From positions 6,076,001 through 6,140,000 of the forward strand of contig NZ_CP146614.1 in the NCBI RefSeq assembly GCF_037094685.1: a stretch of 64,000 nucleotides of DNA, in the 5' to 3' direction. This document shows, in pieces, positions 1-64,000 of this stretch; position 1 is the first letter of the stretch; every line of letters begins with the position of its first letter. Source of the DNA: Massilia sp. METH4. Its GTDB lineage: Bacteria; Pseudomonadota; Gammaproteobacteria; Burkholderiales; Burkholderiaceae_D. A program made the translations under genes and the position numbers. Under the pieces are notes generated by a model. It searched no databases, was not told the DNA's origin, and saw nothing but the letters and a program-made list of their open reading frames with translations.

Positions 1-186
1 ATCGCCCTCCAGCGTGGAACTGTGGCTGCCGGAGAGGATCACGCCGGAGGCGCCGTAGTTGCGGACGAATTCGTCGGACACGTCGTACGGATACACCTCG
101 GAGAACACGCCGGCGTCGCGCACGCGGCGCGCGATCAGCTGGGTCACCTGGGAACCGAAATCGATGATGAGGATCTTGGAGTGCAT
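1..186 (-). CDS. guaA: GMP synthase (glutamine-hydrolysing), N-terminal part only
   Basis: Amidates XMP to GMP using glutamine, the last step of guanine nucleotide synthesis. Only the first 62 codons are inside the window; the gene runs off the left edge. The visible part is the start of the class I glutamine amidotransferase domain: [20 protein letters not shown], then [16 protein letters not shown] and GVILSGSH, the usual GuaA opening. It lies 76 bp downstream of guaB on the same strand, the common guaBA order, with a perfect hairpin in the gap. The synthetase domain and the catalytic Cys are not visible. Confidence 0.95.
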
Positions 187-227
187 GTAATAGGCTTTAC
201 TGAACTTGGGAAACCGGGACAAATAGA

Positions 228-250
228 AAACGCCGGCGGCGCCGGCGTTT
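228..250 (-). terminator. Perfect hairpin between guaB and guaA
   Basis: Ten-base arms AAACGCCGGC and GCCGGCGTTT enclose a 3-base loop. Read on the minus strand the stem ends in a short T-run. It sits 13 bases after the guaB stop and about 40 bases before the guaA start, so it could partially terminate guaB transcripts and set the guaB:guaA ratio. The T-run is short, so full termination is doubtful. Confidence 0.5.
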
Positions 251-262
251 CATGAGAGGCGC

Positions 263-2431
<2,169 letters not shown>

Positions 2432-2492
2432 TCAACGATATAAGCCAAACTACGCGAAGCCTTATCCGTTGAACCTACCAGCGAGCCAATCC

Positions 2493-2825
2493 ATGAACGC
2501 TTTCACGAATGTGCAGATCATCAACGGGCCCAACGGGGAGCCCGTGTATGTCGTCATCCCCTACTCCACCTATATGCAGACGCAGTCGCGCCACCGCGAC
2601 ACGGACGTGCCGCACCAGGTGGTTGGCATGATCGCCGAAAACGCGTGGACGCCGGCGCGCGCATGGCGCGAATACCTGGGTCTCACCCAGCTGGAAGTGG
2701 CCACGCGCATGGGCATCAGCCAGCCCGCCTATGCGCAGCAGGAAGTGGGCTTGCGGCCGCGCCGCACGACCCGCGAGCGGATCGCCCACGCAATGGGCAT
2801 CGCGCCCAGGCTGCTCGACCTGTAA
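2493..2825 (+). CDS. XRE-type helix-turn-helix protein, antitoxin-like
   Basis: A 110-residue probable DNA-binding protein. The N-terminal part carries PVYVVIPYSTYMQ, a short segment seen in Phd/YefM-like antitoxins and in some XRE proteins. The C-terminal part is a helix-turn-helix: REYLGLTQLEVATRMGISQ, then PAYAQQEVG. The ATG at 2493 is chosen because it begins the recognisable N-terminus; the open frame upstream has no family character. No toxin gene is adjacent: the next gene upstream is the DUF4124 protein and downstream is a PEP-CTERM protein. It is therefore either an orphan antitoxin-type regulator or a plain transcription factor. Confidence 0.75.
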   Translation: MNAFTNVQIINGPNGEPVYVVIPYSTYMQTQSRHRDTDVPHQVVGMIAENAWTPARAWREYLGLTQLEVATRMGISQPAYAQQEVGLRPRRTTRERIAHAMGIAPRLLDL

Positions 2826-2918
2826 GGCTGGCGCTTCCCGCAACGGTCTCACGGCGCACCTGGCAAGTGGCGCCGGGCGTGCTAAGCTGGAACGACAGCA
2901 ACGAGCAGCGAGACCATC

Positions 2919-3791
2919 ATGAAGCCCGGTTTCTTGTTTTGCCTTGCCGCGGCGCTGTTCGGTGCCGCGCCCGCGGCCGCGCTGGCCGCGCAAGCCAGTG
3001 CATCGCTCGGCCCCCTCACATTCATCCTTGTCGACCTCGACCCCGCGGATGGCATCAGTCCTTCGCTGACATTGAGCGGCAGTTCGGGAAGCGCCGCGGC
3101 GCCGACGGCGGCCAGCTTCATCGCCCTTGACGGGCCGTTGACGCAAACGGATCTCCCCACCTGGACGGATTCCAGGCCGATCCAGCACGAGATCGAGCGT
3201 GGTACCGCGCAGCTGAACGCCACGGGGACGTTCAGCTTGACCGGCCGGGAGTCCCCGACGGGTGCGCTGCTGGCCGCGGCGGTGACCACGCAGGTGCTGG
3301 ACGCCGCGCCCGGCCTGCATGCACTCAGCCGGCTCGCCGGCGACACGGGGGCCACAGCTTTCACATTATCCGCCAACACGAGGGTGCTGTTCAGCGTGCC
3401 ATACGATGTCGCGCTTTCCACCGAGCCGCCGCCCGGTGCCGGCGAACGGCTCGAAGCGGGCATGGCGGCGGTCTGGCTGGGCGTCGAGGGGCTCGGGGGC
3501 GGCTATGACGAAGTGCGCTGGCTGAACCATGCGCCCGATGGCGCAGGCTTCCTTTCCGTGGCCCTGGAGAACGGCACGGGCTTCGACCAGGGCGGCACGT
3601 TGCGCTTCGGCGCGGATGTGCAGGTGGAATCCATTACGGCCGTGCCGGAACCCGGCATGCTGCCGATGCTGGGAGTGGGGCTTCTGGTGCTCGCGGGCTG
3701 CGCGAGCCGGCGACTCGGCGGCTATGCGGCGCTGTCGCGCTTTGCCCGCCGCCGGCGCGCATCCTTCGGGTCGGCGATCAGCGGCCGGTAG
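2919..3791 (+). CDS. PEP-CTERM sorting-domain exported protein
   Basis: A 290-residue secreted protein of unknown role. It has an N-terminal signal peptide (FLFCLAAALFGAAPAAALA), a Gly/Ser/Thr-rich beta-type body, and a PEP-CTERM anchor near the C-terminus: VPEPGMLPMLGVGLLVLAG then CASRR. In the PEP-CTERM/exosortase system this tripartite tail is recognised by exosortase/EpsH and linked to exopolysaccharide-producing bacteria. It is odd that the frame continues about 28 residues beyond the usual arginine cluster and overlaps the 3' end of the convergent rnfH by 70 bp. No exosortase gene is in the window. Confidence 0.8.
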   Translation: MKPGFLFCLAAALFGAAPAAALAAQASASLGPLTFILVDLDPADGISPSLTLSGSSGSAAAPTAASFIALDGPLTQTDLPTWTDSRPIQHEIERGTAQLNATGTFSLTGRESPTGALLAAAVTTQVLDAAPGLHALSRLAGDTGATAFTLSANTRVLFSVPYDVALSTEPPPGAGERLEAGMAAVWLGVEGLGGGYDEVRWLNHAPDGAGFLSVALENGTGFDQGGTLRFGADVQVESITAVPEPGMLPMLGVGLLVLAGCASRRLGGYAALSRFARRRRASFGSAISGR

Positions 3792-4036
3792 ATCTCGATG
3801 CGGTCGCGCGGCTGCAAGACCGTGTCCAGCGTCTTCTTCTTGCCGTAGATCCCCACCGGCATCGTGACGAGGTTGATTTCCGGCGCCTCCTGCAGGATGC
3901 CGGATTGCTCGATCGCCTGGCCGATCGTCGTGCCGGCGTCCACATCGAGCGCGCGCAGGATCGGCAGCGGGTTGTCCTGCGAGTCCGCGCCCGGCGGGCG
4001 GGCGTAGCTCAGCGAGACCTTGATGCGCTCAGCCAT
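3722..4036 (-). CDS. rnfH: RnfH/RatB family ubiquitin-like protein
   Basis: A 104-residue beta-grasp protein of the UPF0125/RnfH family, recognised by KVSLSYARPP near the start, GTTIGQAIEQSGI, VGIYGKKK and the terminal LQPRDRIEIYRPLIADPK followed by an Arg-rich tail. The function is unsettled; in many proteobacteria it is paired with ratA. Its start overlaps the end of ratA by 8 bp, so the two are surely co-translated. Its 3' end overlaps the convergent PEP-CTERM gene. Confidence 0.9.
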   Translation of the reverse strand: MAERIKVSLSYARPPGADSQDNPLPILRALDVDAGTTIGQAIEQSGILQEAPEINLVTMPVGIYGKKKTLDTVLQPRDRIEIYRPLIADPKDARRRRAKRDSAA

Positions 4037-4460
4037 ATACCGTTTCCGCGCGCTTGCAGAACGAGTCGACCATGCTGTTGGCGATCATGCCGAACACGGG
4101 ACCGATCACCTGTTCCAGCAGCCGGCTGGAGAATTCGTATTGCAGGTCCAGTTCCACTTTGCACGCATCCTCGCGCAGCGGCTTGAAGGTCCACGTGCCG
4201 TGCAGCGTCTTGAACGGGCCGTCGACCAGGTTCATCTTGATGGCCGTTGGTGGCGTATTCACGTTCGACGTGGTAAAGCTTTGCTTGACGCCGTGGAAAT
4301 TGATGCCCACCGAGGCCACCACGGAGTTCTCGCCCCGTTCGCGCACTTCCACGCCGCCACACCAGGGCAGGAATTTGGGATAATCCTCGACCCTGTCCAC
4401 CAGGTCGAACATCTGCTGCGCGCTGTATCCAAGGAATACCGATTTGTGTACTACCGCCAT
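4029..4460 (-). CDS. ratA: RatA-type START-domain protein (ribosome association / polyketide cyclase fold)
   Basis: A 143-residue START/SRPBCC protein. Diagnostic segments are MFDLVDRVEDYPKFLPWCGG near the N-terminus, DGPFKTLHGTWTFKPL in the middle and FGMIANSMVDSFCKRAE at the end. E. coli RatA blocks 70S formation when overproduced; the mitochondrial homologue Coq10 binds quinones, so its role may be lipid or quinone binding rather than a true toxin. It precedes rnfH in one operon and is divergent from smpB, the conserved ratA/smpB neighbourhood. Confidence 0.9.
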   Translation of the reverse strand: MAVVHKSVFLGYSAQQMFDLVDRVEDYPKFLPWCGGVEVRERGENSVVASVGINFHGVKQSFTTSNVNTPPTAIKMNLVDGPFKTLHGTWTFKPLREDACKVELDLQYEFSSRLLEQVIGPVFGMIANSMVDSFCKRAETVYG

Positions 4461-4585
4461 TTTTTAACCGTTTTTTAGTCGTTTGATATCATGTTGGACA
4501 AATCGCGCCCCGGCGCGAATGAAGACCGCAGTTTAACCGACCCGCGCTCAGTGCACCGCAATGCACGTTACGACAAAGAATTCAC

Positions 4586-5035
4586 ATGACCATTGCAGAT
4601 AACCGCAAAGCCTTCCACGACTACTTCATCGAAGACCGCTACGAAGCGGGCATCGCGCTCGAAGGCTGGGAAGTGAAGGCAATCCGCGATGCGCGCGTCC
4701 AGATCAAGGAAGCATACGTTACGATCCGCGATAACGAACTGTACCTGTTTGGCGCGCACATCAGCGCACTGCCCACCGCTTCCACCCACATCCACCCGCA
4801 GGCCGTGCGCACCCGCAAGCTGCTGCTGCACCGCCAGGAAATCGACAAGCTGATCGGGAAGGTGGAACGCTCCGGCTACACGCTCGTGCCGCTCAACCTG
4901 CACTTCAAGGGCGGGCGGATCAAGTGCGAGATCGGGCTTGCCAAGGGTAAAAAACAGCACGACAAGCGCGCCGCCGAGCGGGATCACGACGCCAAGCGCG
5001 AGGCGCAGGCGGCGATGAAGCAGCATCGCAGGTAA
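4586..5035 (+). CDS. smpB: SsrA-binding protein
   Basis: SmpB binds the tRNA-like domain of tmRNA and escorts it to stalled ribosomes in trans-translation. The 149 residues match the family throughout: [20 protein letters not shown] at the N-terminus, [19 protein letters not shown], then [17 protein letters not shown], and a basic C-terminal tail rich in Lys, Arg and Glu that becomes helical on the ribosome. Divergent from ratA. No strong Shine-Dalgarno precedes the ATG, but the N-terminus fits the family exactly. An inverted repeat begins 22 bp after the stop and may terminate the transcript. Confidence 0.97.
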
Positions 5036-5056
5036 GACGCAATTGCATCGCCGGTT

Positions 5057-5107
5057 GGTGTCGCACATCTTTTCCGGGCGCCTCACCCGGAAAAGGTGTG
5101 CGACACC
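5057..5107 (+). repeat. GGTGTC palindrome, copy A (downstream of smpB)
   Basis: 22-base arms beginning GGTGTCGCACA and ending TGTGCGACACC pair with one mismatch around a 7-base loop (CGCCTCA). It starts 21 bases after the smpB stop, so it is well placed as a terminator hairpin. The element is followed by a degenerate tail GGTGTTC in place of GGTTTTC. It faces copy B tail-to-tail 87 bp away. Confidence 0.85.
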
Positions 5108-5194
5108 GGTGTTCCCAACCGGCGTCGGCGGCAGCCGCGTATTCGCGTGTCCGCATGAGAGAAGGTCGTTCCCGGGCTAGCGCACGGGAAGACC

Positions 5195-5244
5195 GGTGTC
5201 GCACACTTTTTTTCCCGCAAGAGCGGGAAAAAATGTGCGACACC
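5195..5244 (-). repeat. GGTGTC palindrome, copy B
   Basis: Arms of about 23 bases (GGTGTCGCACACTTTTTTTC... and its near-complement) enclose a 4-base loop. The tail lies on the left, so it points at copy A. The 338 bp between smpB and the lipoprotein gene at 5374 contain only this pair and no gene that I can support. Confidence 0.85.
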
Positions 5245-5373
5245 AGGCTCGGCTAGCGGTCTTGGCGTTGGCACTTTTGCACGTCGCGCGTGCACCACGC
5301 TGCGGCATGCTTCATTTCCGTGTGGCAATGAGTGCGTGCTACACTCCCGGGACTCCTTACACCGGTCCCGCCC

Positions 5374-6051
5374 ATGTTCTTCAAAGTCGCCACCGCTACC
5401 GCCCTCGCAGCCGCCCTGGCCGGCTGCGCCGTACCGTACTCGCCCGCGCCGATCGCCGCGAACTTCCCGGCCGCGCGCCAGGAAAAGCTGCAGGCCGCCT
5501 CGCACTGGAATGCGGTGGCCGACCATATCGAGCAGCGCGTGGTCACGGAGATGAAGAAGCATCCGCAGCGGCCGTTCTACATCGCCGCGGACAAGGATGC
5601 GTCGCCGTTCAAGCGCGCCGTCACGAACCAGATCGTGACCTCGCTCGTCAAGGATGGCTTCGTGGTGTCGCGCACGCCGGCCGGTGCCTGGAACGTGGAG
5701 CTGGACATCCAGGCCGTGACGTTCACGCCGAACCGCCCGCAATACCGCTATTCCGGCGCGCACACGGCGCTCGCCACCGGCGCCTGGGTGCTGTCCGACA
5801 TCGACCCGGCCGTCGGCCTCGTGTCGCTGGCTGGCGCGGCCGACGCCTTCCGGTGGTTCCACAGCCAGTTTGCCGGCGGAGCAACGCCGAAGACGGAACT
5901 CATCGTCACGCTGTCGGTCGGCGACCAGTTCCGCTACTATGCCCGTTCGACATCGGCCTACTACGTGGCCGATACCGACCGTGCGCTGTACGGCATCAAG
6001 GAAGAGGACACGCAATTGACCAAGGTATTCCAGGTACAGGGGGGCCGTTGA
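5374..6051 (+). CDS. Putative lipoprotein of unknown function
   Basis: A 225-residue protein with a lipoprotein signal peptide: MFFKVATATALAAALAGC, lipobox LAGC at residues 15-18. The body is soluble, with a Gly/Ala-rich central segment (SGAHTALATGAWVLSDIDPA) that may be a short membrane-associated loop. The ATG at 5374 is preferred to the upstream one at 5332 because it begins the signal peptide. Its stop overlaps the start of the next lipoprotein gene in a TGATG arrangement, so the two are translationally coupled and probably work together at the outer membrane. No family was recognised. Confidence 0.75.
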   Translation: MFFKVATATALAAALAGCAVPYSPAPIAANFPAARQEKLQAASHWNAVADHIEQRVVTEMKKHPQRPFYIAADKDASPFKRAVTNQIVTSLVKDGFVVSRTPAGAWNVELDIQAVTFTPNRPQYRYSGAHTALATGAWVLSDIDPAVGLVSLAGAADAFRWFHSQFAGGATPKTELIVTLSVGDQFRYYARSTSAYYVADTDRALYGIKEEDTQLTKVFQVQGGR

Positions 6052-6599
6052 TGCGCACCCTTGCCGCCCTCGCCATTGCCCTGGCCACCGCGCTGCTGGC
6101 AGGCTGCTCCAGCACGCCGCCGAAGGATGAAGCGAATTACGCCACGGTCTCGTCGAACCAGTTCGTCAACGCCAACTACAAGGCGGCCGAAGCGCTGCTG
6201 TCCCAGCTGAACGGCAAGCTGGCGGCCGACAAGCCGCTAATCATGGCCACCATCGTCAACATCGACGCGCTGGACCAGACTTCCACGCTGGGCCGCCTGA
6301 TCTCCGAGCAGATCTCGACCCGCATGGCCCAGGGCGGCGTGAAGATGCTGGAAATGAAGCTGCGCAATTCGGTTTACCTGAAGCGCAACCAGGGCGAACT
6401 CATGCTTACACGAGAGATCGGCGAAGTGGCGCAGACGCACAGCGCCCAGGCCGTCGTCGTCGGTTCCTACGCCGAGACGAGCGACATGGTGTTCATCAAC
6501 GTGAAAGTCGTCCAGCCGCAGAGCAACTTCGTGCTGGCCGGCCACGACTACGTGCTGGCCAAGGAAGGCATCGTGCGCTCGATGCTGCTGCAGCGCTGA
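6051..6599 (+). CDS. FlgO-like outer-membrane lipoprotein
   Basis: A 182-residue protein with lipobox LLAGC at residues 15-19 followed by SSTPPKDE. The body resembles the FlgO domain: NANYKAAEALLSQL, then a conserved block from MATIVNIDALDQTSTLGRL to ISEQISTRMAQGG, and QAVVVGSYAETSDMVFINVK. FlgO in Vibrio is needed for flagellar stability, but there are no flagellar genes here, and the domain also occurs in general envelope lipoproteins. Coupled to the upstream lipoprotein by an overlapping stop/start. Confidence 0.75.
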   Translation: MRTLAALAIALATALLAGCSSTPPKDEANYATVSSNQFVNANYKAAEALLSQLNGKLAADKPLIMATIVNIDALDQTSTLGRLISEQISTRMAQGGVKMLEMKLRNSVYLKRNQGELMLTREIGEVAQTHSAQAVVVGSYAETSDMVFINVKVVQPQSNFVLAGHDYVLAKEGIVRSMLLQR

Positions 6600-6650
6600 C
6601 AACCCTGCCAGGCGCGGATATAGTGGCGCTTTCGACAACGAAAGCCGGCC

Positions 6651-7229
6651 ATGTTCGACCGCTGCACCTGGCTCAACGAGCCGCCCTCCCACCGCATCGA
6701 CGACGGCGGCACGCTGCACGTCGTCACCGGCGACCAGACCGACTTCTGGCGCATCACCAGCTACGGCTTCATCCATGACAACGGCCACTTCCTCGCCGGG
6801 CGCGTGGAAGGGTCCTTCACGGCCCAGGTGCTCGTGCATGCCGACTTCACCACGCTGTACGACCAGGCCGGCCTGATGGTGCGCATCGATGCGCACCGCT
6901 GGCTCAAGGCCGGCGTGGAGTTTTCCGACGGGCAGCCGATGCTCAGCACCGTGCTGACCAACGAACGGTCCGACTGGGCAACCATGCCCGCGCCGGCCCT
7001 GCCCGATGGCTTCTGGCTGCGCGTCACGGTCGACGGTGGCGCAATCCGCGTGCAGTACTCGGCCGATGGCTGCGTATGGCCGCTGCTGCGCCTTGCGCCG
7101 TTTCCCGAAGCCGAGCATTACCTGGTCGGCCCGATGTGCTGCACGCCGCAGCGTGCAGGCCTCGACGCGCGCTTTTCCGACTTCACTGTCGGTCCCGCGC
7201 TGGGCAAGGACCTGCACGACCTCACGTAA
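6651..7229 (+). CDS. DUF1349 family protein (concanavalin-like fold)
   Basis: A 192-residue cytosolic protein matching DUF1349: it opens CTWLNEPPSHRIDDGG, then DQTDFWRITSYGFIHDNGHF, DQAGLMVRIDAHRWLKAGVE, and the C-terminal GPMCCTPQRAGLDARFSDF. Members have a beta-sandwich lectin/glucanase-like fold and no assigned reaction. No signal peptide is visible. The last codons overlap the convergent sirtuin gene by 8 bp. Confidence 0.85.
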   Translation: MFDRCTWLNEPPSHRIDDGGTLHVVTGDQTDFWRITSYGFIHDNGHFLAGRVEGSFTAQVLVHADFTTLYDQAGLMVRIDAHRWLKAGVEFSDGQPMLSTVLTNERSDWATMPAPALPDGFWLRVTVDGGAIRVQYSADGCVWPLLRLAPFPEAEHYLVGPMCCTPQRAGLDARFSDFTVGPALGKDLHDLT

Positions 7230-8052
7230 CACCGAGGAGCCCAGCCACGGCCGGCAGCACTTCCTGCGCCGGCAGCGCCAGCTTCAGACCGATCAGCTCG
7301 TCGGCGCGCGTCTTGCCGGCGTTGATGGCGGCGATCGGCTTGCCTTCCGCTGCCGCGATCTTGCAGAAGCGGAAACCCGAAAACACCATCAGCGAAGAGC
7401 CGACGACCAGCAGGGCATCGGCTTCGTCCATCCATTGCAGCGCCTGCCGCGTGCGCTCGGCCGGGATGTTATCGCCGAAGAACACCACGTCCGGCTGCAA
7501 TACCCCGCCGCAGGCTTCGCACTGCGGCACGATGAATTCCTCCAGCGATTCAGGCTCCAGGTGCGCGTCGCCGTCCGGCAGCGGCTGGGCCAGCACGCTG
7601 CCCAGCGCGGGATTGTCGCGCAACAGGCGCTGCTGGAGCTCGGCCCGGTGCTGCCGCCGCTCGCACGCCAGGCAGCGCACGGTGTGGATATTGCCGTGCA
7701 ATTCGATCAGCCGCACGCTGCCGGCGCGCTGGTGCAGGCCATCCACGTTTTGCGTGATCACCTGGCCAATATGACCGGCCGTTTCAAGCCGCGCAAGCGC
7801 GCGGTGCCCGGCGTTCGGCTCGGCACCGGCCAGCGTCGGCCAGCCCACCATGCTGCGCGCCCAGTAGCGGCGGCGCAGCGCGTCGCTGCTGCGAAATTCC
7901 GGCCCCTGCACGGGCGGCTTGCCGCGGCGCACGCCATCCTCGTCGCGGTAGCCTGGGATGCCCGAGGCGGTGGACAAGCCGGCGCCCGTCAGCACGAGTA
8001 CGTTGCGGTGGCGGTCGAGAAACTCGGCCAATCGATCGATCTGTTCATTCAT
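7222..8052 (-). CDS. Sir2-family NAD-dependent protein deacylase
   Basis: Removes acyl groups from lysines using NAD. The 276 residues contain all class motifs: the NAD-binding GAGLSTASGIPGYRDEDG, TQNVDGLHQRAG, the catalytic His in ELHGN, two zinc Cys pairs (RCLAC and QCEAC), and GSSLMVFSGF with AINAG near the end. The sequence suits the mitochondrial SIRT4-like bacterial group rather than CobB, but the substrate cannot be told. The ATG at 8052 is chosen because it starts the family N-terminus (MNEQIDRLAEFLDRHRNVLV). Divergent from the ECF sigma operon. Confidence 0.92.
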   Translation of the reverse strand: MNEQIDRLAEFLDRHRNVLVLTGAGLSTASGIPGYRDEDGVRRGKPPVQGPEFRSSDALRRRYWARSMVGWPTLAGAEPNAGHRALARLETAGHIGQVITQNVDGLHQRAGSVRLIELHGNIHTVRCLACERRQHRAELQQRLLRDNPALGSVLAQPLPDGDAHLEPESLEEFIVPQCEACGGVLQPDVVFFGDNIPAERTRQALQWMDEADALLVVGSSLMVFSGFRFCKIAAAEGKPIAAINAGKTRADELIGLKLALPAQEVLPAVAGLLGVT

Positions 8053-8070
8053 GGAGGGTATGCTACACCT

Positions 8071-8082
8071 GTCAATATTGAC
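8071..8082. promoter_or_regulatory. 12-bp palindrome in the sirtuin/ECF-sigma divergent region
   Basis: GTCAATATTGAC is a perfect palindrome 18 bp before the sirtuin start and 80 bp before the sigma factor start. The position fits an operator for the divergent promoters, but no regulator is identified. Confidence 0.3.
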
Positions 8083-8162
8083 CCTGGTTTGAACCGTTCG
8101 CGCGGAATCCGGAATATACGGTGGACCGCGGTAATGGCGAGTCGCTACATATGGGAGCGCGG

Positions 8163-8765
8163 ATGCAGCAAACAATAGCAGGCGGCCTGGCCTCGGCCGC
8201 CGGGGCGCGGCCCGGGCCGGCGCGGGCGGACACGGAAGAAGCGCGATGGCTGGCCCAGGTGGCACAGGGCAACCGCCAGGCCTTCGAGCGCCTGTACCGC
8301 GGCTATTTTCCCCGCCTCGCGCGCTTTCTCGGCCGCATGACGCACAGCGCTCCGCTGGTCGAGGAAATCATCAACGACACGATGCTCGTCGTGTGGCGGC
8401 GGGCGGGGAGCTATGATGGCAGCAGCAAGGTTTCGACGTGGGTGTTCGGCATCGCCTGGCGCAAGGCGAAGAAAGCCCTGTCGATGGTGGACGAGCCCGT
8501 GGCATCGGACGACGCCGCTTATCCGGACGAGTTTCCTTCGCCCGAGCAGCGGGCACTGGCGGACCAGCTGGCGCGGCGACTGGCCGCGGCCGTGGAATCG
8601 CTGCCCTGGCCGCAGCGGCTGGCCGTGGTGCTGACGTATTTCCACGGCATGGACTACGCGGAGATCGCCGACATTGCCGAATGCCCGGTGGGCACGGTCA
8701 AGACGCGCATGTTCCATGCGCGGCGCCGGCTGAAGGAACTGCTGGCCGGCGAGGAGGAAGAGTGA
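8163..8765 (+). CDS. ECF RNA polymerase sigma factor
   Basis: A 200-residue extracytoplasmic-function sigma factor. Region 2 is seen in FERLYRGYFPRLARFLGRM and LVEEIINDTMLVVWRRA; region 4 is the C-terminal helix-turn-helix YFHGMDYAEIADIAECPVGT followed by VKTRMFHARRRLKEL. The ATG at 8163 is preferred to those at 8121 and 8151 because GGGAG lies 5 bases upstream. Its stop overlaps the start of the anti-sigma gene (TGATG). The operon continues with a subtilase and an outer-membrane protein, so these are its likely regulators or targets. Confidence 0.93.
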   Translation: MQQTIAGGLASAAGARPGPARADTEEARWLAQVAQGNRQAFERLYRGYFPRLARFLGRMTHSAPLVEEIINDTMLVVWRRAGSYDGSSKVSTWVFGIAWRKAKKALSMVDEPVASDDAAYPDEFPSPEQRALADQLARRLAAAVESLPWPQRLAVVLTYFHGMDYAEIADIAECPVGTVKTRMFHARRRLKELLAGEEEE

Positions 8766-9406
8766 TGGACACCCTTGAGAACGACGAGCACGCCGCGGCC
8801 TGGCCGCTGCTGCCCTGGCATGCGACAGGCCGGTTGGCCGGCACCGACGAAGCACTGGTGGCGGCGCACCTGCGCCATTGCGCCACCTGCCAGGCCGAGC
8901 TGGCCTGGCAACGCCGCCTGCATGGCGCGGCAGCACAGGCCGGCCAGGATGTGCCCATCCCGGATGCGGATGCGGCGCTGGCACGCCTGCTGCCCCGCCT
9001 GGACGAACCCGTGGACGCCGAACGGCGCCAGCCTCGGGCTCCCGGCATGCTGGCCGCCCTGTTCGCCTGGCTGCGCAGCACGCCGCTCGTGCCGGCCGCC
9101 CTCGCGATGATGCTGGTCGCCCTTTTCGTGGTGCGGCAGCCTGACCCGGTCACGGGCTACCGGGGCCTCGGGCCGATCCCGGAAGCGGCGGGCAACACGA
9201 CCGTGGTGTTCCGGCCCGACACGGGCGCGGGCGAAGTGCGCCGCATCCTTGCCGCCGCCGGGGCCGGGGCGGTTCACGGCCCCACCGCCGCCGGGGCCTA
9301 CGTGCTGGAGATCGCGCCCGGCCAGCGTGCGGCGGCGCTGGAGCGGCTGCGCGCCGAATCGGCCGTGCTGATGGCCGAACCGCTCGACGCGCCGGAGCCG
9401 CGGTGA
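8765..9406 (+). CDS. zf-HC2 anti-sigma factor with a propeptide-like periplasmic domain
   Basis: A 213-residue single-pass membrane protein. The cytosolic part (1-106) has the zinc-binding anti-sigma signature HLRHCATCQAE (His35/His38, Cys39, Cys42). One transmembrane helix lies at about 107-123. The periplasmic part (about 144-206) reads TTVVFRPDTGAGEVRRILAA, then GAYVLEIAPG, ALERLRAESAVLMAEPLD. This resembles the I9/fervidolysin-type subtilisin propeptide fold in its strand-helix-strand spacing and terminal VxxAEP. Since the next gene is a subtilase, the domain may bind that protease. Overlaps both neighbours, so the three are co-translated. Confidence 0.88.
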   Translation: MDTLENDEHAAAWPLLPWHATGRLAGTDEALVAAHLRHCATCQAELAWQRRLHGAAAQAGQDVPIPDADAALARLLPRLDEPVDAERRQPRAPGMLAALFAWLRSTPLVPAALAMMLVALFVVRQPDPVTGYRGLGPIPEAAGNTTVVFRPDTGAGEVRRILAAAGAGAVHGPTAAGAYVLEIAPGQRAAALERLRAESAVLMAEPLDAPEPR

Positions 9407-10638
9407 AAGCCCTGCTCGCCTGCCTGTCCTTGAGCATGGCATGCCTGGGCGCGCGCGCCACCGAGCCCGACGCAACCGCGGCCCCAACGCCCGCCCCGGC
9501 CGCGCGCCTGCTGCTGATGCTGCGCATGGCTCCCCCGCATTTCCGGCCCGACGTCACGTACGCCGGCCGCTACGATGCCGACGCCGGCAGCGCCGCCCGC
9601 CGCCGGATCGCCGCCGCCCTGGCGCAGCGCCACGGCCTGGTGCTGAAGGATGGCTGGGCGATGCCGGCCATCGGCATCGATTGCTATGTGCTCGAAGTGC
9701 CGCCCAGCGCCTCGCCGGAAGCCGCGGCGGCGCAGCTGGAGCAGGACCCGCGCGTGGCATGGGTGCAGCGCGTGCAGCAGTTCTCCGGCATGGCGGTGGG
9801 CACCGCCGACACGCTGTATCCGGCCCAGCCGGGCGGCCGCTACTGGCACGTGGCCGAACTGCACCGCAGCGCCACCGGCCGCGGCGTGACCGTGGCGGTG
9901 ATCGACAGCGGCGTCGACCCGGCACATCCCGATCTCGCCGGCCAGGTCGCCGAGACGCGCAATTTCGCCGCCACGCCATACCGGCCCGAATCGCACGGCA
10001 CGGCGGTGGCGGGCATCATCGCGGCGCGCGGCGGCAACGGCGCCGGTATTCTCGGCGTGGCGCCCGGCGCGCGGGTGATGGCGCTGCGCGCCTGCTGGCA
10101 GGAGGCGGCGGACACCCGCTGCGACACTTTTACGCTTGGCAAGGCACTCAATTACGCGCTGCTGCACGAGCCGCGCGTGATCAACCTGTCCGTCGGCGGC
10201 CCGCCGGACCGCCTGCTGGCCACGCTGCTCGATGCCGCGCTGGCAAAGAATATTGCGATCGTGGGTGCGGCCGATCCGCGCGGCCCCGCCTTCCCCGCCG
10301 ACCACCCCGGCGTGCTCGCCGTGGCCAGCCTCGAGGACCCGCAACGCGCGTCCGCCGGTGCGGCCATCCTGCGCGCGCCGGGCCGCGACGTTCCCGCCAC
10401 CGTTCCCGGCGCCCGCTGGACCTTCGTTTCGGGCAGCTCGTTCGCCGCCGCCCACGTGGCCGGCCTGGCCGCCCTGCTTGCGGAACTGAAGCCGGGCGAG
10501 CGGCCCGCCGGCCTGCGCCGCGCGCTGGCGCCCACCGCCGCGCCGAACACTGCTACCATCGATGCATGTGCCACCATCGCCCGCGTCACGGGCGCCTGTG
10601 CCTGCTCATGCATGCCTGCGACCGCTGCCCGCCCCTAG
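9403..10638 (+). CDS. S8 family serine peptidase (subtilase), exported
   Basis: A 411-residue secreted subtilisin-like protease. The GTG start at 9403 overlaps the anti-sigma stop. A signal peptide covers about residues 1-19; a propeptide-like region follows (35-126, ending CYVLEVPPSASPEAAAAQLE and VAWVQRV). The catalytic triad is visible: Asp168 in VAVIDSGVDP, His198 in ESHGTAVAGIIA, and Ser346 in SGSSFAAAHVAG. The tail has several Cys. The 3' end overlaps the next gene by 31 bp. Possible roles are processing of the anti-sigma factor or of envelope proteins. Confidence 0.92.
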   Translation: MKALLACLSLSMACLGARATEPDATAAPTPAPAARLLLMLRMAPPHFRPDVTYAGRYDADAGSAARRRIAAALAQRHGLVLKDGWAMPAIGIDCYVLEVPPSASPEAAAAQLEQDPRVAWVQRVQQFSGMAVGTADTLYPAQPGGRYWHVAELHRSATGRGVTVAVIDSGVDPAHPDLAGQVAETRNFAATPYRPESHGTAVAGIIAARGGNGAGILGVAPGARVMALRACWQEAADTRCDTFTLGKALNYALLHEPRVINLSVGGPPDRLLATLLDAALAKNIAIVGAADPRGPAFPADHPGVLAVASLEDPQRASAGAAILRAPGRDVPATVPGARWTFVSGSSFAAAHVAGLAALLAELKPGERPAGLRRALAPTAAPNTATIDACATIARVTGACACSCMPATAARP

Positions 10639-11390
10639 TTTTTCCACCCTCAGGCTTCCCGGCCGCCGGGGCGCCATTCGCGGCCGCAAGGGCGCTTTTT
10701 GCGGTCCTGCTCTGCTTCGTGGTCCTGCACCCCGCCACGGCGTACGCCCAATGGTCCGGCAGCGTTGCCGCCCTGTCCGAATACCGCTATCGGGGCAATG
10801 CGCTCAGCGAAGGCAAGCCGTCGGTACAGGCGGGCGTGGCCTACGACGCCGGCGGCTGGTATGCGGGCGGGTTCGCGGCGGGCACGCGCTGGTATGGGCG
10901 CCGCGGCGCGCAATGGCTGCTGTACGCGGGCCGTGCGGGCCGCCTCGCGAATGGCATGTCGTGGGATGCCGGCATCAGCACCGTGCGCACCACGAACGGC
11001 GCCTATGGCGGCTACAACGAGGTGTACACGGGACTGTGGCGCGGCGGGGCCGCCGGCAGCATGTCGGCGCGCCTGTCATGGTCGCCCCGTTATGCCGGCG
11101 GCGATGCGCGCACCCTGTATGCGGAGCTCGATGCCGGCACCGCCGTGAGCGACAGGATCGATGCGTTCTTCCACGCCGGCTTGCTGCATGCCTTGTCCGG
11201 CCCCCGCGTGCCGCAGCGGGCGGACGTGCGGGTGGGATTGTCGGCACGGGTCGGCGAATTCGGTGTGCAGGTGGCGTATGACCGGAACAATCATCGCGGG
11301 GGTTATGCGGTGTCGTATCCGGGTTATTACGGTTACACGGCGCCGCCGTCGCGGGATGCGGTGATCGTCTCCGTCAGCCGGGGGTTTTGA
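10608..11390 (+). CDS. TorF-family putative porin / Gcw_chp outer-membrane protein
   Basis: A 260-residue protein with a long N-terminal leader and hydrophobic signal segment (ALFAVLLCFVVLHPATAYA), then a beta-barrel-like body that begins WSGSVAALSEYRYRGNALSE, typical of the proteobacterial TorF/Gcw_chp family (TIGR02001-like). The body alternates aromatic and polar residues and ends in phenylalanine (SRGF), as outer-membrane barrels do. The start overlaps the subtilase by 31 bp, making it the fourth gene of the sigma operon. The function is unproven; an envelope pore or a sensor partner of the protease is possible. Confidence 0.75.
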   Translation: MHACDRCPPLVFPPSGFPAAGAPFAAARALFAVLLCFVVLHPATAYAQWSGSVAALSEYRYRGNALSEGKPSVQAGVAYDAGGWYAGGFAAGTRWYGRRGAQWLLYAGRAGRLANGMSWDAGISTVRTTNGAYGGYNEVYTGLWRGGAAGSMSARLSWSPRYAGGDARTLYAELDAGTAVSDRIDAFFHAGLLHALSGPRVPQRADVRVGLSARVGEFGVQVAYDRNNHRGGYAVSYPGYYGYTAPPSRDAVIVSVSRGF

Positions 11391-11453
11391 TAGCAGGGAG
11401 CATCCAGCGCGCGAGCCGCTCGCCGACAGCGGCGATGGCAGAGGGCTGCCGCC

Positions 11454-12590
11454 TCAACGCCCCCGGAACCGCAGCGTGTTGATCAACGTATTGGTCGTAT
11501 CGATATCCGCCAGCGCCTCGCCGGAAACGCGCAGCAGGCTGCGTTCGCGCACGCGCAGCAGCTCCTCGATCAGCGCGTTCGCCGGCATGGCGGAGAGGGC
11601 CAGCTCGGTCGGCTGGATGCCTTCATAGCTGCCGTACGTCGCGTGCAGCACCGCCAGCACCTGCCGCGTGGCCGCCTCGTCGAGCCGCCGCGGGGCCGGC
11701 GCCTTTTCGGATGGCGGAGAGTCCGACAATTGCTGGGCCAGCGCATTGAAATTCATCGCCGTCAGTTGCGGCCGCGTTTGCAGATAAAAATCGCGCGCCT
11801 TGCCTTCCAGGCCGCGCGGGTCGAAGGCCAGCAGCGCATCCCTGCCCTGCGGGCCGCCGGCGCGCAGCATGAATGTGACGGCGCGCGCGAACGTGTCGGC
11901 CTCCTTCGTGGCCAGCACCGCCGACACGGCCGGCACGCTTTCCGGCGAGCCGACCCACATCAGCACTTCCAGCACGCGGTTGACGACGGATGCGTCCCCC
12001 AGCAGTCCGCGCAGGTGCCGCTCGGCCAATGCGCCGTACTGCCCATACAGGTAGATGCAGACGGAGGTGGCGTCGACCGTGTAGCCATGCTGGGGTACCA
12101 GCACGGTGACGTCGCCGCGCAGGAACACCTTGTCGATCAGGGGGAACAGGCGGGGATCGCGGTCCGCCGCGCTGGCGTGCACGAAGCGGAACAGTTGCTG
12201 GTTCTGGGTTTGTACGGCGGCACCCGCCGGATCGATCGCCAGCAGCGCCTGCATCGACAATGCCCGGTCGGCGGGCTCGCCCAGCGCACGCAAGAAGTAA
12301 CCGACATCGAGCAGCACGAGCTGGTTCGGCTTCGCCTTCTTGAGCTCCGCGGCCAGTTCGCGCCGCAGTACCGGCAAGGCAACCGACTTGTGATTGCCGA
12401 ACCAGCGCCACGCGGCATCGAGTTCGCGGCGCTGCTGCTGCGCCTCCTGTCCCGCCGACGCCGCCGCCGACGCCGACATCGCGCGCATCTTCGCGATACG
12501 ATCGAGCGTTTCCTGTTCCGGCGTGGCCGCCGCCGCCACCGATGCCATGGCCAGCAGCGCCGCCGCCACGGCCTTCTTCAATACCGCCAT
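11454..12590 (-). CDS. Exported alpha-helical protein of unknown function
   Basis: A 378-residue protein with signal peptide MAVLKKAVAAALLAMASVAA. The mature part is almost entirely helical, with spaced Leu/Ala patterns suggestive of HEAT-like repeats; no catalytic motif is seen. The ATG at 12590 follows AAGGAAAC and begins the signal peptide, so the longer open frame to 12647 is rejected. It starts 8 bp after the stop of the DUF4259 gene, so it is probably cotranscribed with that gene and with the SPFH/NfeD genes upstream. Confidence 0.75.
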   Translation of the reverse strand: MAVLKKAVAAALLAMASVAAAATPEQETLDRIAKMRAMSASAAASAGQEAQQQRRELDAAWRWFGNHKSVALPVLRRELAAELKKAKPNQLVLLDVGYFLRALGEPADRALSMQALLAIDPAGAAVQTQNQQLFRFVHASAADRDPRLFPLIDKVFLRGDVTVLVPQHGYTVDATSVCIYLYGQYGALAERHLRGLLGDASVVNRVLEVLMWVGSPESVPAVSAVLATKEADTFARAVTFMLRAGGPQGRDALLAFDPRGLEGKARDFYLQTRPQLTAMNFNALAQQLSDSPPSEKAPAPRRLDEAATRQVLAVLHATYGSYEGIQPTELALSAMPANALIEELLRVRERSLLRVSGEALADIDTTNTLINTLRFRGR

Positions 12591-12598
12591 GAGTTTCC

Positions 12599-13021
12599 TT
12601 ATTTGCCCCGCAGGCGCGCCTTCTGGTCTTCCACGGAGGCGCGCCATGCCTCGAAGTGCTCGCTATCCTGCCACAGCTCGAAGAGTTCGGAGCGCGCGGA
12701 AAGAATCAGGTCGAGCGCGCGCCCGGCCTTGTCCAGCAGGTCGGCGCGCGGCTTGTACTTGTCCTTGACGATGTCGACCCATTCGTCGATCGCGGCCGAG
12801 TCATCGTCTTCCACGCCGCCGCGCCCTTCCAGCCGCAGCAGCGTTTCCACGGCCGCCAGCCCCTCCGCGCCGAACGGCGCCTCCAGATAATCGGCGTTGT
12901 CAGGCGACAGCACGTTGTCGAGCGTGTCGCCGATGAAGTACAGGTCGTTCGATTCATGCAGGTCTTCGGCCCAGTCCTGCGCGAAGTCGTTGCCGAACGG
13001 TCCCGTTGCCCACGTCCCCAT
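12599..13021 (-). CDS. DUF4259 domain protein
   Basis: A 140-residue acidic cytosolic protein of the DUF4259 family, recognised by its N-terminus MGTWATGPFGNDFAQDWAED and the helical remainder. The family is found next to diverse genes and its function is not known. It lies between the SPFH protein (14 bp gap) and the exported helical protein (8 bp gap), all on one strand. Confidence 0.85.
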   Translation of the reverse strand: MGTWATGPFGNDFAQDWAEDLHESNDLYFIGDTLDNVLSPDNADYLEAPFGAEGLAAVETLLRLEGRGGVEDDDSAAIDEWVDIVKDKYKPRADLLDKAGRALDLILSARSELFELWQDSEHFEAWRASVEDQKARLRGK

Positions 13022-13035
13022 GCTTCCTCCTTGTG

Positions 13036-13983
13036 TTATGACGGGGCGCGCACCACGCGCCCCTTGTCCTGCGTCTTGACGACCTGCATCGCGGTTGCGA
13101 TCAGGCTGCTCATATCGCCCAGGTTGGCCGGCACGATGAGCGTGTTGTTGGTCTTGGCCAGTTCGCGGAACGCGTCCACGTATTGCTCGGCCACCTTCAG
13201 GTTCATCGCCTCTTCGCCACCCGGTTGCTCGATCGCGGAGCCCACCTGGCGCAGCGCCTCGGCGGTGGCTTCGGCGATCGCCACGATGGCGTTAGCCTCG
13301 CCCTGCGCGCGGTTGATGGCGGCTTGCCGCTCGCCCTCGGAACGGGCAATGGCCGCCTCGCGCTCGCCCGTGGCGATATTGATCTGTTCCTGCTTGCGCC
13401 CTTCCGAAGCGGCGATCAGCGCGCGCTTGTTGCGCTCGGCCGTGATCTGCGCCTGCATGGCGTGCAGGATGTCGGCCGGCGGCGTCAGGTCCTTGATCTC
13501 GTAGCGCAGCACCTTCACGCCCCAGTTGGCGGCCGATTCGTCGATCGCGTTCACCACGGTGGTGTTGATGTGGTCGCGCTCCTCGAACGTTTTATCGAGT
13601 TCCATGCGGCCGATGACGGAACGCAGCGTCGTCTGCGCCAGCTGCGTGATCGCGGCAATGTAGTTCGACGAACCGTACGAGGCGCGCATCGGATCGGTCA
13701 CCTGGAAGTACAGGATGCCGTCCACCTGCAATTGCGTGTTGTCCTTCGTGATGCAGACCTGCGAAGGCACGTCGAGCGGGATCTCCTTCAGGATGTGCTT
13801 GTAGGCCACGCGGTCGACGAACGGCACCACGATATTCAGGCCGGGCGCCAGCGTGGAATGGTACTTGCCGAGCCGCTCGACCACCCAGGCGTGCTGCTGC
13901 GGCACCACGTTGATAGTCTTGAACACGAAGACCAGCGCCACGAACAGGATGACGAGGGCGACGGTGCCGAAGGTGATTTCCAT
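13036..13983 (-). CDS. SPFH/Band 7 membrane protein (QmcA/stomatin-like)
   Basis: A 315-residue membrane scaffold protein. One N-terminal transmembrane helix (FGTVALVILFVALVFVF) is followed by the band 7 domain (INVVPQQHAWVVERLGKYH, VDRVAYKHILKEIPLDVPSQ, KDNTQLQVDGILYFQVTDP) and a long Glu/Ala/Arg coiled coil. Stomatin-like proteins organise membrane microdomains and often pair with NfeD, which is the gene directly upstream here. The start codon ATG follows GGAGA; the longer open frame across nfeD is not used. Confidence 0.93.
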   Translation of the reverse strand: MEITFGTVALVILFVALVFVFKTINVVPQQHAWVVERLGKYHSTLAPGLNIVVPFVDRVAYKHILKEIPLDVPSQVCITKDNTQLQVDGILYFQVTDPMRASYGSSNYIAAITQLAQTTLRSVIGRMELDKTFEERDHINTTVVNAIDESAANWGVKVLRYEIKDLTPPADILHAMQAQITAERNKRALIAASEGRKQEQINIATGEREAAIARSEGERQAAINRAQGEANAIVAIAEATAEALRQVGSAIEQPGGEEAMNLKVAEQYVDAFRELAKTNNTLIVPANLGDMSSLIATAMQVVKTQDKGRVVRAPS

Positions 13984-14000
13984 TGATTCTCCGTTCTTGT

Positions 14001-14417
14001 TCAGCCGACGATCAGCGTACTGCCGCGTACTTCGCGGATCGTGAAAGTGCCCGTGTGCGGCGCGGCTCCCGGCGCCAGCTCGACGTCCCACAGCGCGCCG
14101 CGGTACATCACGCGGGCCGTGTGGCCCTCCCAGTGGGCCACCTGCACCTGCTGGCCGATATCGAGGTTCACGTTCGGATCGCGCGTGGCGGGCACCGTGG
14201 CCGGCTCGTTGCGGCGGCGCCGGCGCAGCAGCACGGTGGCGATGATGGCCACCACGGCCGCCGCCAGCATCTGGCCCGGCAGGTCGACGCGCAACGCCGC
14301 CACCAGCGCCCCGGCCAGCGCGCCGAGCGCCACCATCAGCAAATAAAAGGTGCCGCTGAACAGTTCCAGCGCCACCAGCACGCCGGCGGCGATGAGCCAC
14401 ATGACCCAGTCAGGCAT
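14001..14417 (-). CDS. NfeD-like membrane protein
   Basis: A 138-residue protein of the short NfeD class: two or three transmembrane helices (MWLIAAGVLVALELFSGTF, LLMVALGALAGALVAAL, MLAAAVVAIIATVLL), a basic RRRRR stop-transfer, then a C-terminal OB-fold (NLDIGQQVQVAHWEGHTARV, YRGALWDVEL). It lacks the long ClpP-like protease domain of full-length NfeD. The pairing with the SPFH gene 17 bp downstream is the classic arrangement and implies a complex. Confidence 0.92.
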   Translation of the reverse strand: MPDWVMWLIAAGVLVALELFSGTFYLLMVALGALAGALVAALRVDLPGQMLAAAVVAIIATVLLRRRRRNEPATVPATRDPNVNLDIGQQVQVAHWEGHTARVMYRGALWDVELAPGAAPHTGTFTIREVRGSTLIVG

Positions 14418-14520
14418 CGGAATCGTCTCCTATCGAATGAAAACCCTCGCGGCCCTGGTAAGCGCGGCGAGGGTTGGCGTAACGATAGAGCAATTTGGGG
14501 CTATTGGGTAGAGCGGGCGG

Positions 14521-14607
14521 TGGATGCCGCAAGGAGCGGCTGATCCGCAGGGGGCTATCCCGGCGCGCGGGAGGTGGATGTTGCAAAGAGCGGCTGATCC
14601 GCAGGGG
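14521..14607 (+). repeat. Two-copy direct repeat of 33 bp
   Basis: A 33-base unit beginning TGGATG and ending in the shared core GCGGCTGATCCGCAGGGG occurs at 14521-14553 and again at 14575-14607, identical at 30 of 33 positions, with starts 54 bp apart. The core contains the palindrome GCGGctgatCCGC. It lies in the 449-bp gap between nfeD and ppsA, which holds no gene I can support. Confidence 0.7.
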
Positions 14608-14652
14608 TCTGTTCCCGGTAAGGGTTGGCTTATGCGCTTGCTGCCATCGTGT

Positions 14653-14723
14653 CGAGGGGACTGACCCCAGCCTTCGGCTGGCTCCGCTGGAACGCAGGCC
14701 AAAGGCTGGGGTCAGTCCCCTCG
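14653..14723. repeat. Perfect 22-bp inverted repeat (GGGGACTGACCCCAG type)
   Basis: Arms at 14653-14674 and 14702-14723 are exact reverse complements (core GAGGGGACTGACCCCAGCC) with a 27-base loop. Each arm also contains the small self-complementary GGGG...CCCC. It is a separate sequence family from the GGTGTC palindromes. It is followed at 14731-14760 by another perfect hairpin, CGGCAACAGG/CCTGTTGCCG with a 10-base loop. Confidence 0.85.
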
Positions 14724-14809
14724 GAAACGCCGGCAACAGGGCATGGGCTGCCTGTTGCCGGGGACGGACCCCTATACCTCGGAGGTCGCGGTTACATCCG
14801 CCGACAACC

Positions 14810-14840
14810 GGTGTCGGACACCCGTTGGGTGTCCGACACC
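14810..14840 (-). repeat. GGTGTC palindrome, copy C (downstream of ppsA)
   Basis: Short form: 14-base arms GGTGTCGGACACCC and GGGTGTCCGACACC with a 3-base loop, perfectly paired. It lies 26 bases after the ppsA stop on the minus strand. The CCGGTTG-like tail (reading minus) is on the far side from ppsA, as expected for a terminator. Confidence 0.85.
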
Positions 14841-14866
14841 AGCGCACCGGAAGCCGCGGAGCGGGA

Positions 14867-17317
<2,451 letters not shown>

Positions 17318-17486
17318 GATGACACCTTACTGATGATGGGAATCTGTTGGCCTTCCATGGGTTGCCCCGAGGCTTGCGGACATCTTGGTGTTATTCTTGG
17401 CGTCGCGCAGCGCAATCCGACCGATGCCGGCCATTTTACAGCCTGCGGCGAAAATTGACAGTTCACAATCAAAAGTCCCAACAACA

Positions 17487-18326
17487 ATGACCTCCGAGCA
17501 ACGCCCCACCTCCGCCCGCACCGTGTTCTTCGTTTCCGACGGCACCGGCATCACCGCCGAGACCTTCGGCCACTCCGTGCTCACCCAGTTCGAGATGCGC
17601 TTCCGGCAGATCCGCCTGCCCTTCATCGACACGGTGGACAAGGCGCGCGAGGCGGCGCGCAAGATCAACGAGGCGGCGATTGCGGACGGCCAGCGCCCCA
17701 TCATTTTCAGCACGCTCGTGCAGGCCGAACTGTCGTCCGTGCTGCGCCAGTGCACCGGCCTGCACATGGACCTGTTCCAGAGTTTCGTCGCGCCGCTGGA
17801 GGAAGAACTGGGCGTGAAATCGACGCACACGATCGGCCGCTCGCACAACATCGTCGACAGCGAGGAATACCGCAACCGCATCGAGGCAATCAATTTCAGC
17901 CTGGCCCACGACGACGGCCAGTCGCACAAGAACCTGGCCGAGGCGGACGTGATCCTGGTGGGCGTGTCCCGCTCGGGCAAGACGCCGACTTCGCTCTACC
18001 TCGCCATGCAATACGGGATCAAGGCCGCCAACTACCCGCTGATCCCGGACGACTTCGAGCGCGGCAAGCTGCCCTCGGCGCTGTATGCCTACAAGCCGAA
18101 GATCTTCGGGCTCACGATCACGCCGGAGCGCCTGACGGAGATCCGCAACGAACGGCGCGCCGGCAGCAAGTACGCGTCGATCGAGAACTGCCGCTACGAG
18201 GTCAATGAAGCGGAAAACATGATGAAGCGCGAAGGCATCCGCTGGCTGTCCTCGACCACCAAGTCGATCGAGGAGATCTCCACGACGATCCTCCAGGAGA
18301 TCAAGCCGAACCGGCGCGAGTACTAG
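17487..18326 (+). CDS. ppsR: PpsA regulatory kinase/pyrophosphorylase (DUF299)
   Basis: Controls PpsA by ADP-dependent phosphorylation of its active-site threonine region and Pi-dependent dephosphorylation. The 279 residues match the family: [20 protein letters not shown] at the N-terminus, the P-loop [18 protein letters not shown], and the C-terminal CRYEVNEAE and [15 protein letters not shown]. The ATG at 17487 is chosen because the family N-terminus starts there; the open frame upstream runs into the divergent promoter region. The gene pair with ppsA is conserved in Burkholderiales. Confidence 0.96.
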
Positions 18327-18372
18327 CAACGTTGAAGGGGAACCGGATCACCGGCAGTGAAGGATCGCCTCT

Positions 18373-18415
18373 GGTGTCGTACACCTTTCTCCGCAGAAGA
18401 AAGGTGTACGACACC
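18373..18415 (+). repeat. GGTGTC palindrome, copy D (downstream of ppsR)
   Basis: 18-base arms GGTGTCGTACACCTTTCT and its exact complement enclose a 7-base loop, 46 bases after the ppsR stop, followed by GGTTTTCTCC. Outside it a second complementary pair, CCTCTGG and CCAGAGG, extends the symmetry. Confidence 0.88.
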
Positions 18416-18519
18416 GGTTTTCTCCAGAGGCATCCCGGTGTTCGTTGAAGCCGTAGTGAGCCGCCGCTCGTCAATATGAAGCGAGTATGATGACCCGCAT
18501 CTCCACCGGAGGTGTCATC

Positions 18520-19161
18520 ATGGTCCAGTCCGCTTATTTACCCGATCAACTAGTACCCGCAGCATTGAAGGAAGCCGGCCTGGAACCGGCGGTGGTCGAC
18601 GACGTCGTCGGCCGCATGGACGAAACGCAGTTCGAGGCTGCCACCAGCCTCCTGCTGACCGTCCTCGACAGTGAGGAAGCCGCTGGCCGCGTGACCGCGG
18701 TCGATCCCGCCACCCGGCAGCCGCGCCCCCTGCACGGCGCGGAAGAAGGCCAGTCCGTGGCCTTCGACGTCACCGGATCGTTCAAGGAAAGCTTCTTCCC
18801 CATCGCCGGCCTGGTGGCCACGTTCATCGCCACCGACCGGCCGAATCCAGCCGACGTACCGCACGCGGCCGACGCGCTGAAGGCGTTCTGGACCAAGCTC
18901 ATCGCGCTGACGCCGCGGCAGGACGACGATGCGCTGGCCGTCGCCCGCGCCGTCGGCACGCTGGCCACTCGCGCCACGCATGCCTACAGCGAACTGGCCC
19001 CCTCTTCCGCCGACATCGCTTCCGAGACCGGCCTTTCCGGCCCGGAACTGGTGGCGGCGCTGAAGCGGCTGTGCGACCTCGGCGTGCTGGCCAATGTGGA
19101 ATGGGGCGGCGAGCCGGGCGACCTCAAGAACCCGGGCAACCGGTGGCGCCTGACGGCCTGA
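18520..19161 (+). CDS. Hypothetical protein with possible C-terminal winged helix
   Basis: I do not recognise this 213-residue soluble protein. The start at 18520 follows a strong GGAGG seven bases upstream. The N-terminal two thirds are helical and rich in Ala, Asp and Glu, with one beta-like segment (GQSVAFDVTGSFKESFFPI). The last 50 residues (SADIASETGLSGPELVAALK, RLCDLGVLANVEWGG, NRWRLTA) have the helix-helix-helix-wing pattern of a winged-helix domain. It stands alone between ppsR and the convergent SDR gene and has no signal peptide. Confidence 0.7.
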   Translation: MVQSAYLPDQLVPAALKEAGLEPAVVDDVVGRMDETQFEAATSLLLTVLDSEEAAGRVTAVDPATRQPRPLHGAEEGQSVAFDVTGSFKESFFPIAGLVATFIATDRPNPADVPHAADALKAFWTKLIALTPRQDDDALAVARAVGTLATRATHAYSELAPSSADIASETGLSGPELVAALKRLCDLGVLANVEWGGEPGDLKNPGNRWRLTA

Positions 19162-19224
19162 GTTCCCGGCACCCCAGCAAAACTTCCTGAAGCGGGGGGG
19201 TGAAGCGGGGCCGCCTGCAAACCG

Positions 19225-19246
19225 GTGCGGGCTGCCATGCCCGCAC
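19225..19246. terminator. Hairpin between convergent genes
   Basis: Perfect 8-base arms GTGCGGGC/GCCCGCAC with a 6-base loop, about 60 bp after the hypothetical gene and about 50 bp beyond the convergent SDR stop. No strong T-run follows, so termination is only plausible. Confidence 0.35.
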
Positions 19247-19298
19247 TCCTTCCAGACCCCGGTTTTAGAAAACTCTGCCGTATTGCGTGAAACCGGAC

Positions 19299-20324
19299 TT
19301 ACGGATTGCCCCGCCCGCCAGCCACGCCATACACCTGGCCGGTGGTGTAGCTCGATTCGTCGGACGCCAGCGTGACGAAGGTGGCGGCCAGCTCGGCGGG
19401 CTGGCCGGGGCGCTTCATCGGCGTATCGCCGCCGAAGTTGACCAGCGCATCGGGCTCCTGGCCGCCGCACACCTGCAGCGGCGTCCAGATCGGGCCCGGC
19501 GCCACCGCGTTCACGCGGATATTCCTGGCGGCCAGCTGCTTGGCCAGCGATTTCGTGAACGCCACCTGGGCTGCCTTCGTCTGCGCGTAGTCGAGCAGGT
19601 TTTCCGACGGGTCATAGGCCTGCACGGAAGCCGTGACGATGATCGCCCCGCCATTGGCCATGTGCGGCACGGCGGCCTTGCAGATCCAGAAATTGGCGTA
19701 GATATTCGTCTTCATCGTCCAGTCGAACTGCTCGGTGGTCAAATCGAGGATCGACTCGACGGATTGCTGCCGCGCCGCGTTGCTGACCACGATATCGAGG
19801 CCGCCCAGCTGGCGTGCAGCGTCGTCGACCAGCTTCTTGCAGAATCCTTCGTCGCGGATATCGCCCGGCAGCAGCACGGCCTTGCGCCCCGCCTTCTCGA
19901 TCAGCGCCTTCACTTCCTGCGCGTCCTGCTCCTCGAACGGCAGGTAATTGATCGCCACGTCGGCACCCTCGCGCGCATAAGCGATGGCGGCCGCGCGGCC
20001 GATGCCGGAGTCGCCGCCTGTGATCAGGGCCTTGCGGTTGGCCAGCCGCCCGCTGCCCTGGTAGGTCAGTTCGCCGTGGTCGGGCCGCGGCGTCATCTTG
20101 GCGGCCAGCGCCGGCCATTCCTGCTGCTGGCGCGGGAACGGGGGCCGCGGGTATTTCGGCGGGCGCCTGGTGGCGGTCCGGGTGGTGCCGGCCGGCTGCT
20201 GGGCCATCACGCTGCCCGCCGCGCCGGCCGCCGCGAGGCCGGTTGCCACGGCGCCGACGAAACGGCGGCGCGATGGTTGCATGTTCTCTTCCTGCTGTGT
20301 CACTTGCTGGTCGTTCGGATCCAT
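19299..20324 (-). CDS. Tat-exported short-chain dehydrogenase/reductase
   Basis: A 341-residue SDR oxidoreductase related to the YghA-type long group. The N-terminus has a twin-arginine signal: [18 protein letters not shown] ending near MAQQPAG. The Rossmann core has the cofactor motif [20 protein letters not shown], the structural NAG-equivalent VSNAARQQ, and the active site Ser (TASVQAY) with Tyr and Lys in YAQTK. The substrate is unknown. A strong AGGAGAG site precedes the ATG. Divergent from the ECF41 sigma gene, and oxidoreductases are the usual partners of ECF41 factors, so it is probably a regulon member. Confidence 0.9.
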
Positions 20325-20424
20325 CGAAAGACTCTCCTGGGGTTCGGTAAAAGTTGGGTAAACTGCCGGGGTGACAATCTAGACAAGAAAACGATTGCAT
20401 GCCACACCTTTGCCTCCGGAAAGC

Positions 20425-20451
20425 TGTCACAACCTTGGCGGCTCGCGCGTC
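20425..20451 (+). promoter_or_regulatory. ECF41-type promoter of the sigma gene
   Basis: TGTCACA, a 16-base spacer and CGTC match exactly the consensus I know for ECF41-dependent promoters (TGTCACA-N16-CGTC). The -10 element ends 9 bases before the ATG at 20461, so the transcript would be leaderless or nearly so. On the other strand at 20370-20376 there is a TGTCACC towards the SDR gene, but without a CGTC at the right distance. Confidence 0.75.
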
Positions 20452-20460
20452 TTCAGGGGA

Positions 20461-21360
20461 ATGACCATTCAAGCCATCCCGATCATGACCGAAGAAACCC
20501 TCGCCCCGTTCGCCACGCTGCGCCCCCGCCTGTTCTCGATCGCCTACCGCATGCTTGGCACCCGCGCCGACGCCGAAGACGTGGTGCAGGATGCCTGGCT
20601 GCGCTGGGCCGGCACCGACCACGGCGCCGTGCAGTCGGCCGAGGCATGGCTGGTGACGGTGACCACCCGCCTGGCCCTCGACCGGCTGCGCGAGCGCAAG
20701 GCCGAGCGCGAGAGCTATGTGGGCTGGTGGCTGCCCGAACCGCTGGTGGAACTGGACGAGCGCACGCCCGAATCGGCGGCCGAGCTGGCGAGCGACGTTT
20801 CCGTGGCCATGCTGTGGGTGCTGGAACGGCTGGCGCCCGAGGAGCGCGCCGCTTTCCTGATGCGACAGGTGTTCGACCAGGATTACGCCGACGTAGCCAC
20901 CGCGCTGGGCAAAAGCGAGGCGGCCTGCCGCCAGCTCGTGTCGCGCGCGCAGGCCAGGGTGCAGCAGGAAAAGCCGCGCTTCGCCGTGTCGAAGGATGCC
21001 CACCGGGAACTGCTGTCCCGCTTCATGCAGGCCGCCGCCAGTGCCGACCGTGCGGCGATGAAGACTTTCCTTGCCGACGACGTGCGGCTGATATCCGATG
21101 GCGGCGGCAAGGTGCCCTCGTTCGGCAAGATCCTGGTGGGCGCGGCGCGCATCGCCGGCGTCTATTGGTCCGTCGAACATGCGTATCCCGGCAAGATCAC
21201 GTACCGCATGGCGCGCGTGAACGGCGAGCCGGGGCTGGTGCGCTATGTGGACGGCGTGGTGGAGTCGGCGCAGGCGTTCATCATCGAGGGCGGCAAGATC
21301 GTTGCCGTGTATGCGATTCGCAATCCGGACAAGCTGCGTGGGATTGCGCCGCTGTCGTAA
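20461..21360 (+). CDS. sigJ: ECF41-family RNA polymerase sigma factor with C-terminal SnoaL-like domain
   Basis: A 299-residue sigma factor of the SigJ/ECF41 group, which has no separate anti-sigma factor; the fused C-terminal domain regulates activity. Region 2 is LRPRLFSIAYRMLGTRADAE, DVVQDAWLRW; the linker carries YVGWWLPEPLVE; region 4 includes FDQDYADVATALGKSEAACR. The C-terminal SnoaL_2-like domain holds the two group hallmarks DGGGK and NPDKL. The start is uncertain: the ATG at 20461 is 9 bases after the ECF41 promoter, and another at 20485 would give 291 residues; neither has a properly spaced Shine-Dalgarno. Confidence 0.92.
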   Translation: MTIQAIPIMTEETLAPFATLRPRLFSIAYRMLGTRADAEDVVQDAWLRWAGTDHGAVQSAEAWLVTVTTRLALDRLRERKAERESYVGWWLPEPLVELDERTPESAAELASDVSVAMLWVLERLAPEERAAFLMRQVFDQDYADVATALGKSEAACRQLVSRAQARVQQEKPRFAVSKDAHRELLSRFMQAAASADRAAMKTFLADDVRLISDGGGKVPSFGKILVGAARIAGVYWSVEHAYPGKITYRMARVNGEPGLVRYVDGVVESAQAFIIEGGKIVAVYAIRNPDKLRGIAPLS

Positions 21361-21405
21361 GTATCGGCGTGGGCCAAGATCGTACCGACTCCGGCGGGGA
21401 CAACC

Positions 21406-21452
21406 GGTGTCGTACACCTTTTCCGGCGCAGCCGGAAAAGGTGTGCGACACC
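21406..21452 (-). repeat. GGTGTC palindrome, copy E (downstream of sigJ)
   Basis: 22-base arms with one mismatch around a 3-base GCA loop, 45 bases after the sigma gene stop. This copy is the exception in orientation: its degenerate tail (ACAACC side) faces the stop codon. Confidence 0.88.
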
Positions 21453-21645
21453 AAACGTCGGACGCCGCGGAATGTGCGCCCACTAACCGACTCATCCGTC
21501 AATTACCGCTACCATCTTCCCATCAAAAAGGGCGGGCGCCCGTTTGCCATCGCGCGCCCGTCTTCTCCTCGCCTCGCGCCGCGGTGCGAAGCTTCCAAGC
21601 GCAGGCCCCGCCCTGCCATCCATCCCGTCCAACAAAGGAGAAGAC

Positions 21646-22773
21646 ATGGACTATGTTTTGCTGGGTAACGACCTGACCACCTGGATGATCGCCATCGGCA
21701 TCGCCGCCGCCGTCAGCATGGCACTGTACGGCGCCAACAAATTCCTCGTTCGCCGCATCGGCTCCTTCGCGGGGAACACCGCGACCCACATCGACGACAT
21801 GGCCGTGCGCGTGCTGAAGAAAACCAGCACGGCGTTCATCGTGGTCATGGGTATCTATGCGGGCACGCAATGGCTGCTGCTCTCGCCGAAGGCGGAGACG
21901 CTGCTGCGCAACCTCGCGGTGGCGATCCTGCTGCTGCAGATCGCCCGCTGGCTGGACGTGGGGGTGCGCGGCTGGATCGACTTCTATCGCAAGAAGCGCG
22001 GCGCCACCGACGTGGCCGCGACCACGTCCACCGCCGCCCTTACCTTCGTGGTGCGCACGGCCCTGTGGGCGGTCATCGTGCTGATGATCCTCGATAACTT
22101 CGGCGTCAACATCACCACGCTCGTGGCCAGCTTGGGCATCGGCGGCATCGCCGTGGCGCTGGCTGTGCAGAATATCCTGGGCGACCTGTTCTCGTCGCTG
22201 TCGATCCTGCTCGACAAGCCCTTCGTGGTGGGCGACTTCATCACCGTGGACGACCTCGCCGGCACCGTACAATACGTGGGCCTGAAGACCACGCGCATCC
22301 GCAGCCTGAACGGCGAAGAGATCGTGTTCTCGAACAGCGACCTGCTCAAGAGCCGCATCCACAATATCCGCCGCATGGAGTCGCGCCGCGTGGTGTTCAC
22401 CGTGGGCGTGACCTACGACGTAAGCGAGGAACAGCTGGAAAGCATCCCCGCCATGCTGAAGGAAATCGTCGCGAGCAAGGAAAACGTGAAGTTCGACCGG
22501 GCCCACTTCAAGGCCTTCGGCGCCTCGTCGCTGGACTTCGAAGTGGTGTACATCATGCAGACACCCGACTACGGCGTCTTCATGGACACCCAGCAGGCCA
22601 TCAACTTCGAACTGTTCCGCCGCTTCAACCGCGCCGGCATCGAGTTCGCCTACCCGACGCAGACCGTGAAGCTGTCGAACCCGGAAGTGCTGCGCGGCGA
22701 GGCGGCCAACGAGGCGTATGAAGGCGAGGAGCGGCGCCGCCCGGCACCGGTGCCCCGGCCCGGCGCACACTAA
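21646..22773 (+). CDS. MscS-family small-conductance mechanosensitive channel
   Basis: A 375-residue inner-membrane channel that releases solutes at hypo-osmotic shock. There are about four or five transmembrane helices (TWMIAIGIAAAVSMALYG, FIVVMGIYAGTQWLLL, TLLRNLAVAILLLQIA, FVVRTALWAVIVLMIL), then the pore helix with the MscS signature VASLGIGGIAVALAVQ followed by NILGDLFSSL and DKPFVVGDFI, and the cytosolic beta and alpha/beta domains. The C-terminal tail is charged. The ATG at 21646 follows AAGGAG. Next comes a compatible-solute synthase gene in the same direction, which supports an osmoregulatory role. Confidence 0.93.
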   Translation: MDYVLLGNDLTTWMIAIGIAAAVSMALYGANKFLVRRIGSFAGNTATHIDDMAVRVLKKTSTAFIVVMGIYAGTQWLLLSPKAETLLRNLAVAILLLQIARWLDVGVRGWIDFYRKKRGATDVAATTSTAALTFVVRTALWAVIVLMILDNFGVNITTLVASLGIGGIAVALAVQNILGDLFSSLSILLDKPFVVGDFITVDDLAGTVQYVGLKTTRIRSLNGEEIVFSNSDLLKSRIHNIRRMESRRVVFTVGVTYDVSEEQLESIPAMLKEIVASKENVKFDRAHFKAFGASSLDFEVVYIMQTPDYGVFMDTQQAINFELFRRFNRAGIEFAYPTQTVKLSNPEVLRGEAANEAYEGEERRRPAPVPRPGAH

Positions 22774-22776
22774 TTC

Positions 22777-22790
22777 CATTTGGCCAAATG
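22777..22790. promoter_or_regulatory. 14-bp palindrome after mscS, upstream of the GgpPS gene
   Basis: CATTTGGCCAAATG is perfectly palindromic, 4 bases past the channel stop. About 20 bases on, a TACAAT hexamer could be a -10 box for the downstream synthase gene, whose ATG is at 23018. The site may therefore be an operator; no cognate regulator is known. Confidence 0.3.
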
Positions 22791-23017
22791 TATTAGCAAA
22801 ATCATAGTACAATAGGCCGCATTTTCCGGAATGCGGCGCCGCCCTCCTGTCTGCGGGCGGCACCTTTCCGCCGCTTTCCTTCCCTCGCAACGGCTGGCCG
22901 TCGCCAGCCTTGCATCCGTCCGCGTGAACGGTAACCGCGATCGTGGTTGCACACGCTCAATCCAGTTCGGCGCACCTGCCAAGCGCCCGACGCATCGCTG
23001 TTAAAGGATGAATCGCC

Positions 23018-25327
23018 ATGCAAGTATTGCAGTCCCGCATCACCAACGCCGTACCTTCGATCACCCCTGGACACTTCCTGCTCGCCACCGACCTCGATGG
23101 CACCCTGCTCGCCGGCTCGGCCGAGGCGCGCCGCCGCGTGCGCGAGCTGTTCACCGCCGCACCGCGCAACGCCAAGCTGGCCTTCGTGACGGGCCGCGGC
23201 CTCGAATCGATCCTGCCGCTGCTTTCCGATCCCACGATTCCCGTCCCCGACTACATCATCGCCGACGTGGGGGCCACCATCGTGCATGGCGCCGACCTGC
23301 AGCCGGTGGACAACCTGCAGCAGGAAATCGCCGACCGCTGGCCCGGCTCGCAGGCCGTGCTGAAGGCGCTGGCGGACTTCCCGCGCCTGCGCCGCCAGAG
23401 CGTGCCGCAGGAGCGCCGCTGCTCGTTCGTGGCCAGCGAGGCCGACGTGACGCCGGCCCTGCGCGCCGCCGTCGACGCGCTGGGCTGCGACCTCCTGATG
23501 TCGGCCGGCTGCTACCTCGACGTGCTGCCGCGCGGCGTCGGCAAGGGCCCGGCGCTGCTCCGGCTGGCCGAGGCGGTGGGCATCGACCGTAGCGCCATCG
23601 TGGTGGCCGGCGACACGCTCAACGACCTGTCGATGTTCGAGACCGGGCTTGCCGGCATCGTGGTCGGGGGCGCCGAACCGGCCCTGGTGCAAAAGCTGCG
23701 CCGCCGCCCCTCCGTGTACATCGCCACCGGCGAGGGTTGCGACGGCATCCTGGAAGGCCTCGTCCACCACGGCGCCCTGCCGCGCACCGGCCGGAGCGCG
23801 CCCGTGATCGGCGCGCATGGCGATGCCGACCTGGTGATGGTCTACCACCGCCTGCCCTTCGACGAAGTCACGGAGGGCGGCGTGACGACCCGCCGCCCTC
23901 CGAAAAGCCCGAACGGCATCATTCCCACGCTGCTGCGCTTCTTCGCCGGCAGCCGCAAGGGCTCATGGGTAGCGTGGTCGCAGCAGGACAGCCGCGAGCC
24001 CGAGGATTTCGAGACGCACGTCACGGTCGACGAGGCGGCGTATCCGCGCCTGCGCGCGGCGCGCATCCCGCTGACAAGCGAAGACGTGGACCTGTTCTAC
24101 AAGAAGTTTTCCAAGGAAGCGTTCTGGCCCATCATTTTCTCGTTCCCCGACAAGGCCGAGTTCAGTGCGGCGCACTGGGAACGCTTCCTGGAAGTGAACC
24201 GGCTGTTCGCCGAACAGACGGCGCGCGAGGCGGCCGAGGGTGCCGTGGTGTGGGTACACGACTACAACCTGTGGATGGTGCCCGCCTTCCTGCGCCCGCT
24301 GCGGCCGGACCTGCGCATCGCGTTCTTCCACCACACGGCCTTCCCGTCCAGCGACGTGTTCAACATCCTGCCATGGCGCCGCGACATCATCGGCAGCCTG
24401 CTGCAGTGCGACTACGTGGGCTTCCACATCCCCCGCTATGTCGAGAACTTCGTCGACGCGGTGCGCTCGTTCGCGCCGGTGGAAATGGGCCCGGCGGTGC
24501 CGTGCGCGCCGCGCTTCCTCACCTACGGCTGCGCGCTCGGCGTCGACACGATGACGACCTCGATCGAAGCCGGCGGCCGCACCGTGACGCTGGGCGCCCA
24601 CCCCGTGGGCACGGACGTGGCGCTGATCGAAAAACTCGTCGCCCAGCCTGGCGTAGCGGACAAAACCGCGGCAATCGAGGAATACCTGGGCGGCACGACG
24701 GGCATCGTGTCGATCGAGCGGCTCGACTATGTGAAAGGGTCGCTGGAAAAGCTGCAGGCGTTCGAACGGCTGCTGGAACAGCACCCGGAGCACATCGGCA
24801 ACGTCACGTTGCTGAACATCATCACGCCGGCCGCGCCGGGCATGGAAATCTACGACAGCCTGCGCGTGGAAGTCGACCGCGCCGTCGGCCGCATCAACGG
24901 CCGCTTCTCCACGCTGGACTGGGTGCCGGTGCGCTACTTCTACCGCTCGCTGCCGTTCGATGAAGTGATCGCCCATTACGCCGCCTGCGGCGTGGCGTGG
25001 ATCACGCCGCTGCGCGACGGCCTGAACCTGGTGGCCAAGGAATACGTGGCGGCGCGGCGAGCGGCCGGCAAGTCCGGCGTGCTGATCCTCTCGGAATTCG
25101 CCGGCGCCGCCGTCGAACTGCATGGTGCGCTGTTGACCAATCCGTACGACGCCAAGTCGATGACGGCGACCTTGCACCAGGCGCTGACGATGGGCGCCGA
25201 GGAACGCTCCTACCGCACCGCGCGCATGGCGATGATCGCTGCAGAACACGACGTGACACGCTGGGGTGACGACTTCCTGGCCGCCGTCATGCGCGGCAGC
25301 GGCGACGACGAACTGCAAGCGGCGTAA
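23018..25327 (+). CDS. ggpPS: Bifunctional glucosylglycerol-phosphate synthase/phosphatase (HAD + GT20)
   Basis: A 769-residue two-domain enzyme. Residues about 20-260 form a HAD-IIB phosphatase: nucleophile region ATDLDGTLL (Asp25, Asp27), FVTGRG, and the acidic motif VVAGDTLNDLSMFE. The C-terminal part from about 270 is a GT20 glycosyltransferase related to trehalose-6-phosphate synthase: VWVHDYNLWMVPAFLRPL, FFHHTAFPSSDVFNILPWR, ERLDYVKGSLEKLQAFERLL and ITPLRDGLNLVAKEYVA. The fusion order and the FFHHTAFPSSDVFNILPW segment fit GgpS-type enzymes making glucosylglycerol from ADP-glucose and glycerol-3-phosphate, as described for Azotobacter. A trehalose product cannot be excluded. Confidence 0.85.
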   Translation: MQVLQSRITNAVPSITPGHFLLATDLDGTLLAGSAEARRRVRELFTAAPRNAKLAFVTGRGLESILPLLSDPTIPVPDYIIADVGATIVHGADLQPVDNLQQEIADRWPGSQAVLKALADFPRLRRQSVPQERRCSFVASEADVTPALRAAVDALGCDLLMSAGCYLDVLPRGVGKGPALLRLAEAVGIDRSAIVVAGDTLNDLSMFETGLAGIVVGGAEPALVQKLRRRPSVYIATGEGCDGILEGLVHHGALPRTGRSAPVIGAHGDADLVMVYHRLPFDEVTEGGVTTRRPPKSPNGIIPTLLRFFAGSRKGSWVAWSQQDSREPEDFETHVTVDEAAYPRLRAARIPLTSEDVDLFYKKFSKEAFWPIIFSFPDKAEFSAAHWERFLEVNRLFAEQTAREAAEGAVVWVHDYNLWMVPAFLRPLRPDLRIAFFHHTAFPSSDVFNILPWRRDIIGSLLQCDYVGFHIPRYVENFVDAVRSFAPVEMGPAVPCAPRFLTYGCALGVDTMTTSIEAGGRTVTLGAHPVGTDVALIEKLVAQPGVADKTAAIEEYLGGTTGIVSIERLDYVKGSLEKLQAFERLLEQHPEHIGNVTLLNIITPAAPGMEIYDSLRVEVDRAVGRINGRFSTLDWVPVRYFYRSLPFDEVIAHYAACGVAWITPLRDGLNLVAKEYVAARRAAGKSGVLILSEFAGAAVELHGALLTNPYDAKSMTATLHQALTMGAEERSYRTARMAMIAAEHDVTRWGDDFLAAVMRGSGDDELQAA

Positions 25328-25338
25328 GAGCGACCTTT

Positions 25339-25381
25339 GGTGTCGGACATCTTTTTCCGCAGGAAAAAGGTGTGCGACACC
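25339..25381 (+). repeat. GGTGTC palindrome, copy F (downstream of ggpPS)
   Basis: 20-base arms with two mismatches and a 3-base loop start 11 bases after the ggpPS stop; followed by GGTTTTCTC. Forms a tail-to-tail pair with copy G, together filling the gap between two convergent genes. Confidence 0.88.
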
Positions 25382-25419
25382 GGTTTTCTCATGCGGTCGG
25401 ACTGGGCTTCAAGAAAACC

Positions 25420-25462
25420 GGTGTCGTACACCATTTCCCTGGGGGGAATGGTGTACGACACC
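25420..25462 (-). repeat. GGTGTC palindrome, copy G (downstream of the EAL gene)
   Basis: 20-base arms GGTGTCGTACACCATTTCCC and its near-complement with a 3-base TGG loop. Preceded on the left by GAAAACC, so the tail points at copy F and away from the EAL gene, whose stop is 27 bases to the right. Confidence 0.88.
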
Positions 25463-25489
25463 GAATGCATCGATCGCCGCGGGCGGCAG

Positions 25490-26692
25490 TCAGAAAAACT
25501 GCCGCCACTCCACCAGCCACTTCGGGAACTCGTCGACCGGCATCGGGCTCGCAATGTAGTAGCCCTGCGCATACGTGCACCCCAGCCCCTGCAGGAAATC
25601 CCAGTCCTGCTTGGTCTCCACGCCCACGGCGCAGGACATGCGGTCCAGGCTCCGGGCCAGCCCGAGGCAGGATTTCAGTACGGTGCCGATGGCGCGCTTC
25701 TTCGAGGCGCCGTCGACGAAGCTGCGGTCGATCTTCAATTCGGAGAACGGGATCGATGCGAGCAGCTGCAGGTTCGAGCGCCCGGTACCGTAGTCGTCGA
25801 TGGCAAGGCCAAAGCCCATCATGCGCAGGCGCAGCAGGCGTTCGAGGAAGTGCGGGTCCGTCTGCAGCACCGACGATTCGGTGATCTCGAAGGTGATGTA
25901 GCCGGGCAGGATGCGGTGCCGCTCCAGGCAGGCGCCGATCTGGGCGATGAATTGCGGGTGCGACAGCGTGCCGGGATCGACGTTGACCGAGAACGAGATC
26001 GGAATACCCTGGTCGTGCAGCGTGCGGCAGGCGGCTACCGATTTCTCGATCATGCTCCAGTCGAGGAAGTCGATGCGCCCGGCTTCTTCCAGCACCGGCA
26101 CGAAGGCGGACGGCCCGAGCATGCCGTGCACCGGATGCCGCCAGCGCGCGAACATTTCCAGGCCCTTCACCTGCCCCGTTTCCAGCTCGATCTTCGGCTG
26201 GAAGAAGGGATCGAATTCGCGCGCCTGCAAGCCTTTGCCCACTTCGGCGAATGTGAACGCCGGCGCCGCGGGAGCGGCCGCGGAACCGGCCGGCCGCGCA
26301 TAGTTGGCGACGAGCGATTGCAGGCGCTGCGCGGAGACCGGCTTGGCGACGGCACCCAGCAAATCGACGCCGTAGGCCAGTGCCATCGTCTCCACCGAAA
26401 ACAGGATATCCCCGCTCTGCGCTCCCACCACGATCACGCCGGAGCGGCACTTGTCCTCGCCCAGCCGCCGGATCAGTTCCAGCCCATCCATGCCGGTCAG
26501 CGACAGGTCGAGGACGATGATGTCGATGCCCGCGATGTTTGTCCCTGCGCCATCGAGCACGCGCAGCGCCGCATGGCCGTCGGGCGCCGTGTGCACGTGC
26601 TGGGCGCCGGCGCTGCGCAGCAGTCCTGACAACAGCTCGCGCTGCACCGGTTCGCTCTCGGCCACCAGGAACTGCAATGCGGCGATGTCCAT
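25490..26692 (-). CDS. Response-regulator receiver + EAL domain protein
   Basis: A 400-residue protein with a REC domain (1-125; phospho-acceptor Asp in IIVLDLSLTGMDG, conserved Lys in GAVAKPV) and an EAL c-di-GMP phosphodiesterase domain (about 155-395). The EAL signature itself is altered to EMF (GLEMFARWRHP), and AEGVET is VGVET. However, the metal and catalytic residues I can identify remain: Asn in SVNVDP, EITES, DDYGTG, ELKIDRSFV, Glu in GVET and Gln in AQGYY. It is probably active. No histidine kinase is adjacent. Same strand as the following trmH-rnhB run, with a 12-bp gap. Confidence 0.9.
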   Translation of the reverse strand: MDIAALQFLVAESEPVQRELLSGLLRSAGAQHVHTAPDGHAALRVLDGAGTNIAGIDIIVLDLSLTGMDGLELIRRLGEDKCRSGVIVVGAQSGDILFSVETMALAYGVDLLGAVAKPVSAQRLQSLVANYARPAGSAAAPAAPAFTFAEVGKGLQAREFDPFFQPKIELETGQVKGLEMFARWRHPVHGMLGPSAFVPVLEEAGRIDFLDWSMIEKSVAACRTLHDQGIPISFSVNVDPGTLSHPQFIAQIGACLERHRILPGYITFEITESSVLQTDPHFLERLLRLRMMGFGLAIDDYGTGRSNLQLLASIPFSELKIDRSFVDGASKKRAIGTVLKSCLGLARSLDRMSCAVGVETKQDWDFLQGLGCTYAQGYYIASPMPVDEFPKWLVEWRQFF

Positions 26693-26704
26693 GACTCCTC
26701 CGTG

Positions 26705-27499
26705 TCAGCCGGCTCGCGCCTGGCTTTGCCTCACCTGTTCGAAGAAACACACGGCCGCGCACGCGGCCACGTTCAGCGATTCCACCTGGCCCAGGTGCGG
26801 GATCACCACCTGGTGTTTCGCCAGCGACAGCAGCTCATCCGATACGCCCTGCCCCTCGTGGCCGAACACCCAGGCCACCGGGCGCTTCAGGTCGATGTCG
26901 TACAGCTTCTGCTTCGCATAGCCGCTGGTGGCCAGCGTGGCGATCTTCGCGCCGGCCAGCAGCGGTGCCAGAGGCACATTTTCGTGGATATCGAGCACGA
27001 AGTGCGCACCCATGGCGGCGCGCAGCACCTTCGGCGACCAGCAGAACGCGGTGCCGGGGCTGCAATAGACTTCGCGAATGCCGGCGGCCGCCGCGCTGCG
27101 CAGGATCGAGCCCACGTTGCCGGGGTCCTGCACATTGTCGAGCAGGACGGCGTTCGTGGCCAGCGCGGCGGGCACGGCCTGCCGCGGCATCTCGACCAGG
27201 AACAGGATGCCCACGCCATGCTCCACCTGCGACAGCGGCTCGTACAGCGCGTCGGGCAGTTGCAGCACGCGGCCGTGGTGCGCTTCCAGCTTCGCGACCA
27301 GGGCCACCACTTCGGGATGGCGCAAGCCGCTCTCGCTGACGATGCACTGCTCCGGCTGGCCGCGCAGTTGCAGCCACGTCTCGCACAGGTGCACGCCGTC
27401 GAGCAGCGTGCGGCCGGCCTTGCGCAGCGCATGCGCGCTGGTGGCCAGGTGTTTCAGTTCCTTGTACTGCGCGTTGTCGCGCGAAGTGATCGACTTCAA
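26705..27499 (-). CDS. TrmH/SpoU-family RNA 2'-O-methyltransferase
   Basis: A 264-residue SPOUT methyltransferase. The N-terminal substrate-binding domain begins [17 protein letters not shown]; the knotted catalytic domain has [32 protein letters not shown] and [15 protein letters not shown], the three SPOUT motifs. It probably modifies a ribose in rRNA or tRNA; the target is not evident. The start appears to be TTG at 27499 overlapping the rnhB stop (TTGA), since no ATG or GTG lies at the family N-terminus; this implies translational coupling to rnhB. Confidence 0.88.
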
Positions 27500-28107
27500 A
27501 ACGCGGCCTCCAGCAGCTCGCGCACGGGGGCGAAGGAGCGCCGGTGCACGGGCGTCACGCCATGCAGCCGCAGCGCCTCCAGGTGCTGGGCGGTGCCGTA
27601 GCCCTTGTGCTGGTCGAAGCCGTACTGCGGATACTTCTTGTGCAGCTTGCGCAGCGCTTCGTCGCGCGCCGTCTTGGCCAGGATCGAGGCGGCGGAAATC
27701 GATTCGATCTTGTCGTCGCCATCGACGATGGCGATGGTCTGGATCTTCATCACGGGGCACTTGTTGCCGTCGATGAGGGCCAGCGTGGGAATCGTCTCCA
27801 GCGCGTGCACGGCCCGCTTCATCGCCAGCATCGACGCCTGCAGGATGTTCAGCTTGTCGATCTCCGCCTCGGAAGCCTTGGCGATCGCCCAGGCCACGCA
27901 GTCGCGCTTGATCAGCGGCGCCAGTTCCTCGCGCTTTGCCTCGGTCAGCTTCTTCGAATCCTTCAGGCCCGCGATGGGCCGCTCGCGGTGCAGGATGACG
28001 GCGGCCGCGTATACGGGCCCGGCCAGCGGGCCGCGGCCCGCTTCATCCACGCCGCAGATGATTTCCTCGAGCGAATATGGCAGGTCGTCGAACAGGCCCG
28101 TCTGCAT
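27496..28107 (-). CDS. rnhB: Ribonuclease HII
   Basis: Cleaves RNA of RNA-DNA hybrids and single ribonucleotides in DNA. The 203 residues contain the type 2 motif [20 protein letters not shown] with the first catalytic Asp and Glu, [44 protein letters not shown] and [20 protein letters not shown]. It begins 5 bp after lpxB, the usual Burkholderiales order lpxA-lpxB-rnhB. Its stop overlaps the methyltransferase start. Confidence 0.96.
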
Positions 28108-28112
28108 AGTGT

Positions 28113-29300
28113 TCACGAATTTCTTCCCATGACTTTCAATACCGCCTGCGCGCTCGCCTCGGCGGAATTGCGCAGCAGGCTGTGGTGCATGTCGGTGAAG
28201 CGCCGTACCAGATTGGCACGGTGCGGCTCGTCCGTCAATTGCTTCCACATGTGTTCGGCCAACGCCTCGGCGCTGGCGTGGTGTTGCAACAGCTCGGGCA
28301 CGAGGAATTCCCGCGCCAGGATGTTCGGCAAGCCGATCCACGGCTGGTACCCCATGTGGCGCATGATTTCCCACGACGCGCGCATCATCCTGTAGGCGAT
28401 CACCATCGGCTTCTTGTACAGCGCCACTTCCAGCGAAGCGGTGCCCGAGGCGACCAGCACCGCGTCGGCCGCGCAGATCGCCATGTGGCTTTCGCCATCG
28501 AGCAGCTGCAAGGGCACGTCATCCAGTCCCGCCTCGCGTACCAGCTTCTGGAAGTACTCCTTCTGCTTGTCGCCCGCCATGGGCACCACGAAATGCAGCG
28601 AGGGCTCGCGCTGGCGCAGCAGCTTCGCCGCGCCGATGAAGGCGGTGGTGTTGTACTTCAGCTCCCCCATCCGGCTGCCCGGCATGATGGCGACGACCTT
28701 CGCGTCGTCGGCCAGGCCGAGGTGGCGGCGCGCCGCCGTCACGTCCGGCGCCAGCGGGATCAGCTCGGCCAGCGGATGCCCCACATAGGTGCAGGGCACG
28801 CCGGCCTTCCGATAGATCTCTTCCTCGAACGGGAAGATCACCAGCATGTGCGACACGTTCCTGATGATCTTCTTGATGCGCCCGCCGCGCCAGGCCCAGA
28901 TCTGCGGCCCGATGTAGTGCATGGTCGGGATGCCCGCCGCCTTCAGCTCGCCTTCCAGGCCCAGGTTGAAGCCCGGGTAGTCGGCGCCGATGAACACGGC
29001 CGGCCTGTCGGCCAGCAGCCGGTCGCGCAGCCGGTTCTGGATGCGTTTCAGTTCGCGGTAGCGCGGAATGATCTCGAACAGGCCGCGCACCGTCATCGTT
29101 TCCAGTGGCACGTCGGTTTCGAAACCCTGGGCGATCATCGCCGGCCCGCCAATTCCGTGGAAGCGCGCACCGGGCAGGTGCGGACGCAGGCCGGCCAGCA
29201 GCCGCGCGGCAAGCATGTCGCCGGACGGTTCGCCGGCGACGATGGCGATGGAGGGCTGCCCGGCCGCCGGGGCGGCGGACAGTTCAGCGGACGATGCCAC
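28113..29300 (-). CDS. lpxB: Lipid-A-disaccharide synthase
   Basis: Condenses UDP-2,3-diacylglucosamine with lipid X to lipid A disaccharide phosphate at the inner membrane. The 395 residues show the GT19 features: [88 protein letters not shown] and [20 protein letters not shown]. The start overlaps the end of lpxA by 17 bp. Confidence 0.97.
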
Positions 29301-30072
29301 GGTTCGCGGTATCGAGGAAGGTGCGGAAGGCGCGGATGTGCTCCGCGGCGTCCGGCGTGCCGTTCTCCTGTTCCAGCAACGCCGCCTTGGCCTCTTCCAG
29401 CGTATGGCCGGAGCGGTACAGGATCTTGTACGACTGGCGCAGCGCGTTGATCTGCTCGCGCGTAAACCCGCGACGCTTCAGGCCTTCGATATTGATGCCG
29501 TGGGCCTGCGCCGGGTTGCCGTTCAGGAGCACGAACGGCGGCACGTCCTGCGTGAGGCTGGTGCTCATGCCCACGAAGGCATGCGCGCCGATCTTGCAGA
29601 ACTGGTGCACGTTGGCGTAGCCGCTCATGATGACCCAGTCGCCGATCTCCACGTGGCCCGCCATCTGCGCATTGTTCGAGAAGATCGTGTTATTGCCCAC
29701 CACGCAGTCGTGCGCCAGGTGCACGTAGGCGGAAATCCAGTTGTCGTTGCCCAGTTTCGTCACGCCCTTGTCCTGCACCGTGCCCAGGTTGAACGTGCAG
29801 AATTCGCGGATCGTGTTGCGGTCGCCCACTTCGAGGCGGGTCGGCTCGCCCTTCCACTTCTTGTCCTGCGGCGGCGCGCCGATGGACGAGAACTGGAAGA
29901 ACTTGTTGTCGCTGCCGATCGTCGTGTGCCCTTCGATGACCACGTGCGGGCCGACCCAGGTGCGGTCGCCGATGACGACGTCAGGGCCCACGATCGAATA
30001 CGCGCCGATCTCGACACCTTCGCCCAGCTGTGCCTTCGGATCGACGATCGCGGTAGGATGTATGGTCGCCAT
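29284..30072 (-). CDS. lpxA: UDP-N-acetylglucosamine O-acyltransferase
   Basis: First enzyme of lipid A synthesis, transferring a hydroxyacyl chain from ACP. The 262 residues form a left-handed beta-helix of hexapeptide repeats (IHPTAIVDPKAQLGEGVEIG, PHVVIEGHTTIG, FCTFNLGTVQDKGVTKLG) with catalytic His in AYVHLAHDCVVGNN and a helical C-terminus. The ATG at 30072 follows GGGAGG; an upstream in-frame ATG at 30099 is rejected. Lies between fabZ and lpxB. Confidence 0.96.
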   Translation of the reverse strand: MATIHPTAIVDPKAQLGEGVEIGAYSIVGPDVVIGDRTWVGPHVVIEGHTTIGSDNKFFQFSSIGAPPQDKKWKGEPTRLEVGDRNTIREFCTFNLGTVQDKGVTKLGNDNWISAYVHLAHDCVVGNNTIFSNNAQMAGHVEIGDWVIMSGYANVHQFCKIGAHAFVGMSTSLTQDVPPFVLLNGNPAQAHGINIEGLKRRGFTREQINALRQSYKILYRSGHTLEEAKAALLEQENGTPDAAEHIRAFRTFLDTANRGIVR

Positions 30073-30101
30073 GCTGCTGCCTCCCTTCTGTTTCCCCACC
30101 C

Positions 30102-30575
30102 TTACTGTGCTTCGGCGGTGTTACGGATGGTGCACATCAGTTCCGCCTCGACAGCCGTCTGGCCATCGACGCTGCCCACCGCCTTGTACTTCCAGATGCC
30201 GCGCGACACGCGCAGGATTTCCACGTCCATCTTCAGCTGGTCGCCGGGGCCCACCGGGCGCTTGAAGCGCGCGTTGTCGATGCCCACGAAGTAGACCACC
30301 GAGTTCTCGTCGGGCTTCACGCCCATCGTCAGGAACGACAGGATGGCAGCCGTTTGCGCCATCGCCTCGATCATCAGCACGCCCGGCATCACGGGCTTGT
30401 GCGGGAAGTGGCCGTTGAAGAATTCCTCGTTGACGGTCACGTTCTTGATGGCGGTGATCGTCTTGTTCGCTTCCCAGTTCAGCACCCGGTCAACCAGCAG
30501 CAGCGGATAGCGGTGCGGCAGCAGTTCCTTGATCTGGTTGATGCACAGGGTCTTGTTTTCTGCAGTGGTGGTCAT
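30102..30575 (-). CDS. fabZ: (3R)-hydroxymyristoyl/hydroxyacyl-ACP dehydratase
   Basis: Dehydrates 3-hydroxyacyl-ACP in fatty acid synthesis and competes with LpxA/LpxD for the same substrate pool. The 157 residues carry the hot-dog fold signature [15 protein letters not shown] and the active-site helix [20 protein letters not shown] with catalytic His and Glu. The start ATG overlaps the lpxD stop (ATGA), so the pair is translationally coupled. Confidence 0.96.
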
Positions 30576-31642
30576 GATTCGTCTTCTTGTTTCGTTGTGT
30601 TCGTTGTCGTGTTTTTCAGGGCTTTTTCCAGTGCCCGGATTTTCTCGCGCATCGTGGAAAGATTGCGCACGATCGCGGCGGACTTTTCCCATTCGCTGTT
30701 CTTGGCCAGCGGGTAGAAGCCTGTGTAATGCCCCGGCTCGGGCAGCGAGCGCGACACCATGCTGCCCGACGAGACGTGCACGTGGTCGGCGATCGTCAGG
30801 TGGCCCAGCACCATGGCCGCGCCGCCGAACGTGCAGTACTTGCCGATCTTCGCGCTGCCGGCCACGCCCACGCAGCCGGCCATGGCCGTGTGCGCGCCGA
30901 TGTGGCAGTTGTGGCCGATCTGGATCTGGTTGTCCAGCTTCACCCCATCCTCGATGACCGTGTCGGCCAGCGCGCCGCGGTCGACCGTGGTGTTGGCGCC
31001 GATGTCGACATCGTCGCCGATCACCACGCGGCCCACCTGCGGGATCTTGATGTAGACGCCGCCCTCGTTGGCGAAGCCGAAGCCGTCGGTGCCGATCACG
31101 GCGCCCGAGTGCAGGATGCCGCGCGCGCCGATCACGCAGCGCGCGTGGAAGGTGACGTTGGCGAAGAAGTGCGTGCCCTCGCCCACCACCGCTTCGCGGC
31201 CGATGAAGCAGCCGGCATCGATCACGGCGTTGGCCTTGATTTCTGCGCCGGCCTCCACGGTCACGTGCGGGCCGATGTGGGCGCTGGCGTCCACGCGCGC
31301 GGTCGGGTCCACATATGCGGTCGGGTGGATGCCCGGCGGCGGCACGTGCGCCGTCAGCGCCTCGAAGTACTGCGCGGCGCGCGCGAAGTACGCGTAGGGA
31401 TTCTTCGTGACGATGCGCGCCCCGGAGTAGGTTTGCGCCACGAGCGCGTCATCGTTCGGCGACAGGATCAGTGCCGCCGCACGGCTTTGCCCGGCCTGCG
31501 CGCGGAACTTGCTGTTGGAGAGAAAGCTGATGTGTGAAACGCCGGCGTCCGTCAACGGCGCGATCCCCACCACCTGCAGGTTGGGGTCGCCGATCAACTC
31601 TCCGCCGAAGCGCTCGACCAGGTCTCCCAGTCGAATGCCCAT
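30572..31642 (-). CDS. lpxD: UDP-3-O-acylglucosamine N-acyltransferase
   Basis: Third acylation step of lipid A synthesis. The 356 residues consist of an N-terminal uridine-binding domain ([37 protein letters not shown]), a hexapeptide-repeat beta-helix ([40 protein letters not shown] with the catalytic His in IGHNCHIG), and a C-terminal helix for ACP binding that is Lys/Thr rich. Lies 73 bp from skp, with a strong hairpin in the gap. Confidence 0.96.
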
Positions 31643-31667
31643 GAACTATCCAATCAAAAGTGGAAAA

Positions 31668-31704
31668 GCCGGCCGCGGCTGCACATCGCGCAGCTGCGGC
31701 CGGC
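31668..31704. terminator. Strong hairpin between skp and lpxD
   Basis: 15-base arms (GCCGGCCGCGGCTGC and GCAGCTGCGGCCGGC) pair with one mismatch around a 7-base loop; TTTTT on the plus side and TTTTCC on the minus side flank it, so it could work in both directions. As both genes belong to one operon on the minus strand, it may act as an attenuator or a processing/stability stem rather than as a full terminator. Confidence 0.5.
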
Positions 31705-31715
31705 GTTTTTCGTGA

Positions 31716-32237
31716 TTACTTGTCGAGTGCCGCCAGCACCTTGTCGGTGATGTCGATGCGCGGGTTGGCCCACACCGCATCCTGCAGCACGATGTCGAAG
31801 CCTTCGGTCAGCGCCAGTTGCTTGATGATGCGCGTGGCCTTCTCGGCGATCGCCGCGCGCTCCTCGTTGGTGCGCTGGGACAGGTCTTCGCGGAACTCGC
31901 GCTGGCGGCGCTGGAAGTCCTTGTCCAGCTCGACCACCTCGCGCTGGCGCTTGATACGGTCGGCCTCGCTCAGCGTGGGCTCGTCCTTCGTGTATTTCTC
32001 GGTGGCCGCCTTCAGGCGCGCACCCAGTTCGTTCATCGCCTTTTCCCGTGGCGAGAACTCTTCCTTCAGCTTGTCGCCGGCCAGCCGGGCCAGCTTCGAT
32101 TCGTTATAGATGCGCTCGGGGCTGAGCCAGGCGATCCGCGAGGACTGGGCCTGCGCGTACGCGGTTCCCAGCGCCAGCCAGCCCAGCGCCACGACGGCAA
32201 ACATCCTGCCAAGCGTAGCAGTTGCGGTCTTCAACAT
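31716..32237 (-). CDS. skp: OmpH/Skp periplasmic chaperone
   Basis: Binds unfolded outer-membrane proteins on their way to BamA. The 173 residues start with a signal peptide (MLKTATATLGRMFAVVALGW, LALGTAYAQ) and continue with the Skp pattern SRIAWLSPERIYNESKLARL, a long charged coiled coil that forms the tentacles, and the C-terminal LTEGFDIVLQDAVWANPRID. The ATG at 32237 follows GAGGAGA; an upstream in-frame ATG is rejected. Located directly after bamA, as usual. Confidence 0.95.
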   Translation of the reverse strand: MLKTATATLGRMFAVVALGWLALGTAYAQAQSSRIAWLSPERIYNESKLARLAGDKLKEEFSPREKAMNELGARLKAATEKYTKDEPTLSEADRIKRQREVVELDKDFQRRQREFREDLSQRTNEERAAIAEKATRIIKQLALTEGFDIVLQDAVWANPRIDITDKVLAALDK

Positions 32238-32300
32238 GATTCTCCTCTGCTCATTCCCCATATTGCCCAGTTCGTCCGGGTTCAGCCTCGGAATCCGGCC

Positions 32301-34634
32301 TCAGAAACCGGTACCCATCTGGAACTGGAAGCGTTCCAGGCGGTCGCCGTACATCGGATTAATAGGCTTAGCATAACTCAACTTCAGGGGGCCCACCGGG
32401 GAAATCCAGCTCACCCCCAGACCGGTCGAGAAGCGCAGCTCGGACAGGCGCATCTTCGCCCCTTCCTGGTAAACCTGGCCGCCGTCGAAGAACGCGAACC
32501 AGCGCAGGCTACGGTCCTTGCCCTGCCCCGGGAACGGGAACTGCACCTCGGCATTGCCGATCAGGCGCGAGGCGCCGCCCAGCGCGTCGCCGTTGGTGTC
32601 GAGGTAACCCAGCGAGGAGCTGTAGTAGCCGCGCACCGAGCCGATGCCGCCCGCGTAGAAGTTCTTGAACACCGGGTATGGGCGGTCGCCGATGCCGTGG
32701 CCGTAGTCGAACTCGCCCTTCAGCGCCAGCGTGGCCCAGGAAGTGAGCGGACGGTACCACTGGTGCTCGTACACCGCGCGGAAGTACTTCGAATCGCCGA
32801 TCAGGTCCAGTTCCAGGTTGGCGCGCTGGTAGCGGCCGATCGTCGGCGTCACCGCGCTGTCGCGGCTGTCGCGGCCCCAGGCCACCGTCAGCGGCACGGA
32901 GTTCGACGACACGGTGCCCTCGCCGCTGGCCGGGCCGCCCAGGTCGCGCACATACTGCTTGAAGTACGTGGGGCTGGTGAAGTCCGTCTTCACGGTCGCG
33001 CGTTCCAGGCCGATGCCGAAGAACACGGTATCGACTTCGGAGAACGGCACGCCCCAGCTCACGCGGCCGCCGGTCTGGCGGATCGAGTAGCCGCCGATGT
33101 TCACGGCCGGCGGGTCGAACGTGCGCAGGTACAGCTCGTAGCTCTGCGACACGCCGTCGTCCGTGTAGTACGGGTTCGTTTGCGAGAACGCGATCGTGCG
33201 GCTGTATTTGCTGGTGTTCAGTTCGATGCCCACCGTGTTGCCCGAGCCGGCGAAGTTCGCCTGCTGGATCGAGGCGGACAGGCTGAACTTCTCAGCCTGC
33301 GAGAACGCGCCGCCGATCTGGAAGTTGCCGGTCGGCTTTTCGACCACGGTCAGGTTCACGTCCACCTGGTCGTTGGTGCCCTGCGCTTCCGGCGTGTCCA
33401 CCGTCACGTCCTTGAAGTAGCCCAGGCGGTCGACACGGTCGCGCGAGAGCTTGACCTTGTTCGCGTCGTACCAGCTCGATTCGAACTGGCGGAATTCGCG
33501 GCGGATCACCTCGTCGCGTGTGGTGGTATTGCCCTGGATGTTCATGTGGCGCACATAGGCGCGCTTGCCCGGATCGATGAAGAAGGTGAAGGCGACTTCG
33601 CGCTTCTCGCGGTTGATCTCCGGGTTGGCGTTCACGTTGGCGAACGCGAAGCCGAAGGTGCCCAGGCGGTCGGTGATCAGCTTGTTGGTCGCGGTCAGGC
33701 GCGCGCCGGAATACGTTTCACCCTTCTTCAGCAGTACCAGGGAACGCAGCTCGTCCTCGCGGCCGAACATCTCGCCTTCGAACTTGATGTCGGAGACCGT
33801 GTACTTCTCGCCTTCGGTGATGTTGATGGTGAGGTAGATGTCCTTCTTGTCCGGCGTGATCGAGACCTGGGTGGAATCGACGTTCATCTCCACGTAGCCG
33901 CGGTCCAGGTAGAACGACTTCAGCGCTTCCAGGTCGCCGGTCAGCTTCGTCTTCGAATACTGGTCGGCCTTCGTGTACCAGCTGAACCAGCCCGACGTGT
34001 TCAGCGACAGTTCCTTGCGCAGCTCCTTGTCGGAGAACACCTTGTTGCCGACGATGTTGATCTGCTTGATGCGGGCGATCTCGCCTTCATCGACATTGAA
34101 CATGATGGACACGCGGTTGCGCTCCATCGGCGTGACGGTGGTGGTGACCTTCACGCCGTACAGGCCGCGCGACAGGTACTGGCGCTTCAATTCCTGCTCG
34201 GCGCGGTCGACGGTCGCCTTGTCGAAGGTCTTCGCTTCGCCCACGCCGATGTCCTTCAGCGCGTTGACGAGCATGTCCTTCTCGAATTCCTGGGTGCCGG
34301 TAAAGTCGACCTTGGCGATCGCGGGGCGTTCCTCGACGATCACCACCAGCACGTCGCCATCTTTTTCCAGCCGCACGTCCTTGAAGATGCCGGTCGCGTA
34401 CAGCGCCTTGATCGTGGAGACGGATTTATCGTCGCTGAACGTTTCACCCACGCGCACCGGCAGGTAGCTGAACACGGTGCCCGCCTCGGTGCGCTGGATG
34501 CCTTCGACGCGGATATCCTTGACGACGAAGGGTTGGATGGCGAAGGCGCTGCCGGAGCAGAACGCCAGGACGGCGGCACCGATCAGCGTGCGGCGAAACG
34601 AAGGCGAGGCAAAGCGGTCAGAAATGAATTTCAT
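32301..34634 (-). CDS. bamA: Outer-membrane protein assembly factor BamA
   Basis: Central pore of the BAM machine that folds outer-membrane proteins. The 777 residues comprise a signal peptide (GAAVLAFCSGSAFA), five POTRA domains (about 25-350; the first is FVVKDIRVEGIQRTEAGTVF) and an Omp85 barrel with the conserved RGYYSS motif in loop 6 (GGIGSVRGYYSSSLG) and a C-terminal phenylalanine (QFQMGTGF). The start at 34634 is chosen for the signal peptide; the longer frame extends into the gap with rseP. It follows rseP by 120 bp. Confidence 0.97.
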   Translation of the reverse strand: MKFISDRFASPSFRRTLIGAAVLAFCSGSAFAIQPFVVKDIRVEGIQRTEAGTVFSYLPVRVGETFSDDKSVSTIKALYATGIFKDVRLEKDGDVLVVIVEERPAIAKVDFTGTQEFEKDMLVNALKDIGVGEAKTFDKATVDRAEQELKRQYLSRGLYGVKVTTTVTPMERNRVSIMFNVDEGEIARIKQINIVGNKVFSDKELRKELSLNTSGWFSWYTKADQYSKTKLTGDLEALKSFYLDRGYVEMNVDSTQVSITPDKKDIYLTINITEGEKYTVSDIKFEGEMFGREDELRSLVLLKKGETYSGARLTATNKLITDRLGTFGFAFANVNANPEINREKREVAFTFFIDPGKRAYVRHMNIQGNTTTRDEVIRREFRQFESSWYDANKVKLSRDRVDRLGYFKDVTVDTPEAQGTNDQVDVNLTVVEKPTGNFQIGGAFSQAEKFSLSASIQQANFAGSGNTVGIELNTSKYSRTIAFSQTNPYYTDDGVSQSYELYLRTFDPPAVNIGGYSIRQTGGRVSWGVPFSEVDTVFFGIGLERATVKTDFTSPTYFKQYVRDLGGPASGEGTVSSNSVPLTVAWGRDSRDSAVTPTIGRYQRANLELDLIGDSKYFRAVYEHQWYRPLTSWATLALKGEFDYGHGIGDRPYPVFKNFYAGGIGSVRGYYSSSLGYLDTNGDALGGASRLIGNAEVQFPFPGQGKDRSLRWFAFFDGGQVYQEGAKMRLSELRFSTGLGVSWISPVGPLKLSYAKPINPMYGDRLERFQFQMGTGF

Positions 34635-34754
34635 TGGCAAAATTAAAGGCGTGAAAGCCGCTTCGCGATAATCCGGCAGCGTCTTGCGACACCATTTCCG
34701 CAATCATTCCGAACCAGCTTCCCGAATACGAGACTGCACACGCGGCCAAGCGGA

Positions 34755-36113
34755 TTACAGCAACCGCGCGACATCGTTGAATACAGCGAGCGCCATCAAG
34801 GTCACCAACAACCCGACACCCAGCCGCTGTGCAATCTCCCCAAAACGCTCCGGCACCGGGCGCCCAGTCAAAACTTCCAGCGAATAATACAGCAAATGGC
34901 CGCCATCCAGAACCGGTATCGGGAGCAAATTCATTACCCCGAGGCTGATGCTGACGACCGCCATGAACGACAGATAGCTGGCCAGCCCGATGCGCGAACT
35001 CTGGCCCGCGTAATCGGCGATCGTGATGGGACCGGTCACGTTCTTCCACGAGACTTCGCCGACGATCATCCTGCCGATCATGCGCACGGTGAGTACGCTG
35101 GTGTCCCACACCTTGCGCGCGGACTTGGCCAGCGCGGCGAGCGGACCATCCGCGACGACGATCATATCCGGCCGCCCCAGCAGTTCGACCTTGATCTTAC
35201 CGACTGTTACACCGTCTTTACCCGTCTCCGCGTCCGGCACCACGGGCACCTGCACGATCTCGCCGCCGCGCCGCACGTCGAGCTGCACCGTGCGGCCCGC
35301 GGCCTTGCGGATCGCGCCGCTGAACGCACCGATATCGACGACCGGCTTGCCGTCCATCGCCACCACCTGGTCGCCGCTGCGCAGGCCGGCGCGCGCGCCG
35401 GCACCCGCCGGATCGACCTTGCCCAGCACGGGCGCGGGCAGCCAGATGGCAAAGCCCAGTGCGCCCGGCACGTCATCGTCGAGGTCGACCGCGCGCAGCG
35501 CTTCCGCCGGCAGCGTGAACGTGAAGCGGCCGCGCCCGGGCCGCTCCAGCTCGACCTGGGCGGGCGTGCCATCCTTCGCCTCGACCACCGCTTCGATCAG
35601 CTCCCAGCGCAGCTCGGACCAACCCTGGACGGGATTGCCGTTGACGGCGCGCACCACGTCGTCGCGATCCAGGCCGGCGATCGACGCGGGCGTTCGCGCC
35701 GCCGGCTCCGCGATGCGCGTGGCCGGCTCCTCGATGCCGTGCATGTACAGGCCGGCGTACAGCGCGATCGCCAGCAGGAAATTGGCGATGGGGCCGGCGG
35801 CGACGATGGCGATGCGCTTCCACACGTTCTGGCGCGTGAATTCGCGCGGCAGGTCGTCGGGCGGGATATCCTTCGCGTCCTGCTCGCGGGCGTCCAGCAT
35901 TTTCACGTAGCCGCCCAGCGGCAAGGCGGAAACGGCCCACTCGGTCTGGTCCGGCCCGAAACGGCGCGACCACACCACGCGGCCCATGCCGACCGAAAAG
36001 CGCAGCACCTTCACGCCGCACCAGCGCGCCACCAGGTAGTGGCCCAGCTCGTGGATGATCACGAGCGTGCCCAGGGCAACGATGAAGGCAAGCAGTGTCT
36101 GCAGCAGGTTCAT
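34755..36113 (-). CDS. rseP: Site-2 intramembrane zinc metalloprotease
   Basis: Cleaves membrane anti-sigma factors such as RseA and remnant signal peptides. The 452 residues have the metal site HELGH in the first transmembrane helix (ALGTLVIIHELGHYLVARW), the second metal ligand in NLLPIPVLDGGHLLYY near the C-terminus, and two PDZ domains between (AGLDRDDVVRAVNG; AGLRSGDQVVAMDGKPVVD). It could also act on the anti-sigma factor encoded at 8765, but that is inference. Confidence 0.96.
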   Translation of the reverse strand: MNLLQTLLAFIVALGTLVIIHELGHYLVARWCGVKVLRFSVGMGRVVWSRRFGPDQTEWAVSALPLGGYVKMLDAREQDAKDIPPDDLPREFTRQNVWKRIAIVAAGPIANFLLAIALYAGLYMHGIEEPATRIAEPAARTPASIAGLDRDDVVRAVNGNPVQGWSELRWELIEAVVEAKDGTPAQVELERPGRGRFTFTLPAEALRAVDLDDDVPGALGFAIWLPAPVLGKVDPAGAGARAGLRSGDQVVAMDGKPVVDIGAFSGAIRKAAGRTVQLDVRRGGEIVQVPVVPDAETGKDGVTVGKIKVELLGRPDMIVVADGPLAALAKSARKVWDTSVLTVRMIGRMIVGEVSWKNVTGPITIADYAGQSSRIGLASYLSFMAVVSISLGVMNLLPIPVLDGGHLLYYSLEVLTGRPVPERFGEIAQRLGVGLLVTLMALAVFNDVARLL

Positions 36114-36138
36114 GGTAAGCCCCTCGCAATCCGCGCCG

Positions 36139-37341
36139 TCAGGCGTTGGCCGCCTTCAGCGGATGGCCCAGCGCGGCGATCGCCCGCTCGGCCGCGGCGC
36201 GCGCCGCCGCATCCTGCGCCATCACCGCCTCGATCGACGAGGCCGGGCCGTGCGGCAGCGAATCCATCACGCCGGCGATCACGCGGTCGATCTGGCGGAA
36301 GCCGATGCGCTCCTCGAGGAAGGCTTGCACCGCCACTTCGTTGGCCGCATTCAGGAGGGCCGGCGCCGTGCCGCCGGCATTGAGCGCGTCGTACGCGAGC
36401 GCCAGGCAGGGGAAACGGTTGAAGTCGGGCTGCTCGAATTGCAGGGTACCCACCTGCGTGAGGTCCAGCTGGGCGACGCCCGATTCGATGCGCTCCGGGT
36501 AGGCCAGCGCGTTGGCGATGGGCGTGCGCATGTCCGGATTGCCCAGCTCGGCGATCACGGAACCGTCGGCATACGACACCATCGAATGGATCACCGATTG
36601 CGGGTGGATCACTACCTCGATTTGCGCGGCCGGCGCGCCGAACAGCCAGTGCGCCTCGATCACTTCGAGGCCCTTGTTCATCATCGTGGCCGAGTCGACC
36701 GAGATCTTGCGGCCCATCGACCATTTCGGGTGCTTGCACGCCTCGGCCGGCGTGACGGTGTCGAGCGTTTCGACGGCGCGCTTCAGGAACGGGCCGCCGG
36801 AAGCCGTCAGCAGGATCTTCGTGACACCCGCCGCCTTCGGTACGCGGCGGTAGTTCGCCGGCAGGCACTGGAAGATGGCGTTGTGCTCGGAATCGATCGG
36901 CAGCAAGGTGGCGCCGGACTCGGCTACCGCATCCATGAACAGCTGGCCGGACATCACCAGCGCTTCCTTGTTCGCCAGCATGACCTTCTTGCCGGCGCGG
37001 GCCGCGGCCAGCGTGGGCGCCAGGCCGGCGGCGCCCACGATGGCGGCCATCACCGCATCGGTCTCGCTGCCCGCCGCCACGTCGCACAGGGCTTGCTCGC
37101 CCCACCCCACCTGCGTTTCGACATTCATCGCGCGCAGCAGCGCGGCCAGCTGGTCGGCCGCGTCCGCACTGCCGACGACGGCGACCTTCGGCCGGAACTG
37201 CCGGCACTGGGCGGCCAGCTCCTCGACACGGCTGTGCGCGGACAGCGCATACACGGTGTAACGGTCGGGATGGCGGGCAATGACGTCGAGCGTGGAGACG
37301 CCGATGGAGCCGGTGGCGCCAAGGATGGTGATGCTTTGCAT
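36139..37341 (-). CDS. dxr: 1-deoxy-D-xylulose 5-phosphate reductoisomerase
   Basis: Second enzyme of the MEP isoprenoid pathway, converting DXP to MEP with NADPH. The 400 residues show the nucleotide-binding [30 protein letters not shown], the metal-binding [44 protein letters not shown] and [12 protein letters not shown]. Lies between cdsA and rseP with short gaps (14 and 25 bp). Confidence 0.97.
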
Positions 37342-37355
37342 GAGAGTGCCTTAAA

Positions 37356-38189
37356 TTACAGCCAGCCGCCGATGAGCGCTGCGATCGGCAATACGGGTAC
37401 CAATGCGTCGATGCGGTCGAGCACGCCGCCATGGCCGGGCAGCAGGTTGCTGCTGTCCTTGAAGCCGGCGCGGCGCTTGAGCTGGGATTCGAACAGGTCG
37501 CCGGCGATCGACGCGGCCACCATGACGGAGAGCGTGGCCAGGGCAACGCCCCAGCCCAGTTTCGCCTGCATGCGCACGGCGAAGGTATCCTGCAGCCACG
37601 GCTGGTGAGGCGCGGCAAGGATCGTGATCGTGGCCAGCACCAGCACGGCGATCCAGCCGCCCACGGCGCCTTCGACGGATTTGCCCGGCGAAATCGTGGG
37701 CGCCAGCTTGCGCTTGCCGAATTTCTTGCCCGAGAAGTAGGCGCCGATGTCGGCGATGAACACGACCGCCATCACGGACACCAGGTACAGTGGAGAAACC
37801 TGGAACAGCACGAGGATCGCGACGAAGCACGACACCAGCGTGGCGGCATAGACCATCGACAGCAGCGTATTGCCGAACCCTTCCATGGGCGGCAGGCCGA
37901 CCTTCAGCGATGGCAGGAAGCGCAGCAGCCAGATGGCGGCGCCCAGCGCGAGCCAGAAGCGGGCCTGCTCCAGCCCGGTGTTCAGGAAGAAGGTATAGAG
38001 AAAGGCCGCCGTCCAGCAGGCGGCGATCACGACGGGCACGCGCAGCTTGAACAGGCGGAACGCTTCCCAGGTGACGGCGAAAAACGCCACCGCCACGAGC
38101 GCCTGGACAGCCGGCAGCGAGCCGGAAAACAGCACGGCCACCAGCACCACGAACAGGATGACGGCGGTAATGATCCGGGTCTTCAGCAT
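37356..38189 (-). CDS. cdsA: Phosphatidate cytidylyltransferase
   Basis: Makes CDP-diacylglycerol for phospholipid synthesis. The 277 residues are largely transmembrane helices (about seven or eight) and end with the family signature: KRRAGFKDSSNLLPGHGGVL then DRIDALVPVLPI, which carries the conserved KDSxxxxPGHGGxxDRxD residues. Starts 6 bp after the uppS stop. It is the usual partner of uppS and dxr. Confidence 0.96.
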   Translation of the reverse strand: MLKTRIITAVILFVVLVAVLFSGSLPAVQALVAVAFFAVTWEAFRLFKLRVPVVIAACWTAAFLYTFFLNTGLEQARFWLALGAAIWLLRFLPSLKVGLPPMEGFGNTLLSMVYAATLVSCFVAILVLFQVSPLYLVSVMAVVFIADIGAYFSGKKFGKRKLAPTISPGKSVEGAVGGWIAVLVLATITILAAPHQPWLQDTFAVRMQAKLGWGVALATLSVMVAASIAGDLFESQLKRRAGFKDSSNLLPGHGGVLDRIDALVPVLPIAALIGGWL

Positions 38190-38195
38190 GAGTTG

Positions 38196-38939
38196 TTATT
38201 TTTTCAGTTGTTCACCGGTGCGGCCGAAGCGGCGCTCCCGGTGCTGGTAGGACGCGATCGCTTCGTCCAGCTTCTCGGCGGTGAAATCGGGCCAGTACGT
38301 GTCCGTGAAATACAGCTCCGTATAGGCGAGCTGCCACAGCAGGAAGTTCGAGATGCGCTCTTCGCCGCCGGTGCGGATGAACAGGTCCGGCTCCGGCGCA
38401 TAGGCCATCGCCAGGTGCGGTGCCAACTGCTCCTCGGAAAAGTCGGTGGCGCCCGGATGGGCCGATACCATCTTGCCAATTGCCTGCATGATATCCCAGC
38501 GGCCGCCATAGTTGGCGCACACGGTGACGGTGAGGCGGGTATTGTTCGCCGTCTTGCGCTCGGCGTTGGCGATCATTTCCTGGAGCTTGGCGTCGAAACG
38601 GGACAGATCGCCGACCACTTTCAGGCGAATGTTATTCGCGTGCATCTTCGCCACTTCACGCTCGAGCGCGGTGACGAACAGGCGCATCAGCAGCGACACT
38701 TCCTCTTCCGGGCGGCGCCAGTTCTCGGAACTGAAGGCGAACACCGTCAGGTACTCGATGCCGCGGTTGACGCAGGCTTCGACGACGGTGCGTACCGCCT
38801 CCACGCCCTTGACGTGACCCGCCACGCGGGGCAGGAAGCGCTTCGTGGCCCAACGGCCGTTGCCGTCCATGATGATCGCCACGTGGCGCGGCACATTCCG
38901 TACGTCGGGCACCGCGGTCGTCGAACTCGTATATCTCAT
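38196..38939 (-). CDS. uppS: Undecaprenyl diphosphate synthase
   Basis: Cis-prenyltransferase that makes the C55 lipid carrier for peptidoglycan and LPS. The 247 residues contain the signature [20 protein letters not shown] with the catalytic Asp, then [31 protein letters not shown], and the C-terminal [20 protein letters not shown] with WPDF. The ATG at 38939 lacks a clear Shine-Dalgarno, but the family core starts soon after, so the start could be slightly different. The 316-bp gap up to frr is filled by three repeat elements. Confidence 0.95.
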
Positions 38940-38980
38940 TAGTAACGCTTTAATGCCAAAAGATGAACTGTACAAAAAAA

Positions 38981-39038
38981 ACCGGGGACAGGCACCTATT
39001 TTCAAGAAATATTTTCCTGATAATAGGGCTGTCCCGGG
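38981..39038. repeat. GGTGACAGGCACC-family inverted repeat, degenerate
   Basis: Left arm ACCGGGGACAGGCACCT and right arm AGGGCTGTCCCGGGT are imperfect complements with the same spacing of about 40 bases as the other members of this family. It lies 42 bp upstream of uppS, with a TACAAAAAAAA run just before it. Confidence 0.6.
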
Positions 39039-39102
39039 TGTGGGCGGAACTGGCTGAGGGTGCGCGCCGCTGACGCAATTTCACCGGCAGCGCGTGCGGC
39101 TT

Positions 39103-39136
39103 GGTGTCGGACACCGGATTTTCGGTGTCCGACACC
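39103..39136 (+). repeat. GGTGTC palindrome, copy H (frr-uppS gap)
   Basis: Short form: 14-base perfect arms GGTGTCGGACACCG/CGGTGTCCGACACC with a 6-base loop GATTTT, followed by GGTTTTC. Tail-to-tail with copy I. Confidence 0.88.
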
Positions 39137-39178
39137 GGTTTTCCGAAAACCCGGTCACTGACTCCGGCGCAGAAAACC

Positions 39179-39224
39179 GGTGTCTGACACATTTTCGGGC
39201 AAGCCCGAAAATGTGTCAGACACC
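39179..39224 (-). repeat. GGTGTC palindrome, copy I (downstream of frr)
   Basis: A perfect 22-base palindrome half (GGTGTCTGACACATTTTCGG and GC) repeated in reverse after 2 bases, ending CACCAGG. It lies 31 bases after the frr stop. GAAAACC on the left is the tail, pointing away from frr. It may terminate the pyrH-frr transcript before uppS. Confidence 0.9.
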
Positions 39225-39255
39225 AGGCCCTGCACGTTCGAAGTGACTTCCGGCT

Positions 39256-39816
39256 TTATACCGTCAGCACTTCCTTCTCTTTCTCGGCCACGATCTTGTC
39301 GATATCGACAATCGCCTTGTCGGTCAGCTTCTGCACGTCGTCCGAAGCGCGGCGCTCTTCGTCTTCCGAGATCGCCTTGTCCTTCGTCAGGCGCTTCAAC
39401 TGTTCGTTGGCATCGCGGCGGATATTGCGCACGGCGATCTTCGCATCCTCGGCTTCGCTCTTGCACAGCTTGACCATTTCCTTGCGGCGCTCTTCGGTCA
39501 GCGGCGGGGTCGGTACGCGGATCGTGTCGCCCTGGGCGGACGGGTTTAGGCCCAGGTCGGAATCGCGGATCGCCTTTTCGATGGCGCCGGCCATCTTCTT
39601 CTCGAACGGCGTCACGCCGATCGTGCGGGCATCGATCAGGGTCAGGTTGGCCACCTGGTTGATCGGCGTGGGGTTGCCGTAATAGTCCACGGTCACGTGG
39701 TCCAGGATGCCTGCGTGGGCACGGCCGGTACGCACCTTGGCCAGGTCGGCCTTCAGCGTTTCCAGCGATTTCGCCATCTTGTCCTGGGCGTTCTTCTTGA
39801 TGTCAGCGGTAGACAT
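39256..39816 (-). CDS. frr: Ribosome recycling factor
   Basis: Splits post-termination ribosomes with EF-G. The 186 residues match the family: [55 protein letters not shown], and the C-terminal three-helix bundle with [16 protein letters not shown] and [11 protein letters not shown]. Lies 35 bp after pyrH, as usual. Note that the uppS gene that normally follows closely is 316 bp away here. Confidence 0.97.
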
Positions 39817-39851
39817 GCTGCTCTCCTGTTGTTTCTCTTGAGGTTCGTATT

Positions 39852-40568
39852 TTAGACGTGTACCAAGGTGCCTTCGTCCTCACCCATGATCACGCGCATC
39901 ATAGCGCCTGGCTTGGTGATCGAGAAGACCTTGATGGGCAGCTTCTGGTCGCGGCACAGCGCAAAGGCGGTGGCGTCCATCACCTGCAGATGCTTGGCGA
40001 TCGCGTCGTCGAAACTGATGGTGCTGTACAGCGTGGCGTTCGGGTCCTTCTTCGGGTCGGCGCTGTAGACGCCGTCGACCTTGGTGGCCTTCAGCACGAT
40101 CTCGGCCGAGACTTCCGAACCGCGCAGCGCGGCAGCGGTGTCGGTGGTGAAGAACGGGTTGCCGGTGCCGGCCGCGAAGATCACGACCTTGCCTTCTTCC
40201 AGGTACTGCAGCGCTTTCGGGCGCACATACGGTTCCACGACCTGCTCGATGCCGATCGCCGACATCACGCGGGCAGTCACGCCCACATGGCGCATCGCGT
40301 CGGCCAGGGCCAGCGCGTTCATCACGGTGGCCAGCATGCCCATGTAGTCGGCAGTGGCACGGTCCATGCCCTGGGCGCCGGGCGCCACGCCGCGGAAGAT
40401 GTTGCCGCCGCCGATCACGACCGCCAGTTCCACGCCCATTTTTGCGACCTCGGCCACGTCCGCGACCATGCGCTCGATCGTGCCGCGATTGATGCCATAC
40501 GGGTCATCGCCCATCAGGGCCTCACCGGACAATTTGAGGAGGACGCGCTTGTAGGCTGGTTTTGACAT
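39852..40568 (-). CDS. pyrH: UMP kinase
   Basis: Phosphorylates UMP to UDP; hexameric amino acid kinase fold. The 238 residues begin [20 protein letters not shown], followed by [13 protein letters not shown], the UMP site [20 protein letters not shown], and the ATP-binding [20 protein letters not shown]. Situated between tsf and frr in the conserved order. A terminator-like hairpin and 231 bp separate it from tsf, so it may have its own promoter there. Confidence 0.97.
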
Positions 40569-40770
40569 GAGCTGGGGCTCCTAAGTAAATGTATTCGGTG
40601 ACATTCCGGCGGCAATGATAGCCTCGATGGCTTCCTGCGCCGGGTGATACTCCAACCGTGCGACCCCGTTCGGGGACGGGTGGATGTTGCATTCTGTGTT
40701 GCGTTTGTTCGCGGCGAGGATGTTGGCAGATCCCATCACCCTCCCCGGCCTTCGGCCGCAACCCGCCTAA

Positions 40771-40796
40771 AAAAACGGGCCTTTCGGCCCGTTTCT
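40771..40796 (-). terminator. Intrinsic terminator of rpsB-tsf
   Basis: On the minus strand AACGGGCC, loop GAAA, GGCCCGTT is followed by a run of seven T. It begins 4 bases after the tsf stop codon, a classical Rho-independent terminator. Confidence 0.92.
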
Positions 40797-40799
40797 TGA

Positions 40800-41714
40800 T
40801 TACGCTCCCTTGGAAGCAGCCATCTGGGCTGCCACTTCAGCAGCGAAGTCGTCGACTTTCTTCTCGATGCCTTCGCCCACCACGTACATGGTGAAGCCCT
40901 TCACGGTCGCGCCGGCGGCTTTCAGCATCTGCTCGACGGACTGCTTGTCGTTCTTCACGAAGGCCTGGTTCAGCAGCGACACTTCCTTCAGGTACTTCTG
41001 CACGGAACCTTCCAGGCGCTTGGCGACGATGTCCGGCGACTGGGCCGGCTTGCCTTCGGCGGCGGCCTTGGCTGCGTCTTCGTCGGCTTTAGCCTGGGCA
41101 ACCGAGCGCTCTTTTTCGATCAGTTCAGCAGGCACCTGGTCGGAGGACAGCGACACCGGCTTCATTGCGGCGATGTGCATTGCCACGTCTTTACCAACCT
41201 GGTCGTCGGCGCCCTCGAAGTCGACGATCACGCCGATCTTGGTGCCGTGCAGGTAGGAAGCCAGCTTGCCGGTCGTTTCGAAACGCTGGAAGCGGCGGAT
41301 CGACATGTTTTCGCCGATCTTGCCAACCAGGGCGGAACGCACTTCGTCCAGCGTCTGGCCGGATTCGGTCGGCAGTGCCAACAGGGCTGCCACGTCGGCC
41401 GGGTTCTTCTCGGCGGCCAGCTTTGCAGCGGTGTTGGCCAGGGCCAGGAAGTCGTCGTTCTTGGCGACGAAGTCGGTTTCGGAGTTCACTTCGACCAGGG
41501 CGCCCACGTTGCCCGAGATGAATGCTGCCACCACGCCTTCGGCGGTGATACGCGCGGAAGCCTTGGCAGCCTTGCCGCCCAGCTTAACGCGCAGGATCTC
41601 TTCTGCCTTGTCCATGTCGCCGGCCGCTTCGGTCAGGGCCTTCTTGCATTCCATCATCGGTGCGTCGGTCTTTGCGCGCAGTTCGCCGACCATTGCTGCG
41701 GTAATCGCTGCCAT
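40800..41714 (-). CDS. tsf: Elongation factor Ts
   Basis: Exchanges GDP for GTP on EF-Tu. The 304 residues begin [20 protein letters not shown] with the family's [18 protein letters not shown], followed by the core [15 protein letters not shown] and a C-terminal domain ending near [17 protein letters not shown]. The C-terminus is a few residues longer than in E. coli. It follows rpsB by 155 bp, with a hairpin between. Confidence 0.97.
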
Positions 41715-41786
41715 ATGTTTCTCCTGTTATTCGGTGGGGTTGCCGGGGCGGCGCCTCGCGGCAGCCTGCTCATCCAGCACGTTGTT

Positions 41787-41821
41787 AAAAAAAAGGGGAG
41801 CTGGAAGCCACCCCTTTTTAA
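41787..41821 (-). terminator. Attenuator-like hairpin between rpsB and tsf
   Basis: AAAAAGGGG and CCCCTTTTT arms enclose a 12-base interior that pairs partly; read on the minus strand it ends in eight T. It lies about 48 bases after the rpsB stop. Partial termination here would lower tsf relative to rpsB. Confidence 0.8.
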
Positions 41822-41869
41822 CAGCCTAATATTTAGTGCTGATGTCCGCCGAGGGCGGACGCGAGCCGA

Positions 41870-42622
41870 TTACGCCTGCTCGTTGACTTCCACGAACTCG
41901 TCGCCGGCCGCCGTCTTGATCGACTCCAGCACGTCGGCGGAGGCGTTGGCACGGCCTTCCAGGATCGCGTCTGCCACGCCGCGGGCGTACAGGGTGATCG
42001 CTTTGGACGAATCGTCGTTACCCGGGATAACGTGGGTCACGCCTTCCGGCGAGTGGTTGGTGTCAACCACGCCGATGACCGGAATACCCAGCTTCTGGGC
42101 TTCGGTGATGGCGCCTTTGTGGTAGCCGACGTCGACCACGAAGATCGCGTCAGGAATACCGCCCATATCCTTGATACCGCCGATGGATTTCTGCAGCTTT
42201 TCCATTTCGCGACGGAACAGCAGTGCATCCTTCTTGGTCAGCTTCTCGACGGAGCCGTCTTCGACTTGCGCTTCCATGTCCTTCAGGCGCTTGATCGAGG
42301 TCTTGATGGTCTTGAAGTTGGTCAGCATGCCGCCCAGCCAGCGCTGGTCGACGTAAGGAACGCCAGCGCGCTGTGCTTCAGCAGCGATGATGTCGCGTGC
42401 CTGGCGCTTGGTGCCCACCATCAGGATCGTGCCACGGTTGGCGGACAGTTGGCGAACGGTCTTCATCGCCTCCTGGTACAGCGCCATGGTCTTTTCCAGG
42501 TTGATGATGTGAATCTTGTTGCGGTGGCCGAAGATGAACGGAGCCATCTTTGGGTTCCAGAATCGGGTTTGGTGGCCGAAGTGGACGCCGGCTTCCAGCA
42601 TTTCACGCATCGTTACAGACAT
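41870..42622 (-). CDS. rpsB: 30S ribosomal protein S2
   Basis: Ribosomal protein needed for binding of S1 on the 30S platform. The 250 residues start [20 protein letters not shown] and contain [53 protein letters not shown], and [20 protein letters not shown] with [16 protein letters not shown]. It has its own promoter about 120 bp upstream. In related genomes it is divergently adjacent to map; here 6.3 kb of other genes intervene. Confidence 0.97.
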
Positions 42623-42750
42623 TTTTTACTCCAGGGTTGGGTCTGGAACCTGCCCAGTCACCCTTGCGGGCACCCTTGCAGGGCGGGTTCGAGTTTATTA
42701 AAAAGTAGGATTTTTACAACATTGCAGGGAGCGAGTCCAAGCAACCCGAG

Positions 42751-42779
42751 ATTTTAGCCTGATCTCGCCGTCAGGGCAA
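42751..42779 (-). promoter_or_regulatory. rpsB promoter
   Basis: On the minus strand TTGCCC, 17 bases, TAAAAT is a good sigma-70 promoter. The start of transcription would be near 42744, leaving a leader of about 120 bases that contains the direct repeat CACCCTTGCGGG/CACCCTTGCAGG (plus strand 42660-42690) and could carry the S2 autoregulatory structure. Confidence 0.75.
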
Positions 42780-43110
42780 GGCATGCCCTGTCCGTCCGGC
42801 AACGTGGCGCCCCCGCTGTCACTATCGATCCGCAAATAATATTGCCAATATGTCAACACGTACTTAAATTACGGTTTCCGCAAATCAGTGGAGCGATACA
42901 TGCGGGGGTTGCGCAGGCCTGGGGCTCCTTAAAGCTGACGACCGTGGGGATTACGTCCAAGTCAGAACCGCACGCCTCCCTGCTCACCGGCCGAGTCCAC
43001 CCCAGTGTGAAGGCACCAACGGCTAGGGAATTCGCGCGCAGTGTTGTTGACATAAAGCACGTCCAATGAGGCAAGGCGCTTCAATACAGCACGCGAGCAC
43101 TCAGCCGATC
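42780..43110. other. Gene-free gap between rpsB promoter and TonB receptor
   Basis: These 331 bases carry no reading frame with codon use or family character. A stretch of lower GC (AATAATATTGCCAATATGTC near 42835) is followed by ordinary sequence up to the receptor stop. No tRNA-like clover leaf or repeat copy was seen. It may be decayed DNA at the junction of the inserted block. Confidence 0.4.
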
Positions 43111-45225
43111 TTAAAACCGGTATCGCGCCGTCAACCTCGCCCCCAGTGGCGCCCCCGGCATGTTCAGGTTCGGCGCACTCCCATGCCCCGACACGATATA
43201 GTCCCGATCCAGCAGATTATTCACGTTCAACTGCAAGTCAACCGCGCCAAGCCGATACCCCACCATCGCATCGACAGTGGCGAATCCCGGCAATTTCACG
43301 GTATTACCCGGATTGGCAAACCGCTCGCTGACCGCAACAACACCGAGCCCGGCGCGTAACGAAGACCCAAACGACTTCGACACCCACAGGTTGCCGCTAT
43401 GCCGCGGCGTGAGCGTGGCGCGCTTCCCCTGCACCGGCACGCGCTTGATCACGTTGTCGCTGCTGTCGAGCGCCGGCGACGAGACCACCTCCGTATCCAG
43501 GAACGAATAGCCCGACCATACCTGCCAGCCACCCGCCAGTTGCCCCGCAAGGGTCAGCTCCAGGCCGTCGGAACGCTGGGTACCGACCGGCACCAGCAAG
43601 TTGGTCACCGGATCGGTGAACTTGACGTTGGTACGCTCCAGCCGGAACAGCGCGGCAGTCGCAGACAGCGCGCCACCGAAGAAATCGAACTTGCCGCCGA
43701 CTTCCTTGTTCGTCGTCTCTTCCGGCGCGATCTGCGCATTGTTGGCAGCCAGCGGGAAGTTCTCGGCGGATGGCTGGAACGAACGGCTGAACGACACGTA
43801 GTAAGACTGCGTAGCCGAAGGCTGCCAGACGAGGCCGGCGCGTGGACTCCAGTCGGCGTCCACGCGTTGCAGGTTCGATTGCCCTGCCCTGCGTTCGCGC
43901 GTTTCCTGCTCGAAGCGGTCGTAGCGCACGCCGGCCAGCGCCTTCCAGCCCGGCGCCAGTTCCACGAGATCCTGCACGTAGGCGCCGCGTGTAGTGAAGA
44001 TGCCGCGGTTGTCGGTGGCCGGCGCCACGTCCAGCGCCAGCGGCAGCACCGGCAGCACGGGATTGAACAGCGTCACGGTCGCCACGTTGCTGCGCGAGCG
44101 GTTCACCTGGTCCTTGTCCTGCTTGCCAAATTCCACGCCGTACAGCAGCTGGTGCTTCATGCCGGCCAGCGAGGCGATCTGCGTCAGTTCGGTCTGGTTG
44201 AACCAGCCATCTTCCTCGCGGCGCAGGTTCGTGCGGTTCAGCGAGGCCGTGCGTGCCGTCTCGTTGACGGAACCGACCAGCGTATTGTTCCGCGCCAGCG
44301 TGTAGTCGTATTTGCGGAAGCCGTTGCGCAGGCTCAGGCGCTCGCTGAAACGATGTTCCAGCGTGAAGCCGCCGGCGAAGACTTCGGCGTGCGAGAAGTC
44401 GACATCGCGCGCGTTGGCGGCACCGTAGTAGGTGCCGGCCGGCACGTCGACAGGGCGTCCCTGGTAGGACGGGATGCCGAAATCGGTGACGCGGCGGTCG
44501 GACAGGTGTTCGGCTTGCAGCAACAGGCCCGTGGAGGACCCGAGCGGCACGAACAGCGACGGCGCGATGGCGTCGCGTTCCAGGAATTGCTGGTCGCGGT
44601 AGCCGTCGGCCCGTTCGATGGCGCCCGTGACACGGAATGCCATGCCGTTTTCGCCGATCGTGCGCGCCAGGTCCACTTCGCCGCGCCGCTGGTTGTGGCT
44701 GCCCACGCGTACCGCGACCTCGCTGAGGTTGGTGCCGGGGCGCTTCGTCACCCGGTTGATGAGCCCGCCGGATGAGCCCCGGCCGTACAGCACGGCTGCC
44801 GGTCCCTTCAGCACCTCGATGCGCTCCACGTTCGACATGTCGCGGAAATACAGCGCGTCGTCGCGGAAACCGTCCACGAACTGGTCGGAGATGGCGGAAA
44901 ACCCGCGCAGCGTCACCTGGTCGCGCTGGCCGTCGCCATGCGACAGGCCCACGCCGGGCACCGACTTCATCGCGTCTTCCATCGACAGCACGGCCTGGTC
45001 GCGCAGCAGCTGCTCGGGAATCACGTTGACGGTTTGCGGGATATCGCGCAGCGGCGCATCGATCTTCATCGCGCTGGTCGATGTCGGCACGTTGTAGGCG
45101 GGGCTGTCGGCACGCGTGCCGCTGATCGTCACGACGGCTTGCGGCTCATCCGCGGCTGCTGCGAGGGTATGCGCGTGGACGAACAAGGCTGCGGCCAGCG
45201 CGAGCGGGGTCTTTTTCAGGGTCAT
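43111..45225 (-). CDS. TonB-dependent siderophore receptor
   Basis: A 704-residue outer-membrane receptor for an iron chelate. It has a signal peptide (MTLKKTPLALAAALFVHAHT, LAAAADE), a TonB-box-like AVVTISGTRAD, a plug domain (LRDIPQTVNVIPEQLLRDQA, VPGVGLSHGDGQRDQVTLRG, IEVLKGPAAVLYGRGSSGGL) and a 22-strand barrel ending LGARLTARYRF with terminal Phe. The layout fits the Fiu/FhuE-type siderophore receptor group; the ligand cannot be assigned. The ATG at 45225 begins the signal peptide. A Fur-box-like site lies 36 bp upstream. Confidence 0.93.
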   Translation of the reverse strand: MTLKKTPLALAAALFVHAHTLAAAADEPQAVVTISGTRADSPAYNVPTSTSAMKIDAPLRDIPQTVNVIPEQLLRDQAVLSMEDAMKSVPGVGLSHGDGQRDQVTLRGFSAISDQFVDGFRDDALYFRDMSNVERIEVLKGPAAVLYGRGSSGGLINRVTKRPGTNLSEVAVRVGSHNQRRGEVDLARTIGENGMAFRVTGAIERADGYRDQQFLERDAIAPSLFVPLGSSTGLLLQAEHLSDRRVTDFGIPSYQGRPVDVPAGTYYGAANARDVDFSHAEVFAGGFTLEHRFSERLSLRNGFRKYDYTLARNNTLVGSVNETARTASLNRTNLRREEDGWFNQTELTQIASLAGMKHQLLYGVEFGKQDKDQVNRSRSNVATVTLFNPVLPVLPLALDVAPATDNRGIFTTRGAYVQDLVELAPGWKALAGVRYDRFEQETRERRAGQSNLQRVDADWSPRAGLVWQPSATQSYYVSFSRSFQPSAENFPLAANNAQIAPEETTNKEVGGKFDFFGGALSATAALFRLERTNVKFTDPVTNLLVPVGTQRSDGLELTLAGQLAGGWQVWSGYSFLDTEVVSSPALDSSDNVIKRVPVQGKRATLTPRHSGNLWVSKSFGSSLRAGLGVVAVSERFANPGNTVKLPGFATVDAMVGYRLGAVDLQLNVNNLLDRDYIVSGHGSAPNLNMPGAPLGARLTARYRF

Positions 45226-45260
45226 CTCTTTTTCTCTCGACGGAGCATTCAGACGTGAAT

Positions 45261-45279
45261 GCGAATTATTATCATTCAA
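45261..45279. promoter_or_regulatory. Fur-box-like operator
   Basis: GCGAATTATTATCATTCAA matches the 19-bp Fur consensus at about 13 of 19 positions in the reverse reading, including the central GATAAT block, and sits 36 bp before the siderophore receptor start. Iron-dependent repression is therefore likely. The following ATTGCAtgatgTGCAAT is a further small inverted repeat. Confidence 0.7.
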
Positions 45280-45404
45280 CATTATTGCATGATGTGCAAT
45301 TTGTGGCAATGTGTGGCAGGCGGTCCGTTGCGAAACGCGCGGCATCGCACGCTTGCCCGGCGTATGCTCGGCCTTCGATCGGATGACAGCGAAAGGAGGG
45401 AGAG

Positions 45405-45728
45405 ATGCAATCGAGCCGACTGGAACAACTGGAACAGGGGCTACGCAATGCACTGCAACTCGTCGAGCGCGACGAAACGGGCGCGCAAGGAGAAATCGCC
45501 ACCAGCCACCCGGCCGCGCGCGCCGCGGAGGAATGCGAACTGATGCTGCCCGAGCCGCTGACGCTCGCCTCGCTGGCCGAAGCGATCCGCCACAAGATCG
45601 ATACGGTGCACGTGCTGCTGGATCGCGCGCGGGCACACGAAGCACTGCCGCCGGAAGCACAGCTGGCCGCGGATGAAGGCTACCTGACCGCGACGGACGG
45701 CGTGCCGGTGGACGGTCCCAGACACTGA
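45405..45728 (+). CDS. Small hypothetical protein
   Basis: I do not recognise this 107-residue acidic protein. The start follows an excellent AAAGGAGG site. It is helical, with several Glu/Leu heptads (MQSSRLEQLEQGLRNALQLV), suggesting a coiled coil, and has no signal peptide or cysteine motif apart from one Cys. It is divergent from the siderophore receptor, with 179 bp between starts and the Fur box near the receptor side, so co-regulation by iron is possible but unsupported. Confidence 0.55.
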   Translation: MQSSRLEQLEQGLRNALQLVERDETGAQGEIATSHPAARAAEECELMLPEPLTLASLAEAIRHKIDTVHVLLDRARAHEALPPEAQLAADEGYLTATDGVPVDGPRH

Positions 45729-45743
45729 CGTTCAGGCGCCACA

Positions 45744-45775
45744 GGGACAGTCGCCGCCAACCCAGCGCCTGTCCC
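45744..45775. terminator. Hairpin after the small hypothetical gene
   Basis: GGGACAGTCGC and GCGCCTGTCCC pair at 10 of 11 positions around a 10-base loop, 15 bp after the stop. The GGGACAG/CTGTCCC core resembles the GGTGACAGGCACC repeat family, so it may be a diverged member. Confidence 0.4.
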
Positions 45776-45869
45776 GCTACGCCGCCAATGCCGGCCTGCT
45801 TAACGCAGCTCAACGCCTGCCACCCCGGATTCGCTACTTTGCTCCTCAGTTCAATTCCCAGGAGCAATC

Positions 45870-46616
45870 ATGTTCACCCCGCCCCGCCTCCGGATACGCC
45901 ACGCGCCAGCCCGGCTATTGGCACTGGCCGCCGCCCTCCTCCTCTCGCAGGCCGCGCACGCCCTCGCCGGCGCTGAATTCCGCGAGCGCAGCGTCATCGG
46001 CAAATGGAAGCTGGTGTCGCTGCTCGACATGGCCTCGATCGCCTCGCTGGACGAAGCGGAAGCGAAAACGCTGCTGGGTAAATACGTGACGATCACGGCG
46101 TCGAGCGTGAAAGTGGACGAGGAAATCTGCGCTGCGCCCGAGTTCTGGGCAGAGCGCATCATGCCGGAACCCCACATCCAGGAAAAGCTGCACACGAGCG
46201 CGGAACGGCTACGTTTGCCGAGCCCGGCAATCATGGTCGAGCTTGGGTGTACGGATGTGTATATCCGCAATCCGCGCCAAATGGTGCTGCTGTGGGGTGG
46301 CGCGATGTTCGAGGCAGAGCGGATCGTGGCCGCGCCTGCGCCGAAGCCGAGCAGAAGGCGGCCACCGCAAAGCAGCCGGCAAGCAAGGCCGGCCCGAACA
46401 AGGCAGGCGGTCCTGTCACCGCGAGCCCCGGAAAAGCGCCGGCCAGGAAGGCCGGCTTTCGCGCACCTGGGCAGGCCACCGCGAAGGCAAAGCCGGTCCC
46501 GCCGCCCCCTCCGAAGAAACGCCCGGTCAAGTGACGCGCCCCCATGCACGCCAGGAGCGTGTGTGCTGTGCGACTGCGACAGCAGACGCGAGCGGCAGCA
46601 CGGCGCAATTTCTTGA
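45870..46616 (+). CDS. Exported hypothetical protein with an apparent C-terminal frameshift
   Basis: A 248-residue frame with signal peptide (RLLALAAALLLSQAAHALAG) and a lipocalin-like opening (VIGKWKLVSLLDMASIASLD, GKYVTITASSVKVDEEICAA). After about residue 150 (EAERIVAAPAPKP) the frame turns into an Arg/Pro-rich stretch typical of out-of-frame GC-rich DNA. The other forward frame from the same point reads EQKAATAKQPASKAGPNKAG through PVPPPPPKKRPVK to a stop at 46534, a normal Lys/Pro/Ala tail. A one-base loss near 46348-46352 would explain this. The start follows AGGAGC. Function unknown. Confidence 0.6.
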   Translation: MFTPPRLRIRHAPARLLALAAALLLSQAAHALAGAEFRERSVIGKWKLVSLLDMASIASLDEAEAKTLLGKYVTITASSVKVDEEICAAPEFWAERIMPEPHIQEKLHTSAERLRLPSPAIMVELGCTDVYIRNPRQMVLLWGGAMFEAERIVAAPAPKPSRRRPPQSSRQARPARTRQAVLSPRAPEKRRPGRPAFAHLGRPPRRQSRSRRPLRRNARSSDAPPCTPGACVLCDCDSRRERQHGAIS

Positions 46617-46726
46617 GCATATCCGACCGCCCCAGGTGATGGCCCTGTCTCAGGCAATTTGGGCGCATCACCCCTGCACGAAAAAAACCGGAGCGCGGTC
46701 TTGAAAGACCGGTACAATCCTCCATA

Positions 46727-46746
46727 TACCATCCACTTGGATGGTA
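46727..46746. promoter_or_regulatory. Operator-like inverted repeat before the CopG gene
   Basis: TACCATCC, 4 bases, GGATGGTA is a perfect inverted repeat ending 5 bases before the CopG start codon and 8 bases after a TACAAT hexamer (46713-46718). Position and symmetry suit an autoregulatory site for the ribbon-helix-helix protein encoded next. Confidence 0.6.
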
Positions 46747-46751
46747 ATAGG

Positions 46752-47168
46752 ATGATAAAGATGCCAGACCTTAAGCTCCGCCCTTCCGATTCGGAAAAGA
46801 TCACGATCAACCTTTTCCCGGTCGACCTGGGCCAGATCGACCTGCTCGTACAGCAGGGTTTTTATGCCAACCGGTCGGACCTGATCCGCACGGCAATTCG
46901 CAACCAGCTCAACCAGCACGCGGACGTCGTGCGCCAGACCGTCGAGCGCAACCAGTTCGTCCTCGGCTTGCAGCAATTTTCGCGGGTCGACCTGGAAGCG
47001 GTGCAAGCGGCCGGCGAGATGCTCAATATCCGCGTGCTCGGCCTCGCGTCGATCGCGCCGGATGTATTGCCCGAGCTGGCCGCCGCCACCATCCAATCGA
47101 TCACCGTGCTCGGCGCGCTGCATGCGAGCCCGGCGGTGAAGGCGGCGCTGGCTGGACGGATCAGCTAA
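46752..47168 (+). CDS. CopG-family (ribbon-helix-helix) transcriptional regulator
   Basis: A 138-residue regulator. The N-terminal ribbon-helix-helix is SEKITINLFPVDLGQIDLLV, QQGFYANRSDLIRTAIRNQL, which has the CopG/NikR pattern of an alternating beta strand and two helices. The C-terminal part is helical without NikR metal ligands, so nickel sensing is not supported. An ATG at 46761 is an alternative start. It lies directly upstream of the PHB-depolymerase-family gene, a pairing I know from Burkholderiales, and probably controls that gene and itself. Confidence 0.85.
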   Translation: MIKMPDLKLRPSDSEKITINLFPVDLGQIDLLVQQGFYANRSDLIRTAIRNQLNQHADVVRQTVERNQFVLGLQQFSRVDLEAVQAAGEMLNIRVLGLASIAPDVLPELAAATIQSITVLGALHASPAVKAALAGRIS

Positions 47169-47361
47169 AGACCGCCAAGCGCATGAGGCACCCCAACGGC
47201 AAGCGCCGGAGCAGCGCCCGCGAGGCGTAGCCGGAAATTTGAGCAAAGCTCCTTGCCGGCGTGGCGATGCTGCCCTGCAAGGAGCATCCCTCCCTGGCCC
47301 GGCAGCTTGCACCGAGGTGCACTCCGTTACCCAGACACACAGCCAACCGAAAAGGCTTTAT

Positions 47362-48708
47362 ATGAAATTCGATTCCGCACTGATGGCCCGCTTGCAAGCA
47401 GCCACGCAAGACTTGATGAAGGACGGCCCGCTGTCCGCCACCGCCGCGATCCAGCGTGCGCTGGCAGGCGATGATGCCCCGGCAGCCGAGCCGCCTACGA
47501 AAGGCGCGCAGCCCGGCGCGACGATGAAGGATCTGAATCCGCCGCCGGAAAAACCGCAGCCCCGCCGTGCCCCATGGGGCCGCAAGGCGGCGCGCGCCGA
47601 TGATCCGCCACCGCAGGGAGCAACGCAAGAGCAGCCCGGTCCGAAGAGCGGCATCCCGGACATGGCGGACATGCTGGCCAAGGCCGGCATCACGCTGCCC
47701 GAAGGGTTCGCAGACAGCTTCAAGGAAAAATTCAAGGGCGGCCTGCAAGGCGAATGGCAGGGCAAACTGCCCGAAGGCCTGCTGGACAACCTGCCGGAAG
47801 CGTTGAAGAATGCCAATCTGCCGGGTGGCCGCAAGCGCCCGCCACCTCCCCCGCTGCCGGACGGCGCGCGCTTCGACAGCGCCAGCTACACCTGCTCCGC
47901 GGGCACGCGCGGCTACAAGCTCTACGTGCCGAGCACCTATAAATGCGACGGCCAGCCGGTGTCGCTGGTGGTAATGCTGCACGGTTGCACGCAGGACCCG
48001 GACGATTTCGCCGCCGGCACCCGCATGAACCAGGTGGCGGAGGAAACGGGCTGCCTGGTCGCTTACCCGGCGCAATCGCAGCAGGCCAACAGTTCGAAAT
48101 GCTGGAACTGGTTCAGCGCCGCTGACCAGCGGCGCGATCAGGGCGAGCCGGCCATCATTGCCGGGATTGCCCGGCAGGTGATGGCCGAGTACAAGGTAGA
48201 CACGGCGCGGGTGGGCATCGCCGGGCTGTCGGCCGGCGGCGCCATGGCGGTCGTGGTCGGGTCGCTGTACCCCGAGCTCTTCAAGGCGGTTGGCGTGCAT
48301 TCCGGCTTGCCGTTCGGGTGTGCGACGGATTTGCCCTCGGCCTTGCAGGCCATGCAGAAGGGCTCTTCGTCCGGGTCCCGCCCGGTAGCAAGCCCGCCGC
48401 TGATTGTCTTCCACGGCGACAAGGACCGGACCGTGCATCCGAAGAATGGCAGCGATGTGCTGGCACACGGTCTCGTCGGGCAGGCAGGCGCGGCGGAGGT
48501 TCAGCGGGGCAAGGCCGACGCGGGGCGCAAGTACACGCGCACCGTGCACCGGGCGGCCGATGGACGGGTGCTTGCCGAGCACTGGGAATTGCATGGCGCC
48601 GGGCACGCCTGGGCTGGCGGAAGCGCCAGCGGGAGCTATACCGACCCGACGGGGCCGGATGCAAGCCGGGAAATGGTGAGGTTCTTCAGCCAGGTGGCCG
48701 GCGCTTGA
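47362..48708 (+). CDS. PHB depolymerase family esterase
   Basis: A 448-residue protein with a C-terminal catalytic alpha/beta hydrolase (about 180-445) of the extracellular short-chain-PHA depolymerase type 1 class: VVMLHGCTQDPDDFAAGTRM, WNWFSAADQ, the Ser in IAGLSAGGAM, Asp in VFHGDKDRTVHP and His in ELHGAGHAWAGG. The first 170 residues are Pro/Lys-rich and probably disordered, starting MKFDSALMARLQAATQDLMK, with no signal peptide, so an intracellular or granule-associated location is more likely than secretion. Substrate may be PHB oligomers or another ester. Confidence 0.88.
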   Translation: MKFDSALMARLQAATQDLMKDGPLSATAAIQRALAGDDAPAAEPPTKGAQPGATMKDLNPPPEKPQPRRAPWGRKAARADDPPPQGATQEQPGPKSGIPDMADMLAKAGITLPEGFADSFKEKFKGGLQGEWQGKLPEGLLDNLPEALKNANLPGGRKRPPPPPLPDGARFDSASYTCSAGTRGYKLYVPSTYKCDGQPVSLVVMLHGCTQDPDDFAAGTRMNQVAEETGCLVAYPAQSQQANSSKCWNWFSAADQRRDQGEPAIIAGIARQVMAEYKVDTARVGIAGLSAGGAMAVVVGSLYPELFKAVGVHSGLPFGCATDLPSALQAMQKGSSSGSRPVASPPLIVFHGDKDRTVHPKNGSDVLAHGLVGQAGAAEVQRGKADAGRKYTRTVHRAADGRVLAEHWELHGAGHAWAGGSASGSYTDPTGPDASREMVRFFSQVAGA

Positions 48709-48723
48709 TCCGCTGGGCCAGCT

Positions 48724-48753
48724 GGTGTCGGACACCTTTAGGTGTGCGACACC
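48724..48753 (+). repeat. GGTGTC palindrome, copy J (downstream of the PHB depolymerase gene)
   Basis: Short form: 13-base arms GGTGTCGGACACC/GGTGTGCGACACC (one mismatch) with loop TTTA, 15 bases after the stop, followed by GGTTTTCCCC. Confidence 0.85.
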
Positions 48754-48806
48754 GGTTTTCCCCAGAGGTCGCGAGTCCAACCGAACACCAGTCGGTCCGC
48801 CGCAGC

Positions 48807-48855
48807 GGTCGCACCATTTTCTGGATGAGGCCCCCAGAAAATAGTGTCCAACACC
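48807..48855 (-). repeat. GGTGTC palindrome, copy K (degenerate)
   Basis: Left arm GGTCGCACCATTTTCTGG and right arm CCAGAAAATAGTGTCCAAC plus ACC pair imperfectly; it ends CACCAGG like other copies and forms a decayed tail-to-tail partner of copy J, 94 bp before map. Confidence 0.6.
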
Positions 48856-48949
48856 AGGCACGGGGGCTATTGGCTGAAAAGACCGGCCGCAACCGCCACC
48901 ACAACCCTCGTTTATAATCTCGGTTTGTCGTCCGCAAAGATCAAGAAAC

Positions 48950-49768
48950 ATGGCAATCCAGATCAAGACCCCCGAAGACATCGAAGGCATGCGCCTTGCC
49001 GGCCGCCTCGGCGCCGAAGTCCTCGACTACATCACTCCCTTCGTGAAACCCGGCGTGACCACCGGCGAGCTGGACCGCCTGTGCCACGAGTACATGACCA
49101 ATGTGCAAGGCACGGTGCCGGCGCCGCTGAACTATGCGCCGCCCGGCTACCCGCCGTATCCGAAGGCGATCTGCACGTCCGTCAACGACGTGATCTGCCA
49201 CGGTATCCCGGGCGACAAGGTGCTCAAGGCCGGCGACGTGGTGAACCTGGATATCACCGTCATCACCAAGGACGGCTACCACGGCGACAACAGCCGCATG
49301 TTCTACATCGGCCAGCCGACGATCCTGGCCAAGCGCCTGACTGAGATCACCTATGAGTGCATGTGGCTGGGCATCGCCCAGGTGCGCCCGGGCGGCCACT
49401 TCGGCGACATCGGCCACGCGATCCAGCAGCATGCCGAGAAGGCCGGCTACAGCGTGGTGCGCGAGTTCTGCGGCCACGGCATCGGCAAGGGTTTCCATGA
49501 AGAGCCCCAGGTGCTCCACTACGGCAAGCCGGGCACCGGCGAGGAAATGAAGCCGGGCATGATCTTCACGATCGAGCCGATGATCAACGCCGGCCGCCGC
49601 GAGATCCGCGAAATGGGCGACGGCTGGACGATCAAGACGAAGGACCGCAGCCTCTCGGCCCAGTGGGAACACATGGTACTGGTGACCGAGACCGGCTACG
49701 AGGTGCTGACCCTGTCCGCCGGTTCGCCGCCGCCCCCCGCCTTCATCACCGAAAAAGCTGCGGTCTGA
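48950..49768 (+). CDS. map: Methionine aminopeptidase, type I
   Basis: Removes N-terminal Met from new proteins. The 272 residues carry the five metal ligands: Asp in VVNLDITVI and GDNSRMFYIG, His in CGHGIGKGFHEEP, Glu in FTIEPMIN and Glu in SAQWEHMVLVT; CTSVNDVICHGIP is also typical. The start is the ATG after AAGAAAC. Followed 4 bp later by glnD, the usual map-glnD order. Confidence 0.97.
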   Translation: MAIQIKTPEDIEGMRLAGRLGAEVLDYITPFVKPGVTTGELDRLCHEYMTNVQGTVPAPLNYAPPGYPPYPKAICTSVNDVICHGIPGDKVLKAGDVVNLDITVITKDGYHGDNSRMFYIGQPTILAKRLTEITYECMWLGIAQVRPGGHFGDIGHAIQQHAEKAGYSVVREFCGHGIGKGFHEEPQVLHYGKPGTGEEMKPGMIFTIEPMINAGRREIREMGDGWTIKTKDRSLSAQWEHMVLVTETGYEVLTLSAGSPPPPAFITEKAAV

Positions 49769-49772
49769 TCCC

Positions 49773-52355
49773 ATGCTGGCCCACGCGACGCAGAAGGAGC
49801 TGCGCGAGCAGCTCAAGGGAAGGCTGAAATCGGATCGGCAGGTGGTGATCGCCACCTTCCGTGAAGACGGCAAGCCGGAAAAACTGCTGCGCAGCCTGCG
49901 CCAGAGCGTGGACGAGGTGCTCACGCAAGCGTGGGAAGCGGCGGGCCTGCCACCCGAATCGGCGCTCGTGGGCGTGGGCGGCTATGGCCGCGGCGAGCTG
50001 TTCCCCTGCTCCGACGTGGACGTGCTGATCCTGCTGCACAAGAGCCCGGGCGAGGAAACCCGCCGCCGGCTCGAGGAATTCGTGCAGCTGCTGTGGGACC
50101 TGGGCCTGGAAATCGGTTCCTCGATCCGCACGGTCGAGGAGTGCCTGGCCGAATCCGAGGCGGACATCACCGTGCAAACGAGCCTGCTCGAAGCGCGCCT
50201 CGTCACCGGCAGCCATGAAGTGTTCGAGCGACTGCAGCGCGAATACGATGCGGCGATGGACCCGCAGGCGTTCTTCCACGCGAAGACGAGCGAGATGCGC
50301 CAGCGCCACGCGAAGTACGAGGATACGGCCTTCTCGCTCGAGCCGAACTGCAAGGAAAGCCCCGGCGGCCTGCGCGACCTGCAGGTGATCCTGTGGGTGG
50401 CCAAGGCCGCCGGCCTGGCCAGTTCATGGCGCACGCTGGCCACGCGCGGCCTGATCACGCAAACCGAGGCGCGCCAGCTGATGGAAAAGGAGCGCGCCTT
50501 CAAGGATATCCGCGTGCGCCTGCACCTGCACGCCGGCCGCCGCGAAGACCGCCTCGTGTTCGACGTGCAGACGGCGATCGCCGAGAGCCTGGGCTTTCAG
50601 ACCACCGGCGACGGCGTGCACATGCGCCGCGCCAGCGAATACCTGATGCAGCGCTACTACTGGGCCGCAAAAGCCGTGGTGCAGCTGAACACGATCCTGC
50701 TGCAGAACATCGAAGCGATGCTGTTCCCGCAGGGCGGCGAGCCGCGGCCCATCAACGAGCGCTTCAACGAGGTGAACGGCTTCATCGACATCGCCGCCGA
50801 CGACGTGTTCGAGCGCACGCCCTCGGCGATCCTGGAGCTGTTCGTGCTGATGACGGAACGCCCGGCATTGAAAGGCATCACGGCCCGCGCCACGCGCGCG
50901 CTGTGGCACGAGCGGTTCAAGATCGATTCGGCATTCCGCGCCGATCCCGTCAACCGCGCCTACTTCCTGCGCATCCTGCAGGCCCCTTCCGGCATCATCC
51001 ACGCGCTGCGGCGCATGAACGAGCTGTCGATCCTGGGACGCTACCTGCCGAACTTCCGCAAGATCGTGGGGCAGATGCAGCACGACCTGTTCCACGTCTA
51101 CACGGTGGACCAGCATATCCTGATGGTGGTGCGCAACATGCGCCGCTTCACGATGACGGAGCACGCGCACGAATACCCGTTCTGCAGCCAGCTGATGGCG
51201 AACTACCCGCAGCACTGGCTGCTGTACGTGGCCGCGCTGTTCCACGACATCGCCAAGGGCCGCGGCGGCGACCATTCCAAGCTGGGCGTGGCCGATGCCG
51301 TGCAGTTCTGCCAGGACCACGGCATGAGCGCGGACGAGACGGAGCTCGTCGCCTTCCTCGTCGAGCAGCACCTCCTGATGTCGACGGTGGCGCAGAAGCA
51401 GGACCTGTCCGATCCGGACGTGATCGAAGCCTTTGCCAGGACGGTGCGCGACGAGCGCCATCTCACCGGCCTGTACCTGCTCACGGTGGCCGATATCCGC
51501 GGCACGAGCCCGAAGGTGTGGAACGCCTGGAAGGCCAAGCTGCTGGAAGACCTGTACAAGATGACGCTGCGCGTGCTGGGCGGCGAGCCGCATTCGGCCG
51601 ACCGCGAGCTGAAGAACCGCCAGCAGGAAGCGCTGGCCACGCTGCGCCTGTACGGCCTGCCGCCGACGGCGCACGAGGCGCTGTGGAAGCAGCTGGACAT
51701 GGCCTACTTCCTGCGCCACGACGCCTCCGACATCGCCTGGCAGACGCGCGCGCTGTACGAGCGCCTGGACAGCCCGACGCCCGTGGTGAAATGCCGCCTG
51801 GCGCCGATCGGCGAAGGCCTGCAGATTGCCGTGTATGTAAAGGACCAGCCGGACCTGTTCGCGCGCATCTGCGGCTACTTCGACCGCAAGAACTTCTCGA
51901 TCCTCGATGCGAAGATCCACACGACGAAGCACGGCTACGCGCTCGACACCTTCCTCGTCACGGAGCAGAGCTTCGCCAAGAGCTACCGCGACATCATCAA
52001 CCTGATCGAGCACGAGCTGTGCGACCTGCTGCAATCGCAGGCCCCCATGCAGCCGCCGGTGCGCGGGCGCCTGTCGCGGCTGTCACGCACGTTCCCGATC
52101 CAGCCGACCGTGGACCTGCGGCCCGACGAGCGGGGCCAGTACTACCTGCTGTCCGTCACCGCGAACGACCGCACCGGCCTGCTGTACTCGATCGCCAACG
52201 TGCTCGTGAAATACCGCGTGAACCTGCACACCGCCAAGGTGATGACCCTGGGCGAGCGCGTGGAAGACGTGTTCATCGTCGACGGCCCCACGCTGTCGAA
52301 CGCGCGCACGCAATTGCAGCTTGAAACCGATTTATTGGAAGCCTTGAAAGTCTGA
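49773..52355 (+). CDS. glnD: [Protein-PII] uridylyltransferase / uridylyl-removing enzyme
   Basis: Senses glutamine and modifies PII for nitrogen control. The 860 residues have the nucleotidyltransferase domain (GVGGYGRGELFPCSDVDVLI), a central helical domain, an HD hydrolase domain (YVAALFHDIAKGRGGDHS; HLLMSTVAQKQDLSD), and two C-terminal ACT domains (VYVKDQPDLFARICGYFDRK; SVTANDRTGLLYSIANVLVK) for glutamine. All key acidic residues are visible. Directly after map; the rsuA-type gene follows 7 bp later. Confidence 0.97.
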   Translation: MLAHATQKELREQLKGRLKSDRQVVIATFREDGKPEKLLRSLRQSVDEVLTQAWEAAGLPPESALVGVGGYGRGELFPCSDVDVLILLHKSPGEETRRRLEEFVQLLWDLGLEIGSSIRTVEECLAESEADITVQTSLLEARLVTGSHEVFERLQREYDAAMDPQAFFHAKTSEMRQRHAKYEDTAFSLEPNCKESPGGLRDLQVILWVAKAAGLASSWRTLATRGLITQTEARQLMEKERAFKDIRVRLHLHAGRREDRLVFDVQTAIAESLGFQTTGDGVHMRRASEYLMQRYYWAAKAVVQLNTILLQNIEAMLFPQGGEPRPINERFNEVNGFIDIAADDVFERTPSAILELFVLMTERPALKGITARATRALWHERFKIDSAFRADPVNRAYFLRILQAPSGIIHALRRMNELSILGRYLPNFRKIVGQMQHDLFHVYTVDQHILMVVRNMRRFTMTEHAHEYPFCSQLMANYPQHWLLYVAALFHDIAKGRGGDHSKLGVADAVQFCQDHGMSADETELVAFLVEQHLLMSTVAQKQDLSDPDVIEAFARTVRDERHLTGLYLLTVADIRGTSPKVWNAWKAKLLEDLYKMTLRVLGGEPHSADRELKNRQQEALATLRLYGLPPTAHEALWKQLDMAYFLRHDASDIAWQTRALYERLDSPTPVVKCRLAPIGEGLQIAVYVKDQPDLFARICGYFDRKNFSILDAKIHTTKHGYALDTFLVTEQSFAKSYRDIINLIEHELCDLLQSQAPMQPPVRGRLSRLSRTFPIQPTVDLRPDERGQYYLLSVTANDRTGLLYSIANVLVKYRVNLHTAKVMTLGERVEDVFIVDGPTLSNARTQLQLETDLLEALKV

Positions 52356-52362
52356 TTTTGTA

Positions 52363-53112
52363 ATGTCCGAAGAACTTTTGCGTTTATCGAAACGCATGTC
52401 CGAACTGGGGTTGTGCTCGCGCCGCGAAGCCGACGAATGGATCGCCAAGGGCTGGGTGCGGGTGGACGGCAAGGTCGTCTCCGAACTGGGCACGAAGGTC
52501 TACCCGAGCCAGAAAGTCACCGTCGAGCGGCAGGCCGCCGCCGAGCAGAGCAAGCGCGTGACGATCCTCATCAACAAGCCGATGGGCTATGTGAGCGGCC
52601 AGGCCGAGGATGGCTACCAGCCGGCCGTCACCCTGGTCAAGCCGGAAAACCGCTGGAGCGGCGACACCTCGCCCGAGCAGTTCCACCCCACCCAGCTGCG
52701 CAGCCTCGTGCCAGCGGGGCGGCTGGACATCGACTCCGTCGGCCTGCTGGTGCTCACGCAGGATGGCCGCGTTGCCAAGCACCTGATCGGCCACGACACG
52801 GACATCGACAAGGAATACCTGGTGCGCGTACAGTACACGAAGCCCGGCAAGCTGCCGGACGCGGACCTGAAGAAGCTTAACCACGGCCTGTGGATGGATG
52901 GCAAACCGCTGCTGCCGGCCAAGGTGCGCTGGCAGAACGACGATCAGCTGTCGTTTACGCTAAGGGAAGGCAAGAAGCGCCAGATCCGCCGCATGTGCGA
53001 GATGGTGGGGCTGAAGGTGATCGGATTGAAGCGCGTGCGGATCGGCCGCGTCAAGCTTGGCGAACTGCCCACTGGACAGTGGCGCTATCTCGGACCGGAT
53101 GAGCGTTTTTAG
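52363..53112 (+). CDS. RsuA/RluB/E/F-family rRNA pseudouridine synthase
   Basis: Isomerises uridine in rRNA. The 249 residues have an N-terminal S4 RNA-binding domain (RLSKRMSELGLCSRREADEW, IAKGWVRVDGKVVSE) and a catalytic domain with INKPMGYVSGQAEDGYQPA, the catalytic Asp in PAGRLDIDSVGLLVLTQDG, KEYLVRV, and the conserved GKKRQIRRMCEMVGLKV. It resembles RluF in its end (LKRVRIGRVKLGELPTGQWR), but the target base cannot be fixed from sequence. Confidence 0.92.
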   Translation: MSEELLRLSKRMSELGLCSRREADEWIAKGWVRVDGKVVSELGTKVYPSQKVTVERQAAAEQSKRVTILINKPMGYVSGQAEDGYQPAVTLVKPENRWSGDTSPEQFHPTQLRSLVPAGRLDIDSVGLLVLTQDGRVAKHLIGHDTDIDKEYLVRVQYTKPGKLPDADLKKLNHGLWMDGKPLLPAKVRWQNDDQLSFTLREGKKRQIRRMCEMVGLKVIGLKRVRIGRVKLGELPTGQWRYLGPDERF

Positions 53113-53215
53113 CCACAGAATCTCGCTGGAGCTAGCTGTACGGCAATAATGTTGCCTCGGATCAAATCAATACTGGTATCCTTGGAATTCAACCGCCGAT
53201 CATGCCCTGACTTTC

Positions 53216-54121
53216 ATGCCTAAAAACCTCCGCGATCACCTGGCATGGCTGCATTCGCCTGCCGTTCGGCGCTTCAGTGCGCAACTGCGGCCGAAAGGCG
53301 CCGCCCTGCCGCCAGCCGATGCCGGCGTGAAGGAATATGTGCGCACGGAGGCTGCCGGCCACCTGCTGATGCCGGGCCTGCCACCGCGCCGTACTGGGCA
53401 GCCCCGCGCGGCCGACATCATCGACCGTATTCCCCTTGGAGCACCAACCCACGACGTTTCCGACGCGGCCGCGATCCGCGACGCGCTGCAGACCATCTGC
53501 GACCGCGGCGACGCGGTCACGCTCTACACGGCCGACGCCACGCTGGGTCCGCAACTGGCCCGCATCCTGGCCGTGGATGCCGCCGAGCCCCGCTTCACAC
53601 TGCAACTGAACGACGGCGTGGTACTGCCGCCGGGTCGCTGCACGTTCGTGAGCCGTCTCGAATCGGCGCGCTGCCAGTTCGAACTCACGGACGACTGGAC
53701 GCCGCTCCCCGGCACGGTCGACCTGGTGCCGGCGCCATTCCCCGAGCATTGCCAAGTACTGAACCGCCGCAGTGCCGCGCGCCTGGAAACGCCGCTGGCG
53801 GGCAACTACACCGCTTCCTTCGTGCTGTTCGGCACCCCGTTCGAGCTGCAGCTGTACGACGTGGCCACCGGCGGCATCGGCATGCGCTGCGCCCCGCGCG
53901 ACGCACCCGGCCTGCACACCGGCCGCAAGCTCCAGCGCGTGCGGCTGGAACTGGGCGAGACGGTCGTGATCTGCGACCTCGAAGTGCGGCTGTCGCGCCG
54001 CTTCCGCTCCTTCCTGCTGGGCGAACAGATGCAGATCGGCTGCCGCTTCGTCAACCTGTCGCCGCAGATGCAGGAAGAGGTGGACAGGGCGATCAAGAAG
54101 ATGGCGATGGGGCGCCGATGA
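53216..54121 (+). CDS. YcgR-like PilZ-domain protein
   Basis: A 301-residue probable c-di-GMP effector. The N-terminal half is a YcgR-N-like beta domain (AVTLYTADATLGPQLARILA, FTLQLNDGVVLPPG). The C-terminal PilZ domain starts with the c-di-GMP RxxxR motif in NRRSAARLE (Arg185/Arg189) and has a DVATGGIGM in place of D/NxSxxG. YcgR slows flagellar rotation, but no flagellar gene is nearby. Its stop is just before palindrome L and converges with the sensor kinase gene. Confidence 0.85.
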   Translation: MPKNLRDHLAWLHSPAVRRFSAQLRPKGAALPPADAGVKEYVRTEAAGHLLMPGLPPRRTGQPRAADIIDRIPLGAPTHDVSDAAAIRDALQTICDRGDAVTLYTADATLGPQLARILAVDAAEPRFTLQLNDGVVLPPGRCTFVSRLESARCQFELTDDWTPLPGTVDLVPAPFPEHCQVLNRRSAARLETPLAGNYTASFVLFGTPFELQLYDVATGGIGMRCAPRDAPGLHTGRKLQRVRLELGETVVICDLEVRLSRRFRSFLLGEQMQIGCRFVNLSPQMQEEVDRAIKKMAMGRR

Positions 54122-54126
54122 GCCTC

Positions 54127-54177
54127 GGTGTCGGACATCTTTTTCCGGGCCTCATCCGGAAAAAGGTGTCCGACACC
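54127..54177 (+). repeat. GGTGTC palindrome, copy L (between convergent genes)
   Basis: 22-base arms with one mismatch around the loop GCCTCAT, 5 bases after the PilZ gene stop and 17 bases from the kinase stop on the other strand; followed by GGTTCTC. The loop is nearly the same as in copy A, which suggests a recent common origin. Confidence 0.9.
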
Positions 54178-54194
54178 GGTTCTCCCCTGATGCA

Positions 54195-55577
54195 TCAACG
54201 AACAACCTCCATTGCCGGCAACTTCACCCAAGCCCGCAACCCGCTTCCCTCTTCCTTCCCCTCCAGCCCGATCTCGCCGCCGTGCCGCTCCACGGCCGCC
54301 AGCGCGATCGCCAAACCCAGCCCGCTGCCGCCCTGCGCCTGCGCCGGGTCCCGGAAGAACCGGTCGAACACGCGCTCGCGCAGCGCAGGTGCGATGCCGG
54401 GCCCTTCGTCCGTCACCGTCAGCAGCGCATGATCGCCTTCCCGTTGCAGCCGCACGTCGACCGTACCCCGCTCCGGGCCGTACTTGATGGCGTTGTCGAC
54501 GAGGTTGTCGATCAGCGACGTGAGGCTCTCGCGCCAGCCACGCACCGCCAGCCCCGGCTCCGCGTCCAGCGCCATCTCCACGCCACGCGCATCGGCGATG
54601 GCGGACAATGCCGCCATCCGGTCCTGGAGCAGCGCGTCGAGCGCCACCGCCTCGGCTTGCTCGACCGCCGCGGCATCGCTGCGCATCAGGTTCAACAGCT
54701 GGCCGACGAGCCGGCCAGCGCGGGCCACGCTGCTGACGACCCCGGCCAGCAGTTCGCGCTGGCGCGGCCCGGAGGCCTGCGCCTGCAGCGCTTCCACATT
54801 GATGCGCATCGCAGCCAGCGGCGTGCGCAGCTCGTGCGCCGCATCGGCGATGAAGGCGCGCTCGCGGGCGGTCGCTTCCTTCAATCGGCGCATCAACGTA
54901 TCGATGCTGTCGACCATCGCGCGCAATTCGCGGTGGCGTGGCCGGAACGACAGCGGCGCAAGGTCGTGCGGGCCACGCGAGCCCACCTCGCGCGCCACGG
55001 CGTTCCACGGCCGCAAGGCGAGGCGGATCGACAGCCACGCAGGCAAGGCCAGGAAAGGGATGCTGATCATCAGGGGCAGCAGATAGAAGCCCTTGGAGTT
55101 GAGCGTGAGGAAGATATTCATCGGGTCCGCCGCCACGATCAAGGTCAGGCGCAGGCCGCTGCGTGGCGATACCTTCGTGCGCGCACGCCAGCGCTTGCCG
55201 TTGAACGCCAGGGTTTCGATCGAATCGGTTTGCCGGGTGCCCACGCCGGCGGGCAGGTCGGCGCTCCGGTACAGGACACGGCCATCCCGCTCGACCAGCA
55301 TGCGCGGCGCCATGTCCCCTTCCACATCCTCGGCCAGGGCGCGTTCGATATACCGGAACGTCTCGCGCTGCTGCGCCGGGGAGCCGGTCAGCTGATCGGC
55401 CACCAGCAGCATGGCGTCGAACACCGCTTCCTGCTTCAGGCCCGAGTCATCCCTGCCGCTCTCATACACCACGAAGGCGGCGCTGAGCGTCCACAACAGG
55501 GCCAGCAAGAGCATCTGCGCCAGCAGCAGGCGGCGCATCAGGCTCGGCTCGAGAATGCGGCGCATCAGGCGGGTCAT
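54195..55577 (-). CDS. Two-component sensor histidine kinase (QseC/PmrB type)
   Basis: A 460-residue membrane kinase. It has a first transmembrane helix (residues 15-37), a periplasmic sensor domain of about 125 residues, a second helix (163-187), HAMP-like linker, the H-box FIADAAHELRTPLAAMR (His248), the N-box SLIDNLVDNAIKYGP, and G-boxes DEGPGIAP and GGSGLGLAIA. The start ATG overlaps the regulator stop (ATGA), so both are co-translated. Together they face the divergent mipA-type gene. Confidence 0.93.
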   Translation of the reverse strand: MTRLMRRILEPSLMRRLLLAQMLLLALLWTLSAAFVVYESGRDDSGLKQEAVFDAMLLVADQLTGSPAQQRETFRYIERALAEDVEGDMAPRMLVERDGRVLYRSADLPAGVGTRQTDSIETLAFNGKRWRARTKVSPRSGLRLTLIVAADPMNIFLTLNSKGFYLLPLMISIPFLALPAWLSIRLALRPWNAVAREVGSRGPHDLAPLSFRPRHRELRAMVDSIDTLMRRLKEATARERAFIADAAHELRTPLAAMRINVEALQAQASGPRQRELLAGVVSSVARAGRLVGQLLNLMRSDAAAVEQAEAVALDALLQDRMAALSAIADARGVEMALDAEPGLAVRGWRESLTSLIDNLVDNAIKYGPERGTVDVRLQREGDHALLTVTDEGPGIAPALRERVFDRFFRDPAQAQGGSGLGLAIALAAVERHGGEIGLEGKEEGSGLRAWVKLPAMEVVR

Positions 55578-56242
55578 CGGGCCGGTTCCTGGTCGATCAC
55601 GTAGCCCACGCCGCGCACGGTGCGGATGTAACCCTCGCCGATCTTGCGGCGCAGGTTCGCCATGTGCACATCCAGCGAATTGCTGGCATTGGCCTGGGCA
55701 CCCGGCAGCGCGCTTTCTTCCAGGCTGCGGCGCGTGACCACGCGATCGGCGCGCATCATCAGCGTTTTCAGCAGCTCGTACTCGCTGGCCGTCAGGTCCA
55801 CGGGCCTGCCCTGCACCGCGACGCGGCGCGTGGGCAGGTGCAGGCACAGGCCGCGCAGTTCCAGCGTGGCGCCGTCGAAGCCATAGCTGCGGCGGGCCAG
55901 CGCGCGCACACGCGACAGCAATTCGGCCAGCTCGAACGGTTTCACCAGGTAATCGTCGGCGCCCGTGTCCAGGCCCTGCAGGCGGTCCGGCAAGGCGTCG
56001 CGCGCCGACAGGATCAGCACCGGCACGCCGCTGCGGTTGCGGCGCAGTTTCGCGAGCAGGTGCAGGCCGTCGCCATCGGGCAGGCCCAGGTCCAGCAGCA
56101 CCAGGTCGCAGCGCTCCCCATCCAGGTATTCGTCGGCGGCGGCCATGTGGCGCACCCAGATGACATCCATGCCCTGGTCGGCCAGCGCGATGCGCACGCC
56201 GTTGCCGAGATCCAGGTCGTCTTCGATGAGCAGAATTTTCAT
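55574..56242 (-). CDS. OmpR/PhoB-family response regulator
   Basis: A 222-residue DNA-binding regulator. Receiver domain: acidic pair IEDDLDLG, phospho-acceptor Asp51 in LVLLDLGLPDGDG, Lys102 in YLVKPFELAELL. C-terminal winged helix: LTASEYELLKTLMMRADRVV and SNSLDVHMANLRRKIGEGYI. QseB/PmrA-like. First gene of the kinase operon. The paired hexamers at 56266-56305 in the divergent region are likely binding sites for this or its own autoregulation. Confidence 0.95.
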   Translation of the reverse strand: MKILLIEDDLDLGNGVRIALADQGMDVIWVRHMAAADEYLDGERCDLVLLDLGLPDGDGLHLLAKLRRNRSGVPVLILSARDALPDRLQGLDTGADDYLVKPFELAELLSRVRALARRSYGFDGATLELRGLCLHLPTRRVAVQGRPVDLTASEYELLKTLMMRADRVVTRRSLEESALPGAQANASNSLDVHMANLRRKIGEGYIRTVRGVGYVIDQEPAR

Positions 56243-56265
56243 GAGGCGTATTACACCATCGCCAC

Positions 56266-56282
56266 GTGAAGAAAGTGTGAAG
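56266..56282 (+). promoter_or_regulatory. Response-regulator box 1
   Basis: GTGAAG, 5 bases, GTGAAG is a direct repeat with an 11-bp period, the spacing used by OmpR-family dimers (compare PmrA/QseB boxes). On the minus strand it reads CTTCAC-N5-CTTCAC and lies 24 bp before the regulator start. Confidence 0.55.
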
Positions 56283-56288
56283 ATTTAT

Positions 56289-56305
56289 CTTCATGCAATC
56301 TTCAT
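56289..56305 (+). promoter_or_regulatory. Response-regulator box 2
   Basis: CTTCAT, 5 bases, CTTCAT repeats with the same 11-bp period but on the opposite strand from box 1, 68 bp before the mipA-type start. A third CTTCAT occurs at 56322. The two opposed boxes suggest that one regulator drives both divergent promoters. Confidence 0.6.
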
Positions 56306-56372
56306 GATCGGCTCAGGTTTCCTTCATGCGCGCCCCCGACACTGTGCGCTCCAGAACTCACAGGGATATGCG

Positions 56373-57146
56373 ATGAACAAGAACAACCTGGCCGCCATCG
56401 TCCTGCTGGCGTGCGCAGCCTGCGCGCAGGCCGAGGACAACGTGCTCACCTTCGGTGCCGGCATTGCCGGCGCGGCGCGCTATTCGGGCGCCGACGACTA
56501 CGTGATCGGGCCGCTGCTGGCGATCGACTACCAGATGGCCAACGGCTTCTACGCAAGCACCTTGCGCGGCATCGGCTATGGCGGCGCGGTAGGACCGGTC
56601 TATCTGTCGGCCGCATTGGGGTACCGCGGCGAACGCTCCGAGAAGGACCGCAGCGGCATCGGCGGCGCCAGCGGCAGCCCGGCGCTGCGCGGCATGGGCG
56701 ACGTGAAAGGCAGCGCCACCGCAGTGCTCGGCGCCAGCTGGGACATCGTCGATGGCCTGGCGCTGGAATGGCACGCCGAGCTGCCCGTCAGCAAGCGCGA
56801 GAACGGACGCCAGATCGGCGTCGGCCTGACCGGCACGCTGTACCAGCAGGCCCGCGACCACGTCACGCTGAGCCTCGCCGCGAACATCGCCGACCGCGAC
56901 TACATGCAGACGTATTACGGGGTGACGGCCACGCAATCGGCCCGCTCCGGCTATCGGCAGTATCGGCCGAAGGGCGGCCTGTACGAGGTCGAACTGGGGA
57001 TGACGTGGAAGCACATGATCGACACGCGCTGGGGCGTGACCGGCACCCTGAGCGCCGTCGCCCTGACCCGCGACGCCGCCAACAGCCCGATCACGAAACG
57101 CCCCCGCTCCGCGGCAGGCGCCGTCTACGCGACGTACAGCTTCTAA
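56373..57146 (+). CDS. MipA/OmpV family outer-membrane protein
   Basis: A 257-residue outer-membrane protein. The signal peptide (NNLAAIVLLACAACAQA) is followed by NVLTFGAGIAGAARYSGADD, the typical MipA/OmpV opening, and a barrel with alternating strands ending AVYATYSF (terminal Phe). Members interact with murein synthases or confer drug and metal tolerance. The ATG at 56373 follows CAGGGA. It is divergent from the two-component operon, a common arrangement in which the regulator controls mipA. Confidence 0.88.
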   Translation: MNKNNLAAIVLLACAACAQAEDNVLTFGAGIAGAARYSGADDYVIGPLLAIDYQMANGFYASTLRGIGYGGAVGPVYLSAALGYRGERSEKDRSGIGGASGSPALRGMGDVKGSATAVLGASWDIVDGLALEWHAELPVSKRENGRQIGVGLTGTLYQQARDHVTLSLAANIADRDYMQTYYGVTATQSARSGYRQYRPKGGLYEVELGMTWKHMIDTRWGVTGTLSAVALTRDAANSPITKRPRSAAGAVYATYSF

Positions 57147-57171
57147 GCACCGCAGAGCGGTAGCCAAAATC

Positions 57172-57320
57172 GGTGACAAAACCGGTGACAGGCACCGCCT
57201 TTTTCGGAACATTTCCCGAAAACCGGTGACAGGCACCGCCTTTTTTGAAATATTTCCCGAAGACCGGTGCCTGTCACCGGTTTTCTTGCAACATTCGGCG
57301 AGATCGGTGCCTGTACCGGT
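57172..57320. repeat. Phased GGTGACAGGCACC array (about 41-bp period)
   Basis: Units start at 57184, 57225, 57266 and 57306 (plus a fragment at 57172). The first two read GGTGACAGGCACC and the last two the reverse complement GGTGCCTGTCACC, so the centre forms 21-base perfect arms (57218-57238 with 57265-57285), bounded on both sides by GAAAACCGG/CCGGTTTTC. Spacers are A/T-rich with TTTCCCGAA. It fills the gap between the convergent mipA-type and aldo/keto reductase genes and abuts the stop of the latter. Confidence 0.9.
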
Positions 57321-58151
57321 TTACAGGATATCCAGCGCCACTTTCCGCTTCGGGGCGGGGAAAGCGGCGTCCAGGGTCGCGAGGTCTTCGGGCGTCAGCA
57401 CGATATCCAGCGCGGCGCGGTTGGCGCGCACGTGGTCGGGCTGGACAGCTTTCGGGATCGCGCACACGCCATCCTGCGCGAACAGGAAGGCCAGGGCGAT
57501 CTGCGCGGGCGTGGCGCCATGCCGGGCGGCGACCTGCCGCAGCGCGGGGTCGGCGAACAGCCGTTGTTGCTCGCGCCGGTCCGACTCGAGAGGCGAGTAC
57601 GCCATCACGGGAATGCCGTGTTCGCGGCACCACGGCAGCAAGTCGAACTCGATGCCGCGCCGGCGCAGGTTGTACATCACCTGGTTGGCGGCGATCGCCT
57701 TGCCGCCCGGCGCGCGCAAGGCTTCCTGCATGTCGGCCGTATCGAAATTGCTGACGCCGTAGGCGAGTATCTTGCCAGCCGCGCGCAGTTTCTCGAAGCC
57801 TTCCAGCGTTTCGGCCAGCGGCACGCCGCCGCGCCAGTGCAGCAGGTACAGGTCGATGCGGTCGGTGCCAAGCCGGGCCAGGCTGCGTTCGCACGCCCGC
57901 TGCACCTCGCTGCGCCCGGCGTTGTGCGGGTACACCTTGCTGACGAGCGTGACCTCGTCGCGCCGGCCGGCAATCGCGGCGCCGACCACGCGCTCCGCGC
58001 CGCCTTCGCCGTACATCTCGGCCGTGTCGACCAGCGTGATGCCGAGGTCCAGGCCCAGTTGCAGCGCGCGTACCTCTTCGTCCTGGTGGGCGGGGTCTTC
58101 GCCCATGTACCACGTGCCCTGACCCAGCCGGTGCTGCGCAATGGGGTTCAT
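57321..58151 (-). CDS. Aldo/keto reductase
   Basis: A 276-residue NADPH-dependent oxidoreductase of the AKR superfamily, TIM barrel. Catalytic tetrad seen: Asp and Tyr in [14 protein letters not shown], Lys in [11 protein letters not shown], His in [17 protein letters not shown]-binding segments are LAYGVSNFD and the C-terminal [14 protein letters not shown]. Substrate unknown. Same strand as the OPT transporter, 9 bp after its stop, so probably one transcript. Confidence 0.93.
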
Positions 58152-58160
58152 TTGCCCTCC

Positions 58161-60152
58161 TTATACCTCGATCCTGCGTGCGGAATTCGCGGCCCAACGA
58201 TACAGCGTGACAAGGATCGCGGCGCCGACGGCCAGGGCGATCAGCATGCCGGTCGATTCGTCGACACCGCCGCCCAGGGCCAGCGGCTCCGCATCGCCGG
58301 TGAGCACGATCAGCGCGGCGAGCGCCACGTTGAACAGGCTTTCGCCGACGATGAAGCCCGACATCACGAGCACGCCCACGCGCGAGGCGGCTTCGCCATA
58401 CGTCTTGCCGCGCATCGACTTCTCGAAATAGTAGCCGGCGACGGCGCCCACCACGACCGGCGCGGTCACGGAGGAAGGCAGGTACACGGCCAGGCCGACA
58501 CCCAGCGGTGGCAGGCTGTATTTGCCGTGGCTCGATTTCTTCAGCACGAAATCGATCGCCACCAGTATCAGGCCGATGAGGGCGCCCCAGCCGATCAGGC
58601 CCCACGGCAGGTCGTGGGAGATGACGCCGCGCGCCAGCGTGGAAATCAGCGTGGCTTGCGGCGCCGCCAGCGGCTGGTTCGAGATGGCGTTCTGGTTCGG
58701 CGCGCCGGCGAAGCCGTAGGCCTCGTTCAGCAGGTCCAGCACGAAGGGCACCACGCAGGAACCCGCGAACACGCCGATGACCAGCGCCACCTGCTGCTTC
58801 CACGGCGTGGCGCCGACCAGCTGGCCGGTCTTCAGGTCTTGCAAATTGTCGTTGCCGATCACGGCCACCGCCAGCACCACCGTGGTGACGAACAGCGAGA
58901 ACGCGATCAGCGCCTTGGCGACATCGGGGCCCATCAGTTCGCGGCCGACAAAACCGACCGAGGTGGCGGCGCCGAGGATCGTCAGGATCGCGATGCCGGA
59001 GACGGGCGAATTCGAGGAACCGATCAGGCCTGCCATGTAGCCGCATACGGCAGCGGCCAGCAGGCCGGCCACGAGGATGTAGCCGATGCCGACGGCCACC
59101 AGCGGCGTGGCGACCGATGCGAGCACGCCGCCTTGAAGGAAGGCCGACAGCAGCCAGCCCGCCGGCACCATGGCGATCAGCGTGACGAGGCCGACGATGA
59201 AGATCGGCACATCGCGCTCCACGCGCGGCACTTCGGCGCCGCCGTGTTTCGCCGCGCGTGACGCGGCCAGCGCCGACTTCAGGCCGCCCAGCACGGGCTT
59301 GGCCAGCGTTGCCAGCGTGACGATGGCCGCGGCACCGATCGTGCCCGCGCCCATCATGCGTACCTGGGTGCTCCACACGCCCAGCGCGTGGTCGGCGACC
59401 GATGCGCCGGCGGCCATCGGCGTGACCGCCGTGAGGATCGGCACCAGGATGCCCCAGGCGATCACGAGGCCGACCAGCATGGCAATGCCGACCGTGATGC
59501 CCATCAGGTGACCGGCGCCGACCAGCGCGAGCGACGTGGAAGCGCCCAGGCCCGTGGCGGCGGTGCCGCCGCCGAAGCGGAAGTAATACGCCACCTCGTG
59601 GGATACCAGCTTGGCACCGGCCAATGCGGCGAAGCCGGCCGAAGCGAGCGTGCCCAGGATCACGGCCTTCAGGCCCGCCTTCCCTTCCTGGGCACCGGCG
59701 CGCGACTGCGTGCCCACCTTCAGCACCTCGGCCGCGGCCACGCCTTCCGGGTACGGCAGCTTCGATTCCGCGACAAGGGCGCGGCGCAGCGGGATCGTGT
59801 ACATCACGCCCAGCACGCCGCCGATGGCACAAGCACCGAAGGTGGGCCAGAACGGGATCTCGGCCCACCAGCCGACCATCAGGAGGCCGGGCAGCACGAA
59901 GATCACCGAAGCCAGCGTGCCGGCGGCCGAGGCGATCGTCTGCACGATATTGTTTTCCTGGATCGTTGCGTCCTTGAACGCCGACAGCAGCGCCATCGAG
60001 ATGACGGCGGCAGGAATCGACGTGGCGAAGGTAAGGCCGACTCTCAGGCCGAGATAGACTTGGGCGGCCGTGAAGACGAGCGTGATGAGGATGCCGAGGA
60101 TGATCCCCCGCGCCGAAAATTCAAGTGGATTGGACGAAGAGGGTTGGCTCAT
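58161..60152 (-). CDS. OPT family oligopeptide transporter
   Basis: A 663-residue inner-membrane transporter with about 15 or 16 hydrophobic helices. It begins NPLEFSARGIILGILITLVF and TAAQVYLGLRVGLTFATSIP, the characteristic OPT/YSL opening, and has LPYPEGVAAAEVLKVGTQSR and GFIVGESLFNVALAALIVL near the end. Family members move oligopeptides or metal-chelate complexes by proton symport. The long central loops contain a charged segment (KHGGAEVPRVERDVPIF). Confidence 0.93.
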   Translation of the reverse strand: MSQPSSSNPLEFSARGIILGILITLVFTAAQVYLGLRVGLTFATSIPAAVISMALLSAFKDATIQENNIVQTIASAAGTLASVIFVLPGLLMVGWWAEIPFWPTFGACAIGGVLGVMYTIPLRRALVAESKLPYPEGVAAAEVLKVGTQSRAGAQEGKAGLKAVILGTLASAGFAALAGAKLVSHEVAYYFRFGGGTAATGLGASTSLALVGAGHLMGITVGIAMLVGLVIAWGILVPILTAVTPMAAGASVADHALGVWSTQVRMMGAGTIGAAAIVTLATLAKPVLGGLKSALAASRAAKHGGAEVPRVERDVPIFIVGLVTLIAMVPAGWLLSAFLQGGVLASVATPLVAVGIGYILVAGLLAAAVCGYMAGLIGSSNSPVSGIAILTILGAATSVGFVGRELMGPDVAKALIAFSLFVTTVVLAVAVIGNDNLQDLKTGQLVGATPWKQQVALVIGVFAGSCVVPFVLDLLNEAYGFAGAPNQNAISNQPLAAPQATLISTLARGVISHDLPWGLIGWGALIGLILVAIDFVLKKSSHGKYSLPPLGVGLAVYLPSSVTAPVVVGAVAGYYFEKSMRGKTYGEAASRVGVLVMSGFIVGESLFNVALAALIVLTGDAEPLALGGGVDESTGMLIALAVGAAILVTLYRWAANSARRIEV

Positions 60153-60318
60153 CCTGGTTTCTCCCGGTAGCCCCCGGATTTGTGATCCAGGATTGTTATC
60201 GTATGGTCAATGAGGGTGGTCAATGCTGGGCGGGATATTACGACAGATTTGGTGCGGCGCCAATGATTGCTGGCGCATATCGAAATGCAGTGTTTGCGGG
60301 CTGTGGGATGAGAAAACC

Positions 60319-60367
60319 GGTGTCGCACACTTTTTCCGGGAAAGGCCCGGAAAAAGTGTGCGACACC
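60319..60367 (-). repeat. GGTGTC palindrome, copy M (def-OPT gap)
   Basis: 22-base perfect arms GGTGTCGCACACTTTTTCCG plus GG and complement with a 5-base AAAGG loop; GAAAACC on the left is the tail, pointing away from def, whose stop is 95 bases to the right. The 310-bp gap also contains a direct repeat GGTCAATG at 60206 and 60219 and no gene. Confidence 0.9.
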
Positions 60368-60394
60368 AGCGCGTATACCCCGCGGCGGATGCCG

Positions 60395-60419
60395 GGGTCC
60401 GACCCGCCGGGTCGGACCC
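60395..60419 (-). terminator. Perfect hairpin GGGTCCGACCC/GGGTCGGACCC
   Basis: Two 11-base arms with a 3-base loop, 43 bases after the def stop codon (minus strand). Each arm is itself near-palindromic, so cruciform-like structures are possible. No T-run follows directly, but copy M lies just beyond. Confidence 0.5.
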
Positions 60420-60462
60420 GGTCCCTGCCGTTGGGTGCAGGACGTGCGGCGCCGCGCCAGCC

Positions 60463-60995
60463 TCAATCGTCGTCGTTCGGGTCCAGCTCCGGAAACATCA
60501 CGCTGGTGAAGCCGAACTTGCTGAAATCGACGATCCGGCTCGGATACAGGATGCCGTGCAGATGATCCACCTCGTGCTGCACGACCCGCGCATGGAAGCC
60601 CTCGGCATCGCGCGAAATGCGGTTACCGTGCTGGTCGAAGCCTTCGTAATGCAGCCGCGTGTAGCGCGGCACGCTGCCGCGCAGGCCGGGCACGGACAGG
60701 CAGCCTTCGAAGCCCTCTTCCTTCTCTTCCGACAAGGGCGTGAGCACCGGGTTGATCAGCACCGTCTCCGGCACTTGCGGCGCATCGGGGTAGCGCGGGT
60801 TCGACTTGAAGCCGAAGATCATCACCTGCAGGTTCACGCCGATCTGCGGCGCGGCCAGGCCGGCGCCATTGGCGGCGTGCATCGTGTCGAACATGTCGGC
60901 GATCAGCGCATGCAGCGCGGGCGTGCCGAAGTCGCGCACCGGGTCGGCCTGCCGCAACAGGCGGGCATCGCCCATCTTGAGGATTTCACGGACGG

Positions 60996-60999
<4 letters not shown>
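60463..60999 (-). CDS. def: Peptide deformylase
   Basis: Removes the formyl group from N-terminal formyl-Met. The 178 residues have all three motifs: [22 protein letters not shown] with the metal Cys, and [14 protein letters not shown] with two His and the catalytic Glu. The acidic tail (ELDPNDDD) is unusual. The start ATG overlaps the galU stop by 4 bases, so it is coupled to galU, unlike the def-fmt pair found in most bacteria; a second copy elsewhere is likely. Confidence 0.95.
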
Positions 61000-61880
<881 letters not shown>

Positions 61881-61910
61881 CTTTGTTCTCGCCAGAAATC
61901 TTGCAGAAAA

Positions 61911-61962
61911 ACCGGTGACAGGCACCGTTTTCCAGGAAATGTTGCAAAGAAACCGGTGCCTG
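61911..61962. repeat. GGTGACAGGCACC-family inverted repeat (galU-ligA gap)
   Basis: GGTGACAGGCACCG at 61914 and the partial complement CGGTGCCTG at 61954 are spaced 41 bp, like the array at 57172. TTGCAgAAAAACCGG and TTGCAaAGAAACCGG precede the two units, an internal direct repeat. Confidence 0.75.
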
Positions 61963-62052
61963 GGCTGGATGATGGCTTGCAAGCCATCATTCGTTCCGCA
62001 GGCGCAGAGCATGCTCTGCGAAACCCCTGCTCCACCACCGGTTTTGGTGCAA

Positions 62053-64000
<1,948 letters not shown>

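Follow-up and report, generated by a model that had tools for sequence, protein, structure and literature searches.

GGTGTC hairpins at gene ends of Massilia sp. METH4 as probable repeat units of a RAYT-type transposase system

A stretch of 64,000 nucleotides from Massilia sp. METH4, hereafter the window, carries thirteen copies of a GGTGTC palindrome, most of which begin shortly past a stop codon. This arrangement raises the question whether the hairpins belong to the host, as ends of its transcripts, or to a mobile element. They lie at gene ends most likely because they are tiny mobile repeats linked to a gene for a single-strand transposase elsewhere in the genome. With a probability of about 0.85, we regard the GGTGTC hairpins as terminal repeats belonging to a single-strand transposase system of the RAYT type (HUH/Y1).

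Hairpins and doublets in the window and the genome

The initial annotation had placed all thirteen copies between genes. Twelve of them match GGTGTCNNACA/TGTNNGACACC exactly and are intergenic according to gene calls made for this analysis with a GC-position-trained codon model, used without curated annotation; the copy at 48807, between a gene end at 48708 and a gene start at 48950, is degenerate and still recognisable. The features are as follows.

5057..5107, plus strand: hairpin with tail GGTGTTC directed rightward, 21 nt past the smpB stop codon; left member of a wide doublet
5195..5244, minus strand: hairpin with tail directed leftward; right member of the wide doublet (gap 87 nt)
14810..14840, minus strand: short hairpin, 26 nt past the stop of ppsA (PEP synthase)
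18373..18415, plus strand: hairpin with GGTTTTC, 46 nt past the ppsR stop
21406..21452, minus strand: hairpin of exceptional polarity, tail toward the nearest stop codon
25339..25381, plus strand: first of two hairpins in a canonical doublet, on its left; a stop codon precedes it by 11 nt
25382..25419, no strand: doublet spacer of 38 nt, GGTTTTC...GAAAACC
25420..25462, minus strand: second hairpin of this doublet, on its right; the convergent gene has its stop 27 nt away
39103..39136, plus strand: left member of a tandem-region doublet
39179..39224, minus strand: partner of 39103 on the right (gap 42 nt), 31 nt past the frr stop
48724..48753, plus strand: short hairpin, 15 nt past a stop codon
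48807..48855, minus strand: degenerate hairpin with altered left arm, adjoining 48724; probably its decayed partner
54127..54177, plus strand: hairpin amid convergent genes, two stops at 5 and 17 nt
60319..60367, minus strand: hairpin 95 nt past a stop codon that ends a peptide deformylase gene

Ten of the thirteen (5057, 14810, 18373, 21406, 25339, 25420, 39179, 48724, 54127 and 60319) start at most 95 nt from a stop codon, and in nine of these the tail is directed away from the stop, the exception at 21406 having been recognised by the initial annotation. Half-sites with one mismatch allowed numbered 64 in the window against 10.4 expected, and an Rfam scan of the window returned 0 matches at gathering thresholds. 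At the slot orthologous to that at 14810 past ppsA, genomes G020 and G003 have a hairpin of that same class, as does G032 with one arm altered. Neither transposition events nor empty sites were seen.

Genome-wide, the palindromes formed a large family, with 214 strict copies in 6.88 Mb and 0 for the reversed pattern. Relaxing the hairpin pattern gave 72 hits in the first 1.2 Mb; a shuffled copy of this sequence gave 3 and a reversed one 2. Copies showed no replication-strand bias: of 58 within 1.2 Mb, 27 were on the plus strand, 29 on the minus strand and 2 undecided. The stems vary in sequence and, as had been claimed, keep their pairing: in the 63 copies compared, after 2 of 65 rows had been set aside, positions 7, 8 and 13 were paired 59, 49 and 63 times, compared with shuffled means of 44.8, 25.5 and 50.1.

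Orientation and pairing were analysed in this genome (G000) and in G020, after 29 of 109 and 12 of 62 hairpins, respectively, had been dropped for a weak match, an unclear tail or an undecided orientation. The unit is a doublet of the form hairpin-GGTTTTC-N24-GAAAACC-hairpin, built from single hairpins of 30-53 nt, and is REPIN-like. Among adjacent pairs, 20 of 28 (G000) and 16 of 17 (G020) had inward-pointing tails, and the gap measured 36-42 nt in 15/20 and 16/16 of these, respectively; singles made up 23 of the 80 and 15 of the 50 copies. Conservation of the tail reaches past its T-run to a C at +7 (65/65 copies in G000, 46/50 in G020) and a GAGG-like block. Within the T-run, position 4 is variable in both genomes and position 5 in G000, and the tails of G000 are least conserved in the middle of this run. 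The GT[AG]G tag of classic REPs was found within 6 nt on either strand in 0/65 copies of G000 and 0/50 of G020.

Convergent regions, which comprise 17% of the intergenic bases, hold 43 of the 80 copies in G000, and divergent regions (26%) hold 3; the corresponding counts in G020 are 27 and 0 of 50. Doublets occur at convergent and tandem gene ends and seldom between divergent genes. A raw polarity count of 58 versus 9 was rejected as inflated, since either orientation in a convergent region agrees with one gene, and was replaced by the singles in tandem regions, 17 of which were codirectional and 4 opposed (13:3 and 4:1; p=0.007). Part of the polarity is geometric because many copies belong to doublets with inward tails, a point that the initial annotation had overlooked.

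A transposase gene between the same hairpins

The suggestion to look for a RAYT gene flanked by the palindrome proved fruitful. Beyond the window, at G000:C1:349816-350445, an intact gene of this type sits between spoT and greB, enclosed by two inverted GGTGTC hairpins whose GGTTTTC tails face inward. Of the four Y1_Tnp genes in this genome it is the one at about 350 kb, and a complete hairpin precedes it. Both of its sides carry the inverted inner repeat GGTTTTCTCTTGAGCTCGC/GCGAGCTCAAGAGAAAACC; an IS110 separates the left-flank hairpin from its tail, and the second hairpin is found beyond an IS110. The protein scored 66.5 bits against the NCBIfam model of REP-associated tyrosine transposases, under the cut-off of 80, and a profile match linked it to the solved TnpArep structure 4er8 (E=4.6e-4). 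A search for a C-terminal HTH found no HTH family in any of 12 aligned members at E up to 1. Two relatives share the arrangement between spoT and greB with GGTGTC hairpins on both sides: G090 encodes a RAYT of 74% identity, and G020 one of 75-77% identity that is frameshifted into two reading frames. Automatic comparison gave 10 exact bases in common between the G020 flanks, and the hairpins there were found by pattern and by eye.

Among 74 genomes of the genus, the copy count was nonzero in nine and tracked the RAYT group. With a threshold picked after the fact, five of the six genomes whose RAYT shares 59% identity or more with the present one carry 42-214 copies and the other 68 at most 6 (Fisher 3.7e-7). 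G098 has a RAYT of the group and 0 copies. The number of Y1_Tnp genes was rejected as a predictor: it ranged from 2 to 7 per genome in 14 genomes and was unrelated to copy number. The RAYT loci fetched from G003 (141 copies) and G032 (42 copies) have the sister arms GGTGAC/GTGAC or other classes, and exact GGTGTC arms were absent from these loci, which are a subset of the RAYTs in both genomes.

A contig scan with the single RAYT protein gave no matches; a scan with a RAYT alignment found relatives, the best 80 of 583 being kept. Of 113 RAYT loci, three were dropped because their flanks were short; among the 110 retained, 30 lacked an arm label and were kept out of the tree. In the tree of 79 RAYTs, a branch with SH-aLRT 98 separates the five rows that have GGTG-type arms from all others, a grouping for which 0 of 500 shuffles scored as low; four arm labels were set by hand, including two of these five (L145 and L149). 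Exact inverted repeats of at least 12 nt were common to both flanks at 79/110 loci and in 72/396 mismatched locus pairs. Mismatched pairs also match because hairpin classes are common to several loci, and the motif test and tree therefore carry the argument. The motif GGGGWSAS occurred in both flanks of 44/110 related RAYT loci, its reverse in 0/110.

In the mechanism that we infer, the RAYT would recognise the folded hairpin with its tail in single-stranded DNA, and the doublet would spread through its action as a non-autonomous element resembling REPINs. Insertions would persist where they are least harmful, directly past stop codons and between convergent genes. Transcribed copies would form hairpins ending in UUUUC, which may serve as weak terminators or 3' mRNA stabilisers, and retention of the stop-proximal hairpin while its partner decays would yield the polarity of single copies.

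Possible terminator function and other origins

The layout of an intrinsic terminator, which the initial annotation had described, was found in all six of the thirteen window copies that were folded: a stem of -31 to -46 kcal/mol is followed by UUUUC or a variant of it. All 65 oriented copies have at least three T in four tail positions. The proposal that a REP-like element is kept as a terminator or mRNA-stabilising stem fared unevenly. Its first half gained from the RAYT gene bracketed by the palindrome in this genome and two relatives, and its second half received no clear support from tests of T-run integrity and terminator replacement. Stop-proximal copies had no better T-runs than others (36/47 versus 11/17, p=0.35), and other terminators showed no clear deficit at element-bearing convergent gene ends (8/37 versus 45/125, p=0.11) or tandem ones (4/15 versus 72/301, p=0.76). 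Judged from the sequences, retention of the hairpins as terminators or mRNA-stabilising stems is plausible.

Could the hairpins be a terminator family evolved by the host and selected for ending transcription, with an incidental RAYT link? The hairpin-UUUUC geometry and folding energies, the T content of the tails, the location at 3' ends with its single-copy polarity and the compensatory stem changes agree with such an origin. It is nevertheless improbable given the patchy copy number in the genus, which follows a RAYT group, the conservation that extends past a T-run that itself varies, and the transposase gene bracketed by the same inward-tail doublet; moreover, other terminators are not clearly rarer where the element marks the gene end.

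Still less probable is a DNA uptake signal or protein-binding site, with the 13-mer GGTGTCNNACACC as the functional word that was doubled into hairpins. Uptake words in some other bacteria do form inverted pairs at terminators, and the left arm is itself near-palindromic in 45/65 copies of G000 and 14/50 of G020. Yet the window, searched for an excess of the lone word, has a single exact half-site outside the listed hairpins, at 35100, and the two central bases vary provided they pair, which favours structure over a word. We regard as very remote the idea that the resident IS110, which inserts beside the hairpins, creates and spreads them as its attachment sites. A search pattern that itself included GAAAACC located seven exact IS copies at a GAAAACC junction, six of them adjoining a GGTGTC hairpin. 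But the IS copies number seven and the hairpins 214, IS110 elements with REPs as their targets are known from IS621 (PMC11208160), and in one case the IS interrupts a doublet in which the RAYT was already present.

Relation to known repeat systems

REPINs and REPtrons with RAYTs are described in PMC3116915 and PMC3686654 and are reportedly also the subject of Nunvar 2010 (PMC2817692). The features that the GGTGTC family has in common with them are inverted palindrome doublets, a RAYT bracketed by its own repeats, more than 100 extragenic copies, compensatory hairpin changes and singles as remnants. It differs from them by the lack of a GTAG/GTGG tag, by long hairpins of 30-53 nt, by the tail GGTTTTC and by spacers of about 38 nt. 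Syntenic RAYTs with different repeat classes (orthogroups) are likewise reported in PMC3686654. With its changing repeat classes, the spoT-greB slot makes a recognition code between transposase and hairpin testable by comparison.

Like intrinsic (Rho-independent) terminators, the hairpins have UUUUC or a variant of it immediately behind a stable stem and lie just past stop codons; unlike them, their T-run is short and not the best-conserved part. If the hairpins end transcripts, a selfish repeat would supply many gene ends of one genome, which is directly measurable. The IS110 enters a fixed repeat junction, similar to the REP-associated elements IS621 (PMC11208160) and ISPpu9 (PMC8450116), although the repeat family differs.

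The TIRtrons of TIRYT genes also have a tyrosine transposase between long inverted repeats without GTAG (PMC3733652). Some of these TIRs are described there as doubly palindromic, dimeric and moderately repeated, and GGGGWSAS is given for some, not all, published TIRs. The present family differs in having GGTGTC instead of GGGGWSAS, and the search for a C-terminal HTH was negative. For genes of subclass 2.1, PMC6006769 reports that no REP-like sequences were found nearby, in contrast to the RAYT described here, which is bracketed by a hairpin family with 214 strict copies. The GGTGTC family appears to resemble the little-studied TIRYT/TIRtron group. As a tentative and rather doubtful extension, a TIRYT-like RAYT lineage may have built a high-copy hairpin family in which each mobile unit would be an orientation-coded terminator, a two-way stop at gene ends, of which the host keeps the gene-facing half. 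On this reading the genus would also offer a natural code book of transposase versus hairpin sequence, since the RAYT stays at the spoT-greB slot while the hairpin class differs among species. An anonymous palindrome family is now placed among RAYT-linked repeats, and a tagless high-copy repeat type is described for a transposase group with little published on its repeats.

The GGTGTC hairpins and their doublets

The 13 palindromes reported in the initial annotation were all recovered at their positions in the window. The consensus GGTGTCNNACA...TGTNNGACACC was matched exactly by 12 of them, while the copy at 48807 is decayed. All 12 strict copies lie between genes, as had been stated, according to gene calls from a codon model trained on the same genome. 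The search for the consensus across the 6.88-Mb source genome (G000) yielded 214 strict copies and none of the reversed pattern. With a relaxed hairpin search, the first 1.2 Mb contained 72 matches, compared with 3 in shuffled and 2 in reversed sequence.

In an alignment of 65 oriented copies, a hairpin 30-53 nt long is preceded by two pyrimidines and followed by GG, then a T-run and C; a GAGG-like block, more weakly marked, comes next. The leading pyrimidines are able to pair with the GG, and 59/65 copies in G000 and 43/50 in the relative G020 contain both of them as well as the GG. RNA folds of six window copies ranged from -31 to -46 kcal/mol, with UUUUC or a variant as unpaired end. The earlier claim that the stem varies while pairing is kept was borne out: positions 7, 8 and 13 were paired in 59, 49 and 63 of 63 copies, against shuffled means of 44.8, 25.5 and 50.1. 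Hairpins frequently form doublets with inward tails (hairpin-GGTTTTC-N24-GAAAACC-hairpin). Among 28 neighbouring pairs in 1.66 Mb of G000, 20 were tail-inward, 5 tail-outward and 3 oriented the same way; in 0.8 Mb of G020, 16/17 were tail-inward. The tail-inward gap measured 36-42 nt in 15/20 pairs in G000 and 16/16 in G020.

Other repeats occur nearby. Second-class inverted repeats (GGGGACTGACCCC/GGGGTCAGTCCCC and GGGGTCAGTCCCC/GGGGACGGACCCC) occupy window positions 14656-14772 beside the copy at 14810, and a short hairpin of the GGGG arm class, GGGGTCCGACCC-GCC-GGGTCGGACCC, lies at 60394-60419 just past the copy at 60319. A stretch resembling GTCGGTCCGCCGCAGCGGT recurs in or next to hairpins of the family, taking the place of part of an arm:

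Window ~48785-48815: GTCGGTCCGCCGCAGCGGT-like stretch
G000:C1:973912: GTCGGTCCGCCGCAGCGGT-like stretch
G000:C1:1090225: GTCGGTCCGCCGCAGCGGT-like stretch
L122, a locus in genome G032: GTCGGTCCGCCGCAGCGGT-like stretch

A transposase gene within a doublet

Four Y1_Tnp genes were found in G000. A gene for a REP-associated tyrosine transposase (RAYT) flanked by the same palindrome, which the initial annotation had suggested looking for, is present, with the family on both sides; the RAYT gene thus sits within a tail-inward doublet.

G000:C1:349816-350445, minus strand: RAYT gene, between spoT and greB
G000:C1:348380-349788: IS110-family element, 1409 bp (NCBIfam RNA-guided IS110, 363 bits), with six further copies (loci L325-L331)

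Upstream of the gene stands a full hairpin with GGTTTTCTCTTGAGCTCGC; downstream follow GCGAGCTCAAGAGAAAACC, the 1409-bp IS110 element and, immediately, a second hairpin. The protein matched Pfam Y1_Tnp and scored 66.5 bits with the NCBIfam REP-associated tyrosine transposase model, under the cut-off of 80; the RAYT profile matches the solved TnpArep 4er8. In genome G090, GGTGTC hairpins lie either side of a 74% identical RAYT without the IS110. They also surround the RAYT gene of G020 (L175, G020:C1:4523500-4526800), which is broken across two reading frames, yet 122 strict copies remain in that genome. The same genomes also contain another RAYT clade (L017, L092 and L093), whose flanks carry arrays of different palindromes, e.g. 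GAGCTCGTGTC...GACACGAGCTC.

Seven exact IS110 copies lie immediately 3' of GAAAACC, a motif that the search pattern itself included; six abut a following GGTGTC hairpin and one GACACC. When the bare IS110 end was sought independently in 1.66 Mb, all three copies found followed GAAAACC. IS621 has been described within REPs (PMC11208160).

RAYT sequence group and hairpin class go together across the genus. Among the fetched loci, 19 genomes carry a RAYT with spoT and greB at one locus, where the arms vary (e.g. GGGACGGACCC, GGGGACAGACCCC, CGGGACTGTCCCG and GGTGAC). Five of the 79 RAYTs in a quick tree have GGTG-type arms (two of them, L145 and L149, labelled by hand); a branch with SH-aLRT 98 separates these five rows from the others, and 0/500 shuffles gave a value as low. 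Strict GGTGTC copies were detected in 9/74 genomes (214, 141, 122, 45, 42, 6, 5, 1 and 1). With a threshold picked post hoc and the frameshifted G020 gene included, six genomes carry a RAYT sharing at least 59% identity with the one in G000, and the five with the highest counts are among them (Fisher 3.7e-7); the sixth, G098, has 0 copies. Genomes G003 and G032 contain GGTGTC copies, yet sister or other arms stand at their fetched RAYT loci. This mismatch would fit class switching, as described for Pseudomonas and Stenotrophomonas (PMC3686654). In their RAYT rows, G003 and G038 match Pseudoduganella umbonata and P. flava exactly; the window therefore probably derives from a member of this genus in the grouping used (Oxalobacteraceae).

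Polarity and the terminator question

As the initial annotation had noted, 10/13 window copies start at most 95 nt from a stop codon, and the tail is directed away from it in nine of these ten, the exception being 21406. With 29/109 hairpins set aside, the 80 oriented copies of G000 were distributed over convergent (43), tandem (34) and divergent (3) regions; divergent regions hold 26% and convergent regions 17% of the intergenic bases. The 50 oriented copies of G020 (12/62 set aside) gave 27, 23 and 0. Part of the polarity is accounted for by the inward-tail geometry of doublets, and single copies in tandem regions served as the independent test: 17 were codirectional with the gene and 4 opposed (G000 13:3; G020 4:1; p=0.007). 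Among all single copies at most 95 nt from a stop, tails pointed away vs toward in 17 vs 4 (G000) and 10 vs 4 (G020). Over 1.2 Mb in which the GC skew keeps one sign, no link of orientation to replication was seen: of 58 copies, 27 were plus, 29 were minus and 2 were undecided.

The slot after ppsA was compared in ten loci, the nearest among 30 that were fetched. GGTGTC hairpins, identically oriented but with differing loops, occur in G000, G020, G003 and G032 (one arm altered), other-class hairpins or inverted repeats in G038, G090 and G045, and just the native downstream hairpin with a T-run, without a repeat hairpin, in G089, G028 and G046. The shared slot may reflect either repeated insertion or in-place conversion.

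Geometry, position and single-copy polarity would argue for a terminator role of the hairpins. T-run integrity, tail variability and the counts of other terminators do not favour it. An intact TTTT was present in 36/47 stop-proximal codirectional copies vs 11/17 others (p=0.35). Another terminator accompanied 8/37 convergent gene ends with the element vs 45/125 without (p=0.11), and 4/15 vs 72/301 tandem ends (p=0.76). The G000 tail is most variable at the centre of the T-run, with T at positions 4 and 5 in 57/65 copies each and agreement in at least 64/65 at the remaining five. In G020, position 4 is weakest (43/50), and position 7 (C, 46) falls below positions 5 and 6 (48 each). The GGT..TC pattern in G000 may be a hint of DNA-level recognition.

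Relation to known REP and TIR systems

No publication naming the GGTGTC hairpin family was found in the search listings of a partial literature collection, and the main text of PMC12306157 mentions neither Massilia, Pseudoduganella nor RAYT. REPs have been described after stop codons, between convergent genes and as dimers (PMC3733652); where REPINs were defined, single copies were regarded as remnants (PMC3116915). In contrast to classic REPs, for which a role of GTAG in recognition was shown (PMC8266576), the GGTGTC hairpins lack the GTAG tag (0/65 in G000, 0/50 in G020). TIRtrons have transposases flanked by inverted repeats, some of which share GGGGWSAS and some of which are doubly palindromic and moderately repeated (PMC3733652). 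According to PMC6006769, they probably correspond to its subclass 2.1; the study detected no REP-like sequences close to genes of that subclass. We did not assign the RAYT of the GGTGTC family to this subclass because no HTH domain was detected in 12/12 relatives checked. The TIRtron motif GGGGWSAS was present on both flanks of 44/110 related RAYT loci, compared with 0/110 for the reversed motif.
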